NCBI RefSeq assembly: GCF_000003815.2
Contig: NC_049981.1
Location: forward strand, 10,166,033 to 10,230,032
Source: Branchiostoma floridae
Lineage: Eukaryota > Chordata > Leptocardii > Amphioxiformes > Branchiostomatidae
DNA: 64,000 bases
Direction: 5' to 3'
Positions within the stretch are counted from its first letter, which is position 1, and each line of letters begins with the position of its first letter. Below the pieces are notes generated by a model, which saw only the letters and a program-made list of their open reading frames with translations, had not been told where the DNA came from and ran no database searches. This document shows positions 1 through 64,000 of the stretch, piece by piece. The position numbers and the translations under genes are program-made.

Positions 1-165
1 GGCCGGGAAAGGGAGCGGGCTAAGGAAGGGAGCATGCCGGGAAAGCGAATAAAAAGGGATAAGGGGAAAAAAAAGAAAGGCGAAGGGAAAAGAGGGGAGA
101 GAAAATTAAAGGAGGCCCCCCCCCCCCAAAAAAAGGCCCCTTCCCCAAGACTGCAAGGGAGTCTA
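1..165. other. low-complexity contig edge, probable low-quality sequence
   Basis: The first ~165 bases are purine-rich, then contain runs of C and A (around 114-137), unlike the rest of the window. From about 166 onward the sequence aligns with the G3 intron beginning near 21590, so the break is abrupt. This is best read as a poor contig end or misassembly. Confidence 0.55.
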
Positions 166-351
166 TAACATATGTTACTATTATATTCCATTGTGTTTCG
201 TTATGGCTGCTTCATATTTGTATCTTTGGTGCACTTTGAACGTGTGAGAAACTATCTTCACCCATACTGGCCGAAGAAGCGTGAAAGTTCAGATTTTTCA
301 TGATGAAACAACTCTACTGGAGGAATTCTAACAGTTACTATCGCATGCCAG

Positions 352-3300
352 GTAGGCTTGAAGCGCTGAAAATAAAGGTCGACGCGGTAAAGCTCAAAGT
401 GACCCAAACTTCTCTCACTCTGAACACCATGGCCGAGACAGGGTTTCCTCAGCCAACCCAATCACCAGGTAAGTCACAATTCCAAGTTTGTGATGACAAA
501 ACATAAATTGATTTAGGTTTCGTCCATGGATGCCGCCATGTTTACGCCGCCATGTTTGTTTCCAAAGTTGTCACTTTTTTATGGTAGTATCTTGACAAGT
601 GCTATGAAATGCCTGCCCCTATCCTTAGCATCGTTAGCACTCAAAAACAGTAAATGACTCAGATAATTCTATTTCCATTTCTTAATGTTGGTTAAATAGA
701 TCACAACTATCAACCAGTACTGCAACACATCGAATGTGTATTTTGCACATATCGTCTCTAAACGCTATACTAGTAGCTGCCATATTTCATTGACATACGG
801 TCAGTGATGTCAACATGAGATTTTATTCCATGAGCAGATATCAACATTGCAGAAGGAAAAGAGGCGTTCCAATCAAGCACTATGTGGGGTATGGCTGCCA
901 GCCTTGCTGTAGATGGAAACACTGATGGTGACTACTTCCAGAACTCCTGCACACACACCGAGCAATGGGTGCGCGGTCCCGCCTGGTGGGTGGATCTTGG
1001 ACAATCGTACGACATTGGCAGGTACGAGCAGGACTGGCTAACGATCATCTTCATTAGCATAAATATCATCTTTGGTAAATCATGTAATGAGGAAAATAAA
1101 CTGTTCTCCAACTCAAAGAAGTACACTCACCGGAATTTGCGAACGAATCTATTGGTACAGGTATTCTTCAGCTATCTGACACGTGTGATGTCAGCATTGA
1201 CTTTATAGGACTTTTATGCCGCCCTATAATAGATGGCCTTAACACTGATTTGCTTTGCTATCATTGTCTACAGAGTGGTCATCTTCAACCGCCAAGACTA
1301 CGGTCCGGACCGCCTCAACCCCTTCAACATCCACATCGGGGACTCTAACCAGATCACCTCAAACCCCAAGTGTGGTGGCGATCATGAGATAGACGTGAAC
1401 CAGCCGTCCATTTCCGTTTCCTGCCAGAGTATGACGGGACGGTACGTCGGCGTTCGTCTTCCTGGAGAATACCGAACCCTGACCCTGTGCGAGGTCCAAG
1501 TCTTTTCAGGTGAGACTTTATGATATCTTTCTTATTCTATGGCAATATTGAGTTGTTAGATTCAACGATCTTTTCAACACAAATACTGTCAACTTATTTA
1601 TTTTTGGTGATCTTTTTCAGAAATATTGACCCACTCTCATTTCTCACCCGACTATACTGCTGATGATAAAGCTTTTCTCATGACCACGTGTTGTGAATCT
1701 GGTATTGAAACACTGTGTACGTAACGTCATGTGTGGCTTCGTGTAAAGTGTCTTTCCAAAGGACACAACGTCGGGAGACGGCGAGTATCGAACTCGGGAC
1801 CTCTAGATTCCGAGCCAAACGTTCTACCAGTTACAGTTGTTTTGTTTTACAACGTGGTTGCATCGTAAAAACAAATATCGAAGCTTAAGAATATTCATCT
1901 GAAGGGTCTGTGAATGTTGCTGTAATGAAATTCAACATAAAATTGAGAAAATTTCACTTCTTATCATTTTTTTTAAATCAGGCACATTGCCTAGTGCGGA
2001 GATCAACACCACTCCAGCGCCAGCACCCCGGTAGGCTCATCACCGCTTTGTTGCAAGANNNNNNNNNNNNNNNNNNNNNNNNNNNNNNNNNNNNNNNNNN
2101 NNNNNNNNNNNNNNNNNNNNNNNNNNNNNNNNNNNNNNNNNNNNNNNNNNNNNNNNNNGCATAATCTATATTCAGTGACGTTGACCTCCACGTACTTTCC
2201 GAATGCCACAGGAAATGAGATTCCCGTCCTTTACCACTATCGAACTATAGCCTTTTCTCAATAATCACGCAATTCTGGTTTTCATTTGCACAATTTTCAC
2301 CTATCGATGTTTTTCTCAGCTACGTATCTCACTGGACTTTGTCATGTTCGCGGCCTAAATGAGATTGTTACCCTTGACATTATAATGGAAATATCGATCA
2401 AAACGTACATATGCTACAGTATTGATGACTTTAAATGTGAACTAAAAAGAATTACGTTACTGACTATGGAATATCACGTAGAACGTGCAAGTATAGACTA
2501 GAAAGACAAGATAACACTTTAAGCATAAAAAGATTCGATGTTTATCGATATCATTCGTGTGTCAAATCGCCTGGCCGCAGCGACACCACCAACGTACAGC
2601 AGCTTCATTACATTGTTTTCGAATTTTCAACAAGGTCCGACAACACTTCCGCAAGTTGCTGGATACACTGTACGAGCCGGAGACTGTCGTGGGAACGACA
2701 TCTGGTCCATCGCCGGTGAGGGCCTGACTCTGTCCCAGTGTGCCAGCCGGTGCAGCGGCAGCTCCCAGTGTGTGGCTTTTCAGTTCTCCAACGGAAACTG
2801 TTACCCGAAAACTGCGACCTGTAGTTCGCCCATCACTGACAACCCCCCTGACACCTTCTACGACAAGGAAGCAGGTGATTGTATTCTCTCAACTCATCTG
2901 TCACCACCTCACATTACCAGTCACCGCCTCATCTCACCAGTCACCACCTAACCTCACCAACCACCACCTCACATTACCAGTCACCACCTCACCCCGCCTC
3001 AACAGTCACCACCTCACCAGTCACCATATCACCTTACCAGTCACCACCTCACCAGTCACCCACCACCAGTCACAAACTCACCGGTCACCCACCTCACCAA
3101 TCATAACGGTCACTTCACCGGTCACCACCCCACATTACCAGTCACCACCCCACATTACCAGTCACCACCTCACCTCACAAGTCACCACCTCACCTTACCA
3201 TCCACCATCTCGCATTACTAGTCACCAACTCACTAGTCACCAGGTCACCTCACCAGTCACCACCTCACCTCCCGAATTACCATCTCACCTCACAAGTCAC

Positions 3301-6300
3301 CACCTCACCTTACCATCCACCACCTCGCATTACTAGTCACCACCTCACTAGTCACCAGGTCACCTCACTAGCCACCACGTGCACCTCACCTCCCGAATTA
3401 CCACCTCACCTTACCAGTCACTTCAAAACATCCATTTTTGATGTTATGCAGAATCTATCCCTGATTTTAAACCTTCTAAACTTTCGCCGTGTCACGAACT
3501 TTTTTAACACACATCAGTCTTTCTTTCGATATTTAATCGAAAAGTTTTCTCTCTTGTTCACTTACAGGGTCGTTGAGTACAGTTGGGTATACAGAACGAG
3601 CGGGGTCCTTCTACAAAGTCTTCAGGACGAGGAAGGACCACACCAGTGCTCAGCAGACGTGTGAGACAGACGGGGGCCATCTGGCTGTTGTTAATACTGA
3701 AGCTCTCAACAACTTCATCGTAGGCTTGATTTCAGACTTTGAAGATTTCTGGATCGGGCTCAGTGGTGGAGACGTGAGTGGAAACTTTCTATTTATCTAA
3801 TATCTAACGCTTGTTCACCTTTATCCCTAGGGGTAACCTATATCCGTTGTTTTAAACAGTTATTAGGGATATCAAGTTCCCGGACAGAGATATAACAGCC
3901 CATTTATTTCTAATATCTTGCAATTTCAAACCATCATCCGTCGACATGATCCTATGACCCCTGTTTTTAAAAACAACGAATATAGGTGACTTCGCGATAA
4001 AGATGAACAGGCGTTGATTACACGACTGTGAACTTAAGTCACCATTTCCTATATTTGAATTTTTTGTTTGTTTTCTTAAACGTTTGCAGTCTTCACCTTA
4101 TTTAATCAACGTACCAGAATTGTAGTATGTAGTATGGTGGTCATGGAAATGTAAAGGTTTGAAACAGAGGATAAAAGATTGTTGACATATGTTCCTCGGA
4201 AAATGACCCGTGAGTCGTGGAAATCACTTCCGGGTTCGTTCGTGTTTTGTGTCCAGGAGTTTGGAACGTTTGGTGGCCTTCTTCACCCTTGATATCTTTG
4301 TTTCAAAAATGCAAATAGATGTGTGTTACAAGTATTGTTTGAGCTTAAATGATGTGGGGTTGTGAGATAGAGATGTGATAGTTACCTTCGCCAAGAACGT
4401 TATATTTTGGGTAGCGTTTGTATGTGTGTGTGTTTGTAGAATACCACCATTACTCGAGAACGCCTGGATGGATTGTATTGATATTCGGTACGTGAGTAGG
4501 TCTTGTTGAAACCTGAAAACGATTAGATTTGGGGTCCCCTAGCGGCCTGTTACGGTACTGCAGCGGAACTTCCTTGTTTGATATCTCGAGTTCTGGACAT
4601 GTTGTGGCTATGAATTGTAAGTGGTAGACAGCTCTTGTAAAATCTATGAGAAGCATTTACATTATTAGCTCACCCTTCACTCACAAGAGAACCCCTTTTG
4701 ACAGCAATGCTCTCTGAACATAAATCGCCAGGAGAATGGAATACGACTATTAGAATATAAATAACAGCAATCCTTAATACTTATAAACAATAAAACCGTC
4801 GCCATGGCAATAATTTTAATTGCCACACTTTTTTTTATTCTTTCTCAGACTGACGGCAATTGGAGGTGGGCAGACGGAACCAGATTGGGAGTCGGTTGTG
4901 CCTTCACTAACTGGGCACCGTACGAACCAAGTGATAACAATGGACAAAACTGTGTGCAAATGTGGTCCGCATACGACTATAAGTGGGACGACGACTTTTG
5001 CTACCGCCAGAAATATTTCATTTGCCAAATAGGTACGTATTCAGAATAGAAATTGCCCAGGGCGGAATTACTAAAGTTGACGTTACATGATGCAATCATT
5101 TCATCACCTAAATCGTTTGTCCTCAACAACGAGTAAAATAACAATACATGTATGGACAAACCCGAGGTCGTATCATGTTGATATGCTAACCGACCAGTTA
5201 CGACTCCGTTTACAGGATATATACATAAAAGAATGGCATTCTTCCTTCCAGACTAACTCAAAACTTTCCATTTATTCTACGCTAAAGGAAAGAAACGGAC
5301 AAAAGAAGTATCTTTCGAATGTACAGTTTTGAACTTCGTAGAGCAATTACAAAGATGAGAATCTGTAGTCACGAACTAAATATAGAAGTCGGAAGATACA
5401 CTAAAATTCCCCGTGACCAGAGGTTTTGTCCATTCTGCCCAAATGAGATCGAAGACGAACGTCACTTTGTTATGGAATGTTCTCGATATAATGACAAACG
5501 TACAGATCTGTTCACATTACTTTTCGCTTGCTCTAAAGAATTTGCTACTCTCTTTTCGATAGATAAACTCAACTTCATTCTGAGAGGCGATAATCCACAC
5601 TGTATAAGTAGGCAAATATATCCACGAATGTTTATACCATAGAATCAATAGTGTAAATGACAAGCTAGACTTTATTTGTTGATTTATTCATACCTATAAA
5701 TATCCATATATCTGTGTTTAGTTGTACTGTAAGTAGCTGTTATACACGTAGACCTTACGAAAGTCGCTTTCCTTTTATTTGTCGTGTCTCAATAAAGATT
5801 TGTATATTTTTATCTTTAGGTTCTGGAGAGGAAGGCAGCTGCAACGAGAATATGGGTAAGCCTTCAGCGTCATTTATGTCTGACGTAAATATTTCTTGCA
5901 AATTTCAGACGCGTAAATGATGCCATAGAAAGGATATTTCCGTTAATGTATCAAAACTAATCTTGTATTAACTTAGAGAGCCATTTGAAGTAACAGTTAG
6001 CACTATGTGTGCGGACAATTATTCCTTAATATTTTTTTCTTTAATCTAGTTGAAGTAAAAAGTATTTCGAAGCTTGGAGCTTCTTTAAGTAGGGTCGTGG
6101 GACCGGTGGAAGATTCGGGTCAGATCTCTTATGATGAAATGAAAGGAGCTTTGTTTTGGAAGGATCGAAGGTCACAAGCCACTGATTACCCCACACAACT
6201 GTATGATCATTTTCTTTGAGAAAATATTATCAAAATCTCGCCTTTGTGCAACATGGCATCATTTCAAGACCATCTCTTGCCATGATCATGCACTATTAAA

Positions 6301-6714
6301 TACTATTTGTCACAATTGTGTCGCAATTTGAATAAAGCCAAAGATTTGTCACAAAAATTGGTTCATCCGTTCTTTAAAACTATCTAGGAAGAACATTAAC
6401 ATAGGAATTTACCTTCATGTTTGGTATGCTCATGATCGATACGTGTTGCATGCGTGTTTTTGCATCTACCAGAATCTTGCCAGGTTGCGAATGGGGCGTC
6501 CTACCGAGGAACAGTCGCTGTGACTGTGGCAGGCAAGACGTGTCAGCGCTGGGACAGTCAGACACCGCATGGACACGACAGGACACCCGCTAATTATCCT
6601 GAAGGCGGACTGGTGGACAACTACTGCCGGAATCCGGACGGCTGGTACGCAATTTGGTGCTACACCACCGACCCCAGCCAGAGATGGGACTATTGTGACG
6701 TGCCAGTCTGTTAA
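352..6714 (+). CDS. G1: F-type lectin / PAN / C-type lectin / kringle protein, 5' partial
   Basis: Secreted chimeric lectin missing its signal-peptide exon, which lies before the window. Exons: 352-468 coiled coil; 838-1021 and 1274-1509 F-type lectin domain; 1982-2030 Thr/Pro linker; 2635-2874 PAN/apple with six Cys; 3568-3773 and 4849-5032 C-type lectin domain; 5820-5855 acidic linker; 6473-6714 kringle with six Cys and a TAA stop. All introns are GT-AG and module boundaries are phase 1. The FLD shows the R-x-D-x4-R fucose-site pattern (RQDYGPDR) but lacks the vicinal CysCys found in G2 and G4-G6. The CTLD has EPS instead of EPN, with a WDD motif. The linker exon is 49 nt against 48 in paralogues, which shifts the frame unless it is skipped or the base is an error next to the N gap. 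The kringle has PDGW at its putative lysine site. Fucose binding is inferred from the family. Confidence 0.8.
1715..1850 (-). repeat. tRNA-like SINE fragment in G1 FLD-linker intron
   Basis: Read on the - strand this has an A-box-like ggtagaacg stretch and a B-box-like gagttcgatactc, the layout of a tRNA-derived SINE head. Homologous copies occur at the same intron position in G3 and in both halves of G4, so it predates those duplications. Confidence 0.55.
2059..2158. other. assembly gap of 100 N
   Basis: Exactly 100 N, the usual placeholder for a gap of unknown size. It falls in the intron between the linker and PAN exons of G1. The sequence resuming at 2159 matches the G4 intron near 41108. 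Confidence 0.99.
2886..3424 (+). repeat. minisatellite, cacctcaccagtcac type, in G1 PAN-CTLD intron
   Basis: About 540 bp of imperfect tandem units built from caccacctcac and caccagtcac. It starts just after the PAN donor and ends about 140 bp before the CTLD exon. Related arrays occupy the same intron in G3 and G4. Pro/Thr/Ser-rich open frames across it are translation artefacts. Confidence 0.9.
4386..4650 (+). repeat. dispersed repeat in G1 CTLD intron
   Basis: The segment containing gtgagtaggtcttg through aagtggtagacagctcttg is repeated, diverged, at about 48855-49015 downstream of the G5 FLD. It starts with accttcgcca; the matching end ggcgaaggt appears elsewhere in the window (16991, 24504), suggesting a dispersed non-autonomous element. 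Confidence 0.5.
5095..5800 (+). mobile_element. 5'-truncated non-LTR retrotransposon (LINE) fragment in G1 intron
   Basis: Two frames (about 5110-5330 and 5319-5640) together encode the C-terminal end of a LINE reverse-transcriptase ORF, including FCPFC...EDERHF...CSRY, a zinc-ribbon-like motif downstream of many RT domains. A frameshift near 5325 separates them. The paralogous G2 intron is only 133 bp and lacks the insert. An aataaa lies at 5791. Confidence 0.7.
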
Positions 6715-8384
6715 GGTAAGGTCTGAATCTGTATGCTTACATGTTGGCTAATGTTTGTATCTTCTATGATTTTCGTTCAACTCCATGTAACGTTATACTA
6801 TATCATGTCTTCTTGAGATCTGGCTTGTGACACCGTAAGGAGTAACAATGGTAGATTCGGACACCTCCAATTATGGGGGAGCTAAGAAAAATTGTCTTCT
6901 CTATACAGTGCCTGAAGTTGGATAATCGACCATTCAGTGGAACATAGATTTTCATTTATCCTCAATGATGTATTATCTGTTTTTGTCTAGGATGACGCGG
7001 TGGATGATCTCAATACTTCGCATGTATACATCCGGGTCTTCGTGGTTTGCATTAAAATTCCCGGCCGTGTACGATCTGCCATGCCACTATAGACCTAGTG
7101 ATTATTTTGTTTATTCTAGTTAGAAGGCTTCATTTCTAAGTGTTTAAGTCAGATCTAGAGGAACTAATCTTCTGACAAGCTTCCCAGGGTATGGTCATCT
7201 TGAAATCAACTCAGTTGTTCGTAAAAATCTGAAAAAAATTGAGATATTTGAATATCAAGTGACTGTATGCCTTTACCTCTGTACCGAATTTCAACTCATT
7301 CCATGACATTACTTTATGAAGCACCCTCGTACGTTAGATTTGCACAGTATGATATAAGTGACACATGTTAGTGAAGCAAAAACACAGCAAGCATTTAAGT
7401 AACATTGCACCTGAGTTAAGTTCTTTTTTTGCCGTGATATTATTTCGATGTATATGAACGTGTGCATGTGACTAACGAGTAAATAATTGTGCTCAAAATT
7501 CAAACTTTAGAACACCTGTGCGTTTTCCGAATACCTTAAGGTATGCTGCAGTATAGGATTTTGTCCAACATTGTTGTGAAATTGGTGACATTGGTATAGA
7601 TGTATGAATGTTATAAACAACTAACGTTTATGTACCATCGGTCGCCGTAAAGTTGAAGTAAAACTTAACATTTGTTGACTGTATAGTAGGTATTACCTTG
7701 AGTTATTATCATAAGTGTATGGGTGGGTGTATTATGGTGTACATATATATGAAGGAACAATAAATCAACATAACATGCCACGCTTAACAGTCTTCCATTC
7801 TAAACCCTATCTAGCTCCGGTCTAAGTGGGAAAGGGAATTGATCGAGCAGCCTTCGTAACCCCTGCTTGGTCTATGGGGAAACCCTGCTTATCCTACTGG
7901 GTCAGTTCGTCCTCACTCTTAGTGAGCATTTGAGCTGGTCTCATGATGTTTCTGACTTACATGCTGCTACAGTTATTATGGAATTCCAAACCTTTCAGTG
8001 GCCTTAGGGTCGTAACCTTGAAGCGACATTCGGGTCTTGTTACATGATAAGCAATCAATGGACACATCTTTTCCTTTTATCACGAACCTTTTCAGTGCAA
8101 ACGACATCAAGCTGAGTACGTAACTTCATTTAGAGCCAGTTCGTCAGCTTCCATTAACGCAAAGTCAACGAACAATGTACAGATTATTGAATTTACTTCT
8201 CACTGACCAGTGCTTACACCTGGTGTTAGGTCGTAGACCAGACCAGCCACTTTTAAAGAAAATCTCAGTTTTGCCATCGACCGAACTTCTGGGGCAATGA
8301 TTGGTATGAAAACGACATAAGCTCGGTTCAAGCAGTAACTTCTCGAGCTTTTCGACCAAAAAGGAGCAAATCAAAATATCAAGA
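6715..8384. other. G1-G2 intergenic region / G1 3' UTR
   Basis: No coding exon seen. An ancestral donor (ggtaagg) follows the G1 stop immediately. Around 6990-7080 there is sequence similar to the G5 3' flank near 49825-49900 (gacgc.gtgg...catc.gggtc.tcgtggttt), consistent with homologous 3' UTRs. Confidence 0.6.
7759..7764 (+). terminator. candidate poly(A) signal of G1
   Basis: An aataaa hexamer about 1.04 kb after the G1 stop. G5 has one at a similar distance. No transcript evidence is available. Confidence 0.35.
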
Positions 8385-9647
8385 ATGGGAGACAAGACAT
8401 GTGTCCGAGCGGCCCTGGTGTTATTGCTGCTTTACGTTCTGTGGTTGGGGAGGGGAGATTCCGCCATAACAGTGCAACAAGCTAAGCAACTGAAAGGTAT
8501 CGTTCTCTCTACGTTCCATTCATTAAGAGTGCATTAATTTTAAGTAGTACAATGGAAATGCTGAGCCTCAAAGACTACACTATGTGTAATATACGTTCTA
8601 AAGAAATTATCACTGTGCCATACTGGAGTTAATGCCACTTTTCAAGAAAAGTTAACCCACTACATGTGTAGGAACGGGCAGATGACCTCTGTACGTACAC
8701 GTCGATGAATGTTAGAAATCAAGCTAATAATATAACAATGAAACAATTACTCAAGCAACTGGATACAATTTAGAACGGTCAAGCATTTCATACAGCATAT
8801 GAATCCACTCTCTTTTAAATTATCGTTAGCATCCACTTGGTCTCGTCAGTCTTTCTCAGTCACTAACGAAAGACACTGGATACGTTTGATACGCGATACT
8901 GATCATATCCCTCGAGTATCTCGGTTGTAGCATAGTCAAAAACACGAGTCTATTAGAGTATAACGCAATAATGCAGTAACGCTGACAGCTTTTATTTCTG
9001 CAATGTTACAGACAGAATCGAAAGGTTGAAATCAAGGATCGATGCGGTCAACCAAAAATTGACCCGAACTACTGGAACCCTGAACAACATGGCGGAGACA
9101 GGGTTCCCTGAGGTCCCGGATGTTCCCACACCCGGTAAGGCTCATCATCGCTTTGTTTGCAAGATGGCTGCATCTGCATCGTAAAACGAAATGTAGAAGT
9201 TATAATACCGAAATTTGAAACAAATAAAGTAATAACTTTACTACTTATCTTTTTTATTGACATGTTTATATATTTTCTATGGCAGATATCAACATCGCTA
9301 GAGGGAAGCAGGCTTTTCAATCAACCGTGGTAGAGTGCAAGGTTGCTGGCCTTGTCGTGGACGGGAACACTAATACCGACTACTACGCTGGCTCCTGTCA
9401 ACACAACGATATCAACGAACACAATCCTAGTTGGTGGGTGGATCTCGGAAAATCATTTATGATTAACAGGTATGTGTCATCGAGTTTAAAACGAAAAGAA
9501 ACGTAACTTCTACGTCGATGAATGTTAGCAATATCTCACACCTCACCTCACCTAGTCCTATCCTCATCAGGAGGGTTGGGGACCATGGTTGCCTCAAGCA
9601 CAAGCCTTCTCCGTCCATCCCAGCAATATCTATTCAAATCTAAATTT

Positions 9648-9790
9648 GTCTTCACCTCCTTTGCATATCAATTCATACTGAAGGCATAAAACCTGCTCTT
9701 TAAAAGAACTAATATCACTGACGTGAACGACAGTGCACGTGGATGCTATTTGAAACGTATGGCCGTTTCCAAAATCATAATTTTTTTATG
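9648..9790 (+). repeat. dispersed repeat in G2 FLD intron
   Basis: Sequence beginning cttcacctcctttgcatatc recurs with divergence at about 61338-61480 in the PAXIP1 intron, and its later part resembles 56480-56560 in G6. It is interspersed and carries no coding signal. Confidence 0.5.
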
Positions 9791-10443
9791 CAGGTGCTTG
9801 AATAAATGTTACAAAGTTGGAAAACATAAGTAATGTTACTAGGTCTAGGTTCAACCGGAGATCTGGACCACTTCAAGTAGTTTTGATTTTTTAAGATAAA
9901 TGGTACTTGCTTTAGACCATTTATGGTTAATATCTTTTAAAATCTACTATAGTTTATAAGGTTGACATGGCCTTGAGCATTTTCGTTCAATGACCATTGA
10001 CAGTTACGCTGGGGACGTGTACAAATATTTTGGACTTATGTACCTATTCTTGAATTATCTATCTAGGGTAGTCATCTTCAACCGCCAGGACTGTTGTTCG
10101 GAACGGCTCAACCCCTTCAACATCCACATCGGGGAGTCTAACCAGGTCGTCACGAATCCAAAGTGTGTGATCATCAAATCGACCTCAGTCAGCCGTCCAT
10201 TTCCGTTTCCTGTCAAGGGATGACGGGACGGTACGTCGGCGTCCTTCTTCCTGGTTCTTCCCGAACCCTCACCCTGTGCGAGGTCCAAGTCTTTTCAGGT
10301 GGGACTTTACGATACATATTTTATCATAGCAATACTGAGTTATTGGATTCAAAAGATAAACTACCTTTTCAACACAAGTGCTGTCCTTTCAATGACTGTT
10401 TTGTGGCCCACTCTCATTTCTCACTAGACTCCTGATATTAAAA

Positions 10444-11414
10444 CCCTCAAGCACCCGACCTTTTTTTGCGACTAAAATGACCGAGTGGGGTCCAAACGGA
10501 CCCCAAAATGTTTTGTTCATAAAATCTCAGTACCATTTCTTACCGGTAATCATTGTATATACATTGCTTCGTCAATGAAAGAGAAAGATTTTGAGATGTT
10601 AAGGTGTTGCTAATTCCAACTCATTATCATAATTTATGCAAAAGTTCAGAAGGACCACGTTTTGCACTAAACCTATTCCGAACAGAAAGGGGAATTTTGA
10701 GGCCCTCAGCAACATTTATGTCACATAACTCATGAACGGCTAGAGCTAAAGCTACGAAACTTGGTAATTTATCACAAAATATTGTTCGCAAAAGTTTTGG
10801 TCAATAAAGTAAGTTTATCATTTTTTGGGGTTGCCATGGCAACCATATTCTAACAGGCATATTTTTGACAAAATTTGACAATTTCAATTTAAACAAGGTT
10901 TTCTTGGTAAACTACACCTGTTTTCTGACAACAATTAAATTCTATGAAATTCAATGTAATTTTCATGACTTAAAATTCATAATTTATGCTAATTTCATGA
11001 CGTCATTGTTCAAAATCCAAGATGGCCGCCCTGATTTGGCAAATGACGTCATAATGTCGTCTTATTACATGTTGATGACACAGAAAGGTTTGTGATGATT
11101 TAAGTTTACATTCTTATTGTTGTCTGAAAGTTTGGTAGTCATACTATAAGTGGTTAAGGAGTTAGCCTCCAAAGTTTGTTTTAAAAACTGCACATTTTTG
11201 CTGGGGTCCGTTTGGACCCCAGAGGGACTGAACACAAACTTTCTTTATAATTTCCACATCATTGTACCAATCTTTGCGAAAACGTAGGAGAAGGTATAAG
11301 ACATATTGACTGACAAAGTCACGGAAGGATTTTTTCTTCAGATCAAAAATGTTCAAATGCCACTTCAAAATGTACGCCTGGGGTCCAAATGGACCCCACT
11401 CGGGTGTTTGAGGG
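10444..11414. mobile_element. non-autonomous TTAA-flanked DNA transposon (piggyBac-like)
   Basis: A 971-bp element bounded by ccctcaagcaccc and its near inverse gggtgtttgaggg, with ttaaaa immediately outside both ends (10438-10443 and 11415-11420). TTAA target duplication and ends starting CCC are typical of piggyBac-type elements. Sub-terminal ggggtccaaacggacccc palindromes occur near both ends. No transposase frame is present. It lies in the G2 intron where G1, G3 and G4 have no such insert. Confidence 0.65.
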
Positions 11415-12063
11415 TTAAAAGTCAGATTTCCATAAAGGCCCTTTTGACTCACCACTAATGTCACAGTGGTCAGTGGTCTTTGCTTGCCTTCATAAAAAAC
11501 TGCATGTAGAGGGGTAAATCAACACAAATTTACGTCTTTCTTCCGCTATCTGGTTGAATTCGAAAAGCGGCCTGCGGTCCGATTTTGCTTTCTCTTGAAT
11601 AGAAGATTCATACAAACAAACAAAATGTACCATCTAGATTAATGACGTTGCTCCTTTCTATTTTTGTTCTTTGAAGAACTTGTCAGCACTATCGCTGGGT
11701 ATACAGAACGAGCGGGGTCCTTCTACAAAGTCTTCAGGACCAGAAAGGACCACAACAGTGCTCAGCAGACGTGTGAGCTGAGGCAGACGGAGGCCATCTG
11801 GCTGTTGTTAATACTGAGGCTCTCAATAACTTCATCGTAGACTTGATTTCAGACCCTGACGACTTCTGGATTGGGCTCAATGATAATCAGGTAAGCAGAA
11901 AATTACTAATTATTCAATATATATGTATGTATATCTATATAATATATATGGTTAGCTTACTACATTGTAATTCTGGATGAAAGAATTATGTTAGCCCTTA
12001 TGTTAGCCCTTATGTTAAGCTTTATTCTATAGCTCTATTTTGCACTTTGTATAATAGTTGTTT

Positions 12064-12104
12064 CCATATATTGTACCGTGTACAATTGTCGTGAAATGAA
12101 GTTC
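12064..12104 (+). repeat. solo LINE 3' tail in G2 CTLD intron
   Basis: Contains ttgtaccgtgtacaattgt and a tgaaatgaagttc end, matching the 3' tail of the LINE fragments at 38250-38305 and 55478-55525 and, inverted, at 30631. The core ttgtac..gtacaa can form a hairpin. No coding part remains. Confidence 0.55.
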
Positions 12105-13566
12105 TCTGTATATGTGGAGGCTAGGTGCTGTAAACTAGTCGTGGATTCCCATGTTTTACCGGATGTGTTTTTCTTTAACCTGTACAGTCTTGTTGAATGG
12201 ATAGGTGCGTTTGGGAAACTATCAGCAGTTTATCAAGGAAGCATTTTATTGCTAACTTCCTTTTCAAAAACAAAATGGCTTTTTGTTTTATCTTCAGACT
12301 GAAGGCACATATAGATGGCCAGACGGAACCAGATTGGCCGGTTGTGACTTCTCCAACTGGGCACCGAACGAACCAAATGAAAACAATGGACAAAACTGTG
12401 TGCAAATGTGGTCCGCATACGACTACAAGTGGGACGACGACTTTTGCCAGTATGAGAAATATTTCATTTGCCAAATAGGTACGTATTCAAAACTAGAAAT
12501 GATCCATGACTGGCCAACGGTGGAATTATGAGAGTTGACTTTATACATTTTCTCATCAGAAAGGCTAAAATCATCGAACAAAGTAACTATGTATCAATGT
12601 ACTTTCTTTAGGCCCTGGAGAGGAAATCAACTTCAAAGAGGATATGGGTAAGTCTTAAACATCAAAACAACCTATGATTCTCACAAAGGCCTGTATTGGC
12701 GACAGTTCTTACTTCTGTCGCATGGTGTATGTGACCAGTTCCGCGATTTTCATCTGAATGGTAGGCTCGTCGCAGACACTAAAAGAACTTCAAAGGTCTA
12801 AGAATGGTCCCAGAAAAGTTGTCGGAAGTAGGCTTGGCCCCAGTCCAGACTTAATCCCATCGTACAAAGCATGAAATAGCGTTTTCCCGGTGCACGATAA
12901 GAAGGTATCAGTAATTTATCCATTACGTACCGAAGACAGCTTGGATACCATTGCGATCAGTCAACGTACAATGAACAGTGGGTATGCAGTCAACACGCAC
13001 GAAACAAAAAATTCAATAATGGTTTTGTCCCGCGCTGGTCCCACCAAATCCGACGTAATTTGAATGCATTGTAAACTATGATCATGTAAATTGGATTTTA
13101 CAACTGGATGTTGAAATTGTGTATTTTTTTTCTCTAATTTCCGTGAGATAGTAAGGTGTTTCACCAAAAATATTACGTGTTTGTTAGCGTGGTTATGTTT
13201 GTGGTTGAACACCTTAACCCAAGAAGCTATTTTTGTATTCAGATTTATCATTTGGGTAGCAAGATGGCCCCGCTGGTCATTTGAAGCACACGACAGCGTA
13301 GTAATGTATATACAAACGATGCATACTTTATCTGCTATATGGCTAGATTTACAAAATATTTTGAAAAACTTGCCTTAGACTTGCCTTAGCTTAAATGTGT
13401 AACATGGCATCATTTCAATGCCATCTCTTACCATATCATGCATGCAATATACTTCAAATACTTCAATTATGTTTGTGACAGTCATCGTTGTTTAAAAGCA
13501 TTAAATGAAGAACATCAACAAGAGCGCTTGGATTCCTGTCAGCCACATATGTCCTTATCGTAAGTT

Positions 13567-13650
13567 ATGATATATGATATGATATGATATGATATGATAT
13601 GATATGATATGACATGACATGACATGACATGATATGATATATGATATGAT
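13567..13650. repeat. pentanucleotide microsatellite (gatat/gacat)n
   Basis: About 16 units of atgat/acatg directly upstream of the G2 kringle acceptor (13689). A shorter cluster is at 14512-14545. The array is only about 40 bp from the splice site. Confidence 0.9.
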
Positions 13651-14097
13651 ACATGCTCTTGAGTTCCATGCGTGTTTTCCATCTACCAGAATCGTGCCAG
13701 GTTGGAGACGGGGCGTCCTACCGAGGAACAGTCTCTGTGACTGAAACAGGCAAGACGTGTCAGCGCTGGGACAGTCAGACACCACATAGACACGACAGGA
13801 CACCCCGTAACTATCCTGCAGGTGGACTGGTAGAGAACTACTGCCGGAATCCGGACGGGGAATCCGGCGTTTGGTGCTACACAACGGATCCCAACGACAG
13901 ATGGGACTATTGTGACGTGCCAATCTGTGACGGTAAGACCTGAATCTGTAAGCTTACATGTTACCTACTGTTTGTTTCTTCTTTGTCAATGCTTTTCTTT
14001 CATGTACATGTACCTGTCCTGATCTTACTTCTGACATCATTGGGAGTAACATTGGTAGATTCGGACACTTCCAACCATGGGGAAGCTAAGTGGTAAA

Positions 14098-14193
14098 ATG
14101 ACAACGATGGACAAGCCTTTATGCACATGGAATGCGACTACAAGTGAGACGGCGACTTTTGCCAGTGCCAGAAATATTCCATTTGTCAAATAG
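14098..14193 (+). pseudogene. dead duplicate of CTLD second exon in G2
   Basis: Resembles the 3' half of the exon at 12298-12478, including the acaatggacaa region, the gac-tac-aag stretch and the caaatag/gtacg donor. It has an in-frame TGA in place of the conserved Trp and a 5' part that no longer matches. With its following intron and linker exon (14337-14372) it repeats the block 12298-12960. Confidence 0.7.
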
Positions 14194-16398
14194 GTACGTA
14201 TTCAAAAGTAGCAATGGTCCATGATTGGCCAACGATAGAATTGTGAGAGTTGACGTTATTTATTTTCTTATCAGAAAGGCTAATTTCCTCATCAATCAAC
14301 GAACAAAGTAACTGTGTATCAATGTATTTTCTTTAGGCCCTGTACAGACAAGCAACTTCATCGAGAATATGGGTAAGTTTTGAACATATGATTGTCACCT
14401 CCGTGAAAACGGGAATATTGTAATCAGTTGCTTTATTCAGATTATTTCTGTCTCCTGGTTTATGTAAGCAGTTCCGTAACTGACATTGGAATGCTCGCCT
14501 CTTATCCGATGATATTGATATGGTATGGTATGATATGATATGGTTATATCAATGCTCCCATGAAGGTTGTAGGAACTAGGCTTGGTCCCGGTCCAGACTT
14601 TATCCCACCGTACATAGCAATTGCGTTTGTCCGGGTACACGATAGGTACGTCTCAGAATTTTATCCATACACCCCCTACGCAGTAGCTAACTTCTCCTTT
14701 CAATGATATGAAAAAAATAGAATATAGATCTCTTGTCTTCCTATAGCCTGTCGCAAACCCCTTGGTATGGAGTCTGGTGCCATATCTGATCAGAGCATCG
14801 CGGCGTCCGGTTACTATAAGAACTACGCTGGGGACCTCGGTCACGCTCCCTTCCGTGGTCGGTTAAATGTACGTGGTGGTCAAGGCGCCTGGGTAGGCCG
14901 TGGCAGTGCGATATGGCTTCAGGTAGGTATAAAATAATCAACCCTTGATGACACGATGAAAGTATAGCGTCGTTGACTTTCGGAAGGTCAACTATGCATA
15001 CAAACAAGTAGAAAAATGAATTAACGGTACAAATAAATGATATGGATAAATCAACGTGTTGAGATTTATGTGTCATTTACATTACTGGTTCCAAAGTCTA
15101 TAGAAAGTTTTTTTCATTATATTTACCTCATTGCATGCACACAGCCAGACATATATCACCATAAGATAACTTAACCGAATTTATTGTATCGAAATATCTT
15201 AACACTATGCATTCGAACATCGAAATCATTGATGATCTGGGTTTAATCCCCACCTTCTTTGATGTATTTTGTATGGACCTTCATGGATTTGGAGCAATTG
15301 GTTTACGTCAATGTATGAGTAGACTTGATTTGTGTGGACCAATATAATTTTGCTTAATGTTTGTCATCGAAACATTTAATCTTGCATCTAATGTATATTC
15401 TATCATAAATAACATAAAAAATAATTATTCTCTTTCAGGTGGAATTGGGAGGAATAAAACACATCACTGGCACCATCACTCAGGGTCGCCACTGCATGGA
15501 ATTATGCCCAATGGGTGACATCCTACAAACTACAGCACAGTACAGATGCAACACGTTGGACGACATATGCAGGCGATGGCTCAGATAAGGTTTCTAACAT
15601 AGATTTCATCTCATTCCTATTGCTTTGTGAATCAAACAAAACATTAGGAAAGGAACGTGAAACACTGCTTCTGTTTTTTGCAAAAGTAAAAAAAAAGAGT
15701 GATTGTAATGGAAATTGTATTCTTAGCATATAAGATCAATTCCCACAATTGAAAATGACATATGTCCGAAATTTAAATCTGCAACATCATACATATGGAC
15801 AAATGATGCGGCTTTATGAATATTAATATCTAGATGGTAACATCATTTATCATCACGTGTAAAAATTAGGCCTTTCTTTTCATCATTAATGCTTGTGAAA
15901 ATAATTTGACTTTTAACTATGAACCACGTAATTTGGGCTTAGACCATTATAGATTTAAACTTGATTACAGAACAATTACAACAGTGCCAGTTGATGGGAA
16001 ATGACGCTATCTACATGTATTTACCTTCCAGATCTTTCCAGGCAACACGGACATGCGCACCCCTGTAACAAACATGCTTTGTGAACCCATCGAGGCCCGG
16101 TATGTGCGTTTTCTTCCCCAGACTTGGCATGACGACGCGTCAATGAGGGTGGAGATCCTGGGCTGCAGCACATACAGTAGGTTTCCTATAAAAAGAAAAC
16201 ATGTCAAAGCACAGTACAGATAAGTACTTTACCTGTATCCGGCAGTCCACCGGGAAAGATTGTAGCTTCAACGCCCGGCCGGGTCTACAATTCTTCTACA
16301 GGCATCGGTGCGACTGTAGCCGTAGCATTAGCGGGCAACGTCTCGTTTCAAGGACATGAAAAAGAAATTATTTAGATATAGCCGTCTTGTCTTCCCAG

Positions 16399-16446
16399 CC
16401 TGTCGCAACCCTCTTGGTATGGAGTCTGGTGCCATATCTGATGAGA
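16399..16446 (+). pseudogene. truncated FA58C first-exon fragment
   Basis: The first ~48 bases of the FA58C exon (cctgtcgcaacc to atctgatgagag), with its own acceptor, then breaks off into intron sequence also found near 14630 (acacgata...tctcagaat). It lies between the two complete FA58C domains of G2 and is a footprint of their tandem duplication. Confidence 0.75.
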
Positions 16447-17802
16447 GGACACGATAGGGATGTCTCAGAATATTATCCACGGTTACCGGTGGAAAGGTGA
16501 TCGTAGCAGCAGCAGGCAACTTCTCGTTTCAATGATATGAAGAAAAAAATGAATATAGATCTCTTGTCTTCCTATAGCCTGTCGCAAGCCTCTCGGTATG
16601 GAGTCTGGTGCCATATCTGATCAGAGCATCGCGGCGTCCGGTTACTATAAGAACTACGCTGGGGACCTCGGTCACGCTCCCTTCCGTGGTCGGTTAAATG
16701 TACGTGGTGGTCAAGGCGCCTGGGTAGGCCGTGGCAGTGCGATATGGCTTCAGGTAAGCATGGAATTATAGAAGCGACCTTTCTTGACACAATTAAAGTA
16801 CAGAGGCTTTCGGAGGGTCTACTAAAATCTGCAGTACGTAGGAGACCTGAAATCTAACCAATTCAAGGCCTCGTACATACCCACATACTGAACATAAATT
16901 TCGATCCGTGCAGGCCTTCTTGATTTATGTTATCCACCTATCATACATACTGGCACACGTGACAAACGCTACTGAAAACATAACCTTCCTGGCGAAGGTA
17001 ATACCAAAATGATTATCATTATCTTTCAGGTGGATTTAGGAGAGATAAAAGACGTCACTGGCATCATCACTCAGGGTCGCCACTGGAGTTATGCCCAATG
17101 GGTGACCTCCTACAAACTACAGTACAGTACAGATGCAACACGTTGGACGACATATTCAGACAGCGATGGCTCAGATAAAGTTATATCATATTTCCTATCA
17201 TTCCTTTTGATTTGTCAATCAAAATATCAGGAAGGAACATAAAGCACTGAATTTGGCATGGAAGCTACTCTGTGTTGGTACAACCCATGTTGGAGTTTAA
17301 CACGAGCAAACTGTCATTCAACACGAGCAAATTGCTTACCTCGAATTTTCGGTCGCACATCCGTCGACCTTCTTCAGCAGTGGTGATTCAATTACTCTGA
17401 GCACATGACCTAGGGACACTTGACTCGAGTAAAGGATCGAAGTTGTGTGGCAAGCATTGGTTTTGTTTTGCGAAATTTGGAAAAAAATGATAGGATGTAA
17501 GTTGTGCACATAGTTGTACACATTAAGATCCCATTCGAAATTTTCCTATATTTTGGGTCTGGAAGATCATAACGTTACATGTGAACTATAAATCATAGAA
17601 GAAGGAGAACATTATGAATGTTCATATTCAAATGGTTATGCAACATCATTTATCATCAGGTGTACACATTTGCATCGTTCCTGTTTGCCATAGAGTACAA
17701 TGTATTTGATAGATACAAAGTATCAGATAAGTGACTTGATGAAAGGTTATTCAGAAAACAATTCACCTGGTGCCAAGTGACGGGAATAAGCTCCTCCACA
17801 GT

Positions 17803-17999
17803 TCCGAGTGCGCATGCGCGACGGCAGGAGTTGTAGGTAATATGTCAAAAGTGAAGACCCCCGACTTCCTAAACAATCCTCGTATCGACCATTGTCCCGA
17901 TTTACATAACAATATCTAGACGTGTTTTGCTTATGTCTCAAGGGCCTTCACCTTTGACATATTTCCCATAATTCCTGTCGTCGCGCATGCGTACTCGGA
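17803..17999. mobile_element. short inverted-repeat element (MITE) in G2 FA58C-b intron
   Basis: About 197 bp with imperfect ~55-bp inverted ends containing tccgagtgcgcatgcgcgac at the left and its inverse near 17980-17999. The arms extend through an atatgtcaaa stretch. No target duplication is clear and there is no coding content. Confidence 0.6.
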
Positions 18000-18226
18000 C
18001 GTGTGAACGATCTTACTGAAGCTATCTGTTTGCCTTCCAGGTCTTTCCAGGCAACACGGACATGCGCACCCCTGTAACTAACATGCTTTGTGAACCCATC
18101 GAGGCCCGGTACGTGCGTTTTCTTCCCCAGACTTTTCATGGTGACACGTCAATGAGGGTGGAAATTCTTGGCTGCAGGAAATACAGTATGTTTCAGTTGA
18201 CATTGTTATGTTCTATTGTACAGTAA

Positions 18227-18989
18227 GAGTCGGACTCACTGACTTTATTGCGCTATAAGACTCTAATATCATAACGACAATAATTCTTCTTTTTTTTCAC
18301 TCACAACGTCTACAACCAATATGGAGGGTTAGACCGAATGTTTTCGTACATTAACAGAGTTGGACAGAACGCAGACATTTCCTCTTCCTGTTCTTTGATA
18401 GATCTATCTCATAACCCTGCCCACTCTGTTATAACGTAGACATTCAGAATTAAAGCATAAAAAGGTAGACATCTGACAAACTTGCTACTTTCCCATTGGT
18501 CGCGATCGTGTAGCTAATTGCCATACTGTAATTGTTCGAAATGCTGATTGTGATAGACAATCATGATCGGTCTATTTGCCAAATCTTGTATCAAAAAAGG
18601 TACATTGCATTATTATGTATTTTTGGTCACCGTCTCTGTTTGATGAAATCAACGTGGTGAAACTCATCCTTCAAGTTGGATTAATCTTTGTTTTTGTTGT
18701 TGTTGTTGTTTAGGTTGACGCAGTGGTTAAGCACTACGCATCCGGGTCCTCATGGTGCCCATGACTCCTGACGTTACAGTGATCATTACACATGAAAACT
18801 TTCTAAGAAGTAAATGGTTCAATATCTAATTAATGTTGTGTCTATTCCCACCATGTTTGTATGTCGAATCATGCTCAGACAAGGGAGAATATTTTCAAAA
18901 GTGCGATTTCTGTTTGCCGTATTCACAGACACGCACACGCGCACACACACAAACACACACACATACACACACACACACACAAACACACA

Positions 18990-19037
<48 letters not shown>

Positions 19038-20904
19038 CACAATGTACACACCAAAACCAATTCCTCTGTTTCTCATGTTGGTAATAGTACACCTGTAATC
19101 TTTATATCTGCAGAAGTTGAAGGAAAATACAGCTATGGTATCTGTTGGCACACTTGCTTCTTCAAATGTGATACCTCGTTGCGTATGTAAGGCGTTTTGG
19201 TACACTTGCTGGGGAGAAGGGGGGCTTAAAACTAAGGAGCAAGGGATCTTTGGTCTTCGACATGCTGAATCATGTTCCTTGTTTTAGTCCTCAAAAGATC
19301 AGTTATGTAGGAGGAACTGGCCCTACATTTTTACATCTACATTTTTTAAAGAACGTTAAGAAACTTGAGAAATTCGTATTCGTCAGCCACAGGGCCACGG
19401 GAAGGGAAACATTTTCATCCTCCTCAAAGTCATCTGTCCCATTGTTCTCTTTCACCGTTGAATAATCTTGGAAGACAAAACAAGGGAAGAAGAGGGCTGA
19501 CAGCTTATATATGATATTCTATATTGTAATAAAAGAATGCATTTTCCTATAATTCGCATACATTTCCTTTATCTTTTATTGGATATTTCCTTAACGATGA
19601 GGACGAATGCAGGGTCATATGAAACAAACAAACCTGGGGAAGACTGCCTCTAAGACATCTTGTTACCAATATGCGGACAACAAAACAGCGCAAGGACGGG
19701 TGTCAAATAACCATTGTACTACATAAATACATCACTAACTGTGCCAAAACTTAAAGTACATATTCTCAAGTTTCCAACTATCCACAAAGCAGTATAATCA
19801 ATTGAAACACAGGCACCGCCAAGGTTAAGGGTCCGTTTCACACAAAGGCAGGGAACAAAGTAGGGAACATTGAATTTAAGGTTTCTGTGGAAACATCATA
19901 CAGTACAATTGGGAACTAAATGGGAATTTAGATTTCAGACAGACAAGCTTCAGAGAAGCGGCAAGAAGAAATACAAGACATTACACTCAGCTTAATTTGG
20001 TTACTTGGGCTTAAGTGACTGCTCGTGAATCTTTGCATTGAAGTACTGTGTTTTGTGTTTAAAAGTACAAGGAAATATCCTAATCTGTGTGAGTATATTT
20101 GGTAAATATCTAAGCATTTCAAGTGAACAAGGTAAATTAGTCAGCTAATCTGTAATCGAGTAACTGCTAATATGTATAAATTATAATTATGACAAGTTGG
20201 ACCTAGTATATTATCATTAAATATGAGCATGATCCGTACTCATACTATCGATAGTTTTGATTCCCTAAAATAGATAAACTCGGCACAAAAAGTTTCGCAT
20301 ATCAAGTTTGCTTGATCATATTTCTGATGTTTCTGCATCAATTTCAATTTATTATATATCAATTGAAAGGAAAATCTATATTTCTATGTTTTCCAATATA
20401 GGACTGAAACACATGTAACATATGTAGTTTGTGGCAGATGGAATTAGCAGAATTACGCAAATAAGTGCATAATTAATGCTAAAGTGTCCTAATTATTCTT
20501 AGAACATGTAATATATGAAAGATGTAGTACGTTTCATTCATCTGCGTTGCAAAGAGGGACTAGTCATTGGATGGATCTGGCGTGTTTCTTCTAATGTAAA
20601 ATATTAGCACGTCTGGGTTTTGTAAACTAACATGTTCTTGATTGACATTTGCCGCTAATTTGTTGTTTGTGGAAGCCATGTAACTGGCACTAACACAACA
20701 ATAGGAAAGCATGTGCAGTAAAATTAGATTTAGCGTTCCTACGGTTACGAGTATCATAAGTGTATTGTCACTGTTGGGGCTTTACGTAGTTGGTTAGGGC
20801 GAGGTTCGAGGACTTAGCCCCATGATTACTTAGCCCCTGTATGTCTCGTGGATCAGGATTTGGTGAGATATACCGGGTTAGTGGAGGACGTCAACTAATC
20901 AAAG
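18227..20904. other. G2-G3 intergenic region
   Basis: No coding exon recognised. It holds a CA microsatellite and AT-rich sequence. From about 20521 it becomes homologous to the flank upstream of G4 (from about 35886), marking the start of the duplicated unit. Long frames across the CA tract are artefacts. Confidence 0.6.
18931..19040. repeat. (CA)n microsatellite
   Basis: About 110 bp of interrupted CA repeat with aaac interruptions. Confidence 0.95.
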
Positions 20905-23900
20905 ATGGGTGAGAAGAACCGCATCCAAACCCTGTTGTTGTTGGTTTACTTTCTTTGGCTGGGCAGGGGAGACTCTGCTCTGACAAAGCAGCAAGCTGAG
21001 CATCTTAAAAGTAAGTACTATATATACAACCTTCTCTCTATCTCTATCTCTCTCTGTGCAACGCTCCTTAAACTGCAAAAGATTTCCAGTTGGAACAAAT
21101 GAATGGTAAGAAGTAAGCAATAAACCATGAGTTCGCGAATCCTGACTGCTGTCGCTTATACCCCCCTCACATTAGGCGCGATTCGATCGGACGACGAGTT
21201 TGCGAGCTCTAAATTACGAGGAGGCATGACCCTGATGCAGACGAATAAATTGCAGAGTTCCTCCTTCCCGGCAGGGTCATGCCTCCTCTTAATTTAGAGC
21301 TCGCAGACTCGTCGTTCGATCGAATCGCGCCTAATGTGAGGGGGGTATTACCCGACGTGCACGCTACTTGATAGGGTCTCAGTCTTTAGAAATGGACAGT
21401 AAGGACTGGTCTACTGTTCTGGTATACAATTAACATGCAAGTACAGTAACTGAACATAGCAGCTATCTTCTCTGTCACAACCAGTAGTAGAATAGCTCTT
21501 CAGTGAGTGGACAGAGATCACTTTCAATGTAAAAAAAAAGTAACCCTACTTTTTGCAGTGACCTCTGAACGCCAACCAATCATACTGTTAACATATGTTA
21601 CTTTTATATTCCATTGTGTTTCGCATTATGGCTGCATGCTTCATATTTGTATTTGTATCATTGATACACTTTGAACGTGTGACAAAATATCGTCGCCCGT
21701 ACTGGCATGAGAAAGCGACAAAGTTTGGATTATTTATTATGAAATAACTATACTGGGGAATTTTCATTTGCATGCCAGGTAGAATTGAAGCGGTGAAAAC
21801 AAGGGTCGACGCGGTAAAGCTCAAAGTGACCCAAACCTCTCTAACTCTGAACACCATGGCCGAGACAGGGTTTCCTCAGCCAACCCAATCACCAGGTAAG
21901 CCACAATTCCAAGTTTGTGGTAACAAAACAAACATTGATTTAGGTTTCGTCCATGGATGCCGCCATGTTTACGCCGCCATGTTTGTTTCCAAAGTTGTCA
22001 CTGTTTTAATGGTAGTATCTTGACAAATGCTATGAAATGTCTGCCCCTATCCTTAGCATCGTTAGCACTCAAAAACAGTAAATGACTCAGATAACTCTAT
22101 TTCCATTTCTTAATGTTGGTTAAATAGATCACTATCAACCAGTACTGCAACACATCGAATGTGTATTTTACACATATCGTCTCTATCCACTATACTAGTA
22201 GCTGCCATATTTCATTGACATACGGTCAGTGATGTCAACATAAGATTTTATTCCATGAGCAGATATCAACATCGCAAAAGGAAAGGACGCGTTCCAATCA
22301 AGCACCATGTGGGGTATGGCTGCCAGCCTTGCTGTAGATGGGAACACCGACGGTGACTACTTCCAGAATTCCTGCACACACACCGAGCAATGGGTGCGCG
22401 GTCCCGCCTGGTGGGTGGATCTTGGACAATCGTACACCATTGGCAGGTACGAGCAGGACTGGATAACGATTATCTTTATTAGCATGAATATTCATCTGAG
22501 TTGGTAAATTACATTATGAGAAATTATTTAATATAAACTGTTCTCCAACAACTCAAGGAAGTACTACACTCATCAGAATTTTCGAAGGAATCTATTGGTA
22601 TTATTCAGTGATTTGACCCGTGTGATACAGACACTTCAATTTTTTCCCACGCGTGATGTCAGCACTGGGTCAAAGTTCGTTGGAAGTCGGTATTGACCCC
22701 CCTCCACGGTTGATGAAGGGCGGTACCGGTGAGTGTAATTCCCTGAATTGGAGAGCAATTCATTTTGTCATTGTACTTCGATAATATCCATTACTGTCAA
22801 TGACTATAACCAACACTTCCAAAACATCTACAACAGCCTTCTTCAGAATCGAATGACCCATAACGTAGCTCACGTGATCGTGCGAAAATGTAATTACTCT
22901 TCGCAGGATGGGTGGGTTGGTCACAGTTTAGATTTTTACAATGTTCATCGCCAAGGAAGATGGAAATCCATGCTTATCTACATTATTGTTGATATTACTA
23001 GTTATCTAAGTGAAACGAAGATTTTATAATAAATTGGTGTTCGTGTGTTTGTAACCATAGGTTCTGTCCTCACGTCCGCTATTGGCATTTGGGTGATAGG
23101 CACGTCGACACGTAACATGAAGTTTGAGTCAAGCAGTGGTCAGAGGCAGAAAGTGGCAGGTCAGAGTTGGTAGAATTACACATAAATCAAACATGACAGA
23201 GAGTCCATCCACGGAAGAGGCTTCTAATTCATTACCAGGTATTGGTAATAATCTGTCTACCTGTTTGTGCGTTCACAGCTCACATAAATGTTGTATATGC
23301 TAGCTTTGTAGTTGCGTGTACAGTTTTTTTTTTAATGCCGCCCTATAGTAGATGGCCTTAAAACTGCAGATTGCTTTGCTATCATTGTCTACAGGGTGGT
23401 CATCTTCAACCGCCAAGACTATGGTCCGGACCGCCTCAACCCCTTCAACATCCACATCGGAGACTCTAACCAGATCACCTCGAATCCCCAGTGTGGTGGC
23501 GATCATGAGATAGACGTGAACCAGCCGTCCATTTCCGTTTCCTGTCAGGGGATGACGGGACGGTACGTCGGCGTTCGTCTTCCTGGAGACTACAGAATCA
23601 TGACCCTGTGCGAGGTCCAAGTCTTTTCAGGTGGAACTCAACGATATTTTACGTTATTTAGTTGTTAGATTAAACAGATAAACACAAGTACCGTCAACTT
23701 ATTTATTTTTGGTGAGCTTTTTTCAGAAATACTGACCCACTCTCATTTCTCACCAGACTTCTGATGATAAATCTTTCCTCATGATCACGTGCTTGTGTTC
23801 CAAGAATCTGGTATTAAAACACTGTGTACGTAGCGTCATGCGTGGCGTCGTGTAAAGTGTCTGTCCAAAGGGCACAACGTCGGGGGCACGGCGAGTATCG

Positions 23901-24445
23901 AACTCGGGACCTCTAGATTCCGAGCCGAACGTTCGACCAGTTACAGTTGTTTTGTTTTACAAGGTGTTTGTATCGACATTGTAAAACCAAATATCGAAAC
24001 TTCAGAATATTTATCTAAAAGGCCTATGAAGGTGAAATTCAACACAAAAATTGAGAACATTTCACTTGTTATCATTTTTAAACAGGCGTATTGCCTAGTG
24101 CGGAGCTCAACACCACTCCAACGCCAGCACCCGGTAAGGCTCATCACCGCTTTGTTGCAAGATGGTTGTATCTACATCTTAAAACGAAACATAGAAGCTA
24201 TAATTTCTAATAGTTAACACAAATATAGTAAGAATGTTACTACTTATCTTTTTTGGACAAATGTATATATTTCCTATGATAGATGTCAACAGCATGTCCA
24301 GAACAAGAGTTATCAAAAATGGAAGTTTTGCTGCAGTACCGTAGAAAGCTGCTTGGGGGGCATTATCGTATTTGACCCCTAATCTCCTATCAAATATTAT
24401 CACCATCCATCCGAGGCTTCTCGAGTTATGCTAATTAACAAACTC

Positions 24446-24487
<42 letters not shown>

Positions 24488-27223
24488 TCGCTCAAAACAC
24501 TCTGGCGAAGGTAACTAAAATGAATAACGTTACTGACAACAAAGGGAGACGAAAGATCTACAGAGTACAATCTCTAGGAAAAGCATTCCGATGCAAAACC
24601 TACAGGAAAGTCTGTGGTTCAAGAATAGTGCTGCACTCCCACATGAGAGGGCATCAGAAATAGCCTACTCGCAAAACCAAGTATATCACTGGACTGCGGC
24701 AAGTCGGCGGCGTCGCTGCGTACTAAATTGGATTTGTGCTACCCTTGACTTGAATGTCACGTAGAGCGTACAAGTATAGACTAAAAAGGCAACAAAACAC
24801 TACTCAAAGCGTATAAAGATTCGACGTTTATCGATATAATTCGTTGAGCACTGTACGTGTCAAATCGCCCGGCCGGAGCAACGCCACCAACGTACCGCAG
24901 AGATAACGTTACTGAGATACCTGCTAGTTATAGCTGGACAGTCGAAAAAAGTTTTTTTTTGTTAATCACTTGTTTTAAAACATCGTAATCACTTAAATTC
25001 ATTATTTTCATTACATTGTTTTCGAATTTTCAACAAGGTCCGGCGACCCTTGCGCAAGTTCCTGGATACACTGTTCGAGCCGGAAACTGTCCTGGGAACG
25101 ACATCTGGTCCATTTCCGGTACCGGCATGACTCTGTCCCAGTGTGCCAGCCGGTGCAGCGGAAGCTCCCAGTGTGTGGCTTTTCAGTTCTCCAACGGAAA
25201 CTGTTACCCGAAAACTGCGACCTGTAGTTCGCCCACCACTCACAACTCCCGCGACACCTTCTACGACAAGGAAGCAGGTGATTGTGTTCCTCACCTCACC
25301 TCACTACTCACCACCTCACCTCATCTCACTACTCACCACCTCATCTCACCGGTCACCAACTCATATTACCAGTCACCACCTCACCTCACCAGACACCACC
25401 TCACCAGTCACCGTATCACCCCACCAGTCACCACCTCACCTCACAAGTCACCACCTCACCTCACCAGACACCACCTCACCAGTCATCACCTCACCTCAGC
25501 AGGCACCACCTCACCACACCAATTACCACCTCACCAGTCGCCACCTCACTAGTCACAACCTCACCAGTCACAACCTCACCAGCCACAACCTCACCTCACC
25601 GGTCACCACCCCACATTACCAGTCACCACCTCACCTCACCAGTCACCATCTCACCTCACCAGACACCACCTCACCAGTCACAACCTCACCAGCCACAACC
25701 TCATCTCACCAGTCACCACCTCACCTTACCAGTCACTTCAACATATCCATTTTCGCGATGTTATGCAGGATATATCCCTGATGGCTATAGAGAGAGAGGG
25801 GGCTCCTACTACAAGCTGTTCAGGACAGAGAAAAAGGACCAGGGCAGTGCACAGGAGACATGTGAAGCTGACGGGGGCAACTTGGTATCTGTAAAGACCT
25901 CGTCTCTCAACAACTTCCTTCTGGACTTGATGCCGGAAAGGGAGAACTACTGGATCGGGCTCAATGATAAAGATGTATGTATCATTTATGTTAACTTATG
26001 CTTTCGTTTTGTTTTCCTAGACTTAAAGAAGTTGATGGTAGATGATAGGCTAAGCTTTCTTCACTTGGACCACTCCCAGGCTCATTCTGACAAACCGTGT
26101 ACAGAACCATATTCTCTCTCTCTCCCTCTGTCTCTCTTTCTGTCTCTGTCTCTCTCTCTCTCTGTTCGCGCGCGCGCGCGTGTGTGTGTGTGTGCGTTTG
26201 TTTCTTTATTTTGCATGGCGTGTGTCCGTACTTATTTCAATGCACTGCCAATACCGTGACAGGAAGTGATTGGGAAGATAACTGCAAATGGCAGACGGAG
26301 TGGCAGAAAGTATAGGTCAGAGATGGTAGAACTAATCGTTAATCAGACATGACGGTCCAGGTCATGGGGTCAATGGACGAGCCTACGGGTTTCGAGGAGG
26401 CACTGTTTTAGTCTGTTTGTGCTTTCGACCTTATATATCTTCCTTAGATACAATGAAATGTTGATCAAAACATTTTGTCCTTAATCAATGGATTAAGAAG
26501 ATACGAAATGTTTCGCAGATTCGTGTTCATGAAAATATCGTTTTACTAATTCTTCAGAGTGAAGGCACGTGGATGTGGGAAGATGGGAGCAGACTGAAAA
26601 GTTGTGATTTCACCAACTGGGCACCGTATGAACCAAATGACAATTACGGAGCCTATGGGGGACAAGACTGCATCCACCTTTGGGCAGGATCCAGCTTCAA
26701 GTGGGATGATGACGAGTGCTGGAAAGGAAAATATTTCATCTGCCAAATAGGTCAGTTGGAATCATTGTTGAACTTTAATTTGGAACGATGGACTAGTCGA
26801 TTTTAGAATTTATGGTGATGTATTCCAGCTGTACATGCACACTTCCGATTGAGAATTTTAAACCTAAAGCCCATGTAAACAGTGCTTAGAGGAAAGCTAC
26901 ACTAAAAATGGAAAACTTCTATAATATGATAAATATACCCCAAAGTAAAGTTCTAAACTATGACAGACTTATGTAAAACATGTGAGAATTTTACTTTATT
27001 GTATGCAGGCTTTTCGATTTTTAGTCTAGTTTTATTTTAACGATTGAATCCGTGACATGGTCTCGGCTTTTTTAGCCTTTGCATTATTCAATAATCCTGT
27101 CACTATTGACTAAGTATAGAAGGGTGGCGTATAATTTGTCTATGATCAGAAAGACTTGTTCTTAAGAATATAACCATTCATCGAATCCATTTATCTATAG
27201 GCCCTGGAGAGGAAAATTGCTAG
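20905..27223 (+). CDS. G3: secreted F-type lectin / PAN / C-type lectin protein, 450 aa
   Basis: Exons: 20905-21010, 21779-21895, 22263-22446, 23395-23630, 24086-24133, 25038-25277, 25769-25974, 26558-26750, 27201-27223. They total 1353 nt with consistent phases, ending at TAG. Domains: signal peptide 1-25 (LLLLVYFLWLG core); coiled coil about 36-62; F-type lectin 75-214; Thr/Pro linker 215-230; PAN/apple with six Cys 231-310; C-type lectin 311-443; short tail ending in Cys. The FLD has R-x-D-x4-R (RQDYGPDR) but no adjacent CysCys. The CTLD has EPN and WDD, the pattern of mannose-type calcium-dependent sugar binding. No membrane segment or kringle is present. A secreted multimeric lectin with two sugar-binding folds is the likely role. 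Module boundaries are phase 1. This is the cleanest copy of the array. Confidence 0.88.
21159..21347. mobile_element. 189-bp inverted-repeat MITE with TTA duplication (PIF/Harbinger-like)
   Basis: Near-perfect inverted arms starting tacccccctcacattaggcg and closing with the inverse, flanked by tta on both sides (21156-21158, 21348-21350). The G4 intron near 36525 reads continuously across the same site with tgg in place of tta, giving an empty-site comparison. The 3-bp TTA duplication fits the PIF/Harbinger group. Confidence 0.75.
23818..23945 (-). repeat. tRNA-like SINE fragment in G3 intron
   Basis: Same element and intron position as the G1 copy at 1715-1850. The B-box-like gagttcgatactc is seen on the - strand. 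Confidence 0.55.
24448..24484. repeat. (GA)n microsatellite
   Basis: About 37 bp of pure GA in the G3 linker-PAN intron. Confidence 0.95.
25283..25740 (+). repeat. minisatellite in G3 PAN-CTLD intron
   Basis: About 455 bp of cacctcacc/agtcac units starting just after the PAN donor, homologous to the arrays in G1 and G4. A long open frame reading Pro/Thr/Ser/His runs through it into the CTLD exon but has no support as protein. Confidence 0.9.
26113..26202. repeat. compound (CT)n-(CG)n-(TG)n microsatellite
   Basis: Low-complexity tract in the G3 CTLD intron. The homologous G4 intron has an expanded TG tract at the same place. Confidence 0.9.
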
Positions 27224-27794
27224 AGTGCCGATGAACGTAAGGTGCTGTATTTCAAGTTATTACCACAAAGGGTCATGTTATATAGATGATTTATTAAGAA
27301 CACATACATAAAAAATCTAACAATAGCAGCCAGTGGGCTGAATTGGCTGGAGAACATCATGCTGGTGGATAGAATATGATTATGAATATTAGACAAATAT
27401 GTTTTAAAAGACAGCGTGATTAAAAACTACTAAGTACTTGACAGAGGCAAGGTTCCATAATTAAGATATTCGAAATAGTTGTAGTACATGTTCAGCATTG
27501 TTAACTATGCAGAATTTTTTAATGGTTATGAAATAATTGTATATAGAATTGCTATATGTAGAATTGCATAACATGTTAACATTTGAGGATCACCAATCAA
27601 ATCATTTTGACGAATAGATAGAAATTTTATCATATTGCGCTACACGTATGCGTCATAGTGTCATTAAATTGATTTTTCTCTCATTGTATATTATTTGAAG
27701 TGGACGTTTAGTGCCTTTTATACTGCAAAGGATAGCATATTTTTACTTCTACTTAATTGGTAAGCTACAGAACCCCAGTGTCCACATTATTCCA

Positions 27795-27800
27795 AATAAA
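27795..27800 (+). terminator. candidate poly(A) signal of G3
   Basis: aataaa about 570 bp after the stop. The hexamer and its context (ccaaataaagt) are conserved in the G4 copy at 44660. Confidence 0.45.
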
Positions 27801-28329
27801 GTAACATTAATCAAAAGCTTGTGTCGACAACTTCATTTCAATGGAAAGGTCTCCTTAAATCATGTTTTAATGTCTGATGCTGCTTGTAGAGGTCTAACAA
27901 ATACATTACTTTAAAGCTTACAGCGTTTTAGAATTTAGTGTACATATATTCTGACAACAGTGACATATTGATAGATAAATACCTTAGCTCATTATTGAAT
28001 TTGACTTTTATTTTCCTAAACCCTACTCGCCTACCAGATATCACCAGGACACACCCCAGGTCAGCTTCTCGAGTTCACAGATCCACAAACAGTGCCTGAA
28101 ATATAATATCTTGGTGAAGGTAGAAATTACAAATCTTGTCAAATTTAGTGCACAACATCCCCCATATTAATTTTGTACTAAATGTTGCACTCTGGACAAA
28201 CACGTCTAACCTTTAGCAGGTTATGAATGAATGAATGAATGTTACACTTACAAAAATTAAGCTGACATTTCGTGAAATAGCTGAATGTCCCAGTGCGGAT
28301 CATAATCCTCAGCGAGGGTCGTCACAGGT

Positions 28330-28460
28330 CCTTTCAAACATTCTATAGAATTTTTCAAACAATCTCCAGATTTAAAAAAAAGAAATCTCCAGACTTTTTC
28401 AAACAATCTCCAGATTTCTCAATCTTCAGATTTTCTCTAACAATTTCCAAATTTTTTTCA
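28330..28460 (+). repeat. short tandem repeat, tttttcaaacaatctccag type
   Basis: Four or so degenerate copies of caatctccagattt in the G3 3' flank. The corresponding G4 flank (45190-45340) holds a different two-copy expansion of related sequence. Confidence 0.7.
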
Positions 28461-30084
28461 ATCTCCATTGAATGGTAATACTGATAATAGCACGAATTTG
28501 GCTGAATATGGTTATGATACTGTGTCTTATTCTCTGAGACAAGTGTTTGTAAATATCATGTACCTTGGACTTATCTATGAAAACCATGTAGCACCAGTCT
28601 ATTACTCAAATTCAAACTTAGTCGTTTGTAAAAGAACGTGTTATTGAAAGCCTTGTTGTTCCTTGTCGTTGCGAATACGTTGCAAAGCTACATGCTTGGC
28701 CCCCACCGAGTTTCAGTCACTCTGTAGGAAAAGGTCGGGTACCAGGTTAACAAAATCGAATTTTCTCATCCTAATAGTAACTTTGTGCAATATACTATTC
28801 AATTAACATTTCTCAAATGATTCCATTCTTCCATGAAATAAGGAGGTACCGTACCCTTATCAATTTTCTTTGTATCAACCTGATTATCTTCTTTTAGACT
28901 TATGGCAGACACTACGTTAAGCTACGTAACGTTGTTACGCATGCCTAAACATATATTAAGCATACCATTATACATATATTAAGAACGCAAACTTCGCGCA
29001 TACTTTAATGCATGCCTGAAGATTGGGTTTTGTGCAGTAAGAATAGCGGTATATGCCTTGAACCATTGTTCCCTAAATATCATGATATACTACCACATGA
29101 CTGGGAGATGAATGGTGTTTACAGTCAGTCGTTGTCTACTTCAGTAGAGAAAAAATTGCATTTCTGCAAGGATTGTGAGGTACCAACTTGAAGATAAAGT
29201 GATTTGGAAAAACACACAAAGATCCTAATTTTATTAAGCTAAAAGTCTCCTTGAATGCTGATTAAACTGTGTGTCTATCAGCGTTGCTGTTAGCATCTTA
29301 TTTTTGCACTTTCACCTTTATTTGAAAGATACTAGATAAGCTTTGCGGTGGTACATGAGCCTTCACAATTAATAAAGTAAAGTAATAAAATGGAGACAGT
29401 TTTGGTTTTGCAACCTGCACAGGCTAGTTTAACTCTGAGCCATCCAAACATTGTTCAGATTCTATGTTGTGTTTGAGTTACGTGGAATCGAGAACACACA
29501 CGACGTGTAGTACGCCAGCACTTGTGCGTACACACGCGATAATTTGGTGAACAAACGCATTCAGAGCACTAGTGCAATTTTCTCAGACAGGCCGACAACT
29601 GTAGTAACGTTACGTGTACATGTATGTGGTAACGTGGGGATTTCTTTGGATGTCTCCTGACATGATAAGTAACTGGCATAAAAAAAAACGTTAATCATAA
29701 AAATGTAGCGAGACCTGTTCGTTTTTCAAGTCCATACATAGAGCTGTCGTCTAAATGAAACACGGATAGGTGTCACGGTTGTAGTTAACCGATTTTTTAG
29801 TCAACAAGAACATTTGAGCAAAAAACACATACACATGACTACGTTAGACGCAAGGTCACTGCGTGTTACCGGCTGTTACTTAAAAAAAAACATGATTAAC
29901 GATCGTCATGCAAACTCAAAGTTTTACGCCTGAGACATAAAGATATGTGAAACACAAACGATGGACTTAATGAGTTTATTTCGCTATTAAACTGACCTGA
30001 ACAAACACGATTAACTGCAGCGTGGAACGCCCTCCCCATCTTAGGTCACGGTCATTCCGTTTACCTTGTTGTTCATCATGTTAA

Positions 30085-31764
30085 GGTGGGTTTACACCTG
30101 CGTATATTTTCATGCCGCATGAGTTCCGTTTTGACATTTTTCGACATTTTGACTGATTTCTTCAATACGCGGCCGCACGCACAAGTCGCACCTCTATCGC
30201 ATCTGAATCGTCTTTAGAAAGTTTCACGTACGCAGGCAAACGAAAATATACGCCCAGTCCGCCTGATAGTTTTGGACATGCACAAAACTATCATTCGTAC
30301 GCAGTTTGGTGCCCAAAACGTTATGGATGCGCAATACAGTGGTCCCACGTCAGTCGATTGCGCTATGAAGACGCTACATGTTTGCGCTTTACACGCAGTA
30401 ATTCGCGGAAATCGCGGTAATGCGAGTACATAGCGTTCTTACAGCGCAGACACAACGCACCATGAGCGACCGTATAACGAATGCACACATAGATCACGAT
30501 TTAGTACCGTGTGTTCTGCGATCGCTTTGCGCATACTACGCGTACTGATAGCGTGATCGACGCACACTCCAGATTTGGAATAAATACGAAGGTGCATCTG
30601 ACTCCAGACAAAAAAAATCATCTCAAGATGTATATAACTTTATTGCACAACAATTGTACGAGGTACAAAGTATGGCATCTACATAACTACAGTGCTATAA
30701 CTTAACTTAAGGCTTATCTAACTAATACAGGAGTTGTAGTATGGGATAAGTTTCTTACAATCATTGGAGGCTTTTACAATCATTTGGGGAATTTCTAATG
30801 TCTAAACCTTCTTTGATATATTTTCCTATATCTGCCATGCAGGGATTGTCACATGTCATTATGTATTTGAATTTGCACTTCAGGTCCATTTGGATAAATC
30901 CTTGTGTACAAAATGACAGCCTTCTGTATAGAGAATTGCGTATATCGGAATATTTGGGACATACAACCATAAAGTGATATTCGTCTTCTATTAGCTCTGG
31001 ACAGAATGGACAAATCCTCTGGTCGATAGGGATTTTTTGGAATCTTCCGGTTTATGATGTCAGATCCAGGCCAGGACCGACGAATTTGTACCGGGGGCAT
31101 GGAGAGATGGTCACAACTTGCAGGACACCATGAATGCAGGACACTGGTCCCAACAGAGCCTCCAGGGACGGGAAGATGTAGAGGAACCTGCTCAAGCACT
31201 GGGTCAATTTGTGTGACACACGTGCCATTTTGTGTAACAGATATTTGACTTAATTTGCTGATAATGGCACTTTTTTTGTGTGTAGAACCACATGATATAA
31301 AGGTGAAATATAGAGCCATATTACAACTTTGAAAGAGGGCGTAAGGTTTCATAATTGTGTAATTTACGTGTTTGATAAAGATATTGAATACGTTTTGTGG
31401 TGTGTATGGGTGTGATTTTTATAGTAGTTGAAATACTAAGATGATAGGGGAAATCATTAAGGACAAAGTGAAAACAAACACAATCTTAACAGTGCACATA
31501 ACTTCTTAAGGTAAATGATGGCCCACATTACTGTAAAAGCACAGTGTCACTGCTTCACTGCTTCGCAAATGAATTAAAAAAAACTCTGTAAAAAGCACAG
31601 TGTCACTGCTTCACTGCTTCGCAAATGAATAAAAAAAACCTCTTCATGGTTTACTTGTCAATGTTCTACTTGCACTGCCTGTAAACAAAAGCATACGTAG
31701 TACAAAGGGTTCCTCTAACAAAAATACTCTATTGGCAATGCTCGCAAACAAAAGTATATGTAAA
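30085..31764. mobile_element. inverted-repeat block A (left arm)
   Basis: Begins after TTAA (30081-30084) with ggtgggtttacacctgcgta. Its inverse forms 32114-33308. The arm is interrupted by a LINE fragment (30631-31055) and has a local ~52-bp direct duplication at 31537-31640. It is rich in tacgca/tgcgta words. No transposase frame is visible, so it is probably a large non-autonomous TIR element. Confidence 0.7.
30631..31055 (-). mobile_element. 5'-truncated LINE fragment inserted in block A
   Basis: On the - strand it encodes the LINE ORF2 C-terminus (ICPFCPELIEDEYHF...CPKYSD) followed by the shared 3' tail with gtacaattgttgtgcaataa. The opposite arm (near 32745-32770) lacks it, giving an exact empty site (catctcaagatggcagatcc). 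A short gatg duplication is likely. Confidence 0.8.
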
Positions 31765-32113
31765 GGTGGGTTTACACCTGCGTATATTTTCAAGTGCGCG
31801 TGAGTTCCGCATGAAATTTTGTCAATACGCGGCCGAACGCCCAACATTTGGAATTTTTTTGGAATAAATTAAATTGTACGTCGAGCCCATCTGGCGTTTG
31901 AATTACGACTTCGGCGTTTTCATTTCGCATGAGATGCGTATGATTGCAACTGAAATGCGCAACAAAATTTTCCGTACTGCGAATAGATTCGTATGGGGTA
32001 CGTATGTTGGGCGTTTTCCGGACGCACACAACGTCTACCGACCGCATGCCTGACGCACCTGGTGCTAACTGCATTCCAAACGCATTTCAGGTGTGTCAGA
32101 GGAACAGTTTGTG
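31765..32113. mobile_element. inverted-repeat block B
   Basis: About 349 bp starting with the same ~28-bp end as block A (ggtgggtttacacctgcgta) and diverging afterwards. Its inverse (B') is at 33313-33661. Mirror-image open frames in B and B' are products of the inversion, not genes. Confidence 0.65.
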
Positions 32114-33308
32114 TTACATATACTTTTGTTTGCGAGCATTGCCAATAGAGTATTTTTGTTAGAGGAACCCTTTGTACTACGTATGCTTTTGTTTACAGGC
32201 AGTGCAAGTAGAACATTGACAAGTAAACAGTGAAGAGTTTTTTTTTTATTCATTTGAGAAGCAGTAAAGCAATGACACTGTGTTTTTACAGAAATGTGGG
32301 CCATCATTTACCTTAAAAAATTATGTGCACTGTTAACATTGTGTTTATCACTTTGTCCTTAATGATTTCCCCTATCATCTTAGTACTTCAACTACTATAA
32401 AAGTCACACTCATACACACCACAAAACGTATTCAAGATCTTTATCAAACACGTAAATTAAACAATTATGAAACCTTACGCCCTCTTTCAAAGTTGTAATA
32501 TGGCTCTATATTGCACCTTTATATCATGTGGTTCTACACACAAAAAAGTGCCATTATCAGCAAATTAAGTCAAATATCTGTTACACAAAATGGCACGTGT
32601 GTCACACAAATTGACCCAGTGCTTGAGCAGGTCCCTCTACATCTTCCCGTCCCTAGAGGCTCTGTTGGGACCAGTTACATTCATGGTGTCCTGCAAGTTG
32701 TGACCGTCTTTCTATGCCCCCGGTACAAATTCGTCGGTCCTGGCCTGGATCTGCCATCTTGAGATGATTTTCTTTTTGTCTGGACTCAGAGATGCACCTT
32801 CGTATTTATTCCAACATGATCTGGAGTGTGCGTCGATCACGCTATCAGGACGCGTAGTATGCGCAAAGCGATTGCAGAACGCACGGTACTAAATCGTGAT
32901 CTATGTGTGCATTCGTTATACGGTCGCTCATGGTGCGTTGTGTCTGCGCTGTAAGAACGCTATGTACTCGCAATACCGCGATATCCGCGTATTACTGCGT
33001 ATAAAGCGCAAACATGTAGCGTCTTCATAGCGCAATCGACCGACGTGGGACCACTGTATTGCGCATCCATAACGTTTTGGGCACCAAACTGCGTACGAAT
33101 GATAGTTTTGTGCATGTCCAAAACTATCAGGCGAACTGGGCGTATATTTTCGTTTGCCTGCGTTCGCGAAACTTTCTAAAAACGATTCAGATGCGATAGA
33201 GGTGCGACTTGTGCGTGCGGCCGCGTATTGAAGAAATTAGTCAAAATGTCGAAAAATGTCAAAACGGAACTCATGCGGCATGAAAATATACGCAGGTGTA
33301 AACCCACC
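32114..33308. mobile_element. inverted-repeat block A' (right arm)
   Basis: Near-complete inverse of block A without the LINE. Ends with the inverse terminal sequence and ttaa at 33309-33312. Confidence 0.7.
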
Positions 33309-33312
33309 TTAA

Positions 33313-33661
33313 CAGAAACTGTTCCTCTGACACACCTGAAATGCGTTTGGAATGCAGTTAGCACCAGGTGCGTCAGGCATGCGGTCGGTAGACGTTGTGT
33401 GCGTCCGGAAAACGCCCAGCATACGTACCCCATACGAATCTATTCGCAGTACGGAAAATTTTGTTGCGCATTTCAGTTGCAATCATACGCATCTCATGCG
33501 AAATGAAAACGCTGAAGTCGTAATTCAAACGCCAGATGGGCTCGACGTACAATTTAATTTATTCCAAAAAAATTCCAAATGTTGGGCGTTCGGCCGCGTA
33601 TTGACAAAATTTCATGCGGAACTCACGCGCACTTGAAAATATACGCAGGTGTAAACCCACC
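33313..33661. mobile_element. inverted-repeat block B'
   Basis: Inverse of block B, ending tgtaaacccacc before ttta. Adjacent to A', giving the order A-B-A'-B'. Confidence 0.65.
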
Positions 33662-36236
33662 TTTAAGGCCCACTTTCCACTAGACGGCGATCGCGCTGCG
33701 CTCTTATAATTACTGCGACATAAACAGGATATGTGTAACCTTCGATTTCACACTGGGTATATGGTTCATAGAAAACGTAAAAGTGTGACTGATTATGCTG
33801 AGGAGAACCCTTCGCGCTGCGTAGTACAAGCGGCAAACTCTGTGAGACGTTTTCGTGAATGTACCTTCCGATTTTATGCTACGCAGTGTGCCGTAACTTG
33901 GTACGCTTGTTTTAATTTTGCTCTCTTCAGAAGTTAGTCTAATTCAAGTAGATAGAAACGAGAATTCAATTCTATAATATTTGACAATAAAATTGTGACT
34001 GTATGTACTTCTTGTCTCATGTGAGGCTATATCTAGCACAATACAATCTAGCTGATGTTTTCACGGGGAAAGGGACTGAATGCACTGTTTGCGATGGTCC
34101 GGCAAAGAAAATCATTACGAAAAAAACAACACCGCCAACATCAACAAATCTCTGCCTACCTTTTTGGAAATATCTTGGACATCTTAATTTTCATAGACGG
34201 TCAGCCTACATTTGGTGCAACATGTATGACACCGGTAGATTCGGTCCATATTTTATAAGCAGTCAATTAAAGAATCAAAAGCAAACCTATTTGTCACGTT
34301 TCATGTAGGGCCCCGCCGCCGTATAGAGCGCAAGCATGTGAGGTCCGATCGGCTTACCGGAGACTATTTTGAAAGTACCTTACTATTTTGAAAGTACCTT
34401 ATTTAATTTCACATATTGTTCGATTTTTTTCCTTCTATGGTAGCAACAACTGACAGTTAATCGGGGCCGGGAAAATGACAACAAAAACATCGGCGCTAGC
34501 ACGATGCGACTGACCAGAACAGTAGGGGGAGGGGCGCCGACCAGGTTCGACCAGTCGCTTCTCGCTTCTCTCTCGCCGCCGGCGGGCGTTAGGAGTTATC
34601 ATCTAAGTCAGCAACGTCCGCAAACATCCGCTGATTGTTAGAGATTTTTGCAAAATTTGTCTATACTTACGCGCCGAGTTTGCTCGTCAACAATGACGGA
34701 AAGCGCAAAATCGAACTTATTCTTATGTTATCAACTGAACTTCGCGGCGCGCGTCCTGCACCAAATCAGAGATTGTGAATTTCCCGAGTGATTCAAAGCT
34801 TTATCTTTTTTTTTTTAATTTGAATACATATTGTTGAAGGAAACCATTTTTTCCATGTCTCTCTCTCCGCAAGCCAAGAAATTTCTCCCTGGACCTCCCC
34901 AAGCCGAAAATATTCATAGGCCCTGACGCTCCCGCAGACGACACGCTAAATGTCGTCGAGTAAACTCTGTTGACGACCATCAGAAATGGAAAACCTTTTT
35001 GGACAGACAGACTGCCCCTGTGGCTTGTAGCTATGGGGCTGTGATGAGATGATGATGAGAAACCCTGTTTGGAACAATATTGGACGTTGTGTTCATTATT
35101 CAAGATGTATAACGTTACAGATAAAAAATTAACAAAATTTATTTGTACCTTCTTGCATGTCTTGACTTATCCTGTGTCAACTTCTGCAACTAATCAGTTT
35201 ACCCTTCCAGGTAAAAATGCTAGACTAAACCATGTGAAGGTAACATTCTGTATTTGCTTGCAAGTATTACCTTTCTAGTTGATGTTGTTTTCTTATACGG
35301 ACTTCCTATACTGGAAGCTGTTAGACCATGCAGAAACAATAAGATATTACTATCTCTGTTGTCGATCGCTTTTGTTCATCTGTATACTTGATTAAGTGAA
35401 AATCAACACTTCCTTTGAACTATCATATTCATGGTTGTGAGACTTTTGTCGGCCCTATATCAGACCTGGGCACCAAGACCTACTGTTTTCCCCGGGCCCC
35501 TTCTTATGTATTCAATCTGGGACATATATTTGCCTAATTTGCATAAATATGCATAAGAAAGGAGGAGGCACGCAGAAGTCGTCGTCGACCACGATGGACA
35601 ATAAAGAGAGCATAAGAAACCTAGAATCACGATGCTTCATCTGGACCATAAAACTGGACTATTGACCTAGAATAGTCGAGAGACACCAAGCTATCAAGGG
35701 TGTGCTACAAGGCGAGACTTTTTCCAGGTCCCCCCTCCCCACTGGACTTTACAATAATATTATGAGTAGTCAGACCTGGACGTCTGTCCTTCAACTAATA
35801 TTTTAAATCCATCATTAATTTCTCTTGTTTGGTCTTTCTAGTAAGCGAAGAGTAACATGCATATGTACCTATCACTAACATAGTACGTAGTATGTTTCAT
35901 TCAACTACGCTGCAAAGAGGGACTAGTCATTGGATGGAGTTTGCGTATTTCTTCTCATGTAAAATATTAGAACTAACATGTCCTTGCTTGACCTTTACCG
36001 CTAATTCGCTGTTTGTGGAAGCCATGTAACACAAGAACAGGCAAGTATGTACAGTAGAATTAGATTTGGCGTTCCTATGGTTAGAGTATCATTGTATTGT
36101 CACTGGGGGGGGGGGGGCTTTAGGTGGTGGATTAGGGCAAGGTTCAAGGATTTAGCCCCGTGAATATCTAGCCCAGGGATGTCTTGCGTATTTAGTGAGA
36201 TAAACTGGGTTAGTGGAGGACGTCAACTAATCAAAG

Positions 36237-36366
36237 ATGGGTGAGAAGAATCGCGTCCAAACAGCCCTGTTGTTGGTGGTTTACATTCTTTGGCTGGGGA
36301 GAGGAGACTCTGCTCTGACAAAGCAACAAGCTGAGCATCTTAAAAGTAAGTACTACATACAACCTT

Positions 36367-36414
<48 letters not shown>

Positions 36415-39400
36415 ATTCTTAAAGTACAAAACATTATACGTTGGAACAAATCAATGGATATCGATAATCTTCAGAAGAAAGCAATATAATAAGCCGTGAG
36501 TTCGCGAATCCTGGCTGCTGTCACTGGCCCGACATGCACGCTACTTGAAAGAGTCCTTAGGAATGGACAGTAAGCACTGGTCTACTGTTCATTGTCTTTG
36601 TAAAAACAGCTCTGGTAGAATTAACCTGCAAATACAGTAAACTGTATACATAGCGTCTGTCTTCTCTGTCACAACAGTAGTAGAATAGCTTTCTGGATAG
36701 TTAAACTGGATAGAGATCACTTTGAATGTACCAGAAAAAAAGTAACCCTACTGTTACTGTTATTTTTGCGGGGACCTCCGAACGCCAACCAATCATGTAT
36801 TTAACATAAGTTTTATATTCCATTGTGATTCGTTGTGACTGCTTGATATTTGTATTTGTATTCTTGATACAGTTTGAACGTGTGACAAAATATCTTCACT
36901 CGTACGTACTGGCATGAGAAAACGAGAAAGTTTAGTTAAATATAATAATATATTTTTCATGATGAAATAACACTACTGGAGGAATTCTAACAGTTACAAT
37001 TGCCAGGTAGACTTGAAGCGGTGAAAACAAGGGTCGACGCGGTAAAGCTCAAAGTGACCCAAACCTCTCTAACTCTGAACACTATGGCCGAGGCAGGGTT
37101 TCCGCAGCCCACCCAATCACCAGGTAAGCCACAATTACAAGATTGCGATAACAAAACATATCTTGATTTCGGTTCCGACCATGGTTGCCGCCATGTTTAC
37201 GCCGCCATGTTTGTTTCCCACATGCACTTTTTCAATGGTAGTATCTTGACAAATGGTAAGAAAATTTTGCCCCCATCCTTAGCATCGTTACCACTCAAAA
37301 ACAGTAAATGACTCGAATTAATTCTAGTTCCATTATTTAGTGATTGAATCAAAATTACAACCGGCACTGCAACAAATCGAATGTGTATATCATTTTACAC
37401 TTGTCGTCTCTAATCACTATACTAGTAGCTGCCATATTTCAGAGACTTTCGGTCAATGATGTGAACATGAAATTTTATCCCATGAGCAGGTATCAACCTC
37501 GCAGAAGGAAAGGAGGCGTTCCAATCAAGCAGTATATTGGGTATGGTTGCCAGCCATGCAGTAGATGGAAACACCGATGGTGACTACAACGAGAATTCCT
37601 GCACACACACCACGCAAGGGACGCGCGATCCCGCTTGGTGGGTGGATCTTGGACAATCGTACACCATTGGCAGGTACGAGCAGGACTGGCTAACGATCAT
37701 CTTCATTAGCATGAATGTTTATCTGAGTTGGTAAATTACATGATGAGAAAAATAAGCTGTTCTCCAACTCAAGAAAGTACACTCAGTGGAATTTTCGCCC
37801 GAATCTATTGGTATTCTTCAGCTATCTGACACGTGTGATGTCAGCATTGGGCCAAAGTTCGTCGGAAGTCGGTGCCGATGAAGATGAATTTCACTTTGTC
37901 ATGATGTGCAATAGGTACAATATTTCACGTAATGAGTTATTCATATTCCTCGAATCAAGTACAACAGATTTTAAGAGACTCAATGATACAGACAGATTTG
38001 ATTATATATTCAGATGCAACAACTCCCACAATGCTAAAATAGGTAAATATATAAAAAACTGCTTTGTCATAAGAAAAAATGCCGAAACTCATAATTAGCC
38101 CCACTCGATTGTACAGTATCAATGATTCAGGCTAGCTCTTATTGTTCTAGAAATTAGGATGTCAAATTTCATTCTATATTCATAATCTGCATATGTACTG
38201 TGTTTAATACTTGTTTTAGTAATTAGGATAATAAGTTTGTTTCTTCTTTTTTGCCATACATTGTACCGTGTACGATCGTTGCGCAATAAAGTTCTTCTTC
38301 TTCATCATATATTTTCTTCTAGCATCGGTGTTGGGTTTACAGGACTTTTATGCCACCCTATAATAGATGGCCTTAATACTGCAGATTGTTTTGCTATCAT
38401 TGTCTGCAGGGTGGTCATCTTCAACCGCCAGGACTGTTGTCAGGAACGAATCAACCCCTTCAACATCCACATCGGGGCTTCTAGTCGGAACCCCGTCACG
38501 AACCCCAAGTGTGGTGGCGATTATGAAATGGACGTGAACCAGCCGTCTATTTCCATCTTGTGCCAGGGGATGACGGGACGGTACGTCGGCGTTCGTCTTC
38601 CTGGTTCCCACCGAACTCTGGCCCTGTGCGAGGTCCAAGTCTTTTCAGGTGGTACTTTTCAGAAGGCACTTTACGATATCATATTTTATGGCAATATTGA
38701 TGAGTTGCTTGATTCAACATCTTTTGAACACATATACCGTCAACTGATTTATTTTTGGTAATCTTTCTCAGAAATACTGACCCACTCTCTTTTCTCACCA
38801 GACTTTACTTCTGATGATAAAGTTTTTTTCTAATGATCACGTGCTTGTGTTCCAAGAATCTGGCATTGAAACATTGTGTACGTAGCGTCATGTGTGGTGT
38901 AGTGTTAAGTGTCTTTCCAAAGGGACAACGTCGGAGGCACGGCGAGGATAAAACTCGGGACCTCTAAATTCCGAGCCGAACGTTCTACCAGTTACAGTTG
39001 TTTTGTTTTACGAGGTGGTTGCATCGACATTGTAAAACCAAATATGAAAACTTTAGAATATTTATCTAAAATGCTTGTGAAGGCTGCTGTAATGAAATTC
39101 AGCACAAAAATTGAGAATATTTCACCTCTTATCATTTTTTAAACAGACGTATTGCCTAGTGCGGAGCTCAACACCACTCCAACGCCAGCACCCGGTAAGG
39201 CTCATCGCCGCTTTGTTTGCAAGATGGTTGAATCTACATCTTAAAACGAAACGAATAAGCTAATTACAACGTTGCCATAACAAAACATATCTTGATTTTG
39301 GTTCCGACCATGGTTGCCGCCATGTTTACGCCGCCATGTTTGTTTCCCACATGCACTTTTTCAATGGTAGTATCTTGACAAATGGTAAGAAAACTTTGCC

Positions 39401-42400
39401 CCCATCCTTAGCATCGTTACCACTAAAAACAGTAAATGACTCGAATTAATTCTAGTTCCATTATTTAGTGATTGAATCAAAACTACAACCGACACTGCAA
39501 CAAATCGAATGTGTATATCATTTTACACTTGTCGTCTCTAATCACTATACTAGTAGCTGCCATATTTCAGAGACTTACGGTCAATGATGTGAACATGAAA
39601 TTTTATCCCATGAGCAGGTATCAACATCGCAGAAGGAAAGGAGGCGTTCCAATCAAGCAGTATATTGGGTATGGTTGCCAGCCATGCAGTAGATGGAAAC
39701 ACCGATGGTGACTACAACGAGAATTCCTGCACACACACCACGCAAGGGACGCGCGATCCCGCTTGGTGGGTGGATCTTGGACAATCGTACACCATTGGCA
39801 GGTACGAGCAGGACTGGCTAACGATCATCTTCATTAGCATGAATGTTTATCTGAGTTGGTAAATTACATGATGAGAAAAATAAGCTGTTCTCCAACTCAA
39901 GAAAGTACACTCAGTGGAATTTTCGCCCGAATCTATTGGTATTCTTCAGCTATCTGACACGTGTGATGTCAGCATTGGGTCAAAGTTCGTCGGAAGTCGG
40001 TGCCGACCCCCCTTCCCTGGTGAGCGTAATTTCCTGAGTTAGAGCTATTTATTTTTGTCATTAATAAGATAATCTTCATTGTTGTCAACGACTACTCGTA
40101 AATCAAACATGACAGAGAGTCCATCAATGGAAGAGGCTTCCAATTCACTAGTAGACATTGTTAATGATCTGTCTACTTGTTTTTGTTTTCACATGTAGCT
40201 CACATATATTTTCTATCTGCTGGCATCGGTGTTGGGTTTATAGGACTTTTATGCCACCATATAATAGATGGCCTTAATACTGCAGATTGTTTTGCTATCA
40301 TTGTCTTCAGGGTGGTCATCTTCAACCGCCAGGACTGTTGTCAGGAAAGAATCAACCCCTTCAACATCCACATTGGGGCTTCTAGCCGGAACCCCGTCAC
40401 GAACCCCAAGTGTGGTGGCGATTATGAAATGGACGTGAACCAGCCGTCTATTTCCATCTTGTGCCAGGGGATGACGGGACGGTACGTCGGCGTTCGTCTT
40501 CCTGGTTCCCACCGAACTCTGGCCCTGTGCGAGGTCCAAGTCTTTTCAGGTGGTACTTTTCAGAAGGCACTTTACGATATCATATTTTATGGCAATATTG
40601 ATGAGTTGCTTGATTCAACATCTTTTGAACACATATACCGTCAACTGATTTATTTTTGGTAATCTTTCTCAGAAATACTGACCCACTCTCTTTTCTCACC
40701 AGACTTAACTTCTGATGATAAAGTTTTTCTAATGATCACGTGCTTGTGTTCTAAGAATCTGGCATTGAAACATTGTGTACGTAGCGTCATGTGTGGTGTA
40801 GTGTTAAGTGTCTTTCCAAAGGGACAACGTCGGAGGCACGGCGAGGATCAAACTCGGGACCTCTAAATTCCGAGCCGAACGTTCTACCAGCTACAGTTGT
40901 TCTGTTTTACGAGGTGGTTGCATCGACATTGTAAAACCAAATATCAAAACTTTAGAATATTTATGTCTCATTAACTATGCAAATATGGTCCTTATTTACA
41001 TAAGCTGTATTAGTCGATCATTCTCCACTCAAATAACATAAGTCATATCTTACGAAAGAAGGCTATTGTATAATCTATTGATTATTGATGCAAATGAGTT
41101 CTCATCTGCATAATTTATATTCAGTGACGTTTACCTCCACGTAAATGAAATTACCCTCATTTACCACTATCGAATAATAGCCTTATCTCATTAATCGCGC
41201 AAATCTGATTTTCATTTGCACAATTTTCACCTATCAATATTTTTCTCAGCTACATATCTCACTAGAATGTGGCACGTTGGCGGCCTTAATTAGATAGTGT
41301 TACCCTTGACATTCAATTTTTTTTTTCTATTGAACAAACACATAAAGGCAAAATAACAGACAAGTAGCGGCCCACTCAAGTTAAGACAACTTATATCGGT
41401 GCCGCTATTCAAATTGAACTACCAATCAAAACGTACGTATGCGTATTGATGACTTTAAATGTGAACTAAAACAATAACGTTACTGATTATGAAATATCAC
41501 GTAGAACGTTCAAGTATAGACTAAAAAGACAACAAAGCACTTCAAGCGTGAAAAGATTCGATGTTTATCGATAGAATTCGTGTGTCAAATCGCCCGGCTG
41601 CAGCGACACCACCAACGTACCGCAGCCTCATTACATTGTTTTCGAATTTTCAACAAGGTCCGACAACACTTCCGCAAGTTGCTGGATACACTGTACGAGC
41701 CGGAGACTGTCGTGGGAACGACATCTGGTCCCTCACCGGTTCCGGCATGACTCTGTCCCAGTGTGCCAGCCGGTGCAGCGGCAGCTCCCAGTGTGTGGCC
41801 TTTCAGTTCTCCAACGGAAACTGTTACCCGAAATCTGCGACCTGCAGTTCGCCCATTACTGCCAACCCCCGCGACACCTTCTACGACAAGGAAGCAGGTG
41901 ATTGTATTCAATCACTTCACCTCACTAGTCACCACCTCACCTCACAACTCACCACCTCACCTTACCAGTCACCAGTCCACCTCACCTTACCAATCACCAC
42001 CTCACTTCAACAGTAACCACCTCACCTCACCAGTCACAACCTCACCTCACCAGTCACAACCTCACCTAACCAGTCATCACCTCACCTCACCAGTCACCAC
42101 TGCACCAATCACCACCTCACCTTAGGCCTACGTCACATTTCCTACTCGGGGCCCGGCCGGGCTGTTTGCGGAAACGAAAAATTAAAGTTTATGCTAATAG
42201 ATATGCACAATGTATGCTGTTGAATTATTTTCGGTCCGTTTGTTGTTGTTGTTGTCTTTTATATCATAATTATCGTCCCCGAAAGCTGCCCGGCCGGGCC
42301 CCTTTGTGGAAATGTGACCTTAGCCTTACCAGTCACCTCATCCCTTTTTGATGTTTTGCAGGATCTGTCCCTGATGGCTATGTAGAGAGAGGGGGCTCCT

Positions 42401-43959
42401 ACTACAAGCTGTTCAGGACAACGAAAAAGAACCAGGCCAGTGCACAGGAGACATGTGAAGCTGACGGGGGCAACTTGGTATCTATAAAGACCTCGTCTCT
42501 CAACAACTTCCTTCTGGGCTTGATGCCGGATAGGGTGAACTACTGGATCGGGCTCAATGATAAAGATGTATGTATCATATATGCTAACTTGCGTTTTCAT
42601 TTTGTATTCCTACATATAAAGAAGATGGTAGACGGCAGGCTGTGCTTTATCTTGAACCACTCCCTGGCTTATTCCGGCAAACCGTGTACAGAGCCATATA
42701 TTCTCTCTCCCACTCATTGTCCGTGTGTGTGTGTGTGTGTGTATGTGTGTGTTTGTGTGTGTGTGTGTGTGTGTGCGTGTGTGTGTGTGTGTGAGGGGGG
42801 GGGTGCGTGTGTGCGTGCGTTTTGCGTGTGTGTGCGTGTTTGTGTGTGCGTGTGTGCTCGCGCGCGTGTGTGTGTGTATGTATTACAGTATGTGTGCGCG
42901 TTTCTTTCTTTCTTTATTTGTTTTGGTTCGCGTATGTCCGTAGTTATTTCAATGCACTGCCAATACCGTGACTGGTAGTGATTGGGAAGATGACTGCAAA
43001 TGTCAGACGGAGTGGCAGAAAGTACTGGTCAGAGATGGTAGAACTAACCGTTAATCAGACTAGACAGTCCAGGTCTTGGCCTCAATGGAAGAGGCTACCA
43101 GTTTACGAGGAGGCACTCTACCGTTTTTAGTCTGTTTGCGCTTTCGACCTTATGTCTTCTCCTTTGACGCAATGGAATGTTGATCAAAACATTTTTTGCA
43201 TAATCAATAAATGAAGATATAATGCAGATTGGAGTTCATTAGAATATCACCGTTCTACTAATTCTTCAGAGTGAAGGCACGTGGATGTGGGAAGATGGGA
43301 GCAGACTGAAACGTTGTGATTTCACCAACTGGGCACCGTATGAACCAAATGACAACAACGGAGCCTATGGGGGACAAGACTGCATCCACATTTGGGCAGG
43401 ATCCAGCTTCAAGTGGGATGATGACGAGTGCTGGAAAGGGAAATATTTCATCTGCCAGATAGGTGAGTTGGAATCATTGTTGAACTTTATTTTGGAATGA
43501 TGAACTAGTCGACTTTGGAGTTTGTGGTAATGCATTCCACTTGCACATGCACACTTCCGATTGAGATTTTTAAACCTAAAACCTAAGTATACAGTGCTTA
43601 AAGGAAAGCTACACTAAAAATGGAAAAGCCTGCTACACTATGGTAAATATAGCCCAAATTAAGATTCTCACTTGTGAGGCAGCTCTAACCTATGACAGAC
43701 TTATGTAAAACAAGTGAGAACTTTGATGTATATTTACCATGGTACAGCAGGCATTTCCATTTTTAGTGTAGCCTTCCTTTAACGACTGAATTTGTGACAT
43801 GGTCGTTACAGCTTTGCATTACTCAATAGTCCTGTCACTATTGAATAAGTATCGATGAGTGACGTATAATTTGTCTATGATCAGAAAGACGGTTTCATTA
43901 ACAATATAACCATTGATCGAATCCATTTATCTATAGGCCCTGGAGAGGAAAATTGCTAG
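36237..43959 (+). CDS. G4: secreted double F-type lectin / PAN / C-type lectin protein, 593 aa
   Basis: Exons: 36237-36345, 37007-37123, 37490-37673, 38410-38648, 39147-39194, 39618-39801, 40311-40549, 41658-41897, 42362-42567, 43270-43462, 43937-43959. They total 1782 nt in consistent phase, ending at TAG. Domains: signal peptide (likely cleaved near residue 26); coiled coil 37-63; FLD1 76-216; Thr/Pro linker 217-232; FLD2 233-373; PAN/apple 374-453; CTLD 454-586 (EPN, WDD). Both FLDs carry RQDCCQER, the R-x-D-x4-R fucose pattern with vicinal Cys as in eel agglutinin. The two FLDs are nearly identical in sequence and arose by an internal tandem duplication that includes introns. The second FLD joins PAN directly, without the Thr/Pro linker. 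Doubling the sugar sites should raise avidity (inference). It is the sister gene of G3. Confidence 0.87.
36370..36412. repeat. (TC)n microsatellite
   Basis: About 43 bp of TC just after the first G4 intron donor. G3 has only a short tctct stretch there. Confidence 0.95.
37876..38311 (+). mobile_element. 5'-truncated LINE fragment in G4 FLD1 intron
   Basis: Open frame [14 protein letters not shown]... is the LINE ORF2 C-terminus. It is followed by the tail ttgtaccgtgtacgatcgtt-gcgcaataaagtt and a (ctt)n end, which fits a CR1/L2-type 3' end. Copy 2 of the duplication and G3 both keep a different ~200-bp sequence here, so it is a derived insertion with local deletion. Confidence 0.75.
38878..39002 (-). 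repeat. tRNA-like SINE fragment, G4 copy 1
   Basis: Homologous to 1715-1850, somewhat decayed (the B box reads gataaaactc on the + strand). Confidence 0.5.
39264..40963 (+). repeat. internal duplication in G4, copy 2
   Basis: Second copy of the FLD cassette. Left junction near gctaattacaacgttgcc, right junction at ttagaatatttatg where identity to copy 1 stops. Exons in the two copies are almost identical, which points to recent duplication or gene conversion. Confidence 0.85.
40777..40915 (-). repeat. tRNA-like SINE fragment, G4 copy 2
   Basis: Duplicate of 38878-39002, carried along in the FLD cassette. Confidence 0.5.
41909..42121 (+). repeat. minisatellite in G4 PAN-CTLD intron
   Basis: About 210 bp of cacctcacc/agtcac units, homologous to those in G1 and G3 but shorter, interrupted at its 3' end by a small transposon. 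Confidence 0.9.
42125..42325. mobile_element. 201-bp MITE with TTA duplication inside the G4 minisatellite
   Basis: Ends ggcctacgtcacatttcc and its near inverse ggaaatgtgaccttagcc, with an inner inverted ggggcccggccgggc on both sides, flanked by tta (42122-42124, 42326-42328). The minisatellite unit ttaccagtcac resumes right after it. The TTA duplication suggests PIF/Harbinger. Confidence 0.7.
42721..42915. repeat. (TG)n-rich microsatellite with GC interruptions
   Basis: About 190 bp in the G4 CTLD intron, expanded relative to the G3 tract at 26113-26202. Confidence 0.9.
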
Positions 43960-44659
43960 AGTGCCGATGAACTCAAGGTGCCTTATTTCAAGTGGTAATG
44001 TTATATCAATGGTTTATTGAGAACACATAGTTTAAAAAAAGGCCAACAAATATAGCAGCCTGTCGCTGAATTGGTGTCAGACTTTACAACATCATGCCGG
44101 TGGATAAATATGATTATGAATCAAACAATTAGGTGTTAAAGGGACAGCGGGATTAAATACTTACTACTTGACAGAGGCAAGGTTCCATAATTCAGATGTT
44201 GGAAATGATCGGAGTGCATATTAAACATACTTAACTATGTAAATCTATGTAGTGCAGGGCTCCACTGCAAAGCAGTGCAAACCACTGAGTGGACTACCCT
44301 GGGTAAAAATGACAGAAATAAGAATAAATATTTGCACATTCTCTAAAAGGGTAATAAAATGATTGTATATAGAATTGCTATATGTAGAATTTCATAACGT
44401 GTGCACATTTTCGGATCACCAATCAAATTGTTATGACGAATAGATAGAAATTTCATTCATCTGTAGCAACGTGTTATATTGTGTATCATTCATAATAGGA
44501 TAATCGTAGCTGTTCATGGAAAATTCTTCAAAATTGATTTTCTCATCATTGTCTATCATTTGAAGTGGGCGTTTTGTGTCTTTTTGTTACTGAACAAGAT
44601 AGAAAGGTTTTACTTGTACTATTGGTAAGCTACAGAATCCTAGTGTTCAAATTCCTCCA

Positions 44660-44665
44660 AATAAA
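44660..44665 (+). terminator. candidate poly(A) signal of G4
   Basis: aataaa about 700 bp after the stop, at the homologous place to the G3 signal. Confidence 0.45.
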
Positions 44666-45181
44666 GTGATGTAAATCAAAAATTTGTGTCGACAACTTCA
44701 TTTCAATGGAAAGTCTCCTTAACTCATGTTTTCATCTCTGATACTGTTTGTAGAGGTCTAGCAAATACATTACTTTAAATTTTATAGAATTATAGATTAA
44801 GTGTACGAAGTCTGACAGCTTTAACTTATTGAAAAATAGAGAGCCCATCATTGAGCTCTACTTTCATTTTCCTGACCCCTACTCACCTACCAAATATAAT
44901 CAGGATACTTTCCAACTTCTCGTGTTATGCTGTTCACAGACGCAGCACCTAACGCCTTCTTAGTGAAGGTAGAAATTACAATTCTTGACAACGTTAGCTA
45001 TGTGGTGAACAACATCATCCACGTTGATTTTGCGCTAAATGTTGCACTTTGGACGAACACTTCTAACCTTTTGCAGGTTATACTTACAAAGTTGATATTT
45101 CGTGAAAAAGCTTCCATGTCACTGTGCGGATCTTAATGACCCCCAGCGGGGATCGTCACAGGACGCTGAAAGTCGAAACAA

Positions 45182-45345
45182 ATTGAGATTTGTCCACAAA
45201 AAATATTTTTTCAAGTAATCTCCAGATTTTTATTAAACAATGTCCATTGAATAGAAATTGAGATTTGTCCACAAAATCTAAATATTTTTTTCAAGTAATC
45301 TCCAGATTTTTATCAAACAATGTCCATTGAATAGAAATAACCGAT
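45182..45345 (+). repeat. two-copy ~85-bp tandem repeat
   Basis: Two adjacent copies beginning gagatttgtccacaaaa and ending atgtccattgaatagaaat in the G4 3' flank. Confidence 0.85.
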
Positions 45346-46454
45346 ACAGTACGCATTTGCCAGAGTATCGACTATCGTTATGATAATGTGCCTTTTCCCC
45401 TGGGACACGTGTTTGTAAATAGTTGTATATCTATAATGTAACTTGGAATTATCTATGAAAATCATGTAGCACCAGTCTATTAATCAAATTCAAACTCAGT
45501 CTTTTGTAAGAGAAATCGTTCATTGTCTTCGCGAATGCGTCATAAAGAGACATGCTTGGCCCCCACCGAGTTTTGATCACTCTGAAAAGATTGGGTACCT
45601 GGTAACAAAATCGAATTTTCTCATCCAAATAGCAACTTTGTGCAATACTATTCAATTAACGTTTCTCAAATGAAACCATTCTTCCTTGAAATGAGGCAGT
45701 ACTGTACCCTTATACATTTCTCTGTTCGTACGAGTATTTACCTTATTATCTTCTCTTAGGGCAGACACTACAAATTACGCACGTTAAGCATTCGTAAAAC
45801 ATACATAAAGCATACTTTTATTCTAAGAACGCAACCTTTACACATACTTAAATGCTTGTCTAAAGAATGAATTTCGTGCAGTGGGAATAGCAGTGTATGT
45901 CTTGAACCATTGTTCCCAAAATATACCACATGAATGGGAGATGAATCGTGTTAACACTCAGTCGTTGTGTACTTCAGTGGAGACCAAATTTCATTTCTGC
46001 AAGTATTGTGATGTACCAACTCGAAGATAATATGATTAGGAAAACACACCAAGATCCTGATTTCATGAAGCTTCAAGTGTCCTTGAATGTTGATTAAACT
46101 GTTTGTCTTTCAGCGTTACTGTTTGTATCCCCTTGGACTTTCTGTGAAAGATGATAGATAAGCTTTTCGACATAAAACTACACAATTCCTAGAATAATAA
46201 CACAGACCTGATTGCCCAAATTCAACTTTCCGAACGTTTTTTTGATGGGTGTAGCAGCATTTCTCAAGGCCATTTTTGTCGTCATATCAAAGCGTGACCT
46301 CGAGTTGCAAATTACTGTCTTTTGTAAACAACCATACAATCAGCTCACAGACGTAATGAGTTTCTTAAGTGAACTTGAAAAGTCTCTGTAAACTAGTTAT
46401 CTTGGTCTTTTGCGCCTTGCCACCAATTGTGTGGGCCTCAAAGCACGGGTCTGG

Positions 46455-46461
46455 TATATAT
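46455..46461 (+). promoter_or_regulatory. TATA box of G5
   Basis: tatatat 70 bp upstream of the ATG, in a context (ggtatatatcc) matched at the same distance in G6 (agtatatatcg). Confidence 0.5.
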
Positions 46462-46530
46462 CCCCGCAGTTTGGGCGTCATTTCCAGACCTGTTGGGTCC
46501 GTAGTTCATGTCAGTCAGTTGAGGATAGCC

Positions 46531-49500
46531 ATGGGTGACAAGAACCGTGTCCAAACCACCCTGTTGCTGGTGGTTCACCTTCTGTTGTTGGGGAGGGAAT
46601 GTTCCGCCCTGACAGTGCAACAAGCTGCAGAACTGAAGAGTAAGTACATTGGTTGTCGTTCTGTCTTTTATGACTTTCAAGCCAATGTTTATTTCTACGC
46701 AGGTGCTATGTATGTACAGGGCTGTCTTCGGGACCCGTACAATCTTCCCTGGACGGTCATTTGCTTGTTGGCACAGATATGATTTGACCCCATTCGTCCC
46801 AAAAAAACTGTTGAAAATTTGCTTTCGTAAGAAAGAATGATGTCTTAAACCAGGAAAATCAACAACACACAAGTGCTCCCAAAGATTGTATAAGAGTTGC
46901 TTATTGATTGCTGTTTCATCCATCTCTGAATGCATGTCATAACCGTTATTGTGTGGGACAGAAAAACATCAAAACTGGAAACAGTCCTTATGTATGAAAG
47001 CTGTCCTCTATCTATGAGAGTTTGTCCATACTCTATTCGTCACAAATCTATAGATGCCAATTTTTAGACTTGCTCATCTTCAACTACCATTACTTTTCCA
47101 TCTTTAACCCTAAACATCATTAAGTTCAGGACTGAAAGATCATTTTATAGGAGGGTCTGTTTTCTGTCCCCTTGCAGCACAACTTGAAGTTGTGAAAGCC
47201 AAGTGCGATGGAGCAAGGATCCAAGTGGCTCAAACGTCTCTGACTCTGAATGCCGGGGCCTCGGAAGGACTCCACCCACCAGCCCCAACCGGTGCACCAA
47301 GTAAGGCGTCTTCGGTCGATTCTTAAAGATTTGTTAAGGCGGATAAAAACCTGCCTTCATTGTCAGTCTTTGACTCAAATAGCGTATGTATTGATGCTCA
47401 GAAAAAATACCAGCTTCCTACATGCTGTAGTTAGGTTGCAGGGAAGATGGCATCAGTTTGCATGTACATTCCAATATGAAGATGCTATTTAACGTTGGAA
47501 AACAGATAATGCTGTATCCTAGGAATTCTGAAGCATCCATTTTAGATATAAAGGGGCATTTTTCCTTACTTCATGGTTGCTTTGAGTTCGGCTACAGTTT
47601 TAGTTTGCTTTTCTGAATTATATTTCAATACCAGTTATGTAGGACGTCTTCTGGGTGTGAGTGATATATGGAAATATGACATAAGTGACAGAACTTCTTG
47701 TCTTCGTTAGATGTCAATATCGCTCAAGGGCAGCTTGCGTTCCAAACAAGCAGCTACGCGTGGTATTCGGGAGCCGACCGTGCTGTAGACGGGAACACCA
47801 ATGGGCAATGGTCCGCTAGATCGTGCACACACACACACGGACAGGCTAACCCCGCGTGGTGGGTGGATCTTGGACACCCGCACATAGTAAACAGGTAGGT
47901 TTTCATGAAAAGAAATATGAACTGCCACTTCGACCACGGCCCCTCTAGAAATTAAAAAAAAAACTGTTACAGTAAGCTACCGGTTTGGAAATGCGACTGA
48001 GGAATACCTTCCGATCGCACCACCCTTCGTTAGACAGATACCAACCCTTTTCTCCGGACAACCCCGTTTAACTAATCATTTTTTAAATTCAAAATTTGAA
48101 GCAAAGGAGAGCAAAGATAAAATCGTTTTGGCGACACCTCAGGGGTGGAGCCCTTAGTATAATACTGCGTCTCTAAGAAATTCGTTTTTTTTTTTCAACG
48201 GGCCGGTCTTTGCATATAGCAGGAAGAAACTCCAATCTATGGAGTATGGAATAGCTGGTAGTTTGTACAAACTATATTGCAGCTGTATTTCAAATAAGCT
48301 TTTTACGGTTCTAATTTCGTATGGTGTGTTGAGATTCACAATTTCTAAGGACTCGTTGCTTTGTCATCACCATCTGCAGGGTTGTCATTTACAACCGCTG
48401 GGACTGCTGCAGGGAGCGACTCAACCCCTTCAACATCCACATCGGGGATTCCGCCGAGGTTGCCGCGAACCCCAAGTGTGGCGGCGATCATCGGATCGGC
48501 CTTAGCGAACGGTTCACTTCCGTCTTGTGCCAAGGGATGACGGGACGGTACGTCGGTGTTCGTCTGCCTGGTTCTGGCAGCCGAATTCTCAGCATGGCAG
48601 AGGTCCAAGTCTTCTCCAATGAAGGTACATGTAGGCCACTGAAATGTTCGATATCATGATGGTAGTTGCTTGCTATTGTACCTACGGCAACTAGCCTGTC
48701 ATTCACCTATTCACTTATTTGACCGTGCGCTTCTCTGCAGAATATTCAAGCAACACTACGAGCTAGTCGGAAATAGCATATATGTAAAATGATGAAAGGC
48801 CCCTAAAAGTATGTGTGGATAGTCAGCATTACCTTGAATGGATTTTAAAGTTACTTAGTATGTGAGTAGGTCTTGATAAGATACTGAAATTCGGAAAGAT
48901 CACATTTTGCGGCCCCTGGCAGCTTGTCATGGTATTGCAGTGGGACTTCCGTTTTTACATCTCGACTTCTGGGCATGCTATGATCGTCATTTTAAGTGGT
49001 AGATAACTCTTGAGGCAGAGAGTACGTTGTATTTTAAGATCTTGAAACAGAATAGCTCAAGAAATGGTTAACATGAGTTAGCTGCTTGATGTGGATCCAG
49101 CTAGACATCTGGGGCTGTTGGGATCGTGAAGTTGTAGTCTCCTGACATTTTTTTTTCTGTGTGCAGCAAGTTGGCCACGAGGAGGGTCAGCAACACCATT
49201 GTTGAATAGAAATGCTCCTTCCTGTTTCAGTTTCAGAAGATTCCCGGTGCCTGTCTGGCTCCCTTTGGCCGGCTATACTCCTTGGCCAGCTTTGATACTA
49301 TCTTATGGCATCTGCCAGGAGATTAACAAGTTATGGTATGATACTGAGCTGCTGACGTTCTTTCTTCGACCAGAATTCTGCCAGGCGGGGAACGGGGCGT
49401 CCTACCGAGGAACAGCCACTAGGACCCGATCAGGGAGGACGTGTCAGCGCTGGGACAGTCAGACACCGCATGGACACGACAGGACACCCCGTAACTATCC

Positions 49501-49615
49501 TGCAGGTGGACTGGTGAACAACTACTGCCGGAATCCGGACAACTGGTACGCACTTTGGTGCTACACGACGGATCCCAACTCGAGATGGGAGTATTGTGAC
49601 GTGCCATCTTGTTAA
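46531..49615 (+). CDS. G5: secreted F-type lectin / kringle protein, 300 aa
   Basis: Exons: 46531-46639, 47178-47300, 47711-47894, 48380-48624, 49374-49615. They total 903 nt, ending at TAA. Domains: signal peptide (LLLVVHLLLLG core, likely cleavage near residue 26); coiled coil 37-65 followed by a Pro-rich stretch; F-type lectin 78-220; kringle 221-300 with six Cys. The FLD shows H-x26-R-x-D-x4-R with vicinal Cys (SCTH..., RWDCCRER), the most canonical sugar site in the array. The kringle has PDNW, lacking the second acidic residue of a lysine-binding site. The ATG was chosen because the downstream MGDKNRVQ start is shared by all paralogues and lies 70 bp after a TATA box. The stop abuts an intact splice-donor sequence. 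It lacks the PAN, CTLD and FA58C modules and is the smallest architecture here. Confidence 0.86.
48855..49015 (+). repeat. dispersed repeat, second copy
   Basis: Diverged copy of part of 4386-4650 (gtgagtaggtcttg... aagtggtagataactcttg), in the intron before the G5 kringle. Confidence 0.5.
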
Positions 49616-50690
49616 GGTAAGGCCTGAAGCTGTAAGCTTACATGCTGGCTAATGTCTACTATTTAAATGATTGTCTTTCATCTACATGTATTGCTACGCT
49701 ATGCTTCCCTGTTTTGTGACACTGTTGGGAGTAACATCGCTAGATTTTGACTATTTATAAGGGTATTTAACATAACAATGTCTTCTCTACATGAAGTGTC
49801 TAAAAGCTGATTGTTGTTATTTAGACTGACGCAGTGGTTGAGCACCCTTCTGGATGGATACATCTGGGTCCTCGTGGTTTGCTTCAAAGTGTCCATGAAC
49901 AGTCGTTCAGCTATGCTTTGCTGTGATCATCATATACCGAAACATCGTAGTTGGACGAATATTTCATTGTTAACTCAGTCCAAGACTATGGCACTAGACA
50001 CTAGACAAGTGTGGTTTTAGTAAAAATGACCGCGGCGTGGTACATCGCTAAAAATTGACAATTTCACTTATGGCTTGCATATCGGTGCCACAGGCACCTT
50101 TAACAATGATCCAACTAGTTTTATTTCTGCAACTACAGTCATGTGTACCATTCTAGTGTCACTTGTACAAGTACAACCAAGGCTACACTACCGATATCAG
50201 CACTTTCTCATCATGTTGACCATCCCCGGAGGCGCTAATATCATCTATGATATTCAGCTGTTATGGCTTAATGCCTGTTCGTGTGTTGATGTAGATTTAT
50301 ACAAAGAAGGAATTAATTTGGAAGGATATTCCACTTTCTAATAGACAATTTGACGTTCGTTTGTTGTTTGTATTGTTACTCTAAGCTTAAATTGTTCTCA
50401 TCAAAGAATCACAACTCTTTTACTTCTATTCCTGACAACCCACATTTCTAATATAAGAAATTGTGGTGCAATTATGCATTAGCTTCAATTTGTTCGTCAA
50501 TGATATCATCATCATCTCGTAGTGAACGACCACTCCTTGCACCAGTATTCAGTATTTATAGTTGCTGAATACTAAGAAGTTGGAAGTAAACTGTTGACGT
50601 GACACCAGCACATTTTGTTTTTCGCATTTTCGTGGTGTATATCAAGACGTCGTGTTTGTGCACCAGTACCTCTTAATGTTACTGAGTAGG

Positions 50691-50696
50691 AATAAA
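50691..50696 (+). terminator. candidate poly(A) signal of G5
   Basis: aataaa about 1.08 kb after the stop, comparable to the G1 distance. Confidence 0.35.
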
Positions 50697-51766
50697 CTTA
50701 ATACATTTTGATCAATTGCTTTCCCGTTTTGTTTTGTTTTTGCTAACATATATTAGGAAGTTAGTGTTACGTGGCTTCCAACCTCCTTGCTTTCCAAACT
50801 ATTAAAGTCCAACTTGGTAACATGTTTCATATAGGACAGCTCTATTCAATGACGTGTCCCTCTTTGCACCGCATCTGAATGAATTTGCTGCGTTCCATGC
50901 TAGTGCGAAGACAACCCTATACATGTCATTCTTGGCACAAAAAGGAATGGGGGTGAATGAATAGATAAATAGAATTAACAGCCAACTTCTGTGAACTTCA
51001 ATTAGAAAAAGATCGTATTTCTGTTAGGTTGACAACTTGGCCAACTCGAAGATAAACTAATTTGGGGAAACACACAAACCCCTAATTGCATGTAGATGAG
51101 TACAGTGTCAAGTGTCCTTGCTGAATAATGTCTGTGCCTCTGGGTTCTGCTGTTGGTAGGACGCTTTCTAGGCTAAACTAGCATACATACATTGGGTACC
51201 TACTGTCTGGTAAAATACACCAGATATTATTATAAAATATACCAAAATATCAATTCTCTGCTTTACCTTTAACATTCATCAGCCATGGTCAGACAACTGT
51301 AATGGCAGGGGTATTTGGCACTTTTGTGTGTGTGTGTCTCTTTATATTTAGTTTGCGGATATGGTATGGAAAGACGACTGTCAATGTCGACTTCGGGCCC
51401 CTGTTGTGTGATTTTTGTGTCTCGTGTCCTACACATGCAATGGTCTTGGCTTTTGATGCCAGATAGATTTTGATACACGGGACAAATGTTTGGGTCACCT
51501 GGCAACTTGCTTTAGAACTGCCGCGGGGCATTATTTGTAGAGTGCAGAGCAGTTTTTTCTCGGCCATTTCTGTCGTCATTTCAAACGTCACCCGAGTTAC
51601 AAATTACTGCCTTTTCTATCGAACTATGCAAACAGTTTACACAAAGTGGGTTTCTAATTAGTGAACCTGAAAGGAATACATAATCTAGTTTTTAAATGTT
51701 AGTACTGACCTTTCTTCTTCACTTGTCTCCACTTATCTGGACTTCGGTTCGGGAGCACGGTTCTAG

Positions 51767-51773
51767 TATATAT
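51767..51773 (+). promoter_or_regulatory. TATA box of G6
   Basis: tatatat about 64 bp before the ATG, in a region homologous to the G5 promoter. The region between TATA and ATG keeps cagacctg and cagtcggttc-like blocks. Confidence 0.5.
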
Positions 51774-51836
51774 CGTCGCACCGTAGAAAGTGTGTTCAGA
51801 CCTGAATGGTTCGTACACTACGTCAGTCGGTTCAGG

Positions 51837-54800
51837 ATGGGTCACAAGAACCGTATCCAAAACACCCTGTTGCTGGTGGTTCACCTCCTGTTGTTGGGGA
51901 GGGAAGGTTCCGCCCTGACAGTGCAACAAGCTGCAGAACTCAAGAGTAAGTACATCAGTTATCGTTTTGTCTTGTGTAACTTTCAATGTAAGACTTCATT
52001 TCAAGCCAGTGCTATGAGTACTATTTACAAATGATAGGCATCCTCTAGCTGACGCAAAATAAAAGATGTACGCCAGACACCATCTACAACCATAGATCAT
52101 AACGTCCCCACCTTTATCCATTGTTAAGTTGAGTAAATACGGTATAAAGGAAGCCGAGGTCCGTTTTCTGTCACGCTTCAGCAACACTTGTGAAAAAAGA
52201 AGACGGGCGCCATTTTGTAGTGTTGATCATCATGTGAAAGGCGTGTGAAATAGACGCTTTCGCAGAATACTAGCAGCGATGGCTTTTACTTTTGCGGGAG
52301 CGTCGATTCGCCATTTTCAACACAGGCTAAGGTTCTTTAATGCCTGAAGATTGAGTTTCGCACTGGCTTAGCCCATGTTAAAAATCGCGAAACGACGCTT
52401 CCGCAAAAAAGCCAAAGCTACCTGAAGCCTGCGAAAGCTAGAGGCTAGAACCGAACCATCTTTAGGAAAGGCTGCCATTCCTTTTGAAGATCAAAATACC
52501 ATATCAAAGGAGTTCCAAAAGTTCTATTTTCTGCGACACTACAGCAACACTTGAAGATGTGAAAGCAAAGTGTGATGCGGCAAGGGCCCGAGTGATTCAA
52601 ACTTCCCTGGCTCTGAACACCGCGGCACAGGCCGAGATTGTCCAAACACCGGTACCGATACCAACCGGACAACCCGGTAAGGCATCCTTTTTATCATCCT
52701 TTCTAAAGACGGTTTGAATACTGCATTTCTTTCTTGGTGTTATGTTTTGTCAATTTTGAACACATTTTAGACAAATACCGTAGGCATTCGTTTTCGGAAA
52801 AAATACTAGCTCCAAGCGTTTTGCACAGTTGACTATGTAATGGTTACTAGTACTACACAAAGGAAAATAAGTGACGCTGTGGTGTTACCTTTAGCTTTGT
52901 TCCCACATATTCGTTGAATGTTGCATCTATACTCGCCTAGATGAAATGGCAATATCTTATACTTCATGATAATATTTAAGTTCGTCGACATATAACATCC
53001 ATTATCATGATACCGGACGTTTACGACGATTTCTCTAGCCATACTGATTTGACAAATTGTCAACGCATCATTTTCTCCAGTTACATGTTGCTGTTATAGC
53101 TTACCCTTGCCACTTCTTCTGTGTAACTTTTCTGCCACTCTTGTCCTGCTAAAAGCGTAATATTGTAATTGTTACACGCCGCGGAATTACACGGCGAACG
53201 GGCGCGTGGTTGGGAGGGGGTAAAAATACCGGCCGGAAGAAACACGGCACAATTACTGCCGCTATGTACCTTTATACATCCTCTAATGTTCCTTCCTTTT
53301 CTGTTAGTAAATGCATAAAACATAAACCTGCATGAGCATGCAAAATGTCATGAGAAAACGGGCGTGTACTGTCAAGAATTTTCATTTAACTTCTGTCCGT
53401 CACAACCGCTATGACGTAACACTTCACTGCTAGCGTAGATATTATTAAAAATGGCGGGAAAATGGCTGCGTACGTTCAATTTTGCCCATTCAGTCGTAGA
53501 TCCTGGCTATTATGCAACGGTTCTTCACACTTTTACATGAGTTGTAGGTCACCAACAGAAATTCAAGATTGTTGTTGAATCATATTCGTCTTGTGCCATG
53601 AGCATGTGTAATTATGATCTACAAATCTGGCAATGAATGTGACAGTGTGTTCGTCCCACGACGAGCTGCCTACCCCGAAAAAGATACTGAAAACTTTTGG
53701 CCTTGTTGTCTTCGAATACATTGTTATCGATGCTTTGTAAATGATGTATTGGGCACCTAGATGTCTGAAGTGTGCACACCTCAGAAATAACTATTGTTGC
53801 ATGTGTAGATCTCTTTAAATTCCATTATTTTTGATCGGCCGGTATAAGTCTTACGGCCGGTATTATGCCAATGCATGTTACTCGATGCAAGGGTTACTGC
53901 AAACAAGCGGACAGCGCATAATAAATTAGTTGTGTGATTTTCTCAATTCAGTAACACTACTTTAAAACATTTCAGTGTGAGTTAAGGACATGTGAATACG
54001 GCGCCGTTTGTGACAATATTTTGTCTTTCTAGATGTTAATCTCGCTCAAGGGAAGCCGGCGTTCCAATCAAGTAACTTTGTGCCGTCGACCGTCGCCGGC
54101 CTTGCCGTAGACGGAAACACCAATGGCCGCTGGAACGCTCGTTCCTGTGCCTGTACTACGTCACAGCCTACTCCCGAGTGGTGGGTGGATCTTGGACAAA
54201 CGTACATAATCAACAGGTAAGTTTTAACGAAGAGAAATACTGTTCCAACTATTCTACTTTAACTAAGGCCACGTTGATTTGATTATGTAGATGACATCCT
54301 CTGTGAACTCAACTCGATGCAAGCGTGCGAATAAAGAAAAGTTGGGCCAAAAAAAGGTAGCCTCTATGAAATCTTAGTGGTCAGGGAGGTTCAACAAATG
54401 ACCAAGCACGCAGAGTATGAAATAACGAACGACAGATTCTTTATTGTGTTATTTCACATCCTTTCTTGACCTTGGAATTATTGTTTGACTTATATATATA
54501 TATAATAAGATTCGTAAAGGTATATCCCCTATTCTTCTGCTGGAAGACTAATTCAAAGATAAACTGGTCATTTAGGACGGTGTGATTATCAAGTGTTGAC
54601 CTCCTTACTTAAACCAAAGGAAATATGGGTAAGGTTAATACAAAAAGGCTGATTATCCATCTTCACGTCTATCTTGTCCCCCCCCAACGACCAGGAGGTC
54701 AAGGGACTTGGTAGGTAGGTAATACAAGGAGGTTAAAGTTGGTTAATATCATTATTGCTATTTATAGCTAAGGTCGTTCGTATGGTGAATTAAAATACCC

Positions 54801-57332
54801 AATATCGCTTGAAGACTCATTGGTTGTCATTGCCATCGACAGAGTGGTCATTTACAACCGCTGGGACTGCTGCAGGGAACGACTCAACCCTTTCAACATC
54901 CACATCGGGGATTCCGAACAGGTTACCTCCAACCCCAAGTGTGGCGGTGACCACCGAATCGCCCTTACAGAGCCGTCCATGTCCGTTTCCTGTCCCGCGA
55001 TGACTGGACGGTACGTCGGTGTCCGCCTTCCCCGTACCGTACACCTGACAATATGTGAGGTTCAAGTCTTTTCAAATGGAGGTATGTCTCTGACATATTC
55101 GATATTTATATATTTGCTCGAGATGATACCTACATGTAGCCCAGTATCCATCCTATCCCCTACGGCTTAGGTCTCAATTGCACCGATGCCCGTCAGGGAT
55201 GTAGCCCCGGCCGGGCTCCGGAGCCACAGATTTGCCCAGGTGGGCTACCGGGTACTGTGCGGGACCCCTCGGGATGCCCCACGGATAGGTCCCGGCGTCT
55301 ATTTGTTACCGGGTCCAGGAATTATTTTAAGTCCAACTGAAAATAACCTGGGGGTCCGGTCATACTCAAATATATCTAGGGAGCCGCAAGGTTTCCCACG
55401 CTGCCACATAAGGGTCCCGCCCGAAAGTGCCAACAAATAGCCCGTGAACTGTCCGGCAGGGCCACTTTTTAGTATAAGCCATACTTTGTACCTTGTACAA
55501 TTGTTGTGCAATGAAGTTATTATTATAAGCGAGGTCCGGTCGATTGCCGCAGAATCGTCGTCCGATCGATCTTCGCCAAATGTGACAGGAGATAGCCTAC
55601 TTGAAAACCCTACGGCATTATTGAATTGTAGTTTAGATAAAGTAGAAGATGAAGCACATTTTTACTGTGGATTGTCCTTTGTATGATAGCGAAAGGAGCA
55701 TTCTATTTGACCATGTGTTAAATAAATATCCCCACTTCAGATACTTGAATAGTAAAAAGAAATTTATATTCCTGACAGCTTTTGATAAACCAACTCTAAC
55801 CAACCATACAGCAAGCTACATTTATGCAATTACCAAGAAGCGAGAGGAAGTCGAATGTCCTAGAATAGATTAGACGCATATCTGCATATATAGTGTAGAT
55901 TGTCTTCGTTGTTACATATATATGATTGTTACCACGTGACCTGTACTTAGTCCAGTGGGGCAAAAATGTGCAATAAATGTCTTCATTCATTAAAAATGGT
56001 GCAACGACCTACGACAAATGTAACCGCACCCTTACCAAATACCTCTGGTTTCAGAGGCCCCATCTCCTTGGTCAGCATCCTCCTACCATGATTCACATCT
56101 CACACCTGATCGCGCTGATATCAACACTCGCGAGGGTGACAGTGGTGGCGCATGGGCAGCAGTAACCAACAACCTGCACCAATGGCTGATGAGGGACCTG
56201 GGCGAGGTGAAGGCCGTGACAGGCATCATCACCAAAGGCAGGGACTACAGTCCTGATTCGATACAGCCACATAACCAATTCGTCACCTCATACGCCATAT
56301 CATACGGCATCGAAAACGGTGATGAGCAGTTCTACACAGATGAGAATGACCAGACTGTTGTAAGTATAATCTTCTACATCTATCTAAGATACACTATTAC
56401 CTCATTTCTTCTTTATAAAATATATATTGAAATATGGAAATTATTAGCAAATTATCAGGGAAGCCCAACTTTCGTTAGTGTCACCGACGAAAGATAGTGG
56501 ATACTACCTACATGTATCTGAAATGTCTGACCCTTTCCAAAATCATATCTATGGCCAGTTGATTGAGTACCTGCTTTTTGGTGTATCTTATTACATTTGT
56601 ACCTGCATGTCTAACCTTCCTTGACAAAGCTCATCTGTGTTGTTAGTAATCATAGTATAATGTCAAAATTTCTTTATACACAAAGGTTTTCAACGGCTGC
56701 TGTCGCCCTCTTCTGGATCAATCACACACTCACTGATGAAAATTCATACTCATCATCATTGATTCTGAAGAAGGCAACAGTGGTCGTTGAAAACTTGATC
56801 CGTGTATACCTTTGTGTTGGAAAAAAATTTAACATTGTACTACGAAATTGTCAGCGCTTTAGGCAATGAAATCCTAACACTCTCGCGCTCTAATGTTCCA
56901 AACAGTCTATGGTAAGGTTTGTAAACTTTTCTTGCAGGTTTTCACAGGGAACTCTGACCGTGACACGGCGGTCCGTAACGACTTTAGGGACTACAGCGGT
57001 CCTGACGTTCTGATGGCGCGCTTCGTCAAAATCCACCCCCGAACCTGGAATCATTGGATCTGTATGCGGGCGGAGATCGTAACATCTGGTAAGCGACAAA
57101 TCGTACTTCTATCTATTAAGTCATTTCTTTATTGTTTTTCATAGACTCATCCCAAACTCATCTCAAAATCCATTATCCCTCTATTGCTTCTCATCAAATG
57201 AAAAAATAGAAAAAGATAACATAGTGACCAAAGTAAATCACTGTTCCTACATTGTATGTATTGCTTTGTTATACAGGACGTTCAATTACGCTTTCAATAA
57301 CATGTTGTTGTTTTTCTTTACACTCAGGCTGA
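51837..57332 (+). CDS. G6: secreted F-type lectin / FA58C (discoidin) protein, 374 aa
   Basis: Exons: 51837-51945, 52545-52676, 54033-54216, 54843-55081, 56055-56359, 56938-57088, 57328-57332. They total 1125 nt in phase; the last exon supplies two bases of Gly and then TGA. Domains: signal peptide (likely cleaved near residue 26); coiled coil 37-65 with a Pro/Thr tail; F-type lectin 81-221; FA58C 222-373, with SASSYHDSHLTPDRADIN near its start and LGEVKAVTGIITKGRD and RFVKIHPRTW motifs. The FLD keeps RWDCCRER, but the family His is Cys here (SCAC), so fucose binding may be altered. The FA58C first exon fuses what are two exons in G2; the second intron position and phase are shared. The last coding exon is only five bases, so the C-terminus is the least certain part. 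LINE debris fills the FLD-FA58C intron. Confidence 0.8.
55165..55445. repeat. GC-rich block with partial inverted repeat
   Basis: GC-rich, unlike its surroundings. Contains ggcgtctatttgttaccggg near 55287 and a related inverse (cccgaaagtgccaacaaatag) ending 55440, suggesting a small transposon. The ends are not defined. Confidence 0.35.
55478..55525 (+). repeat. LINE 3' tail in G6 intron
   Basis: ttgtaccttgtacaattgtt followed by gtgcaatgaagtt and (att)n, the shared tail of the LINE family seen at 38250 and, inverted, 30631. Confidence 0.6.
55560..55990 (+). mobile_element. second degraded LINE fragment in G6 intron
   Basis: Encodes a frameshifted LINE ORF2 end: VEDEAHF in one frame, then CPLYDSERSILFDHV in another, followed by an aataaa at 55972. 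Confidence 0.6.
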
Positions 57333-58420
57333 TTTGAACAGCAACGCCTTTATCCCATTGGACAGAAAGTACGTTTGAACAGAATTGTTTATCCCTGCAT
57401 GGCACCATGCATACCTGACTTTTGTTTACTGCGAACCCTTCTAAGAACTCTTTCTATGCACTTCGATAACGCAAAAAGACAGAAATACGTGAGGGTGGGT
57501 CTAGCAATGATGCCTTTCGACAGTTGACTACGTCAGGTCTTTTTTTTGCAATTCTTTGGTTTTGTTTTGACAGTTCAAAATCGAATTGATGTGTTTGTCT
57601 TGGCGTGGGTTTACTCCCTAGGAGTGCTGTGTAGGTGTTGTTTTCATATTTTGTGGTTTTGCACGTGACTGTATTTTACAAAAATAGGCCTCACCTTGTA
57701 GCAGATTGTACTTCTGAAATATTATACATCAGATTGGATGGCATTTACGTAACGTTGCCATAACAATACAATTGTAACCTGTATTCCTTTTGCTATAATA
57801 TTCCCTGATATACATCGAATTTGGGTCAAATTGACAAGATGCATGTATTGTATGTGTTTTGATTTTTTTCCGAACTGAAATGGTACAACATACTGATGCA
57901 AACATCGAAAATACTTTGAATTGACGAAATATAATTCTTTGGTAACTGCACTCAAGATCTTTGCAAAATTCATTTACAATACTTAAGTCTTGGTGAATGT
58001 GTGACCATATTTATATAAGTCTTAAACTTGAGGACTTTTGGGGTATTTGTATTGCCTAAAGTTATGAATTCAGGCAGTCTTACAATTTGTGAATTGATGT
58101 ACCGATATCTGTTAATAAATTTATATCAATTTATATTAATCATATCAAGTATATGGCTGGTTATTCAATTAAATGAAATAATGAAAAACAGTGTCTTGCA
58201 CAATTGGTATAGGACACTTACGTGTTATACATTGATGAAAAATGTGACTTGTGACCTGGGGTATTAGAGGTATGGGTATCAGATGTTAAGGCACCACACT
58301 CCCTAGAGCAAAGGGCTTGTGAGTGTAAATGAGTATTAGCCTTATTCCTCACATTCTTTTGGATATAGAATCCTAAATGTAGTCAACCTTGTAACCCATA
58401 GTAATCAAAGAACAACGTCA

Positions 58421-58426
58421 AATAAA
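58421..58426 (+). terminator. candidate poly(A) signal of G6
   Basis: aataaa about 1.09 kb after the stop. Other, weaker hexamers exist nearby. Confidence 0.3.
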
Positions 58427-59603
58427 GTAATTGAGATTCGGTTTGGCATTGCCTCTAACATCTAGCAACTTTATAGTTTATCTAGAGACTTTATAGTTTA
58501 TACAGTTTGTTTCCTTCAACTAGCCCCTTAGAAATTCCCTGGCATGTGCTAATGAACTGGGCGGGCAACACCCTTAGCGCAGTAGAGATAGTGGCATGCT
58601 CACAATGGTATGGTTACTAGGCTATAGATGTGCCTCCTGGCGACATTTTTAAAACCATGCTTAACAGCACTAGCCTGGGTACCATCCTGATACAGTAGTA
58701 GTTCGCACCTAAATTCACTTCTGCTATCAATCTGGAGACCTTCACATTCAAACTGTTTGGTGCTAACAGCAGTTGATGAGCGAAATAAGGAATGGGTTTT
58801 AGAGCATTTCGTTCGATGACAACAGGCTTCCCACAAGCAGACGGAACGCCAGATCGAATGATCGCTTGAACTCATTCTATAATTCGCTCATATGATGTAG
58901 GGACCAATCAGCGCCTGCGTCCAAAATTTGGATGATTCCAGACATTAAGATTGTCCGCGTTCCAGCGGAAACACAGAGAAGCGACATATATAGTGTATAA
59001 TAAATGTCAGAGCTAGAAGTGACTGTATATAGCATATGATGAATACCGGAGCAAACTACTTTCAGGATGGTACCCAGGCTAAAACAGCGCTACATGACAA
59101 TCCAAGGTACGAGACAACCAGAGGAGTCCATGCTTTAGCAGGCCTCAAAAGCAGATGACTACGTTCAAATTCCTTCAATTTATTTCTCATCCATCATACA
59201 AAAATCTACAAGTGTACATGTAGGAATTTAAGAAGTACTAATCGTTAGAAAATCGTCTCATGCTGTTAGCTATGCTTCGTATATAAACTTATACAATATG
59301 GGGTTTAGGCACAGGTAGCTTTTACATCTTCTAAAACAATCAATAAAAATAATGCCCCAACAGTTTGCCAACATCTAGTAGAATTTTTGCGTTGTTTCAA
59401 TGTTTTCTTACTACACAACTGCAACAGAAAGCATCACAGCAAATGGTAAAATCATAAAACTAAATTCATAGCTGCTATTAAAATGGACAAATCTTTTTAT
59501 ACAATGAGAAATATATAATGCAGAATACATGGGGATAGTACACTTTGTACATATGTTGATATGGAAAGAGGATCAATGTTTGGGGAGCTACATAGACCTT
59601 TAA

Positions 59604-60253
59604 GGTTTCAGGGTTGGCTAAATTGGCATTTTCACTTTCCATTGTTTTCTCATTAATGAATTAAGAAAGAATGGAACTGTAACGAATATTGATAGATAGG
59701 TATGAAAGAATTCTAAATCTGATTTTTTTGGGGCCATATGGATGACGTCATCAGGTTTTATTGCCCCAAATATTATTTTTTTCTATGAGAAAATACAAGA
59801 CTTTGGTACATACCACTGTAATGAAACTATGTTTTTCATGTGCATAATGATGAAGGCTACAAGCTCTTTTTTGCGCCAATCGATATCTGCTAATGATCTG
59901 TAGTTATTAGAAAATAATTGTTTTCATCTAATTAAAAAAAATCATTTTCTAATAATTACAGATCATTAGCAGATATCGATTGGCGCAAAAAAGAGCTTGT
60001 AGCCTTCATCATTATGCACATGAAAAACATAGTTTCATTGCAGTGGTATGTACCAAAGTGCTGTATTTTCCCATAGAAAAAATAATATTTGGGGGCAATA
60101 AAACCTGATGACGTCATCCATATGGCCCAAAAAATCAGATTTAGAATTCTATCATGCCGATCTATCAATATTCCTTACAGTTCCATTCTTTCTTAATTCA
60201 TTAATGAGAAAACAATGAAAAGTCAAAATGCCAATTTAGCCAACCCTGAAACC
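59604..60253. mobile_element. 650-bp foldback element flanked by TTAA
   Basis: Almost perfect palindrome. The left arm (59604 to about 59920) and right arm (about 59944 to 60253) are inverse copies with a ~25-base AT-rich centre. Ends ggtttcagggttggctaaat and the inverse, with ttaa directly outside both (59600-59603, 60254-60257). The arms differ at only scattered bases. No coding potential. Confidence 0.85.
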
Positions 60254-60537
60254 TTAAGATATTAGTGAAAAACAGTTAACTGCTCGTGCTGAATACAACA
60301 TTTACCATTATCCACGTTATGCAGCAAAATTATAGGTTCAGAGAATGTAATTCATCTCATCATATATATGTTCAAATACGTTGTTTTGGAATGTACATGT
60401 AAATACTGTGTACAAATATCCGCAAGTTTACAAGCAAGCCCTTAATAGGTTACTGATATCTTACATGGACATCCTACCGTAACAACAAGTACCAAACTTG
60501 CCCCAAAATTTACAAATGCTATCCTTCATCAAAAGAA

Positions 60538-63500
60538 TTAAAACCTGTAAGAATCGAAGTCCATCTTTTGACACAGCACCCCTGTAAGGATGAACTCAGC
60601 ACTGTAGACATCTGAAAAGTGACGTTGCAGAAAACATAGTGAGCATACAGTATACAACATAATTCAATGTTTAAATCCATGATTATTGTAGATATACAAG
60701 TAACATGCAAACTTCCTGTCAATGCCATCATTCATGTATGGCCATGTTGATTAGATTACATTGATGACATTCACACATATTTTGCCCGTTGTCCAAAGAA
60801 GTTTTCTGCATACTGTAAATTGTGCGAGCTGCAAAATATTACAAAATGGATACTGATTTTGTAGAATGACAAAGCAGGGTTGGCCAAGTCCACTAGCCCA
60901 ATTGTCCAGGGCAAGTTAAAGTGCCGATCGGCAAGGGCATGTCCTACCCCACTGGTCCGATCGGTTACGTAAGATTTTTCAATGAGAGAGGTTCTGATAT
61001 ATTTGTAACCTTTCAGAGTCATAGCATCAAGCATTGGTCAACACAGTAAAATAGAGGCAACAATAAAAGAATACCATCGATGGAATTGAAAATACTTGTT
61101 CGAAAGTGTTCGAAATACCCATCTGCAATCTGCAATTTGCAGAAGGATTTTCAAGATTGCAGAAGAAAAATTAAACAATCTGCAATTTTGCAGAATGAAA
61201 AAATCAGGATTGGGATTCAATGGTTTTTAATATGTTAGCAAACTAGTGGCATTTTCACCCCTACAAGACAACATTAGCTCCTGTATGTTGTCTTGGCATT
61301 GTCTTGCTTTTGTTTCCTATTGGACTATCTAAAAGTTGTCTTCACCTCCTTTGCATATCAATTCATAGTTAGGGTATGAAACCTGTATGAAACCTCCAAT
61401 AGATAAGCTCAGTGTCACTGACAAAAGGTGGATGCTACCTTAAAAATTCTGTTCCCAAAAATCATATACAGTTGCTTATTTGGTGTACCTTTATTAGTAT
61501 TTTGTGTGGAAGTAGGTGTGATAATAACTAAGTACATTTATGAATTGATTGGTATAATTCAAGCTGTAGTAACCCGTTATGTAGTGTCATGGCAATGTGG
61601 ATAAAACACTTATGGTGGTATCAGGGAATTATAACTTCCCTGCAGAAAAGGATTATCTTTGCAGACTGAAATTGAAAATAGAGTGAGAGAAATAAAAATC
61701 ACAGTAATGCTATGCATTGCAAAGCTAAATATGATTTATATGCAAGACATTATTAGGTTGGGAAGGATGTTTGGAGGCTTGTGTGTTTGCAGAAAGTATT
61801 TCCGAATTGCAGAAGAAAATTTTGACAATCTGCAATATTGCAGAACACCGGAAAAAAGTATTTCGACCACTGCTTAGACAAATGTCATCTAAATGTCAGG
61901 ACAAGTGAATTTTAGAAAACTTGTCCCACCCTGCAAAGTCAAGGGAGGAGATTTGGAAGAATTTTGGAAAAAATGAAGAATCTATCAAAGGAATCTTATT
62001 TGTCAAACTTTTGTCGTTTTTGCACCTCACATTGGTTTTGGGTTTCCCAGAGGATGTCATCAAATCAACATAACCTAGACAAAGCTCAGATGTTTAAGTA
62101 TTGTGCACTTTGCATTTGTGAGTTGAATAGTCAAAGGGTGTTACTTTCCATTCTAATGGAACATGAATGACTACTGAAGGAAGGAACAAAAGAGTGAACA
62201 AATGAAGGAACAAAGGAAGAGAGGACTACCTTATGATTTACTTTTCTGATGGGCAGAGGAAAAAGTTAGTAAAATCATCATAATTACATGACATTCATAA
62301 TCTGTTTCTTCACAAGATGAATATCATAGATACAGATTCATGAAACCTTACCGATATTGTTACTGGCATAGTCTGCACACATCTGTACATCACTCTCACA
62401 TGTTATGATAAAAATTCTGGGTGAACCCTGCAAAAAAAACATCATACAAGAATGAATCCTTGATAATAACACAATTGTGGGTCACACCGCAAACACAAAA
62501 CAACCGCAAAATATTTGTATTCTTCTCCCTGCCTAATCCTTTGTCTAAGTACTACAAATACATGTAACGTAAGGTTACCAGTTTACGTGCAGGACCAGTT
62601 TACGGTCACTTATTGGTGGATGCAGACTTCGAGGTCAATTGTAAAAAAGAAAATTCTCTTGAGTAGGAAAGAAGTACGTTTATATCATCTATGTGTCTTG
62701 CCTTATTTATCATATAACTTTGCATCCAGCAAATCACGTCTGAAAAGTCCGACAACAATTTACATTTACGCTTGAGTGCGCACAACACTATTACAGATGA
62801 CCCGGTTCTGATCGTAATTCTAGACGGCTATTTTCGTCCCCTCTTTAAAATCCAACAAACTCTTTATGAATTGAAACATCACCTCAAACCAAACCTGGAG
62901 TTCTTATCTCAAGAATGCATGGTGATTTTATGTATGTTGTCCAAGGAAACCCTTATAAACTGCATAAAAACAAGTGACTGTCCTCGCCGAGCGGGTAGTT
63001 TTCGAACGCCATCTTGCATCACGTGACTTGCCCGTTAAAGCTTGGTGCACTGGAGAGCGAGAAATTGTCGCAAGGGGCGCTGTTGGGGCTAATTTATGTG
63101 GGGAGGGCACGGCGTGAGCAAGCCACATGTATACTGAACGCGTTTCAAGGCCAGTTCCTATCTATACAGGTGATAGCAACATCCAAATTCGTTGCCATTA
63201 TTATGAGTAGCATTGTGCAAGTTGTCGAACAGCATGGCGCTCTGAGTGGCGTTCTGTTGGGGCAAAGATGACTTACCGATAACGTTTAGCGTCGATGCAA
63301 AGTGGCGGCATGGCCATATGTAAACAATTTATCCATTGTGTTATCTCAGTGAACTACGTGGGGAACTTTTAAGGGAAATGATCAGATATATGTCCTTTAG
63401 AAAAATAACCTCATGGAGAAACACCCAACTGACCGTAAATTGGTCACCCTGGAAGAATTCTTGGCTGCAGACTTGTTTATTAAAGACGCTCGTACGGCGA

Positions 63501-63889
63501 GAAATCCTCAGAAGAAATATGATGCCACACAGAGCTTGACGCAGACCGACTTTGAGGTCTTCCAATTAAGGACAGCTTTTCACTTCCCGGCCTGCGCGCT
63601 TTCCGTAAAACGGCATTATTAACAAATCGACCGTAAACTGGTAACCTTACGTTACATGTACGTAGTACACATTACAAATACACAACACATATACACAGCA
63701 TACATTACACAGTATTGTGATGGACCCAATCCTGGCAACAACAACCCTCTTTACCTGTCTCTGCTGTGAGGCCAACACCCTGTTAACTGCAGGTTTGGTC
63801 CCTATGACCTTCCCCCCTGCTGCCTCCACTATGGTCTTCATCATGTCCAGTCTGGGGATGACGTTTGGGGTCATGTAAAAGCAAGTGTC
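60538..63889 (-). CDS. PAXIP1: PAXIP1/PTIP C-terminal BRCT region, last three coding exons (5' partial)
   Basis: Three - strand exons in consistent phase: 63755-63889 (FYMTPNVIP..MKTIVEAAGGKVIG), 62352-62427 (GSPRIFIITCESDVQMCADY) and 60538-60611 (VYSAEFILTGVL..DFDSYRF, then TAA). Splice sites are ttacag|GACAC, CAG|gtaaag, gcag|GGTTC, ATCG|gtaagg and ttcag|ATGTC. The order and motifs match the final BRCT repeat of PTIP, the adaptor of KMT2C/D histone methyltransferase complexes and of the DNA-damage response; the vertebrate protein ends with the same layout (VHNAEFVLTGVLTQ.., DYESYKF). The C-terminal BRCT pair binds phosphoserine in vertebrates. The rest of the gene lies right of the window. 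The intron between the first two exons holds a 1086-bp transposon. It is a nuclear single-copy gene unrelated to the lectin array. Confidence 0.85.
61120..61205. repeat. cluster of ctgcaat/attgcag words in PAXIP1 intron
   Basis: Several ctgcaat and ttgcagaa words. A related stretch (attgcagaagaaa...caatctgcaat..tgcaga) recurs at 61800-61853, as a local direct duplication. Confidence 0.5.
61338..61480 (+). repeat. dispersed repeat, PAXIP1 intron copy
   Basis: Diverged copy of 9648-9790. Confidence 0.5.
62567..63652. mobile_element. 1086-bp TIR element with 8-bp duplication in PAXIP1 intron
   Basis: Terminal inverted repeats acgtaaggttaccagtttac and inverse at 63631-63652, with tacatgta directly outside both ends (62559-62566, 63653-63660). 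Extra sub-terminal copies of cagtttacggtcac occur inside. An 8-bp duplication fits hAT- or P-like elements. The internal frames are short and not recognised, so it is non-autonomous. Confidence 0.75.
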
Positions 63890-64000
63890 CTGTAAAACAA
63901 AGGAGTGTGTTGGCACAACTGCAGTTATATACATTTTTTAACACATTACCCGTATTTGTACAGTTGTGTAATTGTGTTCGGTTAGGATGGAGGGCGTCTA

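Follow-up and report, generated by a model that had tools for sequence, protein, structure and literature searches.

INTRODUCTION

Mosaic F-type lectins are already known from amphioxus. More than 70 FTLD sequence clusters are on record for Branchiostoma floridae, as are eukaryotic mosaic F-type lectins with C-type lectin domains (CTLDs) and FA58C domains (PMC5712786); the sections of that review drawn on here mention no array of the present kind and no mapped chimeric gene, and the word "kringle" does not occur in its main text. The sperm bindin of the oyster, in which variety of the F-type lectin domain (FLD) is generated via intron recombination and simple repeats lie beside the FLD exons (PMC5712786, section 12), resembles the locus described here. 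Unlike in bindin, however, the repeat in this locus is a 20-bp minisatellite, which three genes carry next to the CTLD; the exchange extends to other types of module, and the variation lies between tandem genes of one assembly. In symmetrical class 1-1 exon shuffling, modules are flanked by phase-1 introns on both sides. The shuffled modules of the array likewise sit between phase-1 introns, but the exchange joins neighboring paralogs and is young enough for the junction to be readable. Lancelet APEC proteins (fucolectin, two CTLDs, CUB, and APEC) are also mosaics of FLD and CTLD, and most sequences of the fucolectin-CTLD-APEC clade are dispensable between individuals; they differ from the array in their downstream modules, and a coil cassette is not mentioned in the portions of that account used here (PMC12373286).

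Novel domain combinations in lancelets have been disputed as gene-prediction errors (PMC4967905). Because a breakpoint is visible in the array, and its combinations can also be linked to homologous introns and open reading frames, the question becomes testable at the base level; furthermore, since at least one gene is visibly a splice of its neighbors, the locus illustrates well, in a natural setting, the making of multipart proteins via recombination of adjacent genes. No earlier account of the mapped chimera or of the array-private minisatellite was found in the literature searched.

RESULTS

The window, a 64,000-nucleotide stretch of the B. floridae genome, contains six plus-strand gene models between positions 352 and 57332, with AG/GT at every internal exon border; the splice models and architectures are predictions from sequence (Table 1). 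The tandem set of six genes proposed by the sequence-only reading was thus confirmed, but its boundary was misplaced, with about 77 kb more of the array lying upstream. The whole array comprises about 12 genes over about 135 kb, and the six in the window form its 3' half. The upstream members, genes A to F, were identified by an exon-profile search of flanking sequence, and the architectures of A to D and F are orders of profile matches only. Downstream, none of the 13 exon profiles matched from 57.1 kb up to 114 kb, where the sequence analyzed stopped, so an extension in that direction was rejected. A search of the window against Rfam at gathering scores gave no matches. Upstream genes A and D show no FLD, and most genes of the array have one to four. 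Signal peptides were assigned by inspection and by their likeness to one another, and their presence, claimed earlier for all six genes, holds for five because the signal-peptide exon of gene 1 is missing from the window, at whose first base a 1,707-N gap ends.

TABLE 1 Predicted features of the six window genes, in window positions
Gene	Feature	Position	Exons	Strand	Remark
1	Coiled-coil exon	352..468		+	1,707-N gap directly upstream
1	FLD	838..1509	838-1021, 1274-1509	+	
1	Pro/Thr linker exon	1982..2030		+	49 nt versus usual 48; 100-N gap 2059-2158 nearby
1	PAN-like exon	2635..2874		+	
1	Minisatellite, PAN-CTLD intron	2888..3421		+	Unit ~20 bp
1	Chimera junction	3440..3468		+	Gene-3/4-type CTLD acceptor and first bases, TGAT, then gene-C-type sequence
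1	CTLD	3568..5032	3568-3773, 4849-5032	+	Gene C/E/2 type
1	Short linker exon	5820..5855		+	
1	Kringle exon	6473..6715		+	In-frame TAA
2	Signal-peptide exon	8385..8496		+	
2	Coil exon	9012..9134		+	Apparently fused to linker exon; 3' intron linker-type
2	FLD	9286..10298	9286-9469, 10067-10298	+	Second exon off frame, -4 nt
2	CTLD	11677..12478	11677-11890, 12298-12478	+	First exon off frame, +5 nt
2	Short linker exon	12612..12647		+	
2	Kringle exon	13690..13932		+	Aligns with kringles of genes 1 and 5
2	Relic CTLD second exon	14034..14192		+	Stops; better preserved in upstream gene E
2	Second short linker exon	14337..14372		+	
2	First FA58C	14747..16176	14747-14922, 15439-15589, 16032-16176	+	15439-15589 off frame, net +1
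2	Second FA58C	16578..18185	16578-16753, 17030-17179, 18041-18185	+	
3	Signal-peptide exon	20905..21010		+	
3	Coil exon	21779..21895		+	
3	FLD	22263..23630	22263-22446, 23395-23630	+	
3	Linker exon	24086..24133		+	
3	Relic of lost second FLD	24271..24291		+	Acceptor and first bases
3	PAN-like exon	25038..25277		+	
3	Minisatellite, PAN-CTLD intron	25292..25736		+	
3	CTLD	25769..26750	25769-25974, 26558-26750	+	
3	Terminal exon	27201..27223		+	Stop
4	Signal-peptide exon	36237..36345		+	
4	Coil exon	37007..37123		+	
4	First FLD	37490..38648	37490-37673, 38410-38648	+	
4	Linker exon	39147..39194		+	
4	Second FLD	39262..40964	39618-39801, 40311-40549	+	Young copy of 37133-39065
4	PAN-like exon	41658..41897		+	
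4	Minisatellite, PAN-CTLD intron	41913..42122		+	
4	CTLD	42362..43462	42362-42567, 43270-43462	+	
4	Terminal exon	43937..43959		+	Stop
5	Signal-peptide exon	46531..46639		+	
5	Coil exon	47178..47300		+	Cysteine in heptad core
5	FLD	47711..48624	47711-47894, 48380-48624	+	
5	Kringle exon	49374..49616		+	TAA like genes 1 and D
6	Signal-peptide exon	51837..51945		+	
6	Coil exon	52545..52676		+	Cysteine in heptad core
6	FLD	54033..55081	54033-54216, 54843-55081	+	Fucose-site His to Cys
6	FA58C	56055..57088	56055-56359, 56938-57088	+	
6	Terminal exon	57328..57332		+	Stop

The locus is very probably part of a tandem array of secreted mosaic lectins diversified by duplication, deletion, and recombination between neighbors. 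The predicted proteins would begin with a signal peptide, followed in nearly every gene by a short coiled coil, which probably serves to link chains, and the FLDs would precede a tail that varies in its set of PAN-like, C-type lectin, kringle, and FA58C modules. Neighboring copies would duplicate, delete, and recombine at phase-1 introns, with modules joined, dropped, or swapped in frame. The products would be soluble oligomeric lectins, with the F-type domain binding fucose-bearing glycans and the C-type domain mannose/fucose-type glycans, and they may bind to the surfaces of microbes or of cells; a pattern-recognition role is plausible.

The gene models matched or nearly matched the exon lengths listed earlier. 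The first FLD exon (FLD_A) is 184 nt long in all seven window copies and the second (FLD_B) 236, 239, or 245 nt (232 in broken gene 2); the PAN and kringle exons measure 240 and 243 nt, respectively, in three of three window copies each, and the CTLD exons 206+184 (gene 1), 214+181 (gene 2), and 206+193 nt (genes 3 and 4). The FA58C pattern fits both copies of gene 2 (176+151+145 and 176+150+145 nt) but not gene 6, which has a different structure (305+151 nt). Phase-1 introns flank the modules in genes 3, 4, 5, 6, and E, as previously asserted for every module, and thus permit joining, loss, or swapping without a frame break; the gene 1 linker and the broken exons of gene 2 depart from this rule. 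The introns within the FLD are in phase 2, and those within the CTLD and FA58C are in phase 0. Given the extra nucleotide in the gene 1 linker and the 100-N gap nearby, the reading frame there is uncertain. The frame of gene 2 is broken three times, in FLD_B, CTLD_A, and the second exon of the first FA58C, and the gene is probably a pseudogene; gene E has the same architecture, and 14 of its exons, joined without one short linker exon and any terminal exon, read through one frame.

The appended CTLD, kringle, and FA58C modules, as well as the FLD, were upheld by Pfam profiles (E-values are whole-protein figures). The FLD profile, F5_F8_type_C_2, scored above the Pfam cutoff in all five assembled window proteins (2e-17 to 1.5e-41), and the gene 5 FLD matched FBP32 (PDB 3cqo, 2.7e-47) and the eel lectin AAA (1k12, 1.7e-19). 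Lectin_C was detected in genes 1, 3, and 4 (3e-20, 6.7e-20, and 1.5e-20), the kringle in genes 1 and 5 (7.7e-26 and 3.1e-26), and F5_F8_type_C in gene 6 (2.1e-28; best stretch, 228-370) and the second copy of gene 2 (2.4e-28). A PAN-like exon is present in three genes; its PAN_1 scores (21.2, 21.1, and 19.7 bits) fall just below the Pfam cutoff of 21.4, and the best PDB match had an E-value of 0.087.

The fucose triad of F-type lectins is described as His...Arg-x-Asp-x4-Arg/Lys and the cation motif as h2DGx; the spacing between His and Arg is printed as 24, yet 26 residues separate the His52 and Arg79 that the review itself names (PMC5712786). The window FLD copies have 26 to 27 residues between His and the first Arg. 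Besides homology, they share with the animal F-type lectins AAA and FBP32 the triad His, Arg, Arg (six of seven; gene 6 has Cys for His) and the cation motif VDGN (all seven), whereas triad residues are missing from FLD copies C1 and C4. In C-type lectins, the calcium/sugar motifs are EPN and WND; the CTLDs carry EPN in genes 2, 3, and 4 and EPS in gene 1, and WDD replaces WND in all four.

The locus had been called fast evolving, but positive selection was not supported at the domain level, where dN/dS ranged from 0.07 to 0.90 with the exception of one pair, the CTLDs of genes 3 and 4 (1.19; 15 versus 3 changes; Fisher p = 1.0). This result bears on the alternative that these are lectins of gamete recognition rather than immunity, on the model of oyster sperm bindin, itself diversified by intron recombination with microsatellites adjoining its FLD exons. 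We consider that role unlikely: bindins are described with one to five FLDs, without CTLD, kringle, or PAN being named in the section concerned (PMC5712786, section 12), and the array, unlike bindin, showed no such selection at the domain level.

The exchange of modules within the local array, as first proposed, is backed by genes 1 and 5, although much of what sets the architectures apart comes from duplicates that lost modules. Judged by its sequence affinities, gene 1 is a three-source chimera formed by exchange between array genes. Its coil, FLD, and PAN resemble those of genes 3 and 4, and positions 6445 to 8315, spanning the kringle and the 3' end, are 93.6% identical to gene D over 1.9 kb. 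For the FLD, dS between genes 1 and 3 is 0.16 versus 0.55 between genes 1 and E, and when codons were resampled 2000 times, gene 3 was the closer in 1999; for the CTLD, the values are 1.11 and 0.24, with E closer in 2000 of 2000. The noncoding similarity switches partner at the junction too, and junction alignments narrowed the crossover to a few bases (3463-3468), 42 to 47 bp from the minisatellite. A clade of genes 1, 2, and E was rejected for the FLD (p 0.0018, with 10 of 14 FLD copies included) and for the kringle (p 0.011; 8 copies), where genes 1, D, and 5 group with support of 96/96; the best tree for the kringle does not pair gene 1 with D, and forcing them together gave p 0.28. For the CTLD, the AU test did not reject a clade of genes 1, 3, and 4 (p 0.27; six sequences, unrooted). 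In gene 5, the comparisons support a front grouping with gene 6 joined to a kringle grouping with genes 1 and D, although in a similarity scan, one that takes the best of two to four copies base by base, genes B and C outscore gene 6 over the FLD exons of gene 5.

Alternatively, a long ancestor (signal peptide, coil, FLD, FLD, PAN, CTLD, kringle, and FA58C) could have been duplicated, its copies losing parts without any transfer of modules. Several observations fit such decay. Genes 2 and E share both the coil-linker fusion and the relic CTLD exon, the start of a kringle survives as a relic in gene C, gene 3 has a relic as well, and homologous introns lie at corresponding positions. As these relics and the fusion show, the differences in architecture owe much to the loss of parts by copies of a gene that was once longer. 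Nevertheless, decay as the sole process is quite improbable: it is contradicted for gene 1 by the opposite affinities of FLD and CTLD and by the noncoding partner switch, and it accounts neither for the FLD gained by gene 4 nor for the FA58C exon structure of gene 6, unlike that of gene 2. Gene 4 has two FLDs, the duplicate being 98.5% and 97.4% identical to its source over two blocks (dS 0.03). Amphioxus alleles can differ by as much as this pair (1.5 to 2.6%), so an assembly artifact is possible at that spot. As a general explanation, misjoined haplotypes that mimic tandem genes, frameshifts, and chimeras are very improbable in spite of this pair, the two gaps at gene 1 (1,707 N and 100 N), and the 1-nt linker shift, given that differences of 5 to 31% separate most pairs of FLDs, CTLDs, and kringles, above amphioxus allelic differences, that the nearest gap lies 1.3 kb from the gene 1 junction, and that gene E repeats the gene 2 architecture in an open frame across the 14 joined exons.

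Within the array that recombination between neighbors would have diversified, the minisatellite occupies the PAN-CTLD intron of genes 1, 3, and 4, and all 38 of its genome matches fall inside the array. It could be a recombination hot spot re-assorting the lectin tails, with individuals carrying differing sets of architectures, which would amount to combinatorial recognition encoded in the germline of an invertebrate chordate; we advance this tentatively and regard it as rather unlikely. Only in gene 1 does a junction adjoin the minisatellite independently of the repeat itself, and four other mapped junctions lie away from it. Counting two adjacent junctions as independent evidence was rejected because the gene D minisatellite is itself the sign of that gene's junction. 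Should gene content vary among individuals, the locus would offer a simple model for the way recognition proteins diversify in an animal that does not rearrange antibodies.

When the genome was searched with the coil exon, 10 matches emerged, nine in the array and the tenth on contig C5 amid paired kringle exons, so the coil cassette is not strictly private to the array; the coils of genes 5 and 6 went undetected in this search, and diverged coils elsewhere could therefore escape it too. In 8 of the 10 coils tested, at most 3 of 300 shuffles gave heptads as good, with weak heptads in genes 5 and 6 (50 and 36 of 300). Nor is the joining of FLD and kringle peculiar to the array: among 137 FLD exons scored outside it, at least 16 lie within 5 kb of a kringle exon that was also scored and has the same orientation (a lower bound, with scores for 150 out of 284 and 150 out of 544 candidates), compared with 0.19 expected from random placement.

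Organization of the array

Exons of genes 1 to 6, the tandem lectin genes on the plus strand of the window, were rebuilt from the raw sequence with splice-site checks; the window was also aligned against itself, and five assembled proteins and one gene 2 FA58C copy were scanned against Pfam. Genes 3, 4, 5, and 6 each form one complete open frame (450, 593, 300, and 374 aa, respectively). With an off-phase linker exon omitted, gene 1 has an open frame of 480 aa that runs from its coiled-coil exon (coil) as far as the stop in the kringle exon. Gene 2 carries three frame-breaking changes. Six architectures were counted in the window, one in the broken gene 2; the sequence-only reading proposed at least five.

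That reading's six genes are indeed in the window, but they form only part of the array. Window-exon profiles, applied to 80 kb of upstream and 50 kb of downstream flank, located genes A to F upstream. The architectures of genes A to D and F are predicted orders of profile hits, whereas gene E keeps a single frame through 14 joined exons (the second short linker exon omitted and the terminal exon not included). According to the profile hits, no intron separates the signal peptide, coil, and F-type lectin domain (FLD) of gene B, and gene C possibly includes a C-type lectin domain (CTLD) block that lies further along. The array spans 134.7 kb, with all modules on one strand, and contains 11 signal-peptide exons in addition to gene 1, hence about 12 genes in total; gene F could, however, be the front of gene 1, giving 11.

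Genes of the array and other features (positions within the window unless stated otherwise)
Feature	Position	Content	Basis
Gene A	upstream	signal peptide, coil, kringle, kringle	profile hits
Gene B	upstream	signal peptide, coil, FLD; weak PAN-like hit; second FLD	profile hits
Gene C	upstream	signal peptide, coil, four FLDs, kringle	profile hits
Gene D	upstream	signal peptide and kringle only	profile hits
Gene E	upstream	signal peptide, coil, FLD, CTLD, kringle, FA58C, FA58C	14 exons joined
Gene F	upstream	signal peptide, coil, then 1,707-N gap	profile hits
Gene 1		coil, FLD, linker, gap, PAN-like, CTLD, linker, kringle	exon model
Gene 2		signal peptide, coil, FLD, CTLD, kringle, two FA58C	exon model
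Gene 3		signal peptide, coil, FLD, linker, PAN-like, CTLD	exon model
Gene 4		as gene 3, with two FLDs	exon model
Gene 5		signal peptide, coil, FLD, kringle	exon model
Gene 6		signal peptide, coil, FLD, FA58C	exon model
Gene 1 gap	2059-2158	100 N
Gene 1 minisatellite	2888-3422	matched by gene D and by genes 3 and 4
Gene 1 CTLD-exon remnant	3440-3468	acceptor and first bases of gene 3/4-type CTLD exon
Gene 2 possible insertion	10440-11420	between FLD and CTLD
Gene 5 coil	47178-47300	heptad-core cysteine
Gene 6 coil	52545-52676	heptad-core cysteine
Near-palindrome	30079-33665	between genes 3 and 4
Similar fragments	5286-5639; 37727-38095; 30764-31051 (-)	intronic and intergenic
Paired kringle exons	contig C5, about 2.20-2.25 Mb	two pairs about 1.4 kb apart, coil exon between

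Gene 1 as a chimera

Judged from sequence comparisons, gene 1 is a chimera with three sources along its length, and the opposite affinities of its FLD and CTLD, together with switches of noncoding partner, bear out the earlier proposal of exon shuffling within a local array. Its identity to gene 3 is 94.0% in the coil, 94.3% in the FLD, and 91.7% in PAN but only 70.1% in the CTLD, which instead is 87.5% identical to that of gene 2 and 86.6% identical to those of genes E and C. Synonymous divergence flips likewise between FLD and CTLD, with strong support from resampling. Noncoding similarity follows genes 3 and 4 as far as about position 3450, gene C, in blocks, over 3462-6494, and gene D from 6445 onward (93.6%). 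Within the CTLD-exon remnant, gene C sequence takes over past TGAT. Trees constrained to group gene 1 with genes 2 and E were rejected for the FLD (P = 0.0018; 10 of 14 FLD copies used) and for the kringle (P = 0.011). The CTLD tree constrained to group genes 1, 3, and 4 was not rejected (P = 0.27), as we read it because, in an unrooted tree of six sequences, gene 1 need only sit near the root. The best kringle tree does not place genes 1 and D as sisters (constraint joining them, P = 0.28). Because the 100-N gap coincides with the position of gene 4's second FLD, gene 1 may have a second FLD as well.

A repeat of about 20 bp occupies the PAN-CTLD intron of genes 1, 3, and 4 and intron 1 of gene D. 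With up to 3 mismatches, a 29-base pattern of this minisatellite matched the 513-Mb genome at 38 sites, every one within those four introns, in a DNA pattern search that can pass over simple repeats; neither the opposite strand nor a reversed control gave any match in that genome. The gene 1 junction lies 42 to 47 bp past its minisatellite, an association of repeat and junction that was noticed post hoc. Gene D shares sequence with genes 3 and E up to about 28 bp into intron 1, 16 bp before the minisatellite starts, which suggests that gene D arose by joining intron 1 onto a PAN-CTLD intron. The minisatellite would be at most one of several routes, since the other mapped junctions lie near no repeat (two in gene 4, one common to genes 2 and E, and one at the gene 1 kringle).

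Other exchanges and losses

The FLD tree places gene 5 together with gene 6 (support, 95.2/92), and noncoding stretches at the front of gene 5 match gene 6 where most other genes do not. Inside the FLD exons, the similarity scan, which takes base by base the best of the two to four copies in genes B and C, scores these genes above gene 6. The gene 5 kringle groups with those of genes 1 and D (96/96), and all three have a TAA immediately past the last kringle cysteine that is absent from both gene A kringles and from those of genes C, E, and 2. The second FLD of gene 4 is a young copy of the first (dS = 0.03), starting in the linker intron. A second FLD has been lost from gene 3, but its acceptor and initial bases remain and align with the entry to the FLD of gene 2 (82% over 167 bp). 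The coil and linker exons appear to have fused in genes 2 and E. By eye, the gene 2 segment between FLD and CTLD has a CGAGTGGGGTCC motif at one end that recurs inverted at the other; it may be an insertion at the site that PAN occupies in other genes.

Constraint and predicted function

The array domains are under constraint. Domain-level dN/dS was 0.07 to 0.90 except in the gene 3-gene 4 CTLD pair (1.19; 15 versus 3 changes; Fisher P = 1.0), so positive selection receives no support at the domain level in this locus, which the earlier reading called possibly fast-evolving. Leu, Ile, Val, or Met in the coil heptad core beats nearly every shuffle in 8 of the 10 copies tested (gene F left out). 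In the heptad cores of genes 5 and 6, cysteine takes the place of the Ile or Val seen in the other coil copies, and this residue could form an interchain disulfide. EPN occurs in three window CTLDs and EPS in one, with WDD in all four; these are candidate counterparts of the calcium/sugar motifs EPN and WND. The fucose triad is kept in six of the seven window FLDs and the cation motif in all seven. We infer oligomeric soluble lectins with two types of sugar-binding domain. Pattern recognition would be their likeliest use, F-type lectins being described in immunity in PMC5712786, with gamete recognition as the alternative.

The array in the genome

Searches covered 513.4 Mb in 431 contigs, with the window at C3:10166033-10230032. 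The coil exon gave 10 matches, 9 inside the array; diverged copies are missed, since those in genes 5 and 6 were not returned. The tenth, on contig C5, is flanked by paired kringle exons; its coil is related to those of the array, the arrangement resembles gene A, and the site is possibly a second double-kringle cluster. Second exons of F-type lectins number at least 150 genome-wide (150 of 284 first-look candidates scored), and so do kringle exons (150 of 544). Outside the array, a scored kringle lies within 5 kb of 16 of the 137 scored FLD exons, versus 0.19 expected. PAN gave 30 matches from 75 candidates, 3 of them the window copies. Searches of open-licence PMC papers found no description of the array and no paper combining F-type lectin, Branchiostoma, and kringle.

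The 3.6-kb near-palindrome has 11 inverted arm pairs, 8 of them 92 to 99% complementary (longest, 496 and 356 nt). A fold-back element would account for it, as would an assembly fold. The three mutually similar fragments resemble a non-LTR retrotransposon in its Cys/His tail, a putative family assignment.
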